DNA of 64,000 nucleotides, taken from assembly GCA_036873755.1 (NCBI GenBank), contig JAVTVY010017193.1:1-64000 (forward strand), read 5' to 3'. Under the pieces are notes generated by a model, which was not told where the DNA came from, did no database searches, and was given only the letters and a program-made list of their open reading frames with translations. Positions 1 through 64,000 of the stretch are shown here, piece by piece; position 1 is the first letter of the stretch; each line of letters opens with the position of its first letter. The translations under genes and the position numbers were made by a program. The stretch is from Hanleya hanleyi (Eukaryota > Mollusca > Polyplacophora > Lepidopleurida > Hanleyidae).

Positions 1-1
1 G

Positions 2-187
2 CTGCACCTGGCGAGACAGATGTATCCCGGCCGCACACCGTTTGCATTGGAAGCCTTTAAAGATGCCACAACCCCTCAGCACGGGTATATGCTCTTCGAC
101 CTGAAGCAAACCACCCCCGACCACCTTCGACTACGGACCGGCATCTTTCCCGGAGACTCACCACGTGTACATGCAAAAATAATGTAA
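2..187 (+). CDS. Packaging ATPase (FtsK/HerA, A32-like), 3' end only, element 1
   Basis: This is the C-terminal ~60 residues of the Maverick genome-packaging ATPase; the Walker motifs lie outside the window. It is almost identical to the last third of the intact copy ending at 54339. A 2-nt deletion near position 154 relative to that copy shifts the last ~10 codons and moves the stop to 185-187, so the extreme C terminus is altered. It is followed at once by the family's 3' hairpin and AATAAA signal. The family role (ATP-driven DNA packaging into capsids) is known; the effect of the altered tail is unknown. Confidence 0.8.
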   Translation: MHLARQMYPGRTPFALEAFKDATTPQHGYMLFDLKQTTPDHLRLRTGIFPGDSPRVHAKIM

Positions 188-247
188 ACACACCTACAGT
201 GGCTCCCCCAGCTGGGGTGTGTGTGTTTTGATGATGGGGATAATAAA
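186..247 (+). terminator. Conserved 3'-end hairpin plus AATAAA (copy A)
   Basis: Arms ACACACC and GGTGTGT and an inner CAG/CTG pair enclose the loop TGGCTCCCCCAG. The element ends in AATAAA at 242-247. The same architecture occurs at 32121, 35697, 46182(-), 48609(-) and 54343. Confidence 0.75.
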
Positions 248-335
248 AAAGAATGAATACCACAACAGGGTTGATTTTTGTCTCTGAAGTAGATAAAAAG
301 AGCAGAATTGTGGGTTCTAGCATTAGTTGTACAGG

Positions 336-677
336 ATGTCTGCGCGAGTACGGAAGCACGCTCCCACGCTCCGTGTATTGAAGACGGCCCCACCCGAGTT
401 AGTCCGAACCATTGTACGCGGTGCGGACCCTGCTCTCGTGTGCTGTCTGTGTGAGATTGGACTCAATATCTTAAAAGGCAACGTACCACTGACTCCGGCT
501 CAGAAGACCAAGTTGGCCAAGCATAAGACAGGTCTAAGAACCTTAGTCCAGAAGCGAGTGTCTCAAACACAAAAGAAAAAGGTGTTACAGAAAGGTGGAT
601 TTCTCGGGGCCATCTTAGCACCGTTGGCCGCTTCCGTGTTGGGTCCAGTATTGGGTGGACTCTTCGGCCGACAATGA
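336..677 (+). CDS. PX-like small basic virion protein, element 1
   Basis: This is an intact ORF of about 113 residues. I start it at ATG 336; an upstream in-frame TTG at 327 is not needed. The N-terminal half is basic and contains a CLCEIG segment. A lysine-rich stretch (KKKVLQKGG) follows, then a hydrophobic Gly/Ala/Leu tail ending in GLFGRQ. Similar short proteins with a lysine run and a hydrophobic glycine-rich tail are common in Polintons and adintoviruses next to capsid genes. Biochemical function is not established; a membrane- or DNA-associated virion protein is inference. Its TGA overlaps the next ATG by 4 nt. The paralogue in element 2 (54487-54831) is also intact. Confidence 0.6.
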   Translation: MSARVRKHAPTLRVLKTAPPELVRTIVRGADPALVCCLCEIGLNILKGNVPLTPAQKTKLAKHKTGLRTLVQKRVSQTQKKKVLQKGGFLGAILAPLAASVLGPVLGGLFGRQ

Positions 678-1426
678 ACCACACGAAAAAAATGGTGCTC
701 GTCGAACCTCGGCTCCTTCAAAACCTCCAATCGCCCTACACTGTCCCTTCTACGGTGAAGACGATAAACACCCTCGATGGAGAGATGCAACAGATCTTAC
801 AGAGACCGGGGTTAAGCGATAGTGAGAAAGTACAACGGTACAATGAGACGCTTCAGCGGTACATGACGTTCATGGACCAATACAAAACCCTCTCTGCTCC
901 ACCACCACCTCCACCATCACCACGTGACAGACCGCCGACCTCAGCACCGTTCCAACAGCCGGGTGGAGTACCTTCCACAGCCCCACAGTGGGTCGAAGAC
1001 GAAGTCCTGAAGAGTGTACCTGCCTCGTTCAAGAAACAAGCTGGCCTGATATTACAACGGATGAAACAGAATCCTAACATGACTTGGAATGATAAAGGCG
1101 AACTCCTGGTACAGAATCGGGTGGTCCCCGGGACCCACATGACGGATTTAGTGAATGACCTGATGCGTCAACGCAGGACGCACACGAATCCTCGAGGATG
1201 GGAGGTCTTCGCTCAAGGCTTGAAAGACATGCATGTACCACAGAAATTGGTGGGCAACCCTCAGCGCTGGGCCTTTATGCAGAATGTGAGTACACCACCA
1301 GAACCTTGGGAACCGGAGTCACCTCCCACATCACCACCACGGCGGGCGCCTACGTTTTCACCCCTTTTACCACGCCACCCCTGCAACCACCAAGAGCTAA
1401 ATCACCGCGACCATCACGACGATTAG
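674..1426 (+). CDS. PY-like conserved Maverick protein, C terminus probably frameshifted
   Basis: The 250-residue ORF overlaps the PX-like stop by 4 nt (ATGA). An N-terminal helical region (residues ~1-75) is followed by a proline-rich linker (~76-110) and then a conserved domain with WNDKGELLVQN, PGTHMTDLVNDLMR and GWEVFAQGLKDMHVP. After about residue 205 the frame departs from element 2. The probable original C terminus, basic and ending in WEKY, lies in another frame and stops at 1452, just before the next TATA box. The copy in element 2 (54828) is also disturbed after the conserved domain. It is a recurrent capsid-module protein of unknown function. Confidence 0.55.
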   Translation: MNHTKKMVLVEPRLLQNLQSPYTVPSTVKTINTLDGEMQQILQRPGLSDSEKVQRYNETLQRYMTFMDQYKTLSAPPPPPPSPRDRPPTSAPFQQPGGVPSTAPQWVEDEVLKSVPASFKKQAGLILQRMKQNPNMTWNDKGELLVQNRVVPGTHMTDLVNDLMRQRRTHTNPRGWEVFAQGLKDMHVPQKLVGNPQRWAFMQNVSTPPEPWEPESPPTSPPRRAPTFSPLLPRHPCNHQELNHRDHHDD

Positions 1427-1446
1427 CGCCCAAGGGCTGGGAGAAG

Positions 1447-1454
1447 TATTAAAA
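1447..1454 (+). promoter_or_regulatory. TATA-like box for the penton/pVI/MCP/protease block, element 1
   Basis: TATTAAAA lies 39 nt upstream of the penton ATG, followed by a CAGCAGCAG tract and TCAGTC, which resembles an initiator. The arrangement is identical at 55674 in element 2. Confidence 0.5.
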
Positions 1455-1485
1455 CCAACAGCAGCAGCAGGACAGCTCAGTCATC

Positions 1486-2263
1486 ATGTTTACCTCACCC
1501 TACCCAGTAACAGCTCGGCTGATGTGTTTCCTGACAACACCTTGACCAAGTACGTGACCCAGTTACCGCAACCGTTGCATTTACCTGGACGCTGGGAATG
1601 TGGACTCGTGGATATCCAATACCCTTACTCGTGGTACAACGTGCGAGCCAATGAAGTATGGTACGAGGTGACCTACGAAGGACAAGAAACTCGACTCAAA
1701 ATACCTGAAGGTCAATACGATACCCCCAAGGAGTTCATGGGTGGACTGAGAAGTCTGATGCATTATAAGTCTCTACGAGACGTCACGAATACTTCAAAAC
1801 CCATCAAATCTTTTCCCTTCAAAAATCATGTGGACTTCGATTACAACGCACACAACGACAAGGCCAATCTCACGCTCAGCCCCAACGTGAGTGTCGAACT
1901 CAGTGCTACCCTACAGCAAATGCTGGGTTTCAATTACCAGGGGTACGCTGCCCCACCGGCGAGATAGGCCACATCCCGATGGACATGCGTGGTGGTCTGT
2001 ACGTCTACTCGGACGTGGTCGATGCACACATTGTCGGCGACAGCAACGTACCTCTACTGCGCGTCTGCCCGGTGAAAGGCACGTATGGAGCTCAAGTCAC
2101 CCACAGTTTCAGGCATATCGTGTATCTACCGGTCAGTCAGACCGATATTAGCTTCATCGTCATCGATATAAGAGACGACACGGGACGACCGGTGGCATTC
2201 GAACGAGGAAAAGTGGTGCTGACACTTCATTTCCGTCAAGTCCGAGCGGTTCACTTTGCATAA
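1486..2263 (+). pseudogene. Penton (single jelly-roll minor capsid protein), frameshifted, element 1
   Basis: The reading frame resembles Polinton penton proteins: an N-terminal LPSN segment, FPDNT, LPQPLHLPGRWECGLVDIQYP and YSWYNV. This protein occupies capsid vertices. The start ATG is at 1486, but a T run just after it has one T fewer than element 2 (TTT against TTTT), which throws the start out of frame. A second disruption near 1955-1980 splits the body into two frames. The second half (to 2263) is otherwise close to element 2. Its TAA overlaps the next ATG by one base. Confidence 0.8.
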
Positions 2264-2670
2264 TGAAGGTGCCTTATCAATGCCATACAGCCAGTTACGT
2301 CGATCATTACACCAGACAGGCCGGGGGTAACTTTCCTGTCTTTGCGGGTACACACATGCAACGAGGACATGGACTGGGGAACATACTCGGGAGCATCGTC
2401 AAAACGTTCCTGCCCTTGGTGACGCGTGGGGTCAAAGCGATCGGCAAACAAGCGGTGCGCAGTGGACTGCAAGTGGCCGGTGCTGTCTTGGGGGGTACGG
2501 CACCCAAAAAATCCTTGAAACGGCGGGCCAAAGAAGCGGGAGGCGTCTTGGTGGCCAAAGCACAACGCACCGTAGGGAATAAAAGAGCTGCCCCACCGAG
2601 ACCACGCACAAGTCGACGACCGACCCAGCGACGACGCACATCGAAGAAGACCAAGGATATCTTTTCTTAA
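2263..2670 (+). CDS. pVI/pX-like amphipathic basic capsid protein, element 1
   Basis: The 135-residue ORF is intact. A short N-terminal segment (KVPY) is followed by a Gly-rich amphipathic region (residues ~33-72, GHGLGNILGSIVKTFLPLV) and a long Arg/Lys/Pro-rich C-terminal half ending in DIFS. This matches the small Polinton/adintovirus protein compared with adenovirus pVI or pX: an internal capsid or DNA-condensing protein, with the helix a possible membrane-active segment (inference). ATG 2263 overlaps the penton stop (TAATG), and the stop is 2 nt before the MCP ATG. Element 2 carries a 1-nt frameshift in this gene, so this is the better copy. Confidence 0.65.
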   Translation: MKVPYQCHTASYVDHYTRQAGGNFPVFAGTHMQRGHGLGNILGSIVKTFLPLVTRGVKAIGKQAVRSGLQVAGAVLGGTAPKKSLKRRAKEAGGVLVAKAQRTVGNKRAAPPRPRTSRRPTQRRRTSKKTKDIFS

Positions 2671-2672
2671 AG

Positions 2673-3977
2673 ATGGCTTTCATCCATGCCGAGTCGTGTC
2701 CTTCTACCAACAGTGAATTTGATTTATGGACCGTCCCACCTACTCAGACCAGTGCCGAAGAGGGTCAATGGGTAGAACATTTGCCCCTTTCCAGCATTAC
2801 AGCCACAGGCCCCATTGAATTCACCATCACCAACGCAGATACGACCTACCTGGATATAGGTACGTATGGGCTAAAATCTAAAAGCTAAAATCACCAATAA
2901 AGATGGGACAGTCCTGAAAGCAGAGGCACCCGTGGGTCCAGTGAATCTCTGGCTTCATTCGCTATTCCAGCAAGTGGATATAGCCCTGAGTGATAAACTG
3001 GTGAGCGCCTCGACGAACACGTACCCGTACCGAGCCTACATCGAAACACTGTTATCCTACGGGCGTGACGCCAAAATGTCGTATTTGACAGCCCCGTTGT
3101 TCTACCGAGATACCCCAGGCAAGATGGAAGCGAGTCCTCATAATGACGGCTATACGGAGAGAGTGGATGCCACAGCAGAGTCACTCGGTCGATATGATGG
3201 GACGTCTGCATGCGGACTTATTCATGCAGGACCGATACCTCTTGAATGGAGTACCTGTCAAAATACGACTAGTGCGCGCAACGCCTGCGTTTGCCTTGAT
3301 GGCCCCGAATGAAGACCTCGAGTATAACATTGTCATCCAAGAGGCAAGTCTGTTTGTACGCAAAGTGAAACCCAGCCCAGGTGTACAGTTGGGGCACATC
3401 AGAGCCTTGGAGAAAAAAACCAGCCCAGTACCCGATTCGACGAGTACAGACCAAGGTCTTTTCCGTTCCTAAAGGCAATATGATTGTCAATCAAGAAAAC
3501 CTGTTCCTGGGAGATTTGCCCAAGCGTTTAACCCTAGCCTGTGTGGAGAACGTCAGTTATAATGGGACTCTCTCGAGGAATCCGTTCAACCTAAAAGTGT
3601 TCAACATCAATTTCGTGGCCCTGCATGTGGATGGCCAACAGGTACCGGCACGGCCTTTACAACCTAATTTCGGAACGGACAATTACATCCGGAGCTATCT
3701 GAACCTCTTCACAGCAACTGGCCAAATCAACCAAGACGAGGGAAATATGATCAGTCGAGACTATTTCGGCAGAGGGTACACATTGTTCTGTTTCGATCTG
3801 ACTCCCACCTTAGACAACGATCATCAACTGAGTCTCATCAAGAAAGGCAACTTACGCTTGGAACTGCACTTCGGGACACCTTTACCGAAAACCATCAATG
3901 TGATCTGCAACGCTGAGTTTGACAACATCATTCAAATCGATAAAAGCCGTAACGTGCTGTGTGACTTCGCCACCTAA
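2673..3977 (+). pseudogene. Major capsid protein (double jelly-roll hexon), multiple frameshifts, element 1
   Basis: The pieces lie in three frames: 2673-2888, then ~2889-3190, ~3180-3420 and ~3415-3977. The second piece holds the Polinton MCP signature (VGPVNLWLHSLF, NTYPYRAYIETLLSYG). The rest includes GRLHADLFMQDRYLLN and FVALHVDGQQVP. These are hallmarks of Maverick double jelly-roll capsids. Frameshifts fall near 2875-2890, 3185 and 3415. Despite them this copy keeps the ~110-residue segment deleted from element 2. It is 1 nt from the protease ATG. Confidence 0.85.
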
Positions 3978-3978
3978 C

Positions 3979-4451
3979 ATGGATACAGACCAGATAACCA
4001 CGGTGCTGGAGACTGACCCAGGAACACGTAGGGTCTTTCAAGGTGTTCGCCCGAGACGTGTTCCCATTAGACCGTGTGTATCCGGCTGCTTACGTCCTGA
4101 ATACAGACCCGATGGATCGGCCCGGTGAACACTGGGTGGCCGTGTACTTGACAGAAGAGCAGGGTGAATACTTTGACCCGTACGGCCTACCACCCCTCCA
4201 TCCCGATTTAACAGACTTCATGGATCAAGGCACAGAGACCGTGGTGTTGGAATACTAAAACGTTGCAAAGCCTGGACAGTATGGTGTGCGGACAATATTG
4301 CTTGTTTTACCTGTACCATCGATGCCGAGGAAGACCCTTATCTACCATCGTCCACATGTTTGACGAGTACCCCAAGGCCGAGGACCGAGATGTACTCGTC
4401 TATGACTGGGCCGCCCATCATTTCAATGTACAAGCTCCATTCTGGGCTTAA
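3979..4451 (+). pseudogene. Adenain-like cysteine protease, two frameshifts, element 1
   Basis: This is a homologue of the intact 57887-58360 protease that processes capsid precursors. Catalytic-type motifs are still visible: GEHW (His), YFDPYG (Asp) and VCGQYC (Cys). A 2-nt loss near 4040 and another indel near 4250 put the three motif blocks in different frames, so no active enzyme can be made. The 3' end encodes FNVQAPFWA and is followed by degenerate repeats of that same end. Confidence 0.8.
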
Positions 4452-4530
4452 GTTATTTCAATGAACACACGCCCCCTGTTCTGGGCTTGAATTCTAGCAA
4501 GCCCCTTGTTCTGGGCTTCAGTTTTCACGT
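4420..4530 (+). repeat. Tandem copies of the protease 3' end, element 1
   Basis: About three diverged repeats of a 30-50-nt unit contain TGTTCTGGGCTT and overlap the stop codon. The same arrangement is present in element 2 at 58335-58465. Confidence 0.6.
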
Positions 4531-4558
4531 GGTTGTTCTCACGTTGTTGTTGTTCACT

Positions 4559-4613
4559 GAATAAAAAAAAAAATGAGATCTCACCAAAAAACCCTGTCTT
4601 GTGTGTTTTATTC
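4559..4613. terminator. Convergent poly(A) signals after the capsid block, element 1
   Basis: AATAAA lies on + at about 4560. TTTTATT (AATAAA on -) lies about 45 nt later. The pair can end the capsid transcript and an opposing transcript, and it is conserved at 58503-58552. Confidence 0.5.
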
Positions 4614-5357
4614 ATAATGCATCTGGAGATTCAGTCAAACTGAAATCAGTGGTGTAGGATGGGGCCAAAATATCACCCACCAAGGTTAGAATGCAAGCGC
4701 ACTATAGTAAAAATAGAGAGCCAATGAATGTATTCTCCGAACCTTGCCGAAAGGGAGACCGTTTGACAGGTGACCTTTTGACCCGCGCGTGCGCACTGCC
4801 GGGGATGACGCGCGCACTGCCGGGGATGACGCGCACTTCCGGAGAACCCCCGCGCGCGCGCGCGCTGCGTGCTGGGGCGGGCCAGGCCGGTGAAAAAGTG
4901 CCGGAGGTTGAACATCCGGACGTCTAAGGACGTCTCTTTCAGTGCTCGGGATGTGACCCATCAATACCCAGCAACCCAACAGAGGTGTTAAGACCATGAT
5001 ATAACCTGCTCGGCGCATGGTTAGTACGAATGATTCGGTGGTGGAGGTGGTGGTGTTCAATAAAAAAAACTGCATGAAAACCCAAGCGAAGTTCGAATAT
5101 TTATTAAGGTGAACAAGTGACCAAGAATGTATGTACAAGTATAGAAGAACGTTGCAAACAAGAATTAAGGTGAACGTATGTATAGAGAGAGAAATCACAG
5201 TGGAGTATATAACAGTTCAACCGAGTCCTCGCACTGACGTATATCGTGTACTTATTCAATAGAATGACAAACAAGTTCATGGTGTAATGTATATATAGAG
5301 AGTTATTTAGAGTCCAAATATGTATGTCCATTAGAAAAGTCCGGGTATAAGATATGT
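4614..5357. other. Intergenic: CpG-rich tract between protease and PolB
   Basis: 4640-4740 matches element 2 (58580-58680). 4780-4905 is CpG-rich with two copies of GCGCACTGCCGGGGATGAC and a GCGC run, and matches 58985-59110. 5050-5357 is AT-rich 3'-flank of PolB with no recognisable gene and no copy of the C-rich hairpin. Confidence 0.5.
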
Positions 5358-8300
5358 TCACAAGTCCAAGTAAGTGGTACTGATGCCATCGGGAAGCACT
5401 TTCCGTTTCGGGTAGAAAAATGTGAAGGCATCTCGTTTCTGGATGTAGGTTCGCATCTGGTGGTCGACGACCCGGAATCCTCGGTTAGTGCCACTCGCAC
5501 TGGTCTGGCTTTGGAGCACGTCCAGGTATAAGGCTTTGTCGATGTTGGGGTCACGCCGATTCACTCCTTTGCAACTGAACTTATTGTTTCCATCTCCACC
5601 GTAACAGAAGTAGGTCTTGGACGACAGGGCGATCATGGCATCTCCGCTCCACTCCAGCTTAAACAGGCCCGGCGTCCGCTTGTCGTACTGGTAATGGTCA
5701 CGTCGAGGTAGCCAATGGTCCCGTTCCACCTCATACTGTGCGCGTAACTCAGGTTTCACCAGGGACTCCCAATCCGCATTAGAGATGGCCATGTAGGCAG
5801 AGTCCGTGTCCATTTCCATGAGTTGCCAATCGGATGGGTCGAAATACACACCCATGAAATCATAGAGGAACTGGAGCATCCTCAGTTTGGCCACCTGGTA
5901 TACCATACATCCAATTTGGAGGGGCAGGTTGTAACGAATGACCTTTTTGGCTGAAGAGATTTCATAGGTATCATCATCGATGACGTCGACGGACCGAAAC
6001 AGAGGCGAGTTGATCTTTTTGCGGGCTTGTTTGGTTGTACAGATATTGACGTTGACGTGCTTGTCTTGGTTGATGACCGTTTTTCCGTAGTAACCATTGC
6101 CTGTCCATTTCCAAGATTCACCGATGATGGCCTGACTAGGATCTTGATCGCCTTGACGACGGGCAGACGTCACGATGTCGGCATTCCGCGCGAAACAGGC
6201 ATGGGGTACGTACTGAAGGATTTGGTACACGCGCGTCACTTCGAGGCCATGGCTCATGTACCACTGTAGCAGAGGGGTACCCAGCAAGATTTTCTCTGCC
6301 CACATACTTCCAATCAACATTCGACGAGGTTGTTTCAATACGTCATGTTCCTCAGCATAGGCGCCCATGGTCTCTCCAATGTCAGCCCGACCCACCAGCG
6401 TGTTCTTGAAGATAGGCGGACACTGGGCGAAGAGGGGCTTGAGATGGTCGGGAACATGCAGGTCGCATTCCACAAATCCATACAGGGTCCCGGAACGAAC
6501 GGCGTCGAAAAGTTGTGGCAGGGTCAAGAGTGGTCGGCGACTCAACGGGTACTCGCGCGCTTTAAGGAAGTCGCGTAAGTGTGGGAGGGCCTGGCACATG
6601 GTGTGAAATTCACACTCCCACAGTTCGATCAGATCGTACCCCAACTCTTTGACGTAAAATCCATTCTCCACCACTTCTGTTCGTAATTCTTCTGCTGATT
6701 TCCCACGTCGTTCGTTGAAGCGTCCAGCGCTGAAAGGACATTGGTGGCCGTGCCAGTAACACCCATAAAATTGAAATACGGTCGGTGTTCCTTGTACAAG
6801 GGCAAACCCATCGACGGGGAGTCGACGATCTCCTCTGCGCTTCTCTGTGGCGTTGGTCTGATGGCGTATATAAATTCCCCGTCGATCGGCTTCCCAATCC
6901 AACCACTGGTCGGCGAGATGTTTGTACGGCGTACGTTGAGGTGTGAAATGTTGACCGTCTGCCAACCAGCGCGTATAATGGCCCGCTGGGCATGGGTTGG
7001 GCGAGAGACCACAGGTACAGGGCATTGGCGTCAAATCCAATGATTTTGGCACAGGGTTTTCCACCGGGAAGAGTAGTGACATCCTTCTCATGATAACGGT
7101 GAAAAATAAGGCTAGGTCCGCCGACGATGTTCTGTTTTAAACAATCATACATGTCCTCATCTTTTTGTTGTATCAGCGAGAAGTAGGTAGGACACTCTTG
7201 GAAGAGATGGCGAAGCGCAAGACCCGGTAAACTCAAACACTCCTTGAAGATGTCGACGTGCATCTCGCGACGAAAGAGTTGAACCATTTTCTCGGCCGCT
7301 TCGAGGAAAGGGACCACATCTAAGTTGTTATACCACATCAGGAAATCTCGCAAGGTCTGCATGTGTTGGTCATTCCATACCTGCTGTAGTTCCCGGTACG
7401 TGTCTTCCGGACATTCCACTTGCTTGAGATCGTCATAGAACGCGTCCCGGGGTGGCAACTGTGTTTCCTACAAGCGGTCGAGCGTCGATATGTAGGTGTA
7501 AGGGAACTTCCCTTTGGTTTGTGCACAGTCATAGGCCTTCACCCACTGATCGTAGCTGTAATTGGGAGCTAAGTAGTTCCGTACATCCAGGAAATGGAGT
7601 GATGTGGTGGTGAGGGCCATGTGGTTGTTGATCTTTTTGATGACGGACTTGATGGTATCGGACTGGGCCAAGTAGGGTAGAGAAATTCCTTCACCATGTT
7701 CAGATCGTATCGCCCCGAGTTGAATCCGAGCACCGGTAACTGGCCTAAGTATTGCAGGAAGCGGATTTTCAATTTCTCCGCATACGGTTTAGGTAAAGGC
7801 ACATCCTGCAGTTGCAGCCCACTGTGTTCCATTTCCTCTCTGTCAAATATTTGCCCACTATGCTCCATCTCGGACTCTTCATCGTCACTGAACGCTACAC
7901 CCAGTGTAGGAATCCGGTCGTCGAGTTGGTCCAGTACGTCCTGGAACTGGGACACCAATAGTTCTGTACTGACCGCACTCACTTCCTCTAAGTACTCCAT
8001 CATCCGCGTAATCAAGTCATGGGCGTCGCCGGTGGACACGAAACAGACCGGTGCAGCGTCATAGCCAGGTACGTTGCTGGAAATACTGACACTCAGGGGA
8101 ATATGGCGCTGTGTCCACTGTGTTTTCGCCGAGGCCACATCCATCGGTTCCAACATCGCCTCGAAATCGTAACATGCCCGGTAAGGAAAATAACGATGCT
8201 CTTCTGGTATGATGAGACCTTCATCGGCCAGTTCCTCGAAGATGGTGGGCGTGTTATGGAAATTTCCGTTTGACAGTGTGGTCACAAATCTTCTCGTGTC

Positions 8301-9339
8301 GATGTAAATCACGAAGTGAGTGGTGAAACACCCGATGGCATTGGGCACAACTGTAGGATTGCGCGTACAGACTCAAATCATAGATCAGGGAAAAATGATT
8401 CACCCCGCCGTCGTCGAAGATGTTGACTTTCATGGTGGAAACATACCGTTCTGAAGACCGATGCACCAATTCAGCCACAAATGTGTCATGACCCTCCTCT
8501 TCATCCTCCTTCTCTTCCCGTAGTAAACGGTACACAAAGATATTGACGTTGAACAGGGACTCCACGACATCCAAATTCTTGAATGGGACTCCCCGGAACT
8601 GCCGCGGATCTAGGCCTTGTTCCTCTAAATAATGTCTCCAATAGATATTGGCCCTACTATCACAATTCCGGGGATGACATTCGTCCAAATGAATGGCCAA
8701 ACACCGGAACAGACATTTCTGGTCTTTGTAGGGTCCATGTGCGCCTCGGGTTAATGCATACAGTCCTTTTCGATTGAGCAGCCAAGGGGGTAGTAGTACA
8801 GGAGCACCGATCGGATGATCTCTCATTTTGGTCACGAAAAATGTCACGTTGGTGACCATTTCCACAGTCCACTTGGTATTGGGGCGTTGCAACCGGGCCC
8901 ATTCCAATGGGTCCAACGTGGTCAGTTGGTCGATGAGGGGCTCCAGTGACGCATGATTGATGATGGTGAATGGTTTGTCAAACACATAGGTATTATTGCT
9001 CGGGTAAAAATACCGTACCTGGTCCGTCTCTTTGTGCCGTAGAATATAGCCGAATGTCATATTCACTTTGAACGCTGTCACTTGGTCTCTGAAAATGTTC
9101 TCGGCATAGTTAGGAAGATACGTGAGGTCCTGTAGCCGGAAATTATACAAATCTTGAATAGGGCGATGACGGTGGAAACATTGTCGGATGGTGCTCCAAT
9201 GGCGCCGATAGATGTCACTCACAGGGTGGTCTTCGGGCAAGGCGTCAGCGGGAGGCACAGCTGGATCCTCAGGAAAGTCGTGTTCGCCTCTCACATTCTC
9301 ACGCGCCAAGGGAGATCTCGATCGGTCACGTCGCCTCAT
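5358..9339 (-). pseudogene. Protein-primed family B DNA polymerase of Maverick type, frameshifted
   Basis: The reading frame is about 1,300 codons from ATG 9337-9339 to TGA at 5358. The N-terminal ~170 residues are homologous to the stand-alone zinc-finger proteins (31026, 46366, 48793). Next come a CLFRCLAIH segment and a C2H2 finger (CAQC...H...C). An exonuclease-type NSGRYDLN motif lies near 7700, polymerase motif A (FDANALYLWSL) near 7030, motif B-like GNGYYGK near 6090 and motif C (MDTDSAYMA) near 5800. Such enzymes replicate Mavericks from a protein primer. Frameshifts occur near 8300, 7620 and 7030, and an in-frame TAG at 7468-7470, so the copy is dead although motifs B and C are unbroken. 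Confidence 0.9.
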
Positions 9340-9599
9340 CCTGATCGTATATACCCCTGTAAAATAGAGCCGATTTTGACAATGAATCGGTCACGACTTC
9401 TTATTTCTTTGGAGGGGCAAGGTCAATAGGACTTGCGCTTTTTATACTACTAAAATGTGAAGTCGATTACATCTTACATCTAGCTTTAAGGCCGTGATAT
9501 GCATATGAAGTATTCTGGGGCATGGTCAGTACTTCCCAGTTTTCCCTTTGTCTACTACTCGCCGATTTTTTAATTTTTTTTATTATTATTATTTATTTA

Positions 9600-10280
9600 T
9601 TTTCCCCGAGAGCTACACCATGACACCTCACTCTACCCAATCGGGCCACTAGTGCTCCACCTAGACTCCAACATGTCCACCCCGTATGGATTTATACATA
9701 CATTGGGCTAATATCCCAGTATATGAGTGTCTATGGGTCTGTATGCATCTATATACAGACCTACCCGGTACTTTCATAGCTTTTCCCATCGTATTCTACA
9801 TGATCAACCTCACAGCCCATAGTAAAATCCATAAACAAACGACCACCACCCTATACACGCAAAAAAGATAGAAATGTACGAATCAAGGGGAGATTACCTT
9901 TGCCGACAAGAAGAATTGGTCTAGTCCGAGTTGTCTCCCTTGCATCAGAGCGTATAGATGGGGCTGTGGTTTGAAATCGGCTATTATCCGGGGAAGCGGG
10001 GGAAATTGGGCTTGTTGGTCAGCCATTTTTCTTAACATTTGTTACACAAAACAGACCTGTACGGAATATTTCCACTTTAAATCATTCATACCCAACAAAA
10101 TTATATCAAACTAATTCATTCATTCATATGTAAGTGATTCATATACCGCGAAAGACCACATGAAGGTCCCCACCGATGACGTTCGATGAACGTTCGTAAT
10201 TTTTCTTTTGCTGGTGCAAACTGGACGATAAATGCTCGACACTGGGGTGGCACTGTATCATAGACTGGTCGCAATATATG
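9600..10280. repeat. Right subterminal/terminal repeat region of element 1
   Basis: 9613-9700 matches the B units seen right of element 2 (TACCTCACTC...CCACCTAGAC type). 9800-10275 can be aligned with 60325-60625: shared CCCATAGTAAAATCCA, a GAGTTGTCTCCCTTGC segment and an ATAAAYGCTCGACMCTGGGGT segment. The block lies just outside PolB, as expected for a Maverick inverted repeat. The exact terminus and target duplication were not located. Confidence 0.55.
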
Positions 10281-10832
10281 TATATTGGTGTCCATGGGCT
10301 GAACTATTTGGTGTAAAATGTCTGTGGAGCGGACACAAAACTAGACATTTTTTTTCAGGCATATTTTCTCATCGCATGGGCGGAAACAACTGCCGAAACA
10401 AATATTACCTCAAAGGCAGCAAACCAGTTAGCAATGTAAGCCTGAACAATTATATTTTCAATGAATACAAGGTTGTGTTGAGAAATATATCTCAAAATAT
10501 GATTAATTAATGATTTTTCCATCATGACAAACGAACACCCGACCGGCTTCCAACAAATATGGCGGCGGGTATTCGAAGCTCGAAGTCAGAAAATTGCCAA
10601 ACTTCAAAAATTCAGATCTCATCAACCAGAACGTCTTATGTGCTCACAGTTATTGACTATATCGTAAAATATGTATACTTGCGAACCTTAGTTGGGTTCG
10701 TGATGAAATAATTTAGAAATAAGTAACTCGAGCACTTTTTGTGACATAGCAAAACGAAGAAGGGGGGGGATACTAGCATAGATATTATTAAAAAATAATT
10801 TATATTACATACGTGTACGGTGTTGATTGGTG
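10281..10832. other. Unassigned AT-rich host DNA
   Basis: I see no gene, RNA or clear repeat. It lies immediately outside the recognisable end of element 1. Confidence 0.4.
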
Positions 10833-10974
10833 TTACTGAGTGATACTGGTCAGCTGCATGTCATCAATGAGGCGAACACGGTACTTTCGAAGCTTCACTA
10901 AAAATGATGACTCCATGACTTTGGACTCAGGCTGGTGAGTAACTGCTACGGTGTAATAGGCTGGTGAATTTGCA
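10833..10974 (-). CDS. Possible terminal coding exon of a host gene
   Basis: On the minus strand a T-rich tract ends in CAG at 10977-10975. It is followed by an open frame of 47 codons (SPAYYTVAVTHQP...) to TAA at 10833. The polypyrimidine tract and acceptor are plausible, and the Tyr/Val alternation is mildly fibronectin III-like. No family is recognised. It may be a chance ORF. Confidence 0.2.
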
Positions 10975-11029
10975 CTGGTAAAATGAAAAAAAGTAAAAGG
11001 TTCTCCACAGCTCATACAAGCAGGCAAGC

Positions 11030-11100
11030 AGGCTGGCTGGCTGGCTAGAAGTGAAGCAGGCTAGAGGTGAAGCAGGCAGGCAGGCTGGTCAGGTCAGGTC
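11030..11100. repeat. GGCTGGCT / GAAGCAGGC microsatellite
   Basis: Short tandem GGCT and GGCAGGCA runs plus repeated AGGTGAAGCAGGC. Confidence 0.7.
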
Positions 11101-11179
11101 AGTCAGAGTGCTCCGCAGGGTAGTGCAATGAATACACCCCACCCCTAAAAATCGCCTGCTTTTATACGTTTTTCTACAA

Positions 11180-11371
11180 TCCGCCATCTTAAACCCACCA
11201 TCCACCACCCCACCACAGCCGCCATCTTAAACCCACCATCCACCACCCCACCACAGCCGCCATCTTAAACCCACCATCCACCACCCCACCACAGCCGCCA
11301 TCTTAAACCCACCATCCACCACCCCACCACAGCCGCCATCTTAAACCCACCATCCACCACCCCACCACAGC
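11180..11371. repeat. 38-bp minisatellite, five near-perfect units
   Basis: The unit begins CCGCCATCTTAAACCCACCA and ends CACCACAG, repeated head to tail with almost no divergence, so it is young. Confidence 0.9.
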
Positions 11372-12904
11372 CGTGCCACAACACCTATAGATTATGTTTA
11401 TTACTAGGACGTCAGCGAAATACTAGTACCCATCCTCCGTATGGCAGAACTGTACAACCCAGAACAAGTCTAGACATGCCTTGATCACGTGATCGTCATG
11501 GGGAAACCCCCACTGGGGAATCCCCCGACCCGCCCCACTTCCGCCACAAAATATGTTGCGCACGCATCAAAATGCGCGCTGTAAATGGTAGATACTACTA
11601 CTATTCGTCGGACAGTTTCAAAGAGGTCCTCTACAGGCGAATTGACACGAATCGACAAGATTAAAATATTCGTGATCATTGGCCGGCATTCTCCACCCAA
11701 TTCTTGACAGTGTGACTGGGGCTTTACTGAGAAAAGACGCGGATATCTGGGGATCAAAATTTGAAGTGCGTTACTCGAGGGTAAGTTTCAACTTAAGCGC
11801 ACATACCGTGTATCAAAATGCAGGGTTTGGAATATTTTTCTCTCTGTAAACATAGGAAGCCAGTTCAGAATCAAAATAAACTTTATCCCGGAGTAATTGT
11901 CCTATCAATAGATAGATGTTGTCCAATGACGGTTTTGGCTCTGGATTGATTTCATATGTTGACAAAGTGAGAAGGGCGTTGTTTTCACCTCGGCATAGAT
12001 GACAATTCGAGTACTGCAAGTCGCTAAGACCGAAGACCCAGTGATCCATTACTACTCTGAGCATACAAGAAGATAATAGATTCTAATGATAATTGAAAGA
12101 TTTCTTTCATACGTAATATTTACTTTTTTGGCACTTCAACTGCCCTCCTTCTCTACCTTCCAAAGAATGTCCACATTATCTTTTACATGTCTATTTCTTT
12201 TCAATATTGAATTCTTGTATTGGTTTCATAATTACCACCATTACACTATTACTTCTTTGTCATTAGTATCGTACCATTGTTATTTATTGTTCCACTTATT
12301 ATGAAAACATTAGACCTATGACGGTATCAGTTTATACCTACGACTCTTGCACATACTGTAACTCTTGTACATCAACAAACATTTCTCAGGTAGAACTTTA
12401 CCATCCAGCTCCAATGAACTTTCAACTGTACCTTTGGCTCGTAGGGTACTCTTAAAGCACGAGTTTAGAATAGCTGGTCCTACACAATATAATATTTACC
12501 TTCTCACATTAGAAAATGTGAAAGCCTACGAAGTTTTAAAACTGCCTGTTTCAAATTTTATTTTGAGGACTTTAGAAAAACTGATCGTATATCCTAATTT
12601 AGTACATATTTTACAGGAATTTAAATGACCTATGAAATTATCTTTTATTGTTCAAAAGTTTATACAATAGTTTCTTGTTTGATCTCTTCTCATATACTGT
12701 CACTATGTTTAGTATGTATTGTTATTTAACTGGTTAAATCTCTCGACCCTTATGAGAAGTGGCTGTTATCCTATTTAGATTATCGAAATTAAATAAATAT
12801 TAGTATTATTGTTGTTATTATTACTAAGCCTTAGTACGCATAAGAGAGTTTGTCTCTTAAACTATGCTTATGCTATTTAAATATGTTTCCCTTATGGTCT
12901 TAAA
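11372..12904. other. Host intronic/intergenic DNA
   Basis: 11525-11575 is a short inverted match to ~61205-61250 (CCACTTCCGCCACAAAATATG type). The minus-strand frame 12064-11813 is open after a good acceptor-like site (WVFGLSDLQYS) but could not be assigned. The rest is AT-rich with no recognisable gene. Confidence 0.4.
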
Positions 12905-13150
12905 TTGTACTCGCTAGAACTGTACTCAGTATATCTGTACTAACTAGAATTGTACAACACTGGAACTGTGTACTCACTAGAACTGTAGTAATTAGCACTG
13001 TACTCACTAGAACTTTCGACTAGAACTGTACTCACTAGAACTGTACTCACTAGAACTGTACTCACTTGAACTGTAGCTAGAACTGTAAGAACTAGGACAG
13101 TACTCACTAAATCTGTACTCACTAGAACTGCTGATCTGTACTATAGAACT
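12905..13150. repeat. 15-bp minisatellite (ACTGTACTCACTAGA)
   Basis: About a dozen variants are present. The downstream flank 13078-13210 recurs at 16905-17040, so the array belongs to a dispersed unit. Confidence 0.8.
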
Positions 13151-13520
13151 ATATTCACAAGACTATATACAATTTTGTTTTTCATTGCAAATTGCAGTTG
13201 ACACTACTCGATAAAGAGAATAGCAATGATTTGAAAGTTCGTGTGGGTATTGTATAAATTGTGTGGGTATTGCTCCAATACACGAAGACTTGTCGCTGCT
13301 TTTCTTAATCAACCTTGTATAGCCTCAATATGTGTAGAACTTGTAAAATCTCAGATGCGTTGTTCAGTGATAACGTAAGATGAATAAGCCTTGCCATTAC
13401 TTCTGTACACATTCATTCAGAAGAAACCGTAAAGTTCGAAACAAGAGTCGGTATATAATGATTTATAAGGTCAAGAAAGTTATTTATCTTTGTTTCCTAA
13501 ACACACAGAGCTATAGATAC

Positions 13521-13628
13521 CTTCCTTGATGACGTCTTTCAAGTCTGCGACCACCTTTATCATTGCCACCCCTTTGTTACCCGGTTTACTCTTCTGCTTC
13601 TCCAAACTGCCCACTCTCACCTTGAAGA
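13521..13628 (-). CDS. Exon of complement C3/C4/C5-type C345C (NTR) domain, second of two seen
   Basis: On the minus strand an acceptor (TTTGCATTCCTAG) precedes 13628 and a donor (GTATCT) follows 13521. The exon is 108 bp, phase 1-1. It encodes FKVRVGSLEKQK and, after a short Gly/Lys stretch, MIKVVADLKDVIKEG. Joined to the exon at 16724-16813 the junction codon gives Val, so the sequence reads DADYVFKVRV. This fits the ACE..DY.YKV core of the C345C/NTR domain at the C terminus of complement C3, C4 and C5. The next exon, with the remaining cysteines, was not found. The domain identity rests on pattern recognition only. Confidence 0.5.
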
Positions 13629-14619
13629 CTAGGAATGCAAATGAGAGAGTGATCATTATCGTATAACTACGAGTTTGCCATATACTTTAATGTAATTAGT
13701 CAAGGAGATAATAAAACCGTTATATCATTCAATAATGTCAATACAAATACCTCAATTACATCTGCAATATTCCGTCCACTATATACAGACAACTGTGAAA
13801 GTAGATCATCGGAAGTGATCCAACAGTCTAAACATTGGTGGAAATGTGAACCCTTGACAAAGAGAAGCCGTGGACATCAACATGCTGACTATAGAGTCCT
13901 GATGTGACGTAGCGTTTAGAGAGGATTGGGAACTCGACATCTTTACCATGAGATGTCGATTACATCAACATCATGATTATGAAGTCACGATGCGACGTAG
14001 CGCTTGGAGAGTATAATGGGGATATGGCGATGTGTTTCGTAACTTGTGTAAATTTCCACTTAACCCGGGGCTAGGGGCGTACGAACGCATGTACCTCAAG
14101 ATCCTCCTGGTTTTCATATGAACAGCCACAATCAGAGAGTGACGACTTGGAATCAAAGATCCAAAATCTAGTAACGAATTTACAAAGAATATCATATAAA
14201 TTAAAAAATACTGATCAGTGATCCGGATTTGATATTTTGGAACATCATGAAGTGTTGCCGGCATCATTGAAAGCTTTTGACCGTTTCTCTCTTGCAGGAA
14301 ACTAGCCTGTGTTCATGTATATTTTGATTGCTGTTTTTTTGTGAAATTGGTGCTAATGCTGTGATATGGAATATGGAAAAGGTATTTGGATTATAGACGC
14401 GGGAATTCCTTACAGGCCAACGGCTGAATACTGAATGACGGACTAGACGCTTGTATTTTTGACATATTTAAGACGAGAAGTTATGACCATCGGTATATCG
14501 ACTGTCGCGATCATTCCTCTGCCATACTGGTAGTTACGTTCTCTGGCTGATTTCGGTCTAAAAAACAGAGCTTTTCTGCGTATGACTATTGGCTAAACAA
14601 CAGCACCCGTTATATATTT
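13629..14619. other. Intron-like host DNA
   Basis: No gene is seen. A duplicated motif (GATGTGACGTAGCG / GATGCGACGTAGCG) occurs at about 13900 and 13990. Confidence 0.35.
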
Positions 14620-14930
14620 ATCAAATGGTGTGGAGTGGGTTGAATGGTGTGGAGTATAGGGTGAATGGTGTGGAGTGGGTTGAATGGTGTGGAATGCAGG
14701 GTTGAATGGTGTGGAGTATAGGGTGAATGGTGTGGAGTGGGTTGAATGGTGTGGAATGCAGGGTTGAATGGTGTGGAGTATAGGGTGAATGGTGTGGAGT
14801 GGGTTGAGTGGTGTGGAGTGGGTTGAATGGTGTGGAGTGGGTTGAATGGTTTGGAGTGGGTTGAATGGTGTGGAGTGGGTTCAATGGTGTGGAGGAGGTT
14901 CAACGGTGTGGAGGGGGTTCACGTAACACA
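14620..14930. repeat. About 19-bp minisatellite (GAATGGTGTGGAGTGGGTT)
   Basis: About 15 units occur with GTGGAGTATAGG and GTGGAATGCAGG variants arranged in a higher-order pattern. Long open frames on the minus strand here are repeat artefacts. Confidence 0.9.
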
Positions 14931-15289
14931 GGTACATGTAGATATGACGCATAGTTGAGTATTGATTACTAGTGTATTCCTCTATACATGTACCATATAC
15001 GGTTCAGCTTGGTATTATGGTCGTATTTTGAGTTATTTCATCTGAATTCAGACAAAACAGGGTCAACTGACCAATAGTTTTAATTATTTTTTTTTAGTTT
15101 TGAGAAGTCTTTTTGTGATAAAAAGTGGTCTACATTAGGCACATCAACTGGAACGGGTAACGATAAATATATGCATTTGTATTAGAGTGGGTGATAGTGA
15201 CATTTGTTTCAGAGCCCCTTGTTTCAGGATAATGATTCAAATCAACAACTATGGATGATTAAATCCTAGGAGACAATTGGTGCGATGAA

Positions 15290-15900
15290 TGAAATGTGAT
15301 TTAACCCTACCTGACCGGAGCGGGGGGGGGGGCAAAATCCGCTCCCCTACCAAACTTTCTGCGCTATCTCCGGAACGGCAAAAATGAAGAGCTTAAACTC
15401 ATTGACTTTATCGTTTATCATATTGGGGTCATTTTGAGCCTTTTTGCATAACCCCCCCCCCCCGAGCAGAGAATCATGGATAAATTCAAGATGGCGGCCA
15501 CGTTGGGTACCAAAAAAGTGATGCTTTTGTCATATTTCTTCAAGATTTCTGCTTTTCCGCGATGAAAAGTGGGCAAAAACTATTTTATTTCACATCACAT
15601 TAATATCTACTAATTTATCATGCAGTTTTTGCGGAGCAATTGCATAAATAAAACATTCGGAAAATCGGACCGAAAAATCGACCAAAAAATGCGTTTCTGA
15701 AAATGACGTCACTGTGACGTCATCAACGCGGAAATCTTGGATTTTACATTTTCTGGTAGAGATCGACCGAAGGGTATAGTGTTGCTATTTCAATGGCTTG
15801 TATTTGAAATACACCGGCAGGATTTGAAAAGAAATATTATGATAAATTTCCGTTTTATTGCGACAAAATTATCCTACGGGGTTAAAATTTTGAAAAAAAA
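15290..15900. repeat. Dispersed repeat family 1
   Basis: It contains GCATAACCCCCC, ATTCAAGATGGC and a TGACGTCACTGTGACGTCA segment. Related copies lie at 27870-28110, 38235-38510, 40840-41120, 45180-45350 and 47605-47770. No ORF was found, so it is a non-autonomous element. Confidence 0.55.
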
Positions 15901-16723
15901 TTATTAATAGTAATCACTTCAAATTAGTAAAATTTTGTTTAATTCCGTGAACGTGGAGCGTGCAAAGAAACGAAACGGCCATAATAGCATACTGGCCCAT
16001 AATGTTACGATTTCCATATCCCCAAACGCATTCTTGGTTAACAGTATTGAACGCAGCCTGTAAGAGCATGCGAGTCAAGTGTTTCCTGAAGAAAGCACAT
16101 TAACAGAAGAAGGATACGACTATGATGATGGGAAAACGGTCAAGATGGATATAACGCTTTTAGTAAGTAATGAGAGTGCAACCCTTTCGTGTTGAACATC
16201 AACAGCTCCAGTATCGTGAGATAACAAAGCGTTTCATTGTCGAAATCTTTAGGCATTTTGAGAACAACATGAGTAGCAAGATACATAACAGAAACTGTCT
16301 TTCTAAAATCAAGAAAAATCTTAGTTGTAGATCAATCTATAAACTAGAACGGTATTCTAAAACAATTCGAGACTTGAAATGACATTTTTTTGTGCATAGT
16401 AAGAAAATTCTTAAAACAGGAATTGCTTGTCCCAATATTTAAAAAAACACACCAAACAAATATATTGATTCTAAGTTACTTAAAGGTAATCAGTGTATAT
16501 ATTGAAGAAAATTTATTCACGTATACGTATTCTGAAAATGCCAGAAAATATGTCCTATTTCTTGAAACGCACCCATTTTTTTAGAAACTATATATATCTA
16601 GTTTTCAGATTTATTATCTAAAAACAACATATTTCTTGTTAAAAAAATTTTGTTTGCTGTGTGCCATCATATGATATATTTCAATGTGAATGTTTGACCA
16701 CAGAACAATAAATGCAATCTTAC
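15901..16723. other. Intron-like host DNA
   Basis: AT-rich. No supported gene or repeat array. Confidence 0.35.
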
Positions 16724-16813
16724 CGTAATCAGCATCCTCACAAGCCATGCGCTTTAGATCGGTCGTTTTCAGCGCTCGGCGTTCTTCCTTCGTGTAACAT
16801 TTACTGCATTTCC
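16724..16813 (-). CDS. Exon of complement C3/C4/C5-type C345C (NTR) domain, first of two seen
   Basis: Minus strand, 90 bp, phase 1-1, with acceptor TATTATCTAG before 16813 and donor GTAAGA after 16724. It encodes KCSKCYTKEERRAL and then MACEDADY. The CxxC start, the basic stretch and ACE..DY fit the beginning of a C345C domain, and phase-1 borders allow an in-frame join to 13521-13628. Large introns full of transposons separate the exons. CCP exons on the same strand at 28-29.7 kb are upstream in gene direction and could belong to the same or another complement-type gene. Confidence 0.5.
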
Positions 16814-16884
16814 CTAGATAATACACAAGCAAGTAAACACAAATTATAGCGCAACGATCCTACATATATCATGGTAATAATAAT

Positions 16885-17045
16885 AAAATAATAATAATAA
16901 TATTGTATCTAGAACTGTAAGAACTAGAACTGTAATCACTAAATTTGTACTCACTAGAACTGCTGATCTGTACTATAGAACTATATTCACAAGACTCTAT
17001 ATACAACTTTGATTTCATTGCAAATTGCAGTTGACACTACTCCAT
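16885..17045. repeat. Second copy of the ACTGTACTCACTAGA flank
   Basis: It begins with a TAATAATAA run. 16905-17040 matches 13078-13210. Confidence 0.7.
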
Positions 17046-17369
17046 GTAAACACATGAATATTTCTCAACATAACTAAGGAATATTCCTTACCATGTTAAG
17101 GAATTTCCTTAACATGTTACGGAACATTCCTTGTTGAATTTTAAGGAATATTCCGCTGGTGTACGTAATAGCCGGGGAATAATTCTTAAATTTTAAGGAT
17201 TTTTTTTTCAGTGTACAATTCATTGTCAGGGATTTAAGCCTGAAGTCCAGGACACATTTACTGGAATGAGGGATGACGACCATCGGATTTCCTGAAGTTT
17301 AGTGACTGTGCCATTTAGTTCAGTAAGTTTTCTTGAATGTCACACTGAAATGCGTGACAAAGAATTGTA

Positions 17370-17762
17370 ATTGTATGAGCTGAACATTCAGGAGCAATCC
17401 TCCATTCAGTTTATTGTTTGAGTTGAACATTCAGGAGCAATCCTCCATTCAGCTTATTGTATGAGCTGAACATTCAGGAGCAATCCTCCATTCAGTTTAT
17501 TGTATGAGCTGAACATTCAGGAGCAATCCTCCATTCAGCTTATTGTATGAGCTGAACATTCAGGAGCAATCCTCCATTCAGTTTATTGTATGAGCTGAAC
17601 GTTCAGGAGCAATCCTCCATTCAGTATACTGTATGAGCTGAACGTTCGGGAGCAATCCTCCATCCATTTTACTGTATGGGCTGAACGTTCAGGAGCAATC
17701 TTCCATTCATTTTATTGTATGAGCTGAACATTCAGGAGCAATCCTCCATTCATTTTAAGGTG
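17370..17762. repeat. 43-bp minisatellite, about nine units
   Basis: The unit contains GAGCTGAACATTCAGGAGC and CCTCCATTCAG. Unit borders follow every 43 bp from 17377. Confidence 0.9.
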
Positions 17763-18240
17763 CAGACCGGCGCCTCAGACACAGATACTTTTCACGTCGT
17801 CATATGTCCTAATACATTTGAAGCAGGGAAAAGTTCAGTTTCGCATGCATTCTCCAATCATTGGTATATCGAATACATATGTTCATTGTTAAACAAATAT
17901 GTTTTTTTCACTACGACTAAATTGATTGCAAGGAAAACCATCTCAGCTCTGTAGATATAAGGAATTAGATAGGAAAGCGAAAATTGAATTCAAGTTATTA
18001 CCTATTTTAAAGCCAATTAAGCCGATGACCCTCACATTTTCTGCTTTTTAGAAGAAACAGGTTGATATACTTATCATCTGAGATTTTGATCAAAATTTTT
18101 TTGTAGAAATCTAGAAATCCAATTCTGTGGTTATTTTTCAGCTTTTTCCGCACAGACCACGTTTATGTTAAACACGCGGCACAGATCCGACAACGCCTAT
18201 TAGATGAATGATTTCTATTAAATTTCTAACATGAAATGTG
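17763..18240. other. Host DNA, nothing recognised
   Basis: A short open frame continues out of the minisatellite to 17954 but has no recognisable similarity. Confidence 0.35.
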
Positions 18241-18280
18241 AGTAGTATATAAAGCGGATCTTCATGTCCGTTGCAAAATG

Positions 18281-18452
18281 GGCGCCACCAGTCTTGTGAC
18301 ATCACTTCCGGTTCCGGTCACGTGATCGGAAGTGACCTTTGACCCCTGCGCATGCGCACGATACCGGATATTAATAATGGCGAGCAGAGGCCAAAGGTCA
18401 CTTCCGGTCACGTGACCGGAACAGGAAGTGACGTCACAAGACTGGTGGCGCC
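18281..18452. repeat. Long imperfect inverted repeat (about 64-bp arms)
   Basis: Left arm 18281-18344 (from GGCGCCACCAGTC) pairs with right arm 18389-18452 (ending GACTGGTGGCGCC). Both hold CACGTG and GGTCACTTCC/GGAAGTGACC. The loop contains GCGCATGCGC. TATATAAAG lies upstream at about 18247. The downstream region to 18600 repeats GATATTAATAATGG several times. Confidence 0.8.
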
Positions 18453-18992
18453 CCTGGTGTCAACGGACACGAAGATACTCTGTATGGATATTAATAATGG
18501 TGACCTGATGGCGCCCCCTGGTGTCAATGTGACCAAAGATCACCTTTTACAATACCGGATATTAATAATGGTGCAACAAAAGGGCACTTCCGGCTCACGT
18601 GACATTCCGGAGTTATCCCTCCCCCCCCCGGTTCCTGTCTTTGCCGCCAGGGCAATCCGATCCAATTTCACCTTGCCATGAATACGAGGGTCAGGCATCA
18701 AGGTCAATACGACCGAATTAGATTTTTCAAATGGTTGACTATGCTATACAAAAGAACCACAAATCACACTGTTGTAGGAATAAACACATTTTATAGCAGA
18801 GAACACAACATATATACAGCAGTTATTTCCCCTTAATATAATATTGAAACTCCAGTGAAATATCTGCAGTGTAAGTCCATCTATACTTTAGCGTTTATAG
18901 AACATATATACAACAGTTATTCCCCTCCTTATAACATTAGAAGTCCAGTGGAATATTCGCGGTGTCATTTCATATTTAGCATATTTATCACT

Positions 18993-21330
18993 CTAAATGT
19001 CCAGAAACGTTGTAGTCAGACCATCGGAGAGCACTTTGCGTTTTGGGTAGAAGAACGTGAAGTTCCTGCGCGTACGAGCGCATCTGGTTCTGGACGACTC
19101 GGAAACCTTTGTTGGTCCCACTGGCAATGGTCTGGCTCCGGAGTACATCGAGGTACAGGGCTTTGGTGATGTTATTATACCGACGACTGACTCCTTCACA
19201 GCTGAATGTGTTGTTGTTTTCTCCACCATCACAATAGTATGTTGTTGAACACAGGGCGACCATGGCCTCATCGCTTCATTCTAACTTGAAGAGGCCAGGG
19301 GTCCTTTTATCATAATCGTAATTGTCTTTTCTCGGCAGCCATTCATCTCTTTCCGCTTCATACTGGGCTCGTAGTTCCGGTTTCACGAGCGATTCCCATT
19401 CTTTATTGGAGACGGCCATGTACGCGGAATCCGTATCCATTTCTAGAAGTTGCCAGTCTGATTGGTTGAAATACACGCCCATGAAATCGTATAGGAATTC
19501 CAGCATCCGCAGTTTGGCCAGCTGGTACACTGTGCACCCGATTTTAGCGGCAGGTTGTACGTGATAGACATTTTGGCTGAAGTGACTTCGTAGGTGGTGT
19601 CGTCAATCATCTCCATGTGTCTGTATAGGGTTGAATTCAGGCGTTTGCGGGCTTGTTTTGTGGTACAAATGTGCACGGTGACGTGGTGGTCCTGGCTGGT
19701 TACATTTTTTCCGTATCCTCTGTTGCCAAGCAACTTCATCGTTTCCCCGATGATGGCTTTACTGGGATCAACGTCACCCTCCCGACGGGCAGTGGTCGCG
19801 TTCTTCGCAAACTTCTCGAAACAAGCCTCGGCGGTGAATTCTATGACTTGGTAGATTTTGGTAATTTCCAGTCCGTGGCTCATATACCAACGTAGTAAAG
19901 GAGTGTCCAGCAAGATTTCTTCGCTCCACATACTGCCGATCAACATACGCCGCGGTCGTGTTAGGTAGTTGTGTTCCTTAGCGTATGCGCGCATATGGTC
20001 CCCATTGCCGTCGCGTCCCACCTCGGTGTTTTTGAAGATGGGCGGGCATTCGGCGAACTTCGCTTTCAGGTGGTCATGGACGTGAACATCACATTCCACG
20101 AATCCGTAGAGGTCTCCCGTCTCAACAGTGCGTAGGGTGTCGACCATGGTGATAATAATCCGGTAATCCAGCAGCCGGTCGTGGGTGTGTATGAAGGTGT
20201 ACAAATCGGGTTGACGACATTGCATGTGGTGGAACTCACATTCCCACAGCTGTACATAGGCGTAGCCCAGCCCTCGAGTGTAGTCATGGTTCTGATCTAC
20301 TTCTTGTCGTTAGGCGGCCGTAGTCAGTCCAAGGCGCTCTTTAAAACGCCCTCCCGCAAATGAACACTCATGGCCATGCCAATATCAGCCATGGAACTGG
20401 AACACGGTCGGTATTGTATTGATGATGGCGAATCCGTCGACGGGTAGGCGCCGATCTCCAATTCGCTTTTCCGTGTGGTTGCCTTGGTTCCGGATAGTGA
20501 CGCCTCGTCGCTGACTTTCCCAATCCAGCCATTGTTCTGCCTGATGTTTTGTAGAACGTTGTGATTATTTTCACACCCAGTTTTCCTCCTCGAATGTGGG
20601 TTAGCTCTTTCTCATGGTACCGATGGAATATAATACTGGGGCCGCCCACGATATTTTTTCCAAACAGTCAAACATGTCACTGTCTTTCTGGTCGATGAAA
20701 GCGAACAGATACCGCAGGGTCAGACCGGGGATGCTTACACATTCTTTAAACACGTCGACACCCGTTTCTGGGTAGAAGGCGGCCATTTTGTCGGTAGGTT
20801 CCAGAAAAGGGACGACATCCAGATTGTTGTAATAGACGAGGAAACCCCGGAGAGTTTGCATACCTTCACGGACCCACACATGTTGGAGTTCGGTACAGAG
20901 GGTGTCGGATAATGCTTTTCCTTTGAGATCGTTGTAGAAGGCCTCTTGGTGTGGAAGTCGCGTCTCGTCCAGACGGTCGAGACTGGTCATGTAGTTATAT
21001 GGAAAGCAGCTTTTCCTCTGGGCACAGTCTTAGGCTTTAACCCACTAACCATAGCTGTAATTCGGCGCCAGGTAATTCCGTACGTCTAAGAATCGGAGTG
21101 AAGTCGTGGATAGAGTAATGATGTGTGTTGATGTTCCGGGCTTTGGCGAGGCAAGGGTACAAGAATTATTTGATCAAGTTTAAATTGTACCGCCCCGAGT
21201 TAATTCCGAGGACAGGTAATTGACTCAAATGTTCCAGTAAACGCAGCTTGAGTATCTGGCCGTATGTTTTCGGTGGTTTGTCAGGAACATCCTCTTCGTC
21301 CTCAGTGTCGGTCCAATACGCATATGAGCC
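18993..21330 (-). pseudogene. Second Maverick PolB relic
   Basis: It is homologous to element 1 PolB from the exonuclease-like segment (LPVLGINSGRYNLN near 21190) to the C terminus (FTFFYPKRKVL...FLDI, stop at about 18990). A motif B-like segment and motif C (EMDTDSAYMA near 19430) are visible. Frameshifts lie at least near 21000, 20640, 20300, 19550 and 19260. The motif A segment is badly eroded. Protein divergence from element 1 is substantial, so it is an older or different subfamily. No other Maverick gene is seen beside it, and it sits between host exons on the same strand. Confidence 0.85.
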
Positions 21331-21344
21331 ATTGCCAGTTGCAT

Positions 21345-21975
21345 ATGTAAAATGAATTTGGAAATCCTGGCAATAATCCTTTAAGAGATACTGTGCTTGA
21401 AAGTAAGATAGGGTGACAGAGAGACTAACCACGCAGACAATATCCATTGGTCAAAACTGGTCAAGTGAAAATCAACAGGCTTATTCCACGCCATCACAAT
21501 TCACATCTCTGAATTGTACTTGTAGCATAAACATAATCCTCAGCCATGTATTGAATTACGGTCAGGGTGACTTTTACCTTTGAGCTTTTGACATCAAACT
21601 GAATAGGTTCTTCTTATCAATGGGTAAGGTTTACCCAAAGTTTGGTATCAATTTACGAATAGATAATGGAGATATTGCACACCTGATGATCATAACTCTC
21701 CATAACATTGTACGACCCTGACATTGCACACCTATATGCTACTTCATCACAGCTACTACGAAAATTTCAATCTTCTTCACCAACTCATACGGAAGAGAAA
21801 GACCCGACAGGAAGATACTATGTCATGAAAAATCCTGATAGTGCAAATGTGCAAGATGTACTAAACATGTAAGCATGTTCCATGTTAGCTTCGAATTTGT
21901 CTATCAAATAGCGTAATTTTGATACGGACCTGCACAAAAATTGTTGATGGACGAGAAGAAGGTCCATATTACTAG
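21345..21975. repeat. Dispersed repeat family 2, copy 1
   Basis: It closely matches 37612-38225 in the same orientation (TGGAAATCCTGGC..., ATCCATTGGTCAAAACTGGT). No ORF. It starts right at the 5' edge of the PolB relic. Confidence 0.75.
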
Positions 21976-22479
21976 GAAATACAGAGGTTCCGCTTTTACC
22001 CTTGAGTTACAGCTAGCTATAAATGTGTGTTCATTGTATTTTTGATAATCTGTAATTAAAGATTACAGAAATACCCCCAGTCATAGGACTTAGTGAGATA
22101 TCCACGAGAAAAAGAAGCTTATCTGATGGCATGCTATAATAAAGGAACATGTATAGGAAAAAAAATGGTTTTCAATGGAGACATCATACCTCAAGGTACA
22201 TGTATAGCGAATGTGGGAAGAATTGGGTGATTCGTTTTCAATTTATTTGTAAAATCCGAAATGGTGACAGGAAAATAGAAATTGCCATTAGATCCTTGGA
22301 ATTGTAATGATTTCATCAGCCATTTTTTGAAGGGGTGAATGACCATGAACAACTTTCTGGCCAAACACAGTTCTTTACTCAGACAATTATCATAAGAATT
22401 CAATTTGAATGGATTTGTCCTTTACCACACACTAATGCTGTACACCAATTTAGAAGTGTCTAGCTGTAACAGTTCGGCT

Positions 22480-23942
22480 GCTAGACCATTAAAATGGTTA
22501 TATGAATATTTTTTTTGCTATGTTACCATGGAAACCATAGAAATCGTCGAAATGTAACCAATTTAAACAGATGTGGCCTTTAACACACACAAGATGTTTT
22601 GAATGTTTTGATGTTTGATCTCCAACACTTCTTCTTCTAGAGTGTTAATGCCATTATATGGATATTTTCCATTTGGTTGCCATAGAAACCACAAAAAGCA
22701 TCAAAATGTACCCAACTGTGCATTGAAACAAAACAATGTTGCATACCAAATTTGAAGTCTACAGCTGCAGCGGTTCCGCTTCTAGATCGTCAAATTAATT
22801 ATATGGATATTTTCCATTTACTTGCCATGGGAACCACAAAACACATCAAAATGTCCCCAATTTGAATAGGCTTATGCTTTGCCACAAAGAAATGCTGCAT
22901 ACCAAATTTGTCCCCAGTCCCCAGCTTCAATGGTTCGGCTTCTAGATCGTTAATGTCGTTACATGGATATTTTCTGTCTTGCTGCCATGGAAACCACAAG
23001 AACCATCGAAATGTATCCAGGTTCAGCTTCTGGAGCGTTAACGTCATAACATGATTATTTTCCATCTTGTTGCCATGGAAACCACACATTGTCAATAGGC
23101 TTGTGCTTGGCTTGTGCTTGTCACACTGTATACCAAAATTGAAGTCTTTAGATGGAACGGTTCAACTTCTAGAGCATTAACATCGTTAGATGGATATTTT
23201 CCGTCTTGTTGCCATGGATACCACAACTCACATCGAAATGTATCCAATTTCAACGGACTCATGCTTTGCTACACATCAATGCTGCATACCAAATTTGAAA
23301 TCTTTAAATGGAACGGTTCAGCTTGTAGAGCGTTAACGTTGTTACATGAATATTTTCCGTCTTGTTGCCATGGAAACCACAAAATCCATCTAAATGCATT
23401 CAATTTATATAGGCTTGTGCATTGCCACACATCAATGCTGTATACCAGATTTGAAGTCTCTGGATGGAACGATTCAGCTTCTAGAGCATTAACGTCGTTA
23501 CATGGATATTTTCCGTTTTGTTGCAATGGAAACCACAAAAACCATCGAAATGTATCCAATTTCAATAGGCTTGTGCTTTGAAACACATCAATGCAGTATA
23601 CCAAATTTGAAGTCTCTAGATAGAACGGTTCAGCTTCTAGAGCATTGACGCCGGTACATGGATATTTTTCAGCTTGTTGCCATGGAAACCACAAAAACCA
23701 TCGTGCATTGCCACACATCAATGCTGTGAACAAATTTGAAGTCTCTAGATGGAACGGTTCAGCTTCTAGAGCGTTAACGTCGTTACATGGATATTTTCCG
23801 TCTTGTTGCCATGGAAACCACAAAAACAATCGAAATATATTCAATTTAAATAGGCTTGTGCTTTGCCACACATCAATGCTGTATACCAAAATTGAAGTCT
23901 CTAGATGGACCGGTTCAGCTTCTAGAGCATTAACATCGTTAG
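22480..23942. repeat. Pearl-like core repeats (about 150-157 bp), block 1
   Basis: Head-to-tail units contain GGATATTTTCCGTCTTGTTG, CCATGGAAACCACAAAA, ATCGAAATGTATCCAATTTC and GGAACGGTTCAGCTTCTAGA. The left units are the most diverged. A LINE interrupts the array at 23942. Confidence 0.85.
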
Positions 23943-25751
23943 TTTGGTTTTACCCCAACATGAACGATACCATTGAAAGAAATTATAGCGATAAAATGAC
24001 CTCTATTAAGAAAATTTTAGGAAGCTGGTTCAGAAGAAATCTGACCCCTATAGGCAAAATTACGGTTATTAAAACACACGTTCTTCCGCTTTTAGTTCAC
24101 CTATTTTCAGTCCTACCAAACCCTAATACAACTTTTATAGCAAACTTAGAAAAAGCCTTTTCCAGTTCATATAGAACGGTAAGCAAGACAAAATAAAACG
24201 AAAAACAATCATTATGTCCAAAACAGAAGGCGGATTGGCTATGATAAATTTTCAAGCTTTTGCATCATATCTGAAGGTGAAGTGGGTAAAGAGAGTAGTG
24301 GAGGACGACGGCATTTTTGGAGCATTGGTAAAAAACATATTGCGGCCTGCTGGTCATGATGTTTGGTGTCTAGATTCGGCAAGCATATATGCAGCTCAAA
24401 AACAAATAAAAAACCCGTTCTGGTGTGACACACTCAGATCATGGGCAGAATGTGTGGAATATTGCGAAGCAAAAGACAAGAACTACAACAATCTTCTGTT
24501 TGACCTTGTTCGGATATCAGAGTGGAATGATATACGCCGCTGGGTGGGTGTGGGTGCATCCTATATTACTGATCTTTTAAATGAGGATGGTACACGTTTT
24601 TTAAAATTCAATGAATTCCAGACTAAATTTGGAATCAAACCTATCTATTTCATCCTTCATTATGCAATAATTCACAATATATCGAATGAAAAACGTAGAA
24701 ATATAAAAAACGGTACTTTTATTAAAAATATTAGGAATCAACGAGAAGTATACAGACGATTAATGAATCAAACATGCTTAAAATTTATTTACAGTATACT
24801 TATTAAAAAGATTGAAATCAAACCGCAACGAAATCAGGAGAAATGGGAAGATGAACTAAATTCAAAAAATTTGCCTTGGACTTCAATATACAGCTGCATT
24901 TATAGTACCTCAATGGACATCACCCAACAATACTTTCAATACCAAATCATTCACAGAATACTTGTAACCAATTCTCTTTTAAAATTATGGGGTAAAACCG
25001 ATACCGATATGCGTACTTTCTGTAACCAAGAGAAAGAAAGTATTCTGCATTTGTTTTATAAATGTATTTATTCGAAAGCAATTTGGAGCAATCTTCATAC
25101 ATGGTCAAATGAAATAGAAATTCAAATGGAGGGAGCCGTCCGGATCCCAAGTAATCCTGGGTAATACAGGTTCTGTTTTTAAAGATCACCTGCTGTTACT
25201 TGGTAAACAATATATATACAGATGTAGATATTACAATCTGAAGCCTGCTTTCGATGGTTTAAGGGGCACTGTGATCAGAACCAGAGATATTGAGAGGTAT
25301 ATCTATACAAAAAATAAGAATCTCTCTATCTTCGCTCAGAAGTGGGGTCCCCTGGCGTAACCCTTAAACAGTATTAACCTTTTGTTATCTTACGAATGAG
25401 TGACTTAACAAATTTTTTTCTTTTATTTTTATCAGTTCGGTGGAGATAGCGTACGGTAAAAAGTTGTTTCTTCCAAAATTGGTTTATTTGTGATTGTGGA
25501 TGCAGCGGCACGTGTGTGTTTCTCTGTGTGTGTGTTGTCCTGTTCGTGTCAACATGAGCATTTTCTATGTATATATATTTTTGTCTGGCGCTGGAACAGA
25601 AAACCCGTAAACGAACATGTGTATCGCAAAATCCTAAACCCTCGACCATGTGGGCGTGTAAGGATATGTAAAATCGTGGTCATTGTAAATAAATGCCCAG
25701 TGGCCTGTTCCAGGGCTTAAAAAAAAAAGAAAAAAAGAAAAAAAAAAAAAA
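23943..25751 (+). mobile_element. 5'-truncated LINE (L1/Tx1-like), 3' half of ORF2
   Basis: The open frames 23943-24196, 24197-25164 and ~25150-25360 together encode the region after the reverse-transcriptase catalytic core. Visible are KIKKILGSWFRRNLTPIGK-type and KTHVLPLL segments, KTEGGLAMINFQAF, and a CCHC-like element (TFCNQEKESILHLFYKC). Frameshifts lie near 24190 and 25150. An A-rich 3' tail ends at 25751. The flanking repeat is interrupted at TTAG, present on both sides (23939-23942 and 25752-25755), consistent with a short target-site duplication. It is a dead insertion. Confidence 0.8.
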
Positions 25752-27870
25752 TTAGATGGATATTTTCCGTCTTGTTGCCATAGATACCACAAAACACATC
25801 GAAATGTATCCAATTTCAGAACGGTTCAGCTGCTAGAGCGTTAACGTCATTACATGGATATTTTACGTCTTGTTGCCATGGAAACCACCAAAAAACATCG
25901 AAATGTATTCAATTTAAATACGCTTGTGCATTGCAACATATCAATGCTGTATACCCGATTTGAAGTCTCTATATGAAACGGTTCAGCTTCTAGAGCATTA
26001 ACGTCGTTACATGGATATTTTCCGTCTTGTTGCCATGGAAACCACAAAAAACATCGAAATGTATCCAATTTCAATAGGCTTTTGCATTGCCACACATCAA
26101 TGCTGTGAACAAATTTGAAGTCTCTAGATGGAACGGTTCAGCTTCTAGAGCGTTAACGTCGTTACATGGATATTTTACGTCTTGTTGCCATGGAAACCAC
26201 AAACACCATCGAAATGTATTCAATTTTAATAGGCTTGTGCATTGTAACATATCAATGCTTTATACCCGATGCGAAGTCTCTATATGGAACGGTTCAGCTT
26301 CTAGAGCATTAACGTCGTTACATGGATATTTTCCGTCTTGCTGTCATGGAAACCACAAAAAACATCGAAATGTATCCAGTTTCAATAGGCTAGTGCTTTG
26401 CCACAAATCAATGCTATATACCAAATTTGAAATCTCTAGATGGAACGGTTCAGCTTCTAGAGCATTAACGTCTTTACATGGATAGTTTCCATCATGAAAC
26501 GGTTCAGCCTCTAGAGCTTTAATGTCGAATTCGGACGGACGGAAGGACGGGCGGACGCGGACAGGCGAACGAACGAACGGACCGACCGTTAGATGGATAT
26601 TTTCCGTCTTGTTGCCATAGATACCACAAAACACATCGAAATGTATCCAATTTCAATGGACTCATGCTTTGCTATACATCAATGCTGCATACCAAATTTG
26701 AAGTCTCTAGATGGAACGGTTCAGCTGCTAGAGCGTTAACGTCATTACATGGATATTTTACATCTTGTTGCCATAGAAACCACCAAAAAAACATCGAAAT
26801 GTATTCAATTTAAATACGCTTGTGCATTGCAACATATCAATGCTGTATACCCGATTTAAAGTCTCTATATGAAACGGTTCAGCTTCTAGGGCATTAACGT
26901 CGTTACGTGGATATTTTCCGTCTTGTTGCCATGGAAACCACAAAAAGCATCGAAATGTATCCAATTTCAATAGGCTTTTGCATTGCCACACATCAATGCT
27001 GTGAACAAATTTGAAGTCTCTAGATGGAACGGTTCAGCTTCTAGAGCGTTAACGTCGTTACATGGATATTTTACGTCCTGTTGCCATGGAAACCACAAAC
27101 AGCATCGAAATGTATTCAATTTTAATAGGCTTGTGCATTGCAACATATCAATGCTTTATACCCGATGTGAAGTCTCTATATGGAACGGTTCAGCTTCTAG
27201 AGCATTAACGTCGTTACATGGATATTTTCCGGCTTGCTGTCATGGAAACCACAAAAAACATCGAAATGTATCCAGTTTCAATAGGCTTTTGCATTGCCAC
27301 ACATCAATGCTGTGAACAAATTTGAAGTCTCTAGATGGAACGGTTCAGCTTCTAGAGCGTTAACGTCGTTACATGGATATTTTACGTCTTGTTGCCATGG
27401 AAACCACAAACACCATCGAAATGTATTCAATTTTAATAGGCTTGTGCATTGTAACATATCAATGCTTTATACCCGATGCGAAGTCTCTATATGGAACGGT
27501 TCAGCTTCTAGAGCATTAACGTCGTTACATGGATATTTTCCGTCTTGCTGTCATGGAAACCACAAAAAACATCGAAATGTATCCAGTTTCAATAGGCTAG
27601 TGCTTTGCCACAAATCAATGCTATATACCAAATTTGAAATCTCTAGATGGAACGGTTCAGCTTCTAGAGCATTAACGTCTTTACATGGATAGTTTCCATC
27701 ATGGAACGGTTCAGCTTCTAGAGCAATAATGTCGAATTCGGACGGACGGAAGGACGGGCGGACGCGGACAGACGAACGAACGAACGGACCGACCGACGAA
27801 CGGACGGACTGACGGACAAAGAATCCAGTATACCCCCTATACTTCGTAACGGGGGGTATAATAATTCAAA
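25752..27870. repeat. Pearl/Helentron-like element: core repeats, ACGG microsatellite, palindromic tail
   Basis: The ~153-bp core units continue after the LINE. An ACGG/ACGA-type microsatellite occurs at 26525-26590, then a second set of units, then a longer microsatellite at 27735-27825. The end is ATACCCCC...GGGGGGTAT at 27829-27861. Core repeats plus an ACGG-type microsatellite plus a palindromic 3' end is the layout described for bivalve pearl elements. 25752-26590 and 26589-27800 are themselves related, a higher-order repeat. Confidence 0.65.
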
Positions 27871-28377
27871 CGGTTAATATAAACCTGACGGTGCATATCT
27901 ACACGGTACTAAGCATCTTCCATGTATGATGAAAATATCCCTTTTCTGGCACCCCACATGGCCGCCAATTTGAATTTACCCATGATGGTCTGCTGGAGGG
28001 GTCATGCAAATAGATTCAGAAGGACCCAAATAAGAGAGTTGTGGAGTGTCAGCTCTCAAGTTTTTGTCGTTCCTGAGATAGAATAGAAATCTTGGTAGGG
28101 GCAAGAAGTATGGGCATCCCATAGTTAAAAGCGTCTGGTCCGTCATTCATTATTCAGCCGTCGTCCATTAAAGAATATCCGTATCCATAATCCAAAGACC
28201 TATTCCATATTCCATATAACAGCATATAGGACCAAATTAAACGAGACAATAATACTATAAACATAGGCTGGTTTCCTGCAGTCAACATTTCAATGATGCC
28301 GACAAGACATTATGATGTTCCAAAAATATCAAATCCGTATGGGGACGTAGTATAACTGACATAACTCAAATACTTAC
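27871..28377. repeat. Copy of dispersed repeat family 1 and intron DNA
   Basis: 27870-28110 matches 38235-38510 (TTAATATAAACCTGACGGT type). 28110-28377 holds nothing recognised. Confidence 0.6.
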
Positions 28378-28548
28378 GCTGACAACTTGGAACATCATCG
28401 CTCCAGTGTCCGCTTGATTCACATCGAATCGTTCGGGAACCTACAAGGGTTACCTCTGCAGGACAGCTATATTCTAGTTTATCCCCGCCTTTACAGCACT
28501 TCCCTTCGCGGATGAGACCATTGGGGGCTCCCGGATCGTCACAAGTGA
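28378..28548 (-). CDS. CCP/sushi domain exon
   Basis: Minus strand, 171 bp, with acceptor CAGGTTTAG before 28548 and donor GTAAGT after 28378. Phase is 1-1, typical for sushi modules. It encodes one domain of about 57 residues with the four-cysteine pattern: TCDDPGAPNG, then YSCPAE, TIRCESSGHW and SDDVPSCQ. The Trp before the last Cys and the NG after the first are sushi hallmarks, although two extra Cys (KCCK) occur. CCP domains bind ligands in complement and adhesion proteins. The full gene structure is not visible. Confidence 0.8.
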
Positions 28549-29467
28549 CTAAACCTGTTTTTCGTTAGAAATTGTCGATAAGGTATTCCAACTAAATAAA
28601 TACGGTGATTTCTGTCTCTGTCAAGTCTTGGTCAAAGAACATTGGAGCGGGGTGGATGGAAAAGGAGTGGTGGGGAGGTGGGGGTGGCATTTTGATGAAC
28701 TTATCGCGAAACTCATGCAGAATAATTCATTTTACGCAATTAATTATTACAACTTGAAGAAATTGTAATTTGCGTCAACGTGAGTCGCTGTTTATATCTC
28801 CAACTGGTCCCACTCTCCAATAAGGAGATAGGAATGGGCTACCATTTTGTCAGAATTCGCTGCTTTTTGGCATAATACAGGCGCTGTTACTGATAGAGGT
28901 GCAGAAATAGGCGTTTGTGATTGCCTGTGAACTCACAATGTTCTAAAATGTATATACATATAGTTTTCCAAATTTTAACGCAATCCATCTTTAGAAGCGA
29001 AGAACAAAATTGTAGGTCTATCAAATTAAAAATGACAGCCTCTTGGATGGTACAGGAGCAAAGGACACCACTCAATTTTGGGGCTTCTTTCTTGAGCATG
29101 GAAGATTCATCTCTCATGTAAGTGTCAAAATGCAAACGAGGACTGTAGAGTTTCTAGGTACGATAATGAGTTCAGACGACATGATTTCTGCAACAGAAAG
29201 ACCTGGACAATGCACATTTATCACGAAAGACTGACCGTCAGGAATTCTCAAAAATCTTGTAATTTTTTTTCGAAGGACTGATAAGTTTACCATAATGCAA
29301 AATCAATGTGACTCGATGTACATCCTGAGAAGGCTGAAGGAATTATCCATTGTATAAATTGGAATATGGGACTACATGAGGAAAAGCCGTTATATAATTA
29401 TATCGTTGTTGTAGAATGCTGATTTACTTTACTCCTTGTCTTCATATTGAAATATTGAAATATTTAC
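28549..29467. other. Intron between two CCP exons
   Basis: No supported coding sequence or repeat array. The exons on both sides have phase 1, so they can be spliced together in frame. Confidence 0.45.
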
Positions 29468-29659
29468 TTATGCAGTAGATTTCGTCTCTATCCCACGTTC
29501 CGTCTGCTTGGCAGAGTCTAAAACTGGGACCTTCTCTTCTGTGGTTCTCTGTAGGACAGGTGAAGAACATGGCGGTGTTTACTGGATACTGTCCATTCTC
29601 ATCTTTTTCTTCATCGAATGAAGCTTCTCCAACATCCGGATGATATGGAGGAAGGCAAC
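29468..29659 (-). CDS. CCP/sushi-like domain exon
   Basis: Minus strand, 192 bp, phase 1-1: acceptor TATATTGTAG before 29659, donor GTAAAT after 29468. It encodes GCLPPYHPDVGEASF, an acidic stretch, MFFTCPTEN, FRLCQADGTW and DEIYC. Four Cys and the Trp before the last Cys match a CCP module, with an insertion in the first half. It lies upstream of the 28378-28548 exon in gene direction. Confidence 0.7.
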
Positions 29660-29689
29660 CTACAATATAAACAGGGAGTGTCGATAGCT

Positions 29690-30450
29690 CCGACATTTGT
29701 CGATGACATCTACTTCTTTTGTCTTTGAAAAATGCACAGATCTAAGAGCGAATACGCCCTCTGTTAAACTGCTTATCTCCCTTGTTCCGAAAACTACTAT
29801 CAGTCAATCAGACCATTTACATACTTGTGCCCCCTGTCGACTTACTTTACCTCCGCACCTCTGGCGCACTCTGTCGAGTTCATAACGTAGTCGTAGAAAA
29901 CTCTCTATCCGAAAATCCAAGTAACTAACAATAGCCCTGCTGGCATTCCCTTGTCGAACGGCTCACCTTGCTTCTAGAAAAAAACCTTTATCAGCCAATC
30001 AGAGTGGTTAACTTTGTTTCTGGCACCCTCTGTCCACCTACGTACTTCCACGGTACCTCCATTGCGAGAAAACTCCTCTATCAGTCAGTTAGATTGGCTA
30101 ACCTAGTATCTGGCGCCCGCTGTTCCCCTACGTACTTACCTCTCTTGTGAAAAAAAACCTCTTCCATCAGTCGGGTCAGATTGGCTAACTTTGTATCTGA
30201 CGCTCAATGTCCACCTACATGTACATGTACGTACTTGTTCCCTTGTGAAAAACTCCTTTATCAGTCAATCAGATTGGCTAATCGTGGGCCTGCTGGCGCT
30301 ATTGGTTGAACTACTTACCTCTCTTGTGAAAAATATATTTTGACGGTCAATCAAGCATTTGGATCTGCTTCGCCATCTGTCGATCTTCTATTCACAACTT
30401 CTATCAGTCAATCAGATTAGTTAACGAAGGATCTGCTGACGCTCAATGTC
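29690..30450. repeat. Irregular ~85-100-bp tandem repeat (CAGTCAATCAGATTGGCTAA)
   Basis: At least six diverged units start near 29803, 29988, 30080, 30166, 30260 and 30400. Each has a TCAGTCAATCAGA-like core followed by a CTGTCCACCTACGTACTT-like segment. Confidence 0.7.
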
Positions 30451-30960
30451 AAACTACTTAACCCTCTTATCAACATTGCAAGCACGTAAAAGGTGCGCTG
30501 ACCCCTCAGCCCGATTTTTTTTGATCATGTAGGATATGGTTTGCGTGATATACATGTATGTACCATACATATAATAGACTCAAGCTGCATAATGGGAGAG
30601 CTGCAGTGGGATTACAGCATGCAAAAAAATGTAGCTTGATCAGTGACAAGAAAGATCATGCATGAGCAACTATGAAAACAGGTTATTTGGATAGAAAAAC
30701 ATTGATTGACATATGCCCACAATTATCACTATTATTTGGGAGGGGAGTAATCGCCTAAAATAGTAACAAAAAGAATTTTGAAGATTGTATTTTTTTTTGA
30801 CAACGTGAAATTATAAATGTGAAAGCTGTGAAATGCATCTAATCTTTCAAATATTGGTTAGTTGCGGACAGTATTGCATGAAAACAGCCGGAATTTCTGG
30901 TAGAACTCAAATCTCTCATTGCTCATTCACTACAGTGCTGCTTGCTCTCCTTTGCTCGAC
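30451..30960. other. Upstream flank of the zinc-finger gene
   Basis: AT-rich with no gene recognised. From about 30950 it matches the promoters at 47345-47375 and 49770-49800. Confidence 0.4.
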
Positions 30961-30972
30961 CAGCTAGCGTGC

Positions 30973-30980
30973 TATAAAAG
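30973..30980 (+). promoter_or_regulatory. TATA box of zinc-finger/PolB-N gene, copy 1
   Basis: TATAAAAG lies 46 nt before the ATG. It is followed by the palindrome CGGCCTGGCCG and TCATCAGACA. The same block is present in both copies of element 2. Confidence 0.7.
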
Positions 30981-31025
30981 GGAAGCGGCCTGGCCGTTTC
31001 ATCAGACATTCTGTCAACCACCAAG

Positions 31026-31949
31026 ATGTTCACTTGCACAACTTGCCAGAAGCAGTTTACTCGTCTAGAACATTTACGACGTCACGAGGCCTCCACCCAC
31101 AACGATGCACGGTATACTTGTATAATCTGCGCACGGTCATTCAATCGGGAGGATAATTTACTGCGCCATGCGAGGGCATTCCACGAGGGTGCGACGGTAC
31201 AATGTAACGATTGTGGTCGACCCTTCAAACGACCCAGTCGGTTAAGACAGCACCAACGTTTGATTCATGCCCCGTCTCTACGCTTTGGGCGACAACTTTC
31301 CACTAAAGAGGAGCCGCGGAAGGTCAGACCCCGTGAAGATGAACCCGGGGAGACGAACGCCACTGGTGATGCGATGACGAAGAGCCCGCCTATACCCACA
31401 GTCCAGGAGGGCCTGGATATCCAGCCGGACCCCAGCGTTACGGTTTCGAGTCATACGCCTGACGACATCCAACATTTTCTGAACGAGCCCATAAATGTTC
31501 CTAGCGATCTCTTACAGGACGCCCATCCAGTGAGTGACATCTATCGGCGCCATTGGCCCATGATACGGCACTGTTTCCACCGTCATCGCCCTATTCAAGG
31601 TATCTGCAATTTCCGACTGACCGATCTCGCCTGTCTACGCTGCTACATGGAAGCCGTATTCAATGACCAAGCTACGTCCTTCAAATTAAATCTGGCGTTT
31701 GGTTATGTGCTGCAGCATAAGGAGACAGGCCAAGTCCGATACTTTTACCCGAGCAGTTACATCCAGGTATTTGACCAACCGTTTACCATCATTAACCAGG
31801 CCTCGCTAGAGACGATGCTGGAGAAACTGGACACCGTGGATGCCCTGGAATGGGCCCAACAACAACGTCCCAATACCGAGTGGATAGTGCAGTGGGTCAC
31901 CAATGTCACGTTTTCCGTGACCAAGATGACCGACCACCCCATCTGTTGA
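31026..31949 (+). CDS. Stand-alone C2H2 zinc-finger protein with PolB N-terminal domain, copy 1
   Basis: The 307-residue ORF is intact, with CACCAAG before the ATG. Three C2H2 fingers span residues ~2-81 (first finger C4, C7, H20, H25). A charged linker (~82-150) follows. Residues ~165-305 are homologous to the first ~170 residues of element 1 PolB (PVSDIYRRHW, HRHRPIQ, RYFYPS, QRPNT.W..VTNVTF). It stops where PolB would continue into its CLFRCLA region. The two copies in element 2 end within a few codons of the same place. With its own TATA box and 3' hairpin it is a real transcription unit, not a broken PolB. A DNA-binding regulator or replication competitor is inference. Confidence 0.75.
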   Translation: MFTCTTCQKQFTRLEHLRRHEASTHNDARYTCIICARSFNREDNLLRHARAFHEGATVQCNDCGRPFKRPSRLRQHQRLIHAPSLRFGRQLSTKEEPRKVRPREDEPGETNATGDAMTKSPPIPTVQEGLDIQPDPSVTVSSHTPDDIQHFLNEPINVPSDLLQDAHPVSDIYRRHWPMIRHCFHRHRPIQGICNFRLTDLACLRCYMEAVFNDQATSFKLNLAFGYVLQHKETGQVRYFYPSSYIQVFDQPFTIINQASLETMLEKLDTVDALEWAQQQRPNTEWIVQWVTNVTFSVTKMTDHPIC

Positions 31950-32120
31950 ACGCGTCACACGTGCACTGATTAATACCATAACATGCCGTACATACTCTAT
32001 ATGTCTACATAATGATCGTTGACTTGAGCTCAGTAAACACTTGTACCTAATGTGACGGTGCGTTAAATAATAAAACATGGTGTTTGATATTTCAATTTGT
32101 TTTGCTGTGGACATACTAAA

Positions 32121-32175
32121 CATACCTAGGGCGGCTCCCCCAGCCTAGGTATGATGTAACATTGGGGATAATAAA
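32121..32175 (+). terminator. Conserved 3'-end hairpin plus AATAAA (copy C)
   Basis: Perfect 10-bp arms CATACCTAGG/CCTAGGTATG enclose GCGGCTCCCCCAG. GGGGATAATAAA follows, with AATAAA at 32170-32175. It lies about 170 nt after the zinc-finger stop codon. Confidence 0.8.
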
Positions 32176-32221
32176 CTGTATGAACATTGCTGAACTTGTT
32201 GTTATTCATGACAACCGCTAT

Positions 32222-32372
32222 GCGATTGTATAATACAGAATATATATTGTATAATACAGGCCATATATGATACAATACAGGACAGATATGGTATAATACA
32301 GCACAGATTTGATATAATACAGGACAGATACTGTATAATACAGCACAGAATTGGTATAATTACAAAACATAT
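32222..32372. repeat. About 22-bp AT-rich minisatellite (GTATAATACAG)
   Basis: Six to seven units of the type GATATGGTATAATACAGCACA. TATA-like strings here are repeat units, not promoters. Confidence 0.85.
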
Positions 32373-32560
32373 AAGGGAAGTGGAGTGCCGCATTACTGAC
32401 AGAGCCACATGACTTCACAGTATAGCCTTCCGGTTAACCTATTCTAAAGCACATACCAAGAATTAACGATTCGTGATATGTGGTGTATCTCAGGTACGCT
32501 TTTATTGTACCTGTTCATGTGGCAACTTGGATGATATGACCACACGGCCCCTAGAACCGG
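32373..32560. repeat. Partial duplicate of the Gypsy LTR 5' region
   Basis: It matches 32870-33058 (CATATAAGGGAAGTGG, TTCCGGTTAACCTATTCTAAAGC). Confidence 0.7.
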
Positions 32561-32860
32561 CATAAGCGGTAATAGATACAAATCTAGAGAGCTATGATGG
32601 GATTGCTCTGACAACTCGTATATTGGTAATTGGTGAGCTGTTTCGCTGTGACAACTCGTACACTGGAAATTGGTGAGCTGTATCGTCGACAGATGAAAAT
32701 GACGGCATTTAACACAAAAAACTAGTCTGTAATGCCCGATGTCGACCCAGCATCAACTTCCCACATATGCCAACATATATCAAAGACCAAAAGGTCTGTA
32801 CAGGGGGCGGGCCTCGGGGACGAAACGTCCACCCGCAGAATCTCGCCATATACAGGTAAA
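32561..32860. repeat. Segment repeated in inverted orientation near 61.1 kb
   Basis: 32660-32760 (GGTGAGCTGTATCGTCGA, GACGGCATTTAACACAAAA) is matched in reverse complement at about 61075-61165. Confidence 0.6.
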
Positions 32861-32984
32861 AATTACAACACATATAAGGGAAGTGGGAAGAGGTGCCGAC
32901 ATACTGACAGAGTTACATGACCTCACAGTATAGTCTTCCGGTTAACCTATTCTAAAGCACATACCAGGAATCTAACGATTCGTG

Positions 32985-34060
32985 ACATGTGTTGTATCTC
33001 AGGTACGCTTTTATTGTACCTGTGCATGTGGAAACTTGGATGATATGACCACACGGCACCAACATGTACGAGGTCGGATGTGTATAAAAGACGGGGATCA
33101 GGCATGGAAATCACTTTTGATCTGAACTGCAACCAGGTAACTCTTCTATTGGGCTTATAGACTGAACAGTGTATTGCATGTGGAGACGTGTAATCGGTGG
33201 GCGGTGCCTGTACGAAGAAGAGGGAACATAGGAAGTCCAGTGACTGTAGTGTTAGTGAAGGGTGTTGAGCAGCAGTGTCGTCGGCGAATGCTGGGCTGCG
33301 TTCGGGCAACCGGTAATATTCCAAGGGTTATGGAATTGGGCTGCTGATACAAGGAAGTACTGTACCGCACTAACGACACCTAGGATCCAACTGTTCCTAC
33401 CTGATTGGAGCACGAAGGAAGAAGTCACTCTCACAAGCCAGCTTATGTGTTTGGAGGCCCTGAAGTGTTCACGGCGGAGAAGCATAACGCTGTCTGAGAG
33501 CGTTCTCGTCGTGAAACGGGTAACAGAAAACTGGTACCATCCTGTGAGGGAAGCAGGGCAAGAGGGAAGAGAGCCACTATATCCATAGCCTCGCTCCAAC
33601 GCCGGGAGAAGGAGGGACGCCGAGCAGCTATCCTTGGCTCTGCTCCTACGACATTCCACACGGGGAAGGGGCCAGCGACCAGGCCGCCCCTACGATCACT
33701 TACCGTACGGAGAAAGGCCAGCAACCAGATCGCCCTTTACACGGCGCGTGTATATAATAGTTGTACATATTTACATCTTTACTCGCGATCATCCTGTATA
33801 TTTGCCTGAATATTATTGCATATCATTTGACTCTATATCAGCCTTGGTTGTCTCTACACTCTCCTACTTTCTCGATCCAGACAAGGTAACAGGCCGAAGT
33901 GGATCTCTAATCGGCAAGGACTAGTGCCGGCAATGACCGCGGTCTGACAGCTTGTACGCTACCATTTAACGAGACCGGCCCGGCACACGTGACACGAAAA
34001 TTCTGGTGGCAGCGGTGGGATTTGCCGACATCCGAGATTCACAGGAGAGAGACGATGGAT
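32985..34060 (+). mobile_element. Ty3/Gypsy-like LTR with primer-binding site
   Basis: An LTR-like segment starts near TGTGTTGTATCTCAGG and contains a promoter (GTATAAAAGACGGGGATCA at 33080). It ends ...CACGTGACA at about 33993. TTCTGGTGGCAGCGGTGGGAT at 34000-34021 is the kind of primer-binding site common just inside invertebrate Gypsy LTRs. No gag or pol follows, so this is a remnant. Exact LTR borders are uncertain. Confidence 0.55.
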
Positions 34061-34530
34061 AGACAACTTGCCGATTTTTCGAAGGCGTGGGTGGTGTAAC
34101 GAATTTTGGTATTCCCTAAACGTTAAATCAGGACTAAAGACAAGCCTGAACCGAAGCGCCACTCTGGAACGAAGAGTGAACGCCAACCCGGGAATGCGAC
34201 GAAAATCGGAGTCTGCATGATGCCACAACGTGCAACATACATACGGGTATACGACTGTTATATGACTAAATGAACTTACCATCCAGTATTTATATCCATC
34301 CTGGTCAGTGATATCAACACAGAATGCTATCTTCCCGTTGACAAAGAAACTGTGCAAACTTTATACATCGATATAATCAGCGATAACGAAAGTGAAACTA
34401 GAAGTCGGGAATTCCCCCCAAAGTCTGCTTTGTGATAACGTTTGCAGTTATCGTTCCTAAACTGTACAATGCTGTGGGTTGTCTTTGACTGGATAGTGCA
34501 GCGGGAAAGTGTGACATTTCATCCGGGCAA
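34061..34530. other. Unassigned sequence between two LTR-like copies
   Basis: It begins as internal sequence after the primer-binding site. No retroviral gene or other feature is recognised. Confidence 0.35.
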
Positions 34531-34539
34531 CAAGATGTT

Positions 34540-35040
34540 ACGTGTACGAGGTCTGATATGTATAAAAGACGGAGATCAGGCATGGAAATCACTTTTGATC
34601 TGAACTGCAACCAGGTAAATATACTCTTCTATTGGGCATATAGACTGAACAGTGTATTCCATGCGCAGACGTGTAATCGATGGACGGTGCCTCTAGGAAG
34701 AAGAGGAAACATAGCAAGTCCAGTGACTGTAGTATTAGTGAAGGGTATTGAGCAGCAGTGTTGTCGGCGAATGCTGGGCTGCGTTCGGGCGACCGGTAAT
34801 ATTCCAAGGGTTATGGAATTAGGCTGCTGATACAAGGAAGCACTATAACGCACTGACGACACCTAGGATCCAACTGTATCTACCTGATTGGAGCTCGAAG
34901 GAAGAAGTCACTCTCCCAGCTTATGTGTTTGGAGGCCTTGAAGTGTTCACGGCGGAGGGGCATAACGCTGTCTGAGAGCGTTCTTGCCGTAAAACGGGTG
35001 ATAGAAAACTGGTACCATCCTGTGAGGGAAAGCAGGGCAA
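34540..35040 (+). mobile_element. Second, truncated copy of the Gypsy-like LTR
   Basis: It matches 33060-33555 with about a 1,480-bp offset (GTATAAAAGACGGAGATCAGG onward). It ends abruptly at about 35040, where Maverick-like relic sequence begins. Confidence 0.65.
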
Positions 35041-35249
35041 TTTGATGTGATCTGACACTTTGAAGGAAGTGATCGTTCTTCGCGCGTACGTTGAATTTGC
35101 GCGTTATCTGGACTCAGTTCCGTGAGATGGCCTCGCTCTATACGATTATTAGGTATGGAAAGCAAATATCTACGTAGATTAAATGGCGTGGAAAATGACC
35201 TCGAACACAAATGACATACGTAAACCATGTCTCTCGTCTTCTCGAGCAT
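35041..35249 (-). pseudogene. Zinc-finger fragment of a small Maverick-type relic
   Basis: The minus-strand frame ending upstream at 35249 starts with a finger-like sequence (VYVCHLCSRSFS...LRRY). It lacks a proper His pair and loses similarity after ~30 residues. It is divergent from the plus-strand ORF at 35272, like the arrangement at 49.7 kb. This may be the remnant of a zinc-finger gene of the family; the evidence is weak. Confidence 0.35.
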
Positions 35250-35271
35250 ACAATGAAGCTGTCACAGATTT

Positions 35272-35691
35272 ATGTCGTGTTTAATATGCAAGAGCTCGTG
35301 GATGGAAAAATTGAGCGCTCGGAGCTCGGAGATGGGGCAGTTGGGTGCTTGGATCTCGGAACTCGTGGATGAGGCTATTGGGAGCTCGAAGCCCGGGAGG
35401 AGCGCGGCCGTCCGGAGCTCGCGGATGGGGCAGTTGGAAGCTCGAAGCTCGGGGATCGGGCAGTTAGAAGCTCGTGTCGCTTGGAATGAAGGGCGACCCC
35501 ATACACAGCTCCGTCAAGAAAACCAAGTGTCAACTGGAGGGGGATACCACCAACCGAGCCCTGGAAAAAAACGATCCAAATGCGAAAACAACTGTTTCAG
35601 GGCATATTGCCTCAACGGTATCCTGGACGACCATGACCGAAGATTGACCTTTCTCAAAGACCGGCTTCTGATTGGACAATTGCATGATTGA
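35272..35691 (+). CDS. Unknown 139-residue ORF with MGQLEARSS repeats and family 3' hairpin
   Basis: Residues ~10-75 are built from a ~27-nt tandem repeat encoding variants of SSxMGQLEAR. The C-terminal part (KKRSKCENNC...LDDHDRRLTFLKDRLLIGQLHD) is not repetitive. The stop is 6 nt before the family hairpin at 35697, so this was probably the 3' end of a Maverick-family gene. I do not recognise the protein. The track may have chosen an internal start, and the repeat part may be low-complexity expansion. Confidence 0.4.
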   Translation: MSCLICKSSWMEKLSARSSEMGQLGAWISELVDEAIGSSKPGRSAAVRSSRMGQLEARSSGIGQLEARVAWNEGRPHTQLRQENQVSTGGGYHQPSPGKKRSKCENNCFRAYCLNGILDDHDRRLTFLKDRLLIGQLHD

Positions 35692-35696
35692 ATTGT

Positions 35697-35753
35697 AAAC
35701 ACACACATAGCGATCCCCCAGCGTGGATGTGCTGTGCTGGATGGGATAATAAA
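35697..35753 (+). terminator. Conserved 3'-end hairpin plus AATAAA (copy D)
   Basis: The arms are diverged (ACACACATAG against TGGATGTGCTGTG), but the loop keeps GATCCCCCAGC. GGGATAATAAA ends at 35753. Confidence 0.65.
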
Positions 35754-35869
35754 ATAATTGGATTGTCATCCGTGTTGTTGTTGTTTTTAGTTCAGAATAC
35801 TGCTTGGCATGGACTACGTCTGAGAGGCATAGGGTCTGTGCGTGTGTGAACAAACAAAAGTGTGCTTAG

Positions 35870-36600
35870 TTTAATAGTCGTCCTTCTCTCTCCCCCATAC
35901 CCCCATGCCCATCCTATGGGATAAATGTATATATGTATAGTCGCTCGCTTATCCCCACCATAGGGGAGTAAAGTCCGTGTTCTGCGTTTTATATTTCCGG
36001 GTCAAATCTTAATTTCACATACACCCCAGTAGATAGCCCAATACACACTTCCCTGGATTATTCGCCATGGTTTAGAGGTATAGTCCGTGTTCTGCTTTTT
36101 ATATTTCCGAGACAAATCATAATTTTATATACACCCATGACTTGATTGGCCTGGAGGAGTGCTTCATATGGATACCCCACACGAACCATTCGGACCAACA
36201 ATGGCCTACTTCGACCCAACACGTTCATTACCATACACTTTTCTACTGTTCATGTCCGGAATGACGTCCTCACGAGTGCTTCGCTAGGACACCTACCTCT
36301 GCCCATCTGGACCAATATTGGCCCATCTCGACCCTAAAACGTCCATTACCTTGCTCTTTTTCAACAGCGCGTGGGCGAAATGACGTCAGTTCCACGCCAC
36401 ACCGGTCCAGACGGACGCTCCGCCTCCGGTGCTTCACTATGACACCTCCCGCGCCCCAATCGGACCAAAAGTGATCCACCTCGACTCCGAAGCATTCAAC
36501 CCCTATGGACGACACATGCGCAATCAGAACTTTACAACAACAGTCACCTCATGGCTTCAAGACCCATGCCATCATCTTCTACATGGTGAAACAGTCAAAA
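35870..36600. repeat. Diverged subterminal repeats of the Maverick family
   Basis: Two copies of GTCCGTGTTCTGC...TATATTTCC are followed by about three ~130-bp units of the type GTGCTTCRCTATGACACCT...GGACCAA...CCTCGACYC. They resemble the B units at 59.3-60.3 kb, with GAATGACGTC in place of the GCGCATGCGC centre. Confidence 0.55.
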
Positions 36601-37611
36601 ACAAGTTGCCATACTCCATACCGCAAATGTTCATGTGTGGGTTCCCGATTGGGCCTACACCATAGCCGTATTTTAATCTGCCCTCTGGTAGGTATATTAG
36701 GATATTTTCAGCCGTGCCTAGTATGGGCTGACTCATGGGGCAGTGGTTAACGTGCCTGCTTCTGGAGCGCGCAGTAATTTTTTGACTCCTGCTAGGACCA
36801 GGAGGATTTCCCTTCTCTCGCTGTGTGGCTATGTATGGGGATTATAGCCTCGAAGGTCGATTACCCTCCGGACGTTCCCGGAGATTACCGGACATTATAC
36901 CCCGGACATTACTGAAGATTGCCGGACATTCCCACATATTCTCCCGATCACTCGCGTATTTGGAGTCTCGTTGACATGGGACCGCGGAACCGGAAGGGAT
37001 CGTATCACCGCCGGACATGACCGCATCACTGCGGAGGAACACATCCCACGTGATCACTTTCAGCCACGTGACCTTTGCCGGAACTACAGTAACCTTGACC
37101 TCTTCTTTGGGCCAAACCATTTTTTGTTTAACAAACTTGCACCCCGTCCGACTAAAAGAGGTTTGGCCCAAAAGAGCGGTCAATGCGGGGAATTTATCAT
37201 CTCTATACTACTTCCCAAATTTCTAAACATATATTGTGGTATCTCTCGCGCAAGACAGCAGATCGTACCTTTTATCCCTGGTGAGCCCTGTGTTCCCTTT
37301 GAGCCTGGCGGTTCTGTCAAGCCACGTTCACCTGAAAGAGTAGTTAATATACCTTTATCACCCGCAGGTTATAATAAACCAATCCAGACATGAAACTAAT
37401 ATTTTAACACTTTCATATGACTCCGCGATTTTCACGCAAACTCCAGGAAACCGGCGGGTAAATATTCTTGGATATGATTTTATGGGAAAATTAAAATATA
37501 ACCCAATTCGTGCTGTACGGTTTGTATATCTCTATGTCACTTGATAGCTTGATCAACTAAGTCAAGGTTGGTCATCAACAGGCATATGATCAATTGCTCG
37601 TTACATATGTT
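36601..37611. other. Unassigned; one uncharacterised ORF
   Basis: 36860-36930 has short GATTACCGGACATT repeats. An open frame at 36971-37393 (140 codons) has no recognisable domain. CACGTGATCAC and CACGTGACC at 37047-37075 recall the CACGTG-rich repeats at 18.3 kb. Confidence 0.35.
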
Positions 37612-38225
37612 ATACGAATTTGGAAATCCTGGCGATAATCCTTTGAGAGATATTGTGCTTAAAGGTAAGACAGGATGACAGAGAGACTGGCCAGGCAGAC
37701 AATATCCATTGGTCAAAACTGGTCAGGTAAAAATCAACAGGCTTCTTCCACGCCATCACAATTCACATCTCTGAATTGTACTGGTAGCATAAACATAATC
37801 CTCAGCGATGTATTGAATTACGGCCAGGGTGACTTTTACCTTTGAGCATTTGACATCAAACTGAATAGGTTCTGCTTACCAATGGATAAGGTATACCCAA
37901 AGTTTGGTATCAATTTACGAATAGATAATGGAGGCATTGCACACCTGATGATCATAACTCGTAACATTGTACGACGCTGACATTGCACACCTACATGATA
38001 CTTCATCACAGCTACTACGAAAATTTCAATCTTCTTCACCAACTCATACGGAAGAGAAAGACCCGACAGGAAGATACTATGTCATGAAAAAACAACTGTT
38101 AGTGCACATGTGCAAGGTGAACTAAATATGTAAGCAAGTTCCCTGTTAGTTTCGAATTTGTCTATCAAGCAGTATAACTTCGATATGGACCGGAGAAAAA
38201 AAAATGTCGACGGACGAGAACAACG
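37612..38225. repeat. Dispersed repeat family 2, copy 2
   Basis: Same orientation and length as 21345-21975, with scattered substitutions. Confidence 0.75.
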
Positions 38226-38234
38226 TCTATATTA

Positions 38235-38510
38235 CCAGGGAAACTAATTGAAACAGTTAATATAAACCTGACGGTCCCTATCTACACGGTACTGAGCATC
38301 TTCTATGTTTTATGAAAATATCACTTGTCTGGTACTTCACTTCGCCGCCAATTTGAATTTACCCATGATTCTCTGATGGGCGGGTCATACAAATAGGTTA
38401 AAAAGGGTCCTAAAATGCTAAGCTACAGAGTTGCGGAGTATCAGCTCTCAAGTTTTTGTCTTTCCGGAGATAGAGTATAAAGTTTGGTAGGCGGCCATAA
38501 TGCCCCAGGC
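38235..38510. repeat. Dispersed repeat family 1 copy
   Basis: Matches 27870-28110. Confidence 0.65.
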
Positions 38511-40175
38511 CCGGCAGGGTTAACATTTCCCATGTAAGTTTCGAAGATGTCCCTCAAATAACACCCATATATTTGTGTGACAAGAAATTACATAGATACT
38601 GTGGAAATAATTATCTGATTTAAATTTGAATGAAAGCCATGAAAACGCCTGAATTCAGTCAACCCCTCACGGTATGCAAATTCCGGTGTGAAAGAAAAAG
38701 TGGCTCCCAGAGACCAGTGTCCGGTCTCCTGTGCTTCACCTAGAGCCGACTCTAATATACAAGTGGCCCTTTTTAGATGTCATTGTCCGGGCTGGGTTAA
38801 GTCATAGCAAGCGGCGCTCATATCTGAGGGGCCACCGTTTCTTCGACACCGGTATGCTCAAACTGCTATCAATACAAAGACTGTCATATACTGTCGTTTC
38901 GAAGTTTGGCGGGGATCAACGACGATTCCTTGGAACTGGATAACCTACCCATGTCCCCTTTTTCACCTCGGTCACCTGACCGACCTTGTAATCCTTGCAA
39001 ACCTCTTTCACCTGAAAATAAATTACAAGGCTATAGTTAGCAGACTGGATAGTATGGCGTTGATTCTCAGCTATAGAATAGATCCAATCGTTTGATATTT
39101 GTTGGTTGTAAGTTTAATTTTTAATGATGCAAATATTCGTTGATTGTCACTAACTTCTTAGTTTTCGACTTCCAGGAAATAGTTTCATAAAATCACAGAC
39201 AGCAGACATTTGGGCCTGTAGACATTCGATCTGGGTTTTCGTTAACATTTTCTACTTAACCCTGCCAGTCCTGAGACCAAAATAAACATTGAATGGACTG
39301 GGCGCATTAGAAGTAGGATTGACTTGGGAGTGTTAAGGTAAACTTGACCTCTAAGGTCAATCCGAAGGGACTGGAGCGTATAATACGTAGCAAAAGTCAA
39401 TTGGCAGTGATGTCACAAAGATAAAGTCCGTTATTCCTCATGTTGCTGGGGATTTGGGGGTGCCCCACTTGCTAATAAGCTGGATATAGGGACCCTACTC
39501 AGATAACACAGCGACGTTGGACCAACGTTGGCCTTTGGTTGGCTCATGGGCGCGATTGGCTCAGGTTCGATGACTAACGTTGGGCTTTGGTTTCCATGGT
39601 TTACATAATTGGCTCATTGTCGGTGACTAACGTTGGACCAACGTTGGGGGTTGGGTGGTCTGGTTAGCAGATGTCCTGATTTGACTCATGGTCGGTGACC
39701 AGCGTTGGGTCAACGTTGGGTTCTTGATGGCATGGATGGCAGAAGACATGATTGGCTCACGGTCGATGGCCAAGGTTGGCCCAACGTTGGGTTTAGGGTG
39801 ACATGGTCGGCAAAATGTATGGTTGGCTCACGCTTGACAGACAACGTGGGGTTAACGTCGGGTTCTTGTTGACAATGTCGGCAAAATGTTTCGTTGACTC
39901 ATTGTCGACAGACAAAGTTGTGTCAACGTTGCGATTAGGTTGTCACGGATGGCAGACGTCCTGGTTTGACTCATGATCGGTGGTCGAGGTTGGATTTTTG
40001 GTGGCATGGTTGACAGAAGACATGGTTGGCTCATGGTTGATGGCCAACGTTGGGTTTAGGTTGATATAGTCGGCAAAATGTATGGTTGGCTCATGGTCGA
40101 CAGACAAGTTGTGCAGACGTTATGATTAGGTTATCACGGGTGGCAGAAGTAACGGTTGGCTCGTGGCTGAAGGCC
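38435..40175. repeat. Segmental duplication, copy 1, with CCAACGTTGG minisatellite
   Basis: It matches 41035-42870 at about 2.6-kb offset. 39510-40170 is a minisatellite of ~60-80-bp units built on GGTTGGCTCATGGTCGATGG and CCAACGTTGGGTT. No gene found. Confidence 0.85.
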
Positions 40176-41034
40176 CATGACTTTGGCATTCACTTGATCA
40201 ATGCATTAAAATTACAAAAAAGATAATCATCAGATAGCATGTTTTGCATGGATCTGCCAATGATAAACAACATGTCATCTGACTCCCTCGATAAATGGAT
40301 TGCCGATTTTAATTTCAATACAGTTATAAATGTAATGGCAAATTTACAACTACCGTACATGTATTTACTAAACTGATTATGACGATAACGATTGCTCTAT
40401 TGTGTGTGTGTAAAAAGGAAATGCTAATCAGATATAGTGAAATGTACAATATATAGCATATGTGGGACGACATGAGGGAGTTTCTTTTCATTGGTGAAAT
40501 TAAGGCAGACAGATAAAAACATAACTGATAAACAAAAGTTCGTAGTTCAGGATATTTCGCTCATCAATACATAGAATGCCCCCTTTTCTTTGCTGACTTT
40601 CAATAAAATTGGACATACGACCGTTTTCAATCGATTTCTTATCCCTGAAAGGTACATGTAGTGCCTAGAGTCCAATAATGTCCATCTGTCATGGATCAGC
40701 CAGGAGTAGCAAAACCTTTTGCAAATGACAGGCATCAGTTAGTGGGTAACACACCCAATTTTTCATAATTCCGACACAGTGGTCGCGTCACTATTTTGAA
40801 TGAATAAAACTGAATTTTTATTGTGTTGAATAAAGTGGATTTGACCCCCAACCAACAGGGCTATCTCCGGAACCACAAGAAATGGAGAGCTGAAACTCCG
40901 TGACTTTACAGTTTATATTGGGGTCATTTTGAGCCTATTTGCATAACCCCCCGAGTAGCGGATCATAGATAAATTCAAGATGGCCGTCACCTGGGGTACC
41001 AGAAAGGTGATGTTTTCGTCATATTTCTTCGTAT
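40176..41034. other. Spacer between duplication copies
   Basis: AT-rich. 40840-41034 is a dispersed repeat family 1 copy (ATTTGCATAACCCCCCGAG). No gene found. Confidence 0.45.
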
Positions 41035-42870
41035 GAAGTATCAGCTCTCAAGTTGTTTTCTTTCCGGAGATAGAGTATAAAATTTGGTAGGCGGTCACAA
41101 TGTGCCAGGCCCGTCAGGGTTAACATCTCCCATGTAAGTTTCGAAGATGTCCCTCAAACTACACCCAGATATTTGCGAGACAAAAAATTACACAGTAATT
41201 GTGGAAATAATTATCTGATCTAAATTTGAAGGAAAGCTACGAAAACGCCTGAATTCAGTCATCCCCTCACGGTATGCAAATACCGGTGTGATAGAAAAGG
41301 TGGCCCCCAGAGACTAGTGTACGGCCTTCTATGCTTCACCTAGAGCCGACTCTAATATACAAGTGACCATTTTTAGATGTCATTGACCGGGCTGGGTTAA
41401 GGCATAGCAAGCGGCGATCATATCTGAGGGACCACCGATTCTTCGACACCGGTATGCCCAAACTGGCCCCAATATGATGAGCTATCAATTCAAAGACGGT
41501 CATTTACTGTCGTTTCGAACATAGTGTAAAAAGTTTGGCTGGGATCAAAGACGATTCCTTGGAAACTGGATAACCTACCCATGTCCCCTTTTTCACCTCG
41601 GCCACCTGACCGACCTTGTAATCCTTGCAAACCTCTTTCACCTGAAAATAAATTACAAGGCTATAGTTAGCAAACTGGATAGTATGGCGTTGATTATCAG
41701 CTTTAGAATAGATGTATATCGTTTGATATTTGTTGGTTGTAAGTTTGATTTTTAATGATACAAATATTCGTTGATTGTCACTAACTTCTTAGTTTTCGAC
41801 TTTCAGGAAATAGTTTCATAAAATCACAGACAGCAGTCATTTAGACCTGTAGACATTCAATCTGGGTTTTCGTTAACATTTCCTACTTAACCCTACCAGT
41901 CCTGAGGCTAAAATAAACATTGAAGGGACTGGGGCGCATTAGAAGTAGGATTGACTTGGGAGTGTTATGGTAGACTTGACCTCTAAGGTCAATTCGAGGT
42001 GACTGGGGCGTTTACAACGTAGTAAAAGTCAATTGGCAGTGATGTCACAAAGGTAAAGTCCGTCATTCCTCATTTTGCTGGGCATTTGGAGGTACCCCAC
42101 TTGCTAAGGACACTACACAGATAACACAGCGACGTTTAACCAACGTTGGCCTTTGGTTGGCGCGGTTGGCTCATGGGCGCCGTTGGCTCAGGGTCGGTGA
42201 CCAACGTTGTGCTTTGGTTTGCATGGTTTCCATGATTGGCTCATTGTCGGTGACTAACGTTGGATGTTGGGTGGTATGGTTGGCAGATGTCCTGGTTTGA
42301 CTCATGGTCCGTGGCCAACGCTGGGTCAACATTGGATTCTTGATGGCATGGATGGCAGAAGACATGATTGGCTCACGGTCGATGGCCAAGGTTGGACGAA
42401 CGTTGGGTTTAGGTTGACATAATCGGCAAAATGTATGGTTGGCTCACGGTCGACAGACAACGTTGGGTCAACGTCGAGTTCTTGTTGACATTGTCGGCAA
42501 AATGTTTTGTTGACTCATTGTCGACAGAGAAAGTTGTGACAACGTTGCGATTAGGTTGTCACGGATGGCAGACGTCCTGGTTTGACTCCTGATCGGTGGT
42601 CAACGTTGGGTCAACGTTGGGTTTTTAGTGGCATGGTTGACAAAAGACATGGTTGGCTCATGGTCGATGGCCAACGTTGGGTTTAGGTTGTCATAGTTGG
42701 CAGAAGACATGGTTGGCTCATGGTTGATGGCCAACGTTGGGTTTAGGTTGATATGATCGGCAAAATGTATGGTTGGCTCATGGTCGACAGACAAAGCTGT
42801 GCATACGTTGTCATTAGCTATATAGGTTGTCACGGATGGCAGAAGTAACGGTTGGCTCGTGGCTGATCTG
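41035..42870. repeat. Segmental duplication, copy 2, with CCAACGTTGG minisatellite
   Basis: Counterpart of 38435-40175. Its minisatellite (42115-42870) has the same unit types with a different unit order. Confidence 0.85.
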
Positions 42871-45035
42871 TGTTTAGTGAATAAACATTCATTCATTCAA
42901 TAGTCAAAATTCAGGCCTGGGTTTGCATTATTACATTTGTGATAATTACTGATTTCTTGAATTGTCAATGAAATCTCGTGAATAATTTTTTTTTTCAAAT
43001 TTATTAACAAATTCCGGGAAAGAACAATAAAGCGCAATTTATATCTGCATTATTCCCAGTTCACGGATTCATTGAATCATTGAATTCCTGATATCTCAGA
43101 GAAAATCAATATCAGTTCCCTGTCCCGGTTCCGAGAAATTTGAATTCCTCGATTATTATTTCACTCGATTATCATGAACGTAAGCTGTCAATGGTTAGAG
43201 CCGCCTCTTGCTCTTCTCTGATGGTCTGTTTATCATTTCCTCCTTCAGTCCCACTTTCAGTTTCTAGGCAATAAAATCTGACATTCTTTCCAAATTTGGC
43301 ATGTAGCTACTTTGCAACAAGATGCATGGGTTTGCATTTCACCAAAATCTTTCATAAGTGTTGCCACCCAAGCGCAAAGTTCAAATTTGGTTGTTAGACT
43401 ACGAAATTAGAACAAGAGCCCATGCCACACATTGAATATTTTTGATCCCACATTCAAAGTTTGGTATGGATTTGCATATAATGGATGCTGTCCTCCAAAT
43501 CATTATCTTTCCTTGTTGCCATGAATTTGAGGTAAACCTGCAATTCTGTCACATTTGCATTCCTGTACTGGAGTTTATAGCCTGGGAATCAATATTTCCG
43601 ACTATATCCTGATATTCAGATGTAGTGATGTAGCTACTTCCTGTGCTTCCGTTCGTCAATCCATCCTGTCAACTCATGTTGTTAACGCGAGATATTTAAA
43701 ACAATTTAACCGATCGGCTTCAACTTGGGGACTCACTTCTAACATCAGCGAGACGGCAGTTAGTATTGATTTTCACAGAGCTGCTTAATTCGAGATGAAT
43801 GCCATCGGTCATATTGGATTTCTGACACCCATATATTATCTCTGCATGTAGTGACTGCGATATCTTGAGAACAATTCAACCGATCAGCTTCACACTTTAC
43901 AAGTCACTTCACATCAATGGGACAGAGGTTGATGTTGATTTTCACCGAGCTGTGTAATCCAAGGCAACGACCATCGCCCAACTAGAATTGACTGGCCTCG
44001 AAAAATATGGCCAGAGGAACCAAATATCACAAGGGCGATATATAACTAATAATATACGCACAAACTTACGAGACACACGTTTTGAGAGTCTAGCTATGAT
44101 CCTTTATAAAATATTTTTAAAAGTTGAATTCCAACGGGGTAATATAAAAGACGGTCATTTCAACCCTATTTGGCCTGGGCGATTTGGGGTGTATCGCAGC
44201 ATTGTTAGGGGGGGGGGGGGGGGGGGTCTTGACTGAAAGTGCCCTCCACCTATATATTTTCTATTTTCGGTATTTCTAATGCTAACATGCTGAAACTTAC
44301 CACACTGTATATTTAAGTCAAGTTCTAATGGTGCATTCCACACCTAATTGATGTGCGGCTAAAAACAGGCATGGGTTCGGATGTTCGTTCATAAATAGAT
44401 GTAAAATCTTTAACAAAAACCCTGTAAAAGTATATATTTTCTAAATGGGCACACTCGTGCCATTATTTCAGGAGACTTGTGAGCTATTGAAATTGAAAAG
44501 GAAAGACGTGCAATCCTCCTTAAACCTTCTTCAACTTTTCTGAAAACCTCCATGAAATGTGTCAAATTCTACCCGCAACCCAGAGAAAACGTATGAATTG
44601 ATTTCTTTTTATGTATGGTAAAGTGTTTCCCGTCCAAAGGACAATTTAAAATGGCGAAAAAACGGGGTCGACCTACTCGTTTTGGGGTTTTTTTTGTAAA
44701 ATTTTATCGCCATAAAGGAATCATCGTTTTCGCTTCCCGAAAAAGTGCGGATTTTGGCCCGCTAGATATTCAATTCCGGACACGATTAACTCGGTAGTGG
44801 CGAGTGGGTGCGATCAACAAGCAATTGTTATATCTTCGTTTGGAGAAATGGTTACGTCCAGCAGGGTGATACTATATATATCAGTAATAGAAAGGCAAGA
44901 AGAATTACCATGCTGTCAAAATCGGACGAACTTCCTTATTATAAAATTAGGGAGGTGAAGTGCACCCTAATAGAAGATAAAAAAAAAAATCAAGATGGCC
45001 GTCATAATGAAAAAGTCATTTTTGGACGATTTTTT
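42871..45035. other. Unassigned DNA left of element 2
   Basis: 43620-43960 holds two diverged ~240-bp repeats (AACAATTTAACCGATCGGCTTCA). A G-rich run of about 20 occurs at 44209-44227. There is no gene with recognisable similarity. The outer end of element 2 must lie in or after this stretch, but I could not find it. Confidence 0.4.
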
Positions 45036-46159
45036 TCAGTCAGATTTTTCTTATATTTTATCTAAATGTTTTCTTCGCAAAACACTAGCTGATAAATTAG
45101 TAAATAATAATCTGATAGGAAATAAAATATTTTTAACCCCATTTCAATGCCGAAAACCAAGAATTTTGAAGAAATATGACGAAAATGTCACTTTTCTGGT
45201 ACCCCACATGACCGTCATTTGGAATTTACCCATTATCCTCTGATCGAGGGGTCGTGCAAATAGGCTCAAAATGACCTCAATATGATAAGCTAAAAATCAG
45301 GGAATGTCAGCTCTCAATTTTCTGTCGTTCCGTAGATAGGAGCAAAAAACCAACAGGGGAAGTGCTCATTTCCATATCTGAAAAAGTAATTGCTGGTTTC
45401 CTCGAATAATGAACTGCAAACTGCGGTCTAACTTTATGAACGTGAAATGCCCCTAGGCCAAGTAAGGTTAAGCATGGTCCGAATAGTCTGAATGGTCAGT
45501 CCCGAGTAGTATATAAAGTTGATTTCAGAGCAAATTTCACCCGGATGTAGTGACGTCATGAGGAGGGTTTGAGGAGGAACTAGTGGCGCCATCTGTACAC
45601 TTTGGACGCAAGGGAGACAACTCGATCTGCCAGAGTTTGGCCGCCATCTTGAATTTTTGAGGCGGTGTGGGCGGCCATCTTGAATTGTGTGGAAAAGGGG
45701 ATGCGGTCGCGGGAAAAAGCTTCCGCGGAGAAAAAGTAGTCCCTAGACTGGAAATACACTGCATGGTCCGATGGGGTCGAGTGAGGTATCAAAGTGAAGC
45801 CTATGTGAGGGGGCATCTGATGGGCTGGGTGTGGGGTTGACATATCGGCATTCTGCGCATGCGCGGTGGCCCAAGGGTATGAAAATAGACGTTTTGGGAT
45901 CGAGCGGGGTTTCTAATGGGCCGATGGAGTTGTATGAGGTATCCATGTGAAGCCTAGGTGAAGGGGCATCCAGTCATGGGTGGGTGCATGTAAAATGTTT
46001 CCTGAAAAAAAACGGAACACGGACTTTATCGAAAAACAGGGGAAAACCCCTATCACCTCTAGCCAAAAAGACTAATATTGGTCCCCGGGCTTATTGGGAC
46101 TTGCCTATCAAGTCATTGGGGTGATGTGAATAACAACAAGTTCAGCAATGTTCATACAG

Positions 46160-46214
46160 TTTATTATCCCCAATGTTACATCATACCCAGGCTGGGAGAG
46201 CCGCCCTGGGTATG
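46160..46214 (-). terminator. Conserved 3'-end hairpin plus AATAAA (copy E)
   Basis: Read on minus: CATACCCAGG, loop GCGGCTCTCCCAG, CCTGGGTATG (46214-46182), then AATAAA at 46165-46160. Compensatory changes relative to copy C keep the stem paired. Confidence 0.8.
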
Positions 46215-46365
46215 TTTAGTATGTTCACAGCAAAACAAATTGAAATATCAAACACCATGTTTTATTATTTAACGCACCGTCACATTAGGTACAAGTGTTT
46301 ACTGAGCTCAAGTCAATGATCAGCATGTAGACATAGAGAGTATGTACGACATGTTATGGTATTCA

Positions 46366-47307
46366 TCAGTGCACGAGTGACGCATTCAACCGATGGCAGT
46401 GGTGGATCAGCTTGGTAAGGAAAAACGTAACATTGGTCACCCTCTTCACTGTCCACTTGGTGTTGGGTCGTTGTTGTTGGGCCCATCCCAAGACATCCAA
46501 TTGTTCCACTTGGTCCAGCATCATCTCTAGTGACCTCCGGTCAATGATGGTAAACGGTTGGTCGTACACTGGGTGGATGGCACTGGAATAGAAATAGCGC
46601 AATTCACCCGTCATCTTATGGCATAAGATGTACCCAAATGCTACATTTAATGTGAAGGCCGTAGGTTGGTCATTGAAGATGGTTTCCACGTAGCTGCGTA
46701 GACGGGTGAGCTTGGTCAGTGGGAAATTGTAGATATCTTGAATAGGGCGATGACGGTGGAAACAGTGCCGTGTCATGGTCCAATGGCGCCGAGAGATGTC
46801 ACTCTCTGGATGATATTCGGGTAAGAGATCGCTAGGAACATTTATGGGCTCGTCCAGAAAATGTTCGATGTATGGCGTATGACTCGAAACCGTAACGGTG
46901 GGGTCCGGTTGGAAATCCAGGCTCTTCCCAACTGTGGATATAGGCGGGCTCTCCGTCATCGCATCACCAGTGGCGTTCGTCTCCGCGGGCTTATCTTCGC
47001 TGGGTCTGACCTTCCGCGGCTTCTCTTCAGTAGGAAGTTGTCGCCAAAACCGTGGAGACGGGACATGAATCAAACGCTGATGCCGTCTTAACTGACTGCG
47101 TCGTTTGAAGAGTTGACCACAATCCTTACATTTTTCCGTCGCGCCCTCGTGGAATGAGCGTTCGTGGCGCAGTAAATCATCCTCCCGATTAAATGACCGT
47201 GCGCAGGTTATACAAGTATACCGTGCATCGTTGTGGGTGGAGGCCTCGTGGCGTCGTAAATTATCTAGACGAGTAAACTGCTTCTGGCAAGTTGTGCAAG
47301 TGAACAT
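46366..47307 (-). CDS. Zinc-finger/PolB-N-terminal protein, copy 2
   Basis: The 313-residue ORF is intact. Three C2H2 fingers are complete (first finger CTTCQKQF). An acidic/basic linker is followed by the PolB N-terminal homology (PESDISRRHW, HRHRPIQDIYNF, QRPNTKW). It ends in HCHRLNASLVH, slightly beyond the stop of copy 1. It faces outward from element 2. It has the same promoter block (TATA at 47360-47353) and hairpin as the others. Confidence 0.75.
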   Translation of the reverse strand: MFTCTTCQKQFTRLDNLRRHEASTHNDARYTCITCARSFNREDDLLRHERSFHEGATEKCKDCGQLFKRRSQLRRHQRLIHVPSPRFWRQLPTEEKPRKVRPSEDKPAETNATGDAMTESPPISTVGKSLDFQPDPTVTVSSHTPYIEHFLDEPINVPSDLLPEYHPESDISRRHWTMTRHCFHRHRPIQDIYNFPLTKLTRLRSYVETIFNDQPTAFTLNVAFGYILCHKMTGELRYFYSSAIHPVYDQPFTIIDRRSLEMMLDQVEQLDVLGWAQQQRPNTKWTVKRVTNVTFFLTKLIHHCHRLNASLVH

Positions 47308-47352
47308 CTTGGTGGTTGACAGAGTGTCTGATGAAACGGCAAGGCCGCTTCC

Positions 47353-47360
47353 CTTTTATA
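47353..47360 (-). promoter_or_regulatory. TATA box of zinc-finger gene, copy 2
   Basis: TATAAAAG on minus, 46 nt before the ATG at 47307, followed by the GC-rich palindrome-like GGCCTTGCCG. Confidence 0.65.
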
Positions 47361-48586
47361 GCACGCTAGCTGGTGATCTATTTTTAGCACACTCTACCCC
47401 AAGTCGAGGGCCGAGCCGTGACATCTTCGGTCACCTCCGTGATACCCGAATAGACACGAAGTCAGTCAGATTTTTCTTATATTTTATCTAAATGTTTTCT
47501 TCGCAAAACACTAGCTGATAAATTAGTAAATAATAATCTGATAGGAAATAAAATATTTTTAACCACATTTCAATGCCGAAAACCAAGAATTTTGAAGAAA
47601 TATGACGAAAATGTCACTTTTATTGGTACCCCACATGACCGTCATTTGGAATTTACCCATGATCCTCTGATCGAGGGGTCGTGCAAATAGGCTCAAAATG
47701 ACCTCAATATGATAAGCTAAAAATCAGGGAATGTCAGCTCTCAATTTTCTGTCGTTCCGTAGATAGGAGCAAAAAACCAACAGGGGAAGTGCTCATTTCC
47801 ATATCTGAAAAAATAATTGCTGGTTTCCTCGAATAATGAACTGCAAACTGCGGTCTAACTTTATGAACGTGAAATGCCCCTAGGCCAAGTAAGGTTAAGC
47901 ATGGTCCGAATAGTCTGAATGGTCAGTCCCAAGTAGTATATAAAGTTGATTTCAGAGCAAATTTCACCCGGATGTAGTGACGTCATGAGGAGGGTTTGAG
48001 GAGGAACTAGTGGCGCCATCTGTACACTTTGGACGCAAGGGAGACAACTCGATCTGCCAGAGTTTGGCCGCCATCTTGAATTTTTGAGGCGGCGTGGGCG
48101 GCCATCTTGAATTGTGTGGAAAAGGGGATGCGGTCGCGGGAAAAAGCTTCCGCGGAGAAAAAGTAGTCCCTAGACTGGAAATACGCTGCATTGTCCGATG
48201 GGGTCGAGTGAGGTATCAAAGTGAAGCCTATGTGAGGGGGCATCTGATGGGCTGGGTGTGGGGTTGACATATCGGCATTATGCGCATGCGCGGTGGCCCA
48301 AGGGTATGAAAATAGACGTTTTGGGATCGAGCGGGGTTTCTAATGGGCCGATGGAGTTGTATGAGGTATCCATGTGAAGCCTAGGTGAAGGGGCATCCAG
48401 TCATGGGTGGGTGCATGTAAAATGTTTCCTGAAAAAAAACGGAACACGGACTTTATCGAAAAACAGGGGAAAACCCCTATCACCTCTAGCCAAAAAGACT
48501 AATATTGGTCCCCGGGCTTATTGGGACTTGCCTATCAAGTCATTGGGGTGATGTGAATAACAACAAGTTCAGCAATGTTCATACAG

Positions 48587-48641
48587 TTTATTATCCCCAA
48601 TGTTACATCATACCCAGGCTGGGAGAGCCGCCCTGGGTATG
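48587..48641 (-). terminator. Conserved 3'-end hairpin plus AATAAA (copy F)
   Basis: Identical to copy E; hairpin 48641-48609, AATAAA 48592-48587. Confidence 0.8.
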
Positions 48642-48792
48642 TTTAGTATGTTCACAGCAAAACAAATTGAAATATCAAACACCATGTTTTATTATTTAAC
48701 GCACCGTCACATTAGGTACAAGTGTTTACTGAGCTCAAGTCAATGATCAGCATGTAGACATAGAGAGTATGTACGACATGTTATGGTATTCA

Positions 48793-49734
48793 TCAGTGCA
48801 CGAGTGACGCATTCAACCGATGGCAGTGGTGGATCACCTTGGTAAGGAAAAACGTAACATTGGTCACCCTCTTCACTGTCCACTTGGTGTTGGGTCGTTG
48901 TTGTTGGGCCCATCCCAAGACATCCAATTGTTCCACTTGGTCCAGCATCATCTCTAGTGACCTCCGGTCAATGATGGTAAACGGTTGGTCGTACACTGGG
49001 TGGATGGCACTGGAATAGAAATAGCGCAATTCACCCGTCATCTTATGGCATAAGATGTACCCAAATGCTACATTTAATGTGAAGGCCATAGGTTGGTCAT
49101 TGAAGATGGTTTCCACGTAGCTGCGTAGACGGGTGGGCTTGGTCAGTGGGAAATTGTAGATATCTTGAATAGGGCGATGACGGTGGAAACAGTGCCGTGT
49201 CATGGTCCAATGGCGCCGAGAGATGTCACTCTCTGGATGATATTCGGGTAAGAGATCGCTAGGAACATTTATGGGCTCGTCCAGAAAATGTTCGATGTAT
49301 GGCGTATGACTCGAAACCGTAACGGTGGGGTCCGGTTGGAAATCCAGGCTCTTCCCAACTGTGGATATAGGCGGGCTCTCCGTCATCGCATCACCAGTGG
49401 CGTTCGTCTCCGCGGGCTTATCTTCGCTGGGTCTGACCTTCCGCGGCTTCTCTTCAGTAGGAAGTTGTCGCCAAAACCGTGGAGACGGGACATGAATCAA
49501 ACGCTGATGCCGTCTTAACTGACTGCGTCGTTTGAAGAGTTGACCACAATCCTTACATTTTTCCGTCGCGCCCTCGTGGAATGAGCGTTCGTGGCGCAGT
49601 AAATCATCCTCCCGATTAAATGACCGTGCGCAGGTTATACAAGTATACCGTGCATCGTTGTGGGTGGAGGTCTCGTGGCGTCGTAAATTATCTAGACGAG
49701 TAAACTGCTTCTGGTAAGTTGTGCAAGTGAACAT
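48793..49734 (-). CDS. Zinc-finger/PolB-N-terminal protein, copy 3 (first finger damaged)
   Basis: The 313-residue ORF is nearly identical to 46366-47307, with about six substitutions. The second zinc-ligand Cys of finger 1 (residue 7) is Tyr, so that finger should not fold. Fingers 2 and 3 and the PolB-like part are intact apart from Leu-Pro, Thr-Met and Leu-Val changes. It is divergent from the PC4-like cluster across a ~390-bp spacer that carries TATA boxes in both directions. Confidence 0.75.
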   Translation of the reverse strand: MFTCTTYQKQFTRLDNLRRHETSTHNDARYTCITCARSFNREDDLLRHERSFHEGATEKCKDCGQLFKRRSQLRRHQRLIHVPSPRFWRQLPTEEKPRKVRPSEDKPAETNATGDAMTESPPISTVGKSLDFQPDPTVTVSSHTPYIEHFLDEPINVPSDLLPEYHPESDISRRHWTMTRHCFHRHRPIQDIYNFPLTKPTRLRSYVETIFNDQPMAFTLNVAFGYILCHKMTGELRYFYSSAIHPVYDQPFTIIDRRSLEMMLDQVEQLDVLGWAQQQRPNTKWTVKRVTNVTFFLTKVIHHCHRLNASLVH

Positions 49735-49779
49735 CTTGGTGGTTGACAGAGTGTCTGATGAAACGGCAAGGCCGCTTCC

Positions 49780-49787
49780 CTTTTATA
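49780..49787 (-). promoter_or_regulatory. TATA box of zinc-finger gene, copy 3
   Basis: Same block as at 47353. Together with 50061-50093 it forms a divergent promoter region. Confidence 0.65.
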
Positions 49788-50060
49788 GCACGCTAGCTGG
49801 TGATCTATTTTTAGCACACTCTACCCCAAGTCGAGGGCCGAGCCGTGACATCTTCGGTCACCTCCGTGATACCCGAATAGACACGAAGGTGAACGACATT
49901 GTGGAAAAACCCCACAGACAGGTTAGTACATGCATTCCTATGATGTTCACAGGTTACGCCCATTCACGAAGGGCCGTCACAGGGCGTAGTAGAAAAAAGC
50001 GCATTTCTAACCTTATTGACCTTATGGCGCAAGCGAGTATAGCAAGTGCCACGCACGGTG

Positions 50061-50093
50061 TATAAAACCCTACCCAACAGGTACACTATAAAA
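50061..50093 (+). promoter_or_regulatory. Two TATA boxes before the first PC4-like gene
   Basis: TATAAAA at 50061-50067 and again at 50087-50093. The second lies 36 nt before the ancestral start position at 50129. Confidence 0.6.
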
Positions 50094-50128
50094 CCACCTC
50101 TCTCACCGTTCGCTTTTCATTCCCCACC

Positions 50129-50815
50129 ATAGCAGCGAGCGGAACAGAGCTTGCGTTATTCCAACTGACGTCCGACGTCACCCTGATCGTCTATGACGAT
50201 CACCTGGAGCTGGTCCAAGACGCACCGCAGAAGGTGAAGATTTTGTTATCGCTATCAGGCTGGACTCTATTGACACGATTGTTAAAGGGAAAAGACCCCG
50301 AAAGGGATTTCATACACGTGGAAGTCGGTGTGCACATACGCACTGCTGGAGAGGATTACCTTTTTCCCCGGTTGGAACAGAGTGGAGGTACCTATATCAC
50401 ACTCTCTCCACCCTTATGGATGGCACTGAAAGATTTTCTTCCCGAGGTGGATGACTTACTACACCCCGAGGTGAAAGAAGGGACTGTGGCTACCCGGAGG
50501 CTTACACCTGGCTGCACCCTATTGTTGTACCCCAAACGAGTGGACCTCATCGATAGCGGACTTAGGTGTTGGTGTACGACTGAACCCAAATCGCACGTCT
50601 CTTTGTCACCCGAAGGATGGTCTACCTTGAAACGTGTGTTGTTGGGTGACCAGCACGGTGATAGCATTCACCTGTGTGACGACGTCTACATTTTCTGCGG
50701 TCCCTTTTCCGCTCGACTCCTCTGTCTGAACGACGGTGGTTTTACCCTGGACCCCGATCTATGGACGGCTTTGGAACAAGTAGTCCCCATTGTCGATAAG
50801 GTACTATCTCTATAG
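50129..50815 (+). pseudogene. PC4-like tandem-domain protein, start codon lost
   Basis: The frame is open from before 50129 to TAG at 50813-50815 (about 228 codons), but the expected start reads ATA in the context CCACCATAG. The first ATG-free part is in frame, and only a GTG at 50234 would serve. The protein has repeating halves. Each has beta-rich segments followed by a helix resembling the C-terminal part of PC4/Sub1 (YITLSPPLWMALKDFLPEVD, VSLSPEGWSTLKRVL, FTLDPDLWTALEQVVPIVD). PC4 binds single-stranded DNA as a dimer. A fused repeat could mimic the dimer (inference). It shares this fold pattern with 51350 and 51664. Confidence 0.5.
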
Positions 50816-50897
50816 GAGCCACATAACCCATCAGAATAGTACGTATCACGGACTACACCCGTAGAGCTACATCTAGGCGCGCATGTGTGACCTGGTC

Positions 50898-50903
50898 TAT
50901 AAA
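50898..50903 (+). promoter_or_regulatory. TATA box of tail-anchored protein gene
   Basis: TATAAA 53 nt before ATG 50951. Confidence 0.55.
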
Positions 50904-50950
50904 CCACGTCTCTCTGGATCACACACCTTCATTTCTACGGTTGCAGAGCC

Positions 50951-51277
50951 ATGGCGGAGATCCAGCCCTATGCGACACGCATTTTACAGCATGCCACCGT
51001 GGTTAATTCACTCACGGGTTACGGAGCAGTGGTCCGGTCCATGTTTGCAGATGGCGACGACAACGAGGGGCGACGCCAGATCCTCAACGAGTTCACAGAA
51101 GCGGTCCTCGACAGAGTGCACTCGATGGAGACGTGTGCCATCACTCACCACTACTGCACTATGACAGCCATCCTTGATGCTCGGGCTATGGACCACGAGC
51201 GCTCACGCCGGAACCAGCGACGGCTGGTTGGCCTCACAATAGTCTGTGCCCTATTGACCCTGGCGCTGTGGTATTGA
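50951..51277 (+). CDS. Small predicted tail-anchored membrane protein
   Basis: The 108-residue ORF has a good start context (AGAGCCATGG). Residues 1-90 are soluble and helical with several Cys and His (CAITHHYC). A basic patch (RSRRNQRRL) precedes one hydrophobic segment, residues ~91-107 (VGLTIVCALLTLALW), right at the C terminus. This is tail-anchor topology with the N terminus in the cytosol. No family is recognised. It has its own TATA box between two PC4-like genes, so it probably belongs to the early/accessory module of element 2. Confidence 0.55.
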   Translation: MAEIQPYATRILQHATVVNSLTGYGAVVRSMFADGDDNEGRRQILNEFTEAVLDRVHSMETCAITHHYCTMTAILDARAMDHERSRRNQRRLVGLTIVCALLTLALWY

Positions 51278-51291
51278 CAGTGGGACCTGAC

Positions 51292-51299
51292 TATAAATA
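51292..51299 (+). promoter_or_regulatory. TATA box of second PC4-like gene
   Basis: TATAAATA 58 nt before ATG 51350. Confidence 0.55.
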
Positions 51300-51349
51300 C
51301 GAGGGTCAGACAGAGTGTGTGTCATTCACCGTTCGACATTGGAGCAAGC

Positions 51350-51667
51350 ATGTCACCCGTCCTACGAGCCATCCTTCCTCTTACACCCCGGGTGGGGTTA
51401 CACGTCTATGAAGATAAAGTCACCCTCGTGGAAGACCGTGGAGATGTTTGCTGGTCGCCAGCTGAGACCGTATCGAATACGGTTACGCTACACCGTGACG
51501 GCTGGACCAAATTTAAACGGGTGTTGAGCGGCGAGCTCGATGGACACCTCATCCACATAGACAATGCCATCTACGTATACCGTGGACCCTTCTTCCCGCG
51601 CCTGGGCCGCTACCAAGACCCTACGCGAAGCTTCACCCTAGACCCCTACTGGCGTATCTCAGCTTGA
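51350..51667 (+). CDS. PC4-like protein, C terminus truncated
   Basis: I start this at ATG 51350; an upstream GTG at 51317 is in frame but less likely. It has about 105 residues. LTPRVGLHVYEDKV opens the first repeat, VTLHRDGWTKFKRVLSGELDG is the helix of the first half, and IHIDNAIYVYRGPF begins the second half. The final helix expected after FTLDP is missing: the frame runs into YWRISA and a stop. The break lies exactly where the next gene's start-like sequence begins, so a deletion between tandem paralogues is likely. Confidence 0.5.
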   Translation: MSPVLRAILPLTPRVGLHVYEDKVTLVEDRGDVCWSPAETVSNTVTLHRDGWTKFKRVLSGELDGHLIHIDNAIYVYRGPFFPRLGRYQDPTRSFTLDPYWRISA

Positions 51668-52101
51668 CCCCCGAGGTTTTCCTGCACGCGTATGCGGATA
51701 AGGTCGATATCATGGAGGAGGTAGGAGACATCTGTGATGCGGACCCTACACAATCGTGCCCGGCTCACATTCGTCTGTCCCGGGAGGGCTGGACCAAATT
51801 CAAACGGGTGTTGTCTGGTGAACTGGACGGCGACCTCATCCACTTGTGTCACGATGTGTACATCCGACGTTGCCCTTTCTTTGCTCAATTGGCTCGGCTA
51901 GATGGAGGTACAGTGCATTTTACCATTCACCCTGATCTATGGTCTGCATTGGAAGATGCCGTGGTAGATGTGGATCAAGTGCTTATCAAGCGATCATCAG
52001 ACGAGTTGGACTGGTCATTTACCATGGACACTGTGGAAGCCAACGAAGAAAATCAGAAAGAAACTCAGGCCCAAGATATACCCGTTATAAATAAACGATA
52101 G
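51664..52101 (+). pseudogene. PC4-like paralogue fused behind the truncated copy, no ATG
   Basis: The frame is open through 51664 to TAG 52099-52101 but has no ATG near the expected start. It begins with LTPEVFLHAYADKV, parallel to the start of 51350. It has a complete pair of PC4-like halves (IRLSREGWTKFKRVLSGELDG; FTIHPDLWSALEDAVVDVDQVL) and an acidic C-terminal tail. The helix of the first half is almost identical to that of 51350, so the two are recent duplicates. It can be translated only by an alternative start or by readthrough or frameshift from 51350. Confidence 0.5.
52086..52093 (+). promoter_or_regulatory. TATA box of integrase gene
   Basis: TATAAATA inside the end of the previous ORF, 43 nt before ATG 52129. 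Confidence 0.55.
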
Positions 52102-52128
52102 AGCCAGGGTCCATCATCATTTGTCACC

Positions 52129-53195
52129 ATGAAGCGCTGGGAGAAGGTGTTGGATAACTTATACTACAGTCCCGACAGTCCGGCGGCCTATAGTGCATTG
52201 CCGGCTCTCTATCGAGCGGCCAAACCCCAGGGGATACAACGTGCCCAAGTCCGAGATTGGTTAAGAAAACAAGACACCTATACCTTACATCGATCTGTCT
52301 GTCGCCATTTTCTACGGAACCGGGTCATCGTGGGAGGAATAGATGCCCAGTGGCAAGCGGATTTGGTCGATATGAGCGCCTTTGCCATACACAACGATGG
52401 GAATCGGTATATCTTGACGTGCATCGATATACTATCCAAGTATGCGTGGGTGGTACCCATCCGGACGAATACGGGGGCGAATCTCATAGCGGCGTTCAAA
52501 GACATCTTCAAGACCGGGCGCAAACCTTTCTATTTGCAAACCGACGAAGGCACGGAATTCCTCAACAGACCGTTCCAACAGTTTCTGAAAGCCCAGAAGG
52601 TGATTTCTTCCATACGTACAACGAGACCAAGGCTTCCGTGGTGGAAAGGTTCAACAGGATATTCAAAGGCCGCATGTATAAATATTTCACCTATAAGAAT
52701 ACAAGGCGGTACATCGATGTTCTCCCGAAACTGGTGAGGGGTTACAATCGAGCCTATCATCGGAGTATAGTGAGAGCGCCCATTACCGTGACCCAACGCA
52801 ATGAAGCCCAAGTCCGGCGTGTCTTGTACCCCAGGCCATCGCAGCGAACGCCGAAGGCGGTGTACAAGGTCGGGGACCCTGTACGGATCAGTAAAGTCAA
52901 AGGTCAATTTGAGAAAAGTTACTTGCCCAACTGAAGCGATGAGCACTTCCTGATTAAACGGCGCCTACCCCAACAGGTCTATGAACTGGAAGATCTTCAA
53001 GGGGAACCGTTGCTAGGGACGTTTTACGGGATGGAATTACAGCCTGTCGTAAAAACACAGCAAGACTACTACACGGTGGAGCAGATTTTGAAAACGGAAC
53101 GTCGACGTGCCAAACTGTTTCATTTCGTCAAATGGCAAGGCTGGCCCAGTTCCTTCAATTCCTGGGTCGCTGCCAACCAGGTGAAACGATTATAA
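52129..53195 (+). pseudogene. Retroviral-like (DDE) integrase with C-terminal chromodomain, frameshift and stop
   Basis: This is the Maverick integrase, which inserts the element into host DNA. The N-terminal helical region is followed by the catalytic core: first Asp in QWQADLVDM, second Asp in LQTDEGTEF, Glu in ASVVERFNR. A KVGDPVRISK segment follows, then a chromodomain-like end (YYTVEQIL...FHFVKWQGWP..FNSWV). A 1-nt loss in a T run near 52605 shifts frame just before the catalytic Glu. A TGA at 52932-52934 stands where a Trp codon is expected. The rest of the frame is open to 53195, so inactivation is recent. Confidence 0.9.
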
Positions 53196-53196
53196 A
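53191..53196 (+). promoter_or_regulatory. TATA box of the mucin-like membrane protein gene
   Basis: TATAAA overlaps the integrase stop, 55 nt before ATG 53246. Confidence 0.55.
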
Positions 53197-53245
53197 GCCA
53201 GACACCACTACCATCATCCTTCATTCCACGTCCGACCACAGCGCT

Positions 53246-53836
53246 ATGGACCAACAGCAGCTGCCTCTGAACACAGCGTCTCCCAAAACGCGCAAAGCGC
53301 AAGTGGGCTTTGTGGTGATAGTGCTAACCCTGCTGAGTGTGTTGTACGGAGGTGTGTTTTACGACGTAGCCTATGTCAGCACGTTACTTAACCAATTGAG
53401 AACACCAGCCACCAGTGAAACCGGTCTACAGAGAGCACCAGTCAACCCCGTATCGAGCCCAGTCACCACCACCACACCCCGTGTACAAGCCACAACGAGC
53501 TCCACACCAAGCTCAACATCTACACCAAGTACACCCACTACGTCTGAAAACCCACCGGATTTCATCCCTCACAGTGAACAGACAACGACGACCGACGTTG
53601 TACCCACCCCCATCATAATCACTCGCAGTGTACAGACAACGACGACCGACGTTGTACCCACCACCACTCCAGTTCACTCGTACCAAATTTACAAGAGCGG
53701 GTTACCACGACAACGGATACACCTCGAACCATGGACCCTCGGTGGCAGCATCCCTTCACGTGTCTCATCGCAGGACCGACGGGCTCCGGCAAAACGCACT
53801 TCGTCCGGAAGCTCCTTCAACACGCCGACAGCATGA
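53246..53836 (+). CDS. Type II membrane protein with mucin-like Thr/Ser/Pro-rich ectodomain
   Basis: The 196-residue ORF starts at ATG 53246. A short cytosolic N terminus with basic residues (KTRKAQ) is followed by one transmembrane segment (residues ~20-41, VGFVVIVLTLLSVLYGGVFY). A long Thr/Ser/Pro-rich stalk follows with a duplicated QTTTTDVVPT unit, as expected for an O-glycosylated ectodomain. The last ~35 codons overlap the ATPase ORF in another frame. No family is recognised. A virion-surface or host-interaction protein is inference from topology. Confidence 0.55.
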   Translation: MDQQQLPLNTASPKTRKAQVGFVVIVLTLLSVLYGGVFYDVAYVSTLLNQLRTPATSETGLQRAPVNPVSSPVTTTTPRVQATTSSTPSSTSTPSTPTTSENPPDFIPHSEQTTTTDVVPTPIIITRSVQTTTTDVVPTTTPVHSYQIYKSGLPRQRIHLEPWTLGGSIPSRVSSQDRRAPAKRTSSGSSFNTPTA

Positions 53837-54339
53837 TCACCCCACCCATTGCCCGAGTCGTGTGGTGTTATGGAGAATGGCAGGCAGCGTATGCAGCAAT
53901 GCCCCACATCACGTTCGTGGAAGGCCTACCCAACCTGGCCGATTTGGAACCCGACACCTTGGTGGTTCTGGATGATCTCATGGCGGAGACGGATGCGCGG
54001 GTCACCCAACTCTTTACCAAAGGCAGCCACCATCGACGGCTCAGCATCATCTACATTGTGCAGAATCTGTTCAATAAAAACAAAGAACATCGGAACATCA
54101 GCTTAAATGCCCACTACCTGGTGGTCTTCAAAAACCCGAGAGATACCACTCAACTGCTGCACCTGGCGAGACAGATATATCCCGGCCGCACACCGTTTGC
54201 GTTGGAAGCCTTTAAAGATGCCACAACCCCTCAGCACGGGTATATGCTCTTCGACCTCAAGCAAGCCACCCCCGACCACCTTCGACTACGGACCGGCATC
54301 TTTCCCGGAGAGACCCACCACGTGTACTTGCAAAAATAA
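53731..54339 (+). CDS. DNA-packaging ATPase (FtsK/HerA, A32-like), intact
   Basis: The ORF is complete at 202 residues. Walker A is GPTGSGKT (residues 15-22) and Walker B is LVVLDDL (77-83). A YIVQNLF segment follows near residue 106. This is the size and motif layout of Polinton/adintovirus packaging ATPases, which drive genome DNA into preformed capsids. The start overlaps the end of the membrane-protein ORF. The gene is followed by hairpin B. It is the best-preserved morphogenesis gene in the window. Confidence 0.9.
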   Translation: MDPRWQHPFTCLIAGPTGSGKTHFVRKLLQHADSMITPPIARVVWCYGEWQAAYAAMPHITFVEGLPNLADLEPDTLVVLDDLMAETDARVTQLFTKGSHHRRLSIIYIVQNLFNKNKEHRNISLNAHYLVVFKNPRDTTQLLHLARQIYPGRTPFALEAFKDATTPQHGYMLFDLKQATPDHLRLRTGIFPGETHHVYLQK

Positions 54340-54342
54340 TGT

Positions 54343-54403
54343 AAACACACCCACAGTGGCGCCCCCAGCTGGAGTGTGTGTGTTTGATGATGGAGATAAT
54401 AAA
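54343..54403 (+). terminator. Conserved 3'-end hairpin plus AATAAA (copy B)
   Basis: Arms ACACACC and GAGTGTGT (one mismatch), inner CAG/CTG, loop TGGCGCCCCCAG. AATAAA at 54398-54403. It directly follows the ATPase stop. Confidence 0.75.
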
Positions 54404-54486
54404 AAGAATGAATACCACAGCAGGGTTGACTTTGTCTCTGATGTAGATAAAAAGGGCAGAGTTGTGGGTTCTGGCATTAGTTGTAC

Positions 54487-54831
54487 ATGATATCTGCGCG
54501 AGTACGGAAGCACGCTCCCAGGCTCCGTGTATTGAAGACGGTCCCACCCGAGTTGGTCCGAACCATTGTACGCGGTGCGGACCCTGACCTTGTACGCTGT
54601 CTGTGCGAGATCGGGTACAACCTGTTAAAAGGCAAGGTACCACTGACTCCGGCTCTGAAGACCAAGTTGGCCAAGCATAAGACAGGTCTCCGAACCCTAG
54701 TCCATAAGCGGGTCCCACAAACACAAAAGAAAAAGGTGTTACAGAAAGGCGGCTTTCTCGGGGCCATCTTAGCACCGTTGGCCGCTTCCGTGTTGGGTCC
54801 AGTATTCGCTGGACTCTTCGGCCGACAATGA
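54487..54831 (+). CDS. PX-like small basic virion protein, element 2
   Basis: The ORF is intact, about 114 residues, from ATG 54487; the TTG at 54481 is less likely. It has the same layout as 336-677: basic N-terminal half, CLCEIG segment, Lys-rich run and hydrophobic C terminus (GFLGAILAPLAASVLGP). The substitutions between copies are mostly conservative. Its stop overlaps the next ATG (ATGA). An AT-rich TAGATAAAAAG about 40 nt upstream may serve as a TATA box. Confidence 0.6.
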   Translation: MISARVRKHAPRLRVLKTVPPELVRTIVRGADPDLVRCLCEIGYNLLKGKVPLTPALKTKLAKHKTGLRTLVHKRVPQTQKKKVLQKGGFLGAILAPLAASVLGPVFAGLFGRQ

Positions 54832-55493
54832 ACCACACGAAAAAAATGGTCCTCGTCGAACCACGGTTCCTTCAAAACCTCCAATCGCCCTACCCTGTCC
54901 CACCTACGGTGAAGACCATAAACACCCTCGATGGAGTGATGCAACAGATCTTACAGAGACCGGGGTTAAGCGACAGTGGGAAAGTACAACGATACAATGA
55001 GACGCTTCAACGGTACATGACGTTCATGGGCCAATACAAACCCCTCTCTACCCCACCACCACCACCACCACCACCCCGTGACACACCGCCGACCTCAGCA
55101 CCCCTCCAACAGCCGCCATTACCAGGGGTAGCACCCACAGCCCCACAGTGGGTGGAAGACGAAGTGCTGAAGAGTGTACCTGCATCGTTAAAGAAACAAG
55201 CTGGCCTGGTATTACAACGGATGAAACAGAATCCTAACATGACTTGGAATGATAAAGGCGAACTCCTGGTACAGAATCAGGTGGTCCCCGGGACCCACAC
55301 GACTGATTTAGTGAATGACCTGATGCGTAAATGCAGATCGCACACGGATCCTCGAGGATGGGAGGTCTTTGCACAAGGTTTGAAAGACATGCATGTACCA
55401 CAGGAATTGGTGGGAAACCCCCACCGCTGGGCCTTTATGCAGCGAACCCAGCAATCGCCGAGTCGTGCACCACGACAGATTCCACAACATTGA
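54828..55493 (+). CDS. PY-like conserved Maverick protein, C-terminally frameshifted, element 2
   Basis: The ORF has 221 residues. The N-terminal helical region, Pro-rich linker (runs of Pro at ~75-100) and conserved domain (WNDKGELLVQN, GWEVFAQGLKDMHVP) match 674-1426. It stops early at 55493. A basic tail (RRTRRRTQPPKAWNTY) is found in another frame up to 55680, where element 1 has the equivalent end at 1452. So the natural C terminus is basic, and both copies have lost it. Function is unknown. Confidence 0.55.
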   Translation: MNHTKKMVLVEPRFLQNLQSPYPVPPTVKTINTLDGVMQQILQRPGLSDSGKVQRYNETLQRYMTFMGQYKPLSTPPPPPPPPRDTPPTSAPLQQPPLPGVAPTAPQWVEDEVLKSVPASLKKQAGLVLQRMKQNPNMTWNDKGELLVQNQVVPGTHTTDLVNDLMRKCRSHTDPRGWEVFAQGLKDMHVPQELVGNPHRWAFMQRTQQSPSRAPRQIPQH

Positions 55494-55673
55494 AAATGCG
55501 AATGGGAACCGGAGTCACCCCCCAAAACTCCACCACCACAACGGGCACCTTCTTTTCAGACGCTTAAAAAACCACCCTTGATCAGGACACCCCACATCTC
55601 CAGAGCCGTGACACGTAGCAAGTCAACGCGACGAACACGACGCCGGACACAACCACCCAAGGCCTGGAACACC

Positions 55674-55681
55674 TATTAAAA
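55674..55681 (+). promoter_or_regulatory. TATA-like box for the penton block, element 2
   Basis: TATTAAAA 39 nt before ATG 55713, with the same downstream CAGCAGCAG and TCAGTC as element 1. Confidence 0.5.
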
Positions 55682-55712
55682 CCAACAGCAGCAGCAGGAC
55701 AGCTCAGTCGCC

Positions 55713-56493
55713 ATGTTTTACCTCACCCTACCCAGTAACAGTTCGCTGGATGTGTTTCCTGACAACACCGTGGCCAAGTACGTGACCCAGTTACCGCAAC
55801 CGTTGCATTTACCTGGACGATGGGAATGTGGCCTCGTGGATATCCAATACCCTTACTCGTGGTACAACGTGCGAGCCAATGAAGTGTGGTACGAGGTGAC
55901 CTACGAAGGAACACCCGACTCACCCTCCCGAAGGCCAATACGATACTCCCAAGGAGTTCATGGGTGGGCTGTCAAGACTGTTGCATTATAAGGCTCTACG
56001 GGAGGTCACGAATACTTCAAAACCCATCAAAGCCTATCCCTTCAAGAATCACGTGAACTTCGATTACAACGCACACAACGACAAGGCAGAGCTTATCGTC
56101 ACCGCCAACGCGAGTGTCGTACTGAGTCCTACACAGCAAATGCTGGGTTTCGATCTATGGACGTTCGCTGGTCCCACCGCCCACCAAGGCGAGATCCCGA
56201 TGGATATGAAGTCGGGTATGTACGGACTCTACGTCTACTCGGACGTGGTGGACAACCACATCGTAGGCGATATCAACACACCTCTGTTACGGGTGGTGCC
56301 CATTAAAAAGTTGTATGGAGATCAAGTCACCCACAGTTTCACCCACATGCTCTACCTGCCCGTGCGACAAACACACATCAACACGATCACGGTGGATATA
56401 AGAGATGACACGGGACGACCGGTGGCATTCGAACGCGGGAAAGTGGTGGTGACACTTCATTTTCGACAAGCACGTGCTCCCCACTTTGCATAA
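55713..56493 (+). pseudogene. Penton (minor capsid protein), one frameshift, element 2
   Basis: Start and first ~70 codons are in frame (LPSNSSLDVFPDNT, GRWECGLVDIQYPYSWYNV). A net 5-nt loss at about 55912-55945 relative to element 1 shifts the frame. From 55960 to 56493 the second frame is open and includes a ~17-residue stretch missing or scrambled in element 1. Apart from that lesion it is the better penton copy. The TAA overlaps the pVI-like ATG by one base. Confidence 0.85.
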
Positions 56494-56896
56494 TGAAGGT
56501 GCCTTACGAGTGCGATGCACGCAGCTATATGGACTATTATGCCCAACAGGCCGGGGGTGGCTTTCCGGTTTTTAGTGGTGCACGCATGCAACGTGGACAT
56601 GGACTGGGGAACATACTCGGGAGCATTGTCAAAACGTTCCTGCCCTTGGTGACGCGTGGGGTGAAAGCAATCGGCAAACAAGCGGTACGCAGTGGACTGC
56701 AAGTGGCCGGTGATGTCTTGGGGGTACGGCACCCAAAGAAGCCTTGAAACGGCGGGCCAAAGAAGCGGGAGGCGTCTTGGTGGCCAAAGCACAACGCACC
56801 GTAGGGAATAAAAGACCTGCCCCACCGAGACCACGCACCAGTCGACGACCGACCCAGCGACGACGCACATCGAAGACCCGGGATATCTTTTCTTAA
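56493..56896 (+). pseudogene. pVI/pX-like capsid protein, 1-nt frameshift, element 2
   Basis: The amphipathic part (GHGLGNILGSIVKTFLPLV) is in frame. A G run at 56720-56724 has five G against six in element 1. This diverts the frame to a stop at 56747. The basic tail and final DIFS remain in the original frame to TAA 56896. A homopolymer lesion of this kind could be a real mutation or an assembly error. Confidence 0.7.
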
Positions 56897-56898
56897 AC

Positions 56899-57885
56899 AT
56901 GTCCTTGATCCACGCCGAGTCCTGCCCCTCCACCAACAGTGAATTTGATTTGTGGACCGTGCCGCCCACACAGACCAGCGCCGAACAAGGATTATGGGTG
57001 GAGTATCTCCCGCTGTCCAGCATCAACGCAACAGGGCCCATCGAGTTCACCATCAGTAATAAAAAGGCTTTGACCGCGAACAGCGTCTCGGTGGATATGA
57101 TCGGTCGACTGCACGCAGACATGTTCATGCAAGACCGATACCTCTTGAACAAGATCCCCATCAAAATCCGACTGATACGGACGCCTCCGACCTTCGCCTT
57201 GATGGCCACTAACGTAGAGGCGCAGGTAGCTGACTATAAGATTGTCATCGAAGACGCAGTCCTGTATGTCCGAAAAGTGAAACCGAATTCAGCCGTTCAA
57301 TTGGGACACATGAAAGCCTTGGAAACAAAACCAGCCCAGTACCCTATCCGACGTGTACAAACCAAAGTGTTCTCTGTGTCTGCTGGAAATATGAGCGCCA
57401 GCAAAGAAAACCTGTTCCTGGGGGAACTACCCAAGCGATTGATCCTGGCCTGTGTGGAAAATACCAGTTTCAGTGGAGCCTACCCAGAGAATCCGTTTTA
57501 CTTTAAACATTTCGGCATCAATTTTGTGGCCCTGCATGTGGATGGACAACAGGTGCCAGCCACGGCCTTAACACCGAACTTTGGGCGCGCGAATTTCATT
57601 CGAGCCTATCAGAGCCTGTTTACAGCCACCGGTCAAATCAACCAGGACGAAGGGAATTTCATCAGTCAGGAGGACTACGGGAACCGATACACGTTCTGTT
57701 TCGATTTGACCCCCACCTTAGAGAACGACCATCAGCTGGCCCTCGCCAAACAAGGCAATTTACGGTTGGAAATCCACTTTCAACGAGCCCTCCGGAGCAC
57801 CGTCAATGTGATCTGCTACGCCGAGTTTGACAACATCATTCAAGTGGACAAGGCGCGCAACGTGCTGTGTGACTTCTCCACCTAA
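56899..57885 (+). CDS. Major capsid protein with large internal in-frame deletion, element 2
   Basis: The 328-residue ORF has no stop and is easily mistaken for an intact gene. Against element 1 it lacks about 110 residues after position ~55. These include the signature region with VGPVNLWLHSLF and TYPYRAYIETLLSYG, a core part of the first jelly roll. N-terminal and downstream parts (GRLHADMFMQDRYLLN, FVALHVDGQQVP, CDFST) are preserved. Full-length relatives are around 430-450 residues, as implied by element 1. A capsid built from this form is unlikely. It may be a decayed gene that stayed open by chance. Confidence 0.85.
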   Translation: MSLIHAESCPSTNSEFDLWTVPPTQTSAEQGLWVEYLPLSSINATGPIEFTISNKKALTANSVSVDMIGRLHADMFMQDRYLLNKIPIKIRLIRTPPTFALMATNVEAQVADYKIVIEDAVLYVRKVKPNSAVQLGHMKALETKPAQYPIRRVQTKVFSVSAGNMSASKENLFLGELPKRLILACVENTSFSGAYPENPFYFKHFGINFVALHVDGQQVPATALTPNFGRANFIRAYQSLFTATGQINQDEGNFISQEDYGNRYTFCFDLTPTLENDHQLALAKQGNLRLEIHFQRALRSTVNVICYAEFDNIIQVDKARNVLCDFST

Positions 57886-57886
57886 C

Positions 57887-58360
57887 ATGGATACAGACCA
57901 GATAACCACCGTGCTGGAGAATGACCCAGAGACACGTATGATCTTTCAAGGGGTGTTCGCCCGAGATGTGTTCCCATTAGACCGTGTGTATCCTGTTGCT
58001 TACGTTCTCAACACGGGCCCGATGGATCGGCCCGGTGAACATTGGGTGGCCGTGTACTTGACAGAACAGCAGGGCGAATACTTTGACCCGTACGGCCTGC
58101 CACCCCTCCATCCCGATTTAACAGACTTCATGGATCAAGGCACAGAGACGTGGTGTTGGAGCAGTCAAACGTTGCAAAGCCTGACCAGTAGCGTGTGCGG
58201 ACAATATTGCTTGTTTTACCTGTACCATCGATGCCGGGGAAGACCCTTATCTACCATCGTACAGATGTTTGACGAGTACCCCAAGGCCGAGGACCGAGAT
58301 GTACTCGTATATGACTGGGCCGCCCATCATTTCAATGTACAAGTCCCGTTCTGGGCTTGA
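57887..58360 (+). CDS. Adenain-like cysteine protease, intact
   Basis: The ORF has 157 residues and starts at ATG 57887, one base after the MCP stop; the longer upstream frame is ignored. Catalytic residues expected for the adenovirus-protease family are all visible: His52 in GEHW, Asp67 in YFDPYG, Gln97 and Cys104 in VCGQYC, with the Gln-Cys spacing of seven as in adenain. The enzyme matures capsid precursors. Element 1's copy carries two frameshifts. The last codons (FNVQVPFWA) are tandemly repeated downstream. Confidence 0.9.
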   Translation: MDTDQITTVLENDPETRMIFQGVFARDVFPLDRVYPVAYVLNTGPMDRPGEHWVAVYLTEQQGEYFDPYGLPPLHPDLTDFMDQGTETWCWSSQTLQSLTSSVCGQYCLFYLYHRCRGRPLSTIVQMFDEYPKAEDRDVLVYDWAAHHFNVQVPFWA

Positions 58361-58465
58361 ATTCTTTCAATGTACATGCGCCCGCTGTTCTGGGCTTAAG
58401 TTTACAAGCCCCCTGTTCTGGGCTTCAGTTCTTTCAATGTACAAGCCCCTTGTTCTGGGCTTCAG
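58335..58465 (+). repeat. Tandem copies of the protease 3' end, element 2
   Basis: Three to four units of 30-50 nt contain TTCAATGTACA and CTGTTCTGGGCTT. The first overlaps the last codons and the stop. Confidence 0.65.
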
Positions 58466-58502
58466 TTTTCACGTGGTTGTTCTCACGTTGTTGTTGTTCA
58501 CT

Positions 58503-58560
58503 GAATAAAAAAATGAGATCTCACCAAAAACCCTGTCTTGTGTGTTTTATTCATAATGCA
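58503..58560. terminator. Convergent poly(A) signals, element 2
   Basis: AATAAA on + at about 58504 and TTTTATT (AATAAA on -) at about 58546. Conserved with 4559-4613, although no opposing PolB remains here. Confidence 0.5.
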
Positions 58561-59335
58561 TAAATGCCCAATGTGGAGATTCAGTCAAACTGAAATCAGT
58601 GGTGTAGGATGGGGCCAAAATGTAACCCATCAATGTTAGAATGCAAGAGCACTATAGTAAAATAGAGAGCCAATGAAATCAGCCCACAGACCAAGTACGT
58701 GTTTTGGTCTAGGTTTGGTGCGGGCATTTCATTGAGGTACGTGTAGGCACAGACGTGTACCTAATACCCGTCCATTGGTTCTTTTTCTCGATCGCTCATT
58801 GGCTCTTTTTTCTCGACCGCTGATTGGTCCAAATGGACCTGCCCATCCTTCCCAGGTTCATTTACAATCCCCTTTTTGGGGTTCAAGCTCTGACTATAGC
58901 GATGCCGCAACATTGTCCCTTCCGAACCTTGCCGAAAGGGAGACCTTTTGACTTGGATGTGACCTTTGACCTTTTGATCCGACATGCATCCGCGCACTGC
59001 CGGTGATGCCGCGCACTTCCGGAGAACCCGTGCGCGCGCGCACTGCGTGCCGGATGATGCCGCCCGCGCGCTGCGGCCGGGGCGGGCCGGGGCCGGGGCC
59101 GGGGCCGGGTTTGGAAAGTTGGAGGTAGTGTTTGAGCATTCTGAAAAAAAACGGAAGTGACGTCACACATACACTTGCGCAGACCCACCAAACCACGTGA
59201 ATGCCATTGTGGGAAAAAACCCCAGTACATGACAGACACAGACAAGTCTAGACATGTCCAAAGGTCACGCCACATTCACCCAAACCGGAAGTGACGTCAC
59301 AACCCACTTGACCTGCGCAGCAGAATGGAAACGAC
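58561..59335. other. Intergenic with CpG-rich tract; PolB absent
   Basis: 58580-58680 and 58910-59110 match the protease-PolB spacer of element 1, including CCGAACCTTGCCGAAAGGGAGACC and the CpG-rich GCGCACTGCCGG tract. 59090-59110 is a GGGGCC-type run. Where element 1 continues into PolB, this copy goes to subterminal repeats with CGGAAGTGACGTCAC sites at 59152 and 59286. Confidence 0.6.
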
Positions 59336-59339
59336 ACCC

Positions 59340-60325
59340 TAGTCTAGCCCCCTCACCTAGGCTTCACATGGATACCTCACTCGATCCCATCGGCCCATGA
59401 GAAACCCCGCTCGATCCCAAAACGTCTATTTTCATACCCTTTGGCCACCGCGCATGCGCAGAATGACGATATGTCAACCCCACACCCATCCCATCAGATG
59501 CCCCTTCACGAATGCTTCACTTTGATACCTCACTCGACCCCATCGGCCCATGAGTGCCTCCCCTAGCTCCAACACATCTATTTCCATACCCCTGGGCCAC
59601 CGCGCATGCGCAGAATGCCGATATTTCAACCCCAAACCCAGCCCATCAGATGCCCCTTCACGAATGCTTCACTTTCATACCTCATACGACTCCATTGGAC
59701 CACTAGTGGCCCACCTAGACCCCAAAACGTGTAGCGGGACCCATACAGGGTGCAGTTTTCGACACTAGGTGACCACATCCCGACGAAATGGCCAGTTTTC
59801 GACACCGGATGTGCCGCCATCTTGAACATACGTGCCGCCATCTTGGATATGTCCCATAATGCACCGGGTCAAAATACTCGCTTCTGATTGGACGAGAGCT
59901 CTGTGACAGATTTGAAATACTCGCTTCTGATTGGACGAGAGCTCCGCATTACATCTGCGCATGCGCAGAATGATATTCCTACCGCACACCCAACCCATCA
60001 GATGCCCCTTCACGAATGCTTCACTTTGATACCTCACTCAACTCCATCGGCCCATTAGAAACTCCCCTAGCTCTCAAAACGTCTATTTTCATACCCTTGT
60101 GCCACCGCGCATGCGCGGAATGACGCTATTTCAACCCCACACCCAGCCCATTAGATGCCCCTCACCTAAGCTTCACTTTGATACCTCACTTGACCCCATC
60201 GGCCCATTAGCGCCTCCCCTAGCTCCAAAACGTCTATTTCCATACCCTTGGGCCACCGCGCATGCGCAGAATGCCGATATTTCAACCCCACCCCCAGCCC
60301 ATCAGATGCCCCTTCACGAACCACA
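59340..60325. repeat. Subterminal ~150-bp tandem repeats (B units), right arm of element 2
   Basis: About six units. GCGCATGCGC palindromes lie near 59450, 59602, 59957, 60107 and 60257. Each is followed by a CCCATCAGATGCCCCTTCACG and then TACCTCACTYGACYCCATCGG type sequence. The units are inverted relative to those at 45.8 and 48.2 kb. Confidence 0.85.
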
Positions 60326-60900
60326 ACCCATAGTAAAATCCACAAGACCAAAATGACCACCCTATACATCATACAGGCATTCCCCGTAAAGACGCAAATG
60401 TTCGAATCAGGGGAGATGACCCGGCATTTGTCCTACAGAGGGTTCGCTCAGTCAGAGTTGTCTTCCTTGCCTCCAGAGGGCAGCGCGATCGATGTCGTGA
60501 TGTCAAAAGGGAATCCCCATAGCAAGCGCCGCCATTTTGTTTGTTTATTTTTTGCGGAGACATATCGGACAATAAACGCTCGACCCTGGGGTCGCACTGA
60601 TCCTAGACTCGTCATAATAAGATCGTACAACACCTATAGGGTATCTTTATTATTATTATATGACTTAGAGGGTTTTTTGAGGGTAATGTGAGGGTTTTTT
60701 GAGGGTAATGTTGCTCAATTTACCGTGACATGAGACGAGGCAAAAATTCAAGATGTCGGCCAAACTCTGGCAGATCGAGTTGTCTCCCTTGCGTCCAAAG
60801 TGTACAGATGGCGCCACTAGTTCCTCCTCAAACCCTCCTCATGACGTCACTACATCCGGGTGAAATTTGCTCTGAAATCAACTTTATATACTACTGTCCC
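60326..60900. repeat. Right terminal block of element 2 (A')
   Basis: 60325-60625 can be aligned with 9800-10275 at the right end of element 1. 60745-60890 is the reverse complement of 45505-45650 and 47930-48075 (GGCGCCACTAGTTCCTCCTC). The order A-B-genes-B'-A' defines the inverted-repeat arms of element 2. Confidence 0.7.
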
Positions 60901-61400
60901 ATATGGTCTGAACAGCTACAATTGATCCCACAGAATATATGCACTATACATGGTCAGAATTTGGAGGGATAAGAAAAATATTTAGGAATGCTCCTTTCCC
61001 TCAGCAGGCCTGGACAGGTCCCCGAAAAGCCGAGGTGTCGGTCCGTTGCATGAAGTAGAGTCTTTGACTACCACGCTGGGTCGACATCGGGCCTCACAGA
61101 CCAGTCTTTTGTGTTAAATGCCGTCAGAATCATCTATCGACGATACAGCTCATCAATCCCCAGTGTACGAGTTGAGTAGTATTATAAGAGCATTACAGAG
61201 CCCCTTTTGATGCGTGCGCAGCATATTTTGTGGCGGATTGTGGCGGAAGTGGGAGGTCACGGGAGGGTCACAGAGGTCAAGTGCAGTATAGTTCCGGCAG
61301 AAGGACCAAAAGCTACCTCCAATCCAGGAGAGTTCCAAATTTGCATATCACGTGACCCAGGTCAAAAATGTATTCCTCCGCGCTGATGCGGTCATGTTTG
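60901..61400. other. Mosaic of short repeats outside element 2
   Basis: 61075-61165 is the inverted match of 32660-32760. 61205-61250 is the inverted match of 11525-11575. No gene found. Confidence 0.5.
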
Positions 61401-62080
61401 GCGGTGATTCGGTCTCGGGAAAAAGCTTCCGCGGAGAAAAAGTAGTCCCTAGATAAAATGGTCCGATGGGGTCGAGTGAGGTATCAAAGTGAAGCTTAGG
61501 TGAAGGGGCATCTAATGGGCTGGGTGTGGGGTTGACATACCGGCCTTCTGCGCATGCGCGGTGGCCGAAGGGTATGGAAATAGCCGTTTTGAGATGTAGG
61601 GGAGCCCTAGTGGACCGATGGGGTCGAGTGAGGTATCAAAGTGAAGCTTATGTGAGGGGGCATCTGACGGGTTGGGTGTGGGATTGACATAGCGGCATTG
61701 TGCGCATGCGCGGTGGCCCAAGGGTATGGAAATAGCCGTTTTGGAGATAGGGGAGCCCCTAATGGTCGAATGGGGTCGAGTGAGGTATCAACGTGAAGCC
61801 TAGGTGAAGGGGTATTTGATGGCTGGGTGGGTGCATGTAAAAATTTTCCTGAAAAAAACCCCGGAAAACGGACTTTATCGAAAAACCTGGAAAAATGCCT
61901 ATATGGGGTATGGGGGATATATAGGTCGCCGGGCTTAACGGGGCTTGTCTATCAATAGAGTTATCTCCCCCTAGTTCCAGGGTGGGTGTATGTAAAAATT
62001 TTCCTGAAAAATACGGAATACGGACTTTATCCTAAATTACGGGAAAATGCCTATATGGGGTATGGGAGGTATAGGACCAT
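61401..62080. repeat. B-type subterminal repeats in the opposite orientation
   Basis: GGGAAAAAGCTTCCGCGGAG, GTAGTCCCTAGA and repeated GGTCGAGTGAGGTATCAAAGTG units with GCGCATGCGC near 61550 and 61700. This has the same orientation and order as 45700-46050, including the CCTGAAAAAAA and CGGACTTTATCG ending. It may be the arm of a further element. Confidence 0.75.
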
Positions 62081-62645
62081 CCTGGGAAACGTACTTCTAT
62101 ACATTTGCGGTAGGGTTGTGGGGTCTCGTTTTACTCGTCTCGTCATTTAGAACACGATAGGAAGTGTCCCCGTGCGAATCGGTGAAATTTTTGAAAAAGT
62201 ACGATATAGCCTCATATAGTCCCATACTGAGGGTATAGGATCGATGTTTGTCCCCTGGGAAACGTACTTCTATGCATTTGCGGTAGGGTTGTGGGGTCAC
62301 GTTTTACTCGTCTCGTCATTTAGAACATGATAGGAAGTGTCCCCGTACGAATCGGTGAAATTTTTGAAAAAAGTCACCGAACCCCATATAGTCCCATACT
62401 GGGGTATAGGTTCAATGTTTATCCCCCTGGGAAACGTACTTCTATACATTTGTCACCGAACCCCATATCAGATATAGTCCCATACTGAGGGTATAGGATC
62501 AATGTTTGTCCCCCTGGGAAACGTACTTCTATACATTTGCGGTAGGGTTGTGGGGTCTCGTTTTACTCGTCTCGTCATTTAGAACATGATAGGAAGTGTC
62601 CCCGTGCGAATCGGTGAAATTGTTGAAAAAGTCACCGAGGCCTGG
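62081..62645. repeat. About 175-bp tandem repeat (CCTGGGAAACGTACTTCTAT)
   Basis: Units start near 62085, 62260, 62428 and 62513, the third truncated. Each carries GTTTTACTCGTCTCGTCATTTAG and GTGTCCCCGTGCGAATCGG. Confidence 0.85.
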
Positions 62646-64000
62646 GTAGGCCCATAGGCCTATACTGCATGGCTATGGGTGTATAGGCCCATACGGGGTG
62701 GACATGTTGGAGTCTAGGTGAGTCCCTAATGGTCCAATGGGGTCGAGTGAGGTCTTATTTTGAAGCTCTCGTGGAGGAGCACTTGACTACACTAATGGTT
62801 CGTCCGTGTTCAATAGTCTGCGCATGCGCAGTCTGGCCGTAGTATAGAAAACAGGCATTTTGGGTGCTATGTAGGGGTGTGTTTGGGTTAGAGATGAGCT
62901 AATCACGGTTCGAATGGGTCGTGTGGGGTGTCAAAGTGAAGCTTGTGTGGGGTAGAGTCAGAATGGTGTGTTTTTGAATGCATGTCGCGTTAATCTGAGC
63001 ATGCGCAGTTGGTTGTAGTAAGTAAAGTGGCCATTTTCGGGCAGTACATAAAGGTATTTGGGGTCGAGATGGGCTATTCACGGTTCGAATACGTCCTGGA
63101 AGGTGTCATCTTGTAGTTCTCGGGGTGTACATTCCGATTTTAGGGATGTCCGCGTCATCTGTGACATCATCAGTGACGTCATCAGTACGAGTAGTAGCGA
63201 AAGGGGCATTTTCGGGCAGTACATGAAGGTATTTGGGGTAGAGAGGCACCATCCTTGGTTCGAATGGGTCGTGGAGGGTGTCAAAGTGAAGCTTGTGTGG
63301 GATAGAGTCAGAATGACGTGTTTTTGAATGCAAGTCGCGTCAATCTGCGCATGCGCAGTTGGTTGTAGTAAGTAAAGTGGCCATTTTGGGGCAGTACATG
63401 AAGGTGTTGGGGTAGAGAGGGACCATCCTTGGTCCGAATGCATCGTGTGAGGTGTCATTTTGTTGCTCTCGGGGTGTTCATTTCGATTTGAGGGATGTCC
63501 GCGTCAGCTGTGACGTCATCTGTGACGTCATCGGTACGAGTAGTAGCGAAAGTGGACATTTTCGGGCAGTACATGCAGGTATTTGGGGTCGAGATGGGCT
63601 ATTCACGGTTCGAATGCGTCCTGGAAGGTGTCATCTTGTAGTTCTCGGGGTGTACATTCCGATTTGAGGGATGTCCGCGTCATCTGTGACGTCATTGATG
63701 ACGTCATCGGTACGAGTAGTAGCGAAAGTGGACATTTTCGGGCAGTACATGAAGGTATTTGGGGTCGAGATGGGCTATCCTTAGTCCGAATGCGTCGTGT
63801 GAGGTGTCATTTTGTAGTTCTCGGGGTGTTCATTCCGAGTTGAGGCATGTCCGCGTCAGCTGTGACGTCATTGTTGACGTCATCAGTACGAGTAGTAGCG
63901 AAAGTGGACATTTTCGGGCAGTACATGAAGGTATTTGGGGTCGAGATGGGCTATTCACGGTTCGAATGCGTCCTGGAAGGTGTCATCTTGTAGTTCTCGG
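62646..64000. repeat. About 177-bp tandem array with TGACGTCA sites, runs off the window
   Basis: GGGCAGTACAT recurs near 63038, 63212, 63390, 63566, 63739 and 63917. Later units carry one or two TGACGTCA palindromes and all carry a GGTTCGAATG-like or related segment. The first part (62650-62760) is the reverse complement of the B-type repeat at 9613-9770. Short ORFs here are repeat artefacts. Confidence 0.85.

Follow-up and report, generated by a model that had tools for sequence, protein, structure and literature searches.

A C-rich-loop hairpin within a poly(A)-site module shared by ATPase and zinc-finger gene ends of Maverick elements

The window analysed here, i.e. the whole stretch of 64,000 nucleotides, carries parts of two Maverick/Polinton elements and six copies of a hairpin with a C-rich loop, each shortly before a poly(A) signal. 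The locus raises the question of whether this hairpin acts as RNA in the making or protection of message ends, or is an incidental part of an inherited poly(A) site. To our knowledge, little is known of how Mavericks make their messages in animals, and a partial search of the open-access literature found no RNA regulatory element of these elements. A portable, conserved 3′-end module carried by some genes of an expanding family is a direct handle on Maverick message making, and also on the swapping of gene ends between Mavericks. Should the hairpin turn out to bind a protein, Mavericks would have their first RNA regulatory element known to us.

The six copies are all real, at the places and on the strands originally predicted, but they are not six separate cases. 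They fall into three families, namely: the ATPase 3′ end (copies A and B); a zinc-finger gene (C, D and D′); and a decayed second zinc-finger gene (E). A and B represent a single locus in two related elements. The hairpin segment of copy A (185..221, forward strand) begins 2 nt past the stop codon of the left Maverick's ATPase gene, whose 3′ part lies at 2..182 (forward), and GGGGATAATAAA with the poly(A) signal follows at 236..247 (forward). Copy B (54342..54378, forward) likewise begins 2 nt past the stop codon of the packaging-ATPase gene of the right Maverick (53731..54339, forward), with GGAGATAATAAA and the poly(A) signal at 54392..54403 (forward). The three copies of the second family follow one gene family. 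Copy C (32117..32153, forward; GGGGATAATAAA with the poly(A) signal at 32164..32175, forward) lies about 170 nt past the stop codon of a zinc-finger gene that includes part of the N-terminal region of PolB (31026..31949, forward), and its 10-bp stem is fully paired. Copies D (46182..46218; GGGGATAATAAA with the poly(A) signal at 46160..46171) and D′ (48609..48645; GGGGATAATAAA with the poly(A) signal at 48587..48598) follow the zinc-finger genes at 46366..47307 and 48793..49734, respectively, all on the reverse strand. They arose by a 2427-bp tandem duplication and have the same hairpin.

Copy E (35696..35731, forward; GGGATAATAAA with the poly(A) signal at 35743..35753, forward) folds weakly. 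The original prediction placed the other five copies after ATPase or zinc-finger genes and E after an unknown ORF, for which no homologue was found among 27 candidates. That ORF is not the gene: comparison with a further locus (L134) shows that the DNA upstream of E is a decayed and frame-broken copy of a second zinc-finger gene, the C-terminal part of which lies at 35471..35633 (forward). E was also considered as an ATPase remnant; the matches were weak and were later accounted for by L134.

About 75 nt are common to the three families, in which the order of the parts is kept: TAAACA, the hairpin, GGGATAATAAA and a GU-rich tail. Eight between-family alignments of this module score 22–31, as compared to 20 or less in 300 random pairs from a dinucleotide model for each, while the 3′ UTR around it is unalignable between families. 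The sequence identity of the module across families is well above chance and reflects homology. As predicted, a poly(A) signal lies shortly downstream: ATAATAAA follows the hairpin in all six window copies, and AATAAA begins 16–20 nt past the end of the stem (counted on these six). Together with a GU/U-rich tail, read by eye, this gives the copies both hallmarks of a metazoan poly(A) site. The gap from the end of the stem to GGG(G) is 10–14 nt in five copies; copy B has GGAG there instead. UGUA adjoins the stem in A to E, on the left side in A, B and E and to the right of it in C and D. The loop varies more than had been claimed, with four variants among the six copies (GGCTCCCCCAG and GGCTCTCCCAG twice each, GGCGCCCCCAG and CGATCCCCCAG once each).

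A search model built from the five distinct window copies recovers the six copies in the 64-kb window and no seventh; its four extra matches (E 0.018 to 0.84) fall on the opposite strands of A, B, D and D′. Three copies lie beyond the window (F, G and H), each after a zinc-finger gene: two in the last 3.5 kb of this contig, beyond the window, and the third on a different contig. The module is rare elsewhere, in keeping with the original prediction: this third copy is the only one in 15 sampled 10-kb stretches. The count of six per window should not be read as a typical density, given that the window was chosen for these copies. The hairpin segment is present at all 70 of the ATPase 3′ ends examined (150 ATPase copies were scored), and the poly(A) signal is altered in at least one ATPase copy (L079). 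Two sequence patterns were also tried. TCCCCCAG..GATAATAAA matches 45 stretches, none with TAAACA and the stem both in place; TAAACAYAC..TCCCCCAGC matches three, of which L050 folds well, has no ATAATAAA within 60 nt and is probably a chance match.

The module had been proposed to be shared by the element's transcripts, which holds for the ATPase and zinc-finger ends and fails for the window's single PolB end and its two protease ends. The module is also absent after the ATPase of one sibling Maverick from this genome and of two tubeworm elements. It is limited to ATPase and zinc-finger ends and is not general to the element's transcripts.

Whether the hairpin matters as RNA turns on whether the arms of its stem change together. 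The 3′ UTRs of C and D show 10 differences over 242 aligned positions, two of which fall in one base pair; the chance that two of ten changes share one of ten pairs is approximately 0.015 (hand calculation). The compensatory change between C and D is present, but to call it clear covariation was, on the window alone, an overstatement. Among shuffles of the five distinct window sequences, 10/500 reach the native covariation score, 29/500 the number of paired cells and 76/500 the number of double-change pairs. With nine sequences, 13/500 shuffles attain the covariation score; shifting the register by +1 gives a higher score (0.278 vs. 0.211), but leaves 38% of cells paired vs. 80%. Permutation of the arms indicates that they co-vary across families: with six distinct forms, in which A2, a perfectly pairing ATPase form of our choice, replaces A and B, 2 of 720 arrangements match the native set in stability (native order counted). 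The corresponding values are 80/40320 with A, B and A2 all included and E left out, 2/24 with four forms, 2/120 in each of three five-form subsets, and 6/120 with the five window forms only. The folding of C and D beats 1000 of 1000 arm shuffles, whereas A and B reach only p ~0.05 and E 0.25. The inner stems differ between families, yet still pair. Covariation across families is present, to a modest degree, and the RNA fold itself is probably under selection.

On balance, we lean towards a poly(A)-site module that certain Maverick genes have inherited, and have exchanged with their 3′ ends, and whose hairpin would act in 3′-end formation or stability. The module would pass by descent, and between genes along with their 3′ ends. 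The hairpin would fold in the nascent RNA immediately 5′ of AAUAAA, draw the flanking UGUA and AAUAAA together, and present its C-rich loop for binding by a host protein, either a poly(C)-binding one or a cleavage factor; both UGUA and poly(C)-binding proteins have roles at mRNA 3′ ends. The outcome would be efficient cleavage despite the short intergenic space, and a protected message end. The hairpin probably helps the formation or stability of message ends. The processing or stability function originally proposed is putative, and the module looks like an RNA element for making or protecting message ends, a role that is only partly proven.

The main alternative is plain shared descent, which we regard as a real possibility but not the probable one. 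Here, an ancestral poly(A) site was spread by recombination; its linear signals (TAAACA/UGUA, CCCCCAG, AATAAA and the GU-rich tail) matter, and the hairpin would be a by-product, or have been preserved in C and D through mutation at near-palindromes. Such mutation occurs by template switching and could keep pairing perfect. Every copy is indeed homologous across the block. In addition, zinc-finger copy G is a recombinant in which a type-1 coding region is followed by the 3′ end of a type-2 gene, module included; it indicates that 3′ ends move as units, in line with the favoured reading as well. Across 30 ATPase copies the left half is far better conserved than the right: the left arm is nearly invariant (1/15 sites variable), while the mean diversity of the right arm is 0.064 vs. 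0.024 at third codon positions and 0.044 in the rest of the spacer, which is unlike the prediction of strict selection on a stem. Folding is poor in E and B; that of the whole ends is weak (z of −0.38 for A, −2.31 for B, −1.30 for C, −1.96 for D and −1.38 for E), and its energies do not separate module ends from protease ends. When independent change starting from C is simulated, p for the retained pairing lies between 0.13 and 0.47. Against shared descent, native arm pairs are favoured by permutation (2/720; 80/40320), and each family has a different inner stem that still pairs.

With respect to known systems, the favoured reading resembles a metazoan poly(A) site with a structured upstream element, which exists as a general idea at such sites, where cleavage falls 10–35 nt past AATAAA. 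The likeness lies in AATAAA, a nearby UGUA, a GU-/U-rich tail and an upstream hairpin; the difference is that one conserved C-rich-loop hairpin recurs at several genes of one element family. The comparison originally drawn with the histone mRNA 3′ stem-loop survives in outline only, i.e. a conserved loop and a pairing stem at a message end. Histone messages are not polyadenylated and have a downstream U7 site, and the AATAAA in all six window copies argues against an end of that type. The module also differs in its C-rich loop and in its longer stem, bulged in some families. Scanning all 64,000 nt against Rfam (E up to 5) gave four matches, none at the six copies, and the curated histone 3′ stem-loop model matched no copy.

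It seems unlikely that the hairpin serves the whole family as an RNA address recognised by a dedicated protein, for which the Maverick zinc-finger proteins, bearing it on their own messages, would be candidates, with the ATPase and zinc-finger genes forming one self-controlled post-transcriptional regulon. Still less likely is a DNA-level element (a transposon end, or a recombination or replication site) that lies after genes by chance. The unit around copy C does have sharp limits, just before a TATA box and just after the module, and D has a 6-bp direct repeat, ATCACC, at both unit limits (by eye). However, no such exact repeat flanks C (by eye), and copy F has the flanking DNA of D beyond those limits, which hence are not insertion points for D. 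Moreover, all nine copies (the six plus F, G and H) have the same orientation as the gene before them, and AATAAA survives in eight, copy H having lost it. Very improbable is a poly(A) signal in which the hairpin itself is cut within the stem, as in giant viruses and virophages. According to two papers, Mimiviridae messages terminate at hairpins, 16 Sputnik genes end in one, and the hairpin, which has no sequence conservation, stands in for the eukaryotic signal (PMC4402537, PMC6723459). A stem-loop at viral message ends is the point of likeness to the signal so described; the Maverick module is instead conserved in sequence, keeps AATAAA in all six window copies and is not at every gene, the PolB and protease ends having no hairpin. 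Membership in the histone stem-loop or the giant-virus hairpin-signal family is not supported. An iron-responsive element, suggested by CAGTG in copy A, was rejected because CAGTG is absent from C, D and E (by eye).

The Maverick/Polinton gene set is found across the two elements jointly and not in full in either: the right element has the integrase (1.2e-10), the left one PolB, and both have the ATPase and protease. The Pfam matches of the protease (5e-4) and of the ATPase to Pox_A32 (1e-4) are just below the curated cut-offs. Zeta_toxin outscores Pox_A32 on the ATPase (4e-5, above its cut-off), which we take to reflect a shared P-loop; many of the 120 relatives listed carry Pox_A32 or Adeno_IVa2. 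Viral contigs yielded no relatives with ATPase, ATPase alignment or PolB queries, and phage records yielded none of the ATPase. The zinc-finger protein search gave one match among 240 candidates (44% identity over 51%). The gene of the left element that we take to be PolB has no Pfam match; its relatives have an ATPase and an integrase next to them on a tubeworm contig.

All six positions originally predicted for the hairpin in the window were confirmed, and the copies share the same parts, namely: TAAACA, a hairpin segment of 37 nt (36 nt in E, the copy beside a decayed second zinc-finger gene), a spacer of 10-14 nt, GGG(G)ATAATAAA (B, which follows an ATPase gene, reads GGAG there) and a G/T-rich tail. 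In local alignments between the three families (A and B, after the ATPase; C, D and its tandem duplicate D', after a zinc-finger gene; and E), 8/8 score above all 300 random pairs under a dinucleotide model. The proposed covariance-model check, built from the five distinct window copies and run on the window, recovered the six copies at 49.8 to 59.6 bits; its four other matches, at 18.8 bits or less, are A, B, D and D' read on the opposite strand. An earlier ATAATAAA, preceded by TAAACAC and with no such hairpin, is found in the zinc-finger 3' UTRs (32067-32074, 46261-46268 and 48688-48695), some 100 nt before the later occurrence.

The window belongs to a 67.5 kb contig of a 2.48-Gb genome and contains two Mavericks, one on the left that ends near 9.4 kb and one on the right at about 50 to 58.5 kb. 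Both carry ATPase and protease genes, with integrase in the right and PolB in the left; the genes taken to be of capsid type, from the usual Maverick gene order, gave no Pfam match. The A and B hairpin segments begin 2 nt past the ATPase stop codon, and the first ATG of the following ORF lies about 150 nt past that stop. C, D and D' sit after a zinc-finger gene fused to part of the PolB N-terminal region in truncated form (31026-31949, 46366-47307 and 48793-49734; frames open in 3/3); for this gene, 240 protein-database candidates included a single relative. The C and D zinc-finger units share a sharply bounded match (30959-32208) that opens immediately ahead of the TATA box and closes shortly past the poly(A) module, with 90-100% identity per 60 nt at 31000-31119 and 31960-32199, and as little as 57% in coding windows. 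The gene before E is not the ORF initially described as unknown: no relatives of that ORF were found among 27 candidates, and comparison with L134, a stretch elsewhere in the genome, shows that a second zinc-finger gene lies in broken pieces upstream of E (35471-35633). The L134 finger part scores 22.9 bits, slightly below the curated cut-off of 25.2, and a stop interrupts its frame.

A search of the same genome for the ATPase scored at least 150 copies from 32,143 first-look candidates. The best 150 are 98-100% identical; an inner stop codon (TAG) occurs in 2 of these best-scoring copies and in none of the others among the 150, the most similar copies being ranked first. The Maverick expansion in this genome is large and probably young. 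Among 70 of the best 150 whose 3' ends were examined (the 30 for which loci were given and the 40 at the bottom of the list), the hairpin segment is present in 70/70; the ends take 38 forms, counted up to the poly(A) signal, and at least one (L079) has an altered signal. In the 30 copies with loci (L053-L082), 157 of 249 sites of the ORF after the ATPase are variable and the ATPases are almost identical, a contrast that points to exchange between elements or to problems in the alignment.

Fifteen 10-kb stretches, hand-picked (not random) on long contigs with an ATPase match, contained a single clear match, L134 (44.6 bits), which follows a zinc-finger gene, plus a weak one, L135 (11.2 bits, E 1.6). 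The remaining 3.5 kb of the window contig holds two further copies, F (60.9 bits) and G (35.5 bits), each after a zinc-finger gene. Thus, the module accompanies ATPase and zinc-finger genes rather than being a common repeat. It was not found before the next ORF in L123, which holds a frame-broken ATPase of the same genome (68% identical) with an AATAAA overlapping the stop codon, nor in the two tubeworm elements searched, which came from a bacterial bin and are taken as host contamination. The original prediction had placed the module on the element's transcripts generally, and this does not hold, as the window PolB end and both protease ends differ. Judged on these few cases, it characterises one branch and certain genes.

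Whether the hairpin itself is selected was addressed by folding. C and D fold better than 1000/1000 arm shuffles. When arms were swapped among six distinct forms, with A2, the perfectly pairing ATPase form that we selected, standing in for A and B, the native set reached -82.0 kcal/mol vs. a mean of -62.9, and 2/720 permutations, the native one counted, were as stable. The corresponding counts are 80/40320 for A, B, A2, C, D, F, G and H (H being the copy on another contig), 2/24 for A2, C, G and H, 2/120 in three five-form subsets, and 6/120 for the five window forms alone. The inner stems are unlike between families with pairing kept, and at column pair 7-35 the nine sequences divide into four with C-G and five with T-A. 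The expected significant covariation is supported in part: arm swaps favour native pairs, but the nine-sequence covariation score is reached by 13/500 shuffles, and simulations that begin with C return p values between 0.13 and 0.47. Sliding the nine-sequence alignment by +1 yields a higher score with far fewer pairs, and the arm-shuffle values of A, B and E are 0.053, 0.048 and 0.252, respectively. Across 30 ATPase copies, ranked by protein identity and with block limits off by about two bases, the right arm is more variable than third codon positions and the left arm hardly variable. In our reading, the arms co-evolved between families, with the ATPase family lax.

All nine copies have the same orientation as the gene upstream of them, and 8/9 keep AATAAA, about 16-20 nt past the stem; a poly(A)-site module is therefore the best supported step of the proposed function. 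The hairpin would then aid cleavage or shield the message end, and the C-rich loop may bind a protein. Gene ends have also moved between genes as units, since copy G combines the coding region of a type-1 zinc-finger gene with the 3' end of type 2. The likeness of the block is explained by shared descent, and selection is needed only for its staying alike while the surrounding UTRs did not.

No Rfam family matches at any of the six window copies, and no such element appears in the titles and abstract openings of the Maverick, Polinton and adintovirus papers listed by our literature searches. The giant-virus hairpin signal, as described in portions of PMC4402537 and PMC6723459, is not conserved in sequence and stands in for the eukaryotic signal, whereas the present module is conserved in sequence and keeps AATAAA.

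Other hairpins were also observed. In both tubeworm ATPase genes (L046, 909-928; L047, 4624-4648), a short hairpin that lacks the C-rich loop lies at the stop codon; judged by eye, a compensating change distinguishes the two stems (AGACGT/ACGTCT vs. AGACGA/TCGTCT), and the pair may be due to chance. In both Mavericks, the final codons of the protease gene are tandemly repeated at its end (4380-4570 and 58340-58520), and these repeats can pair as AAGCCC..GGGCTT hairpins that precede AATAAA; whole-end folding exceeds that of shuffles only slightly (z -1.73 and -1.29).
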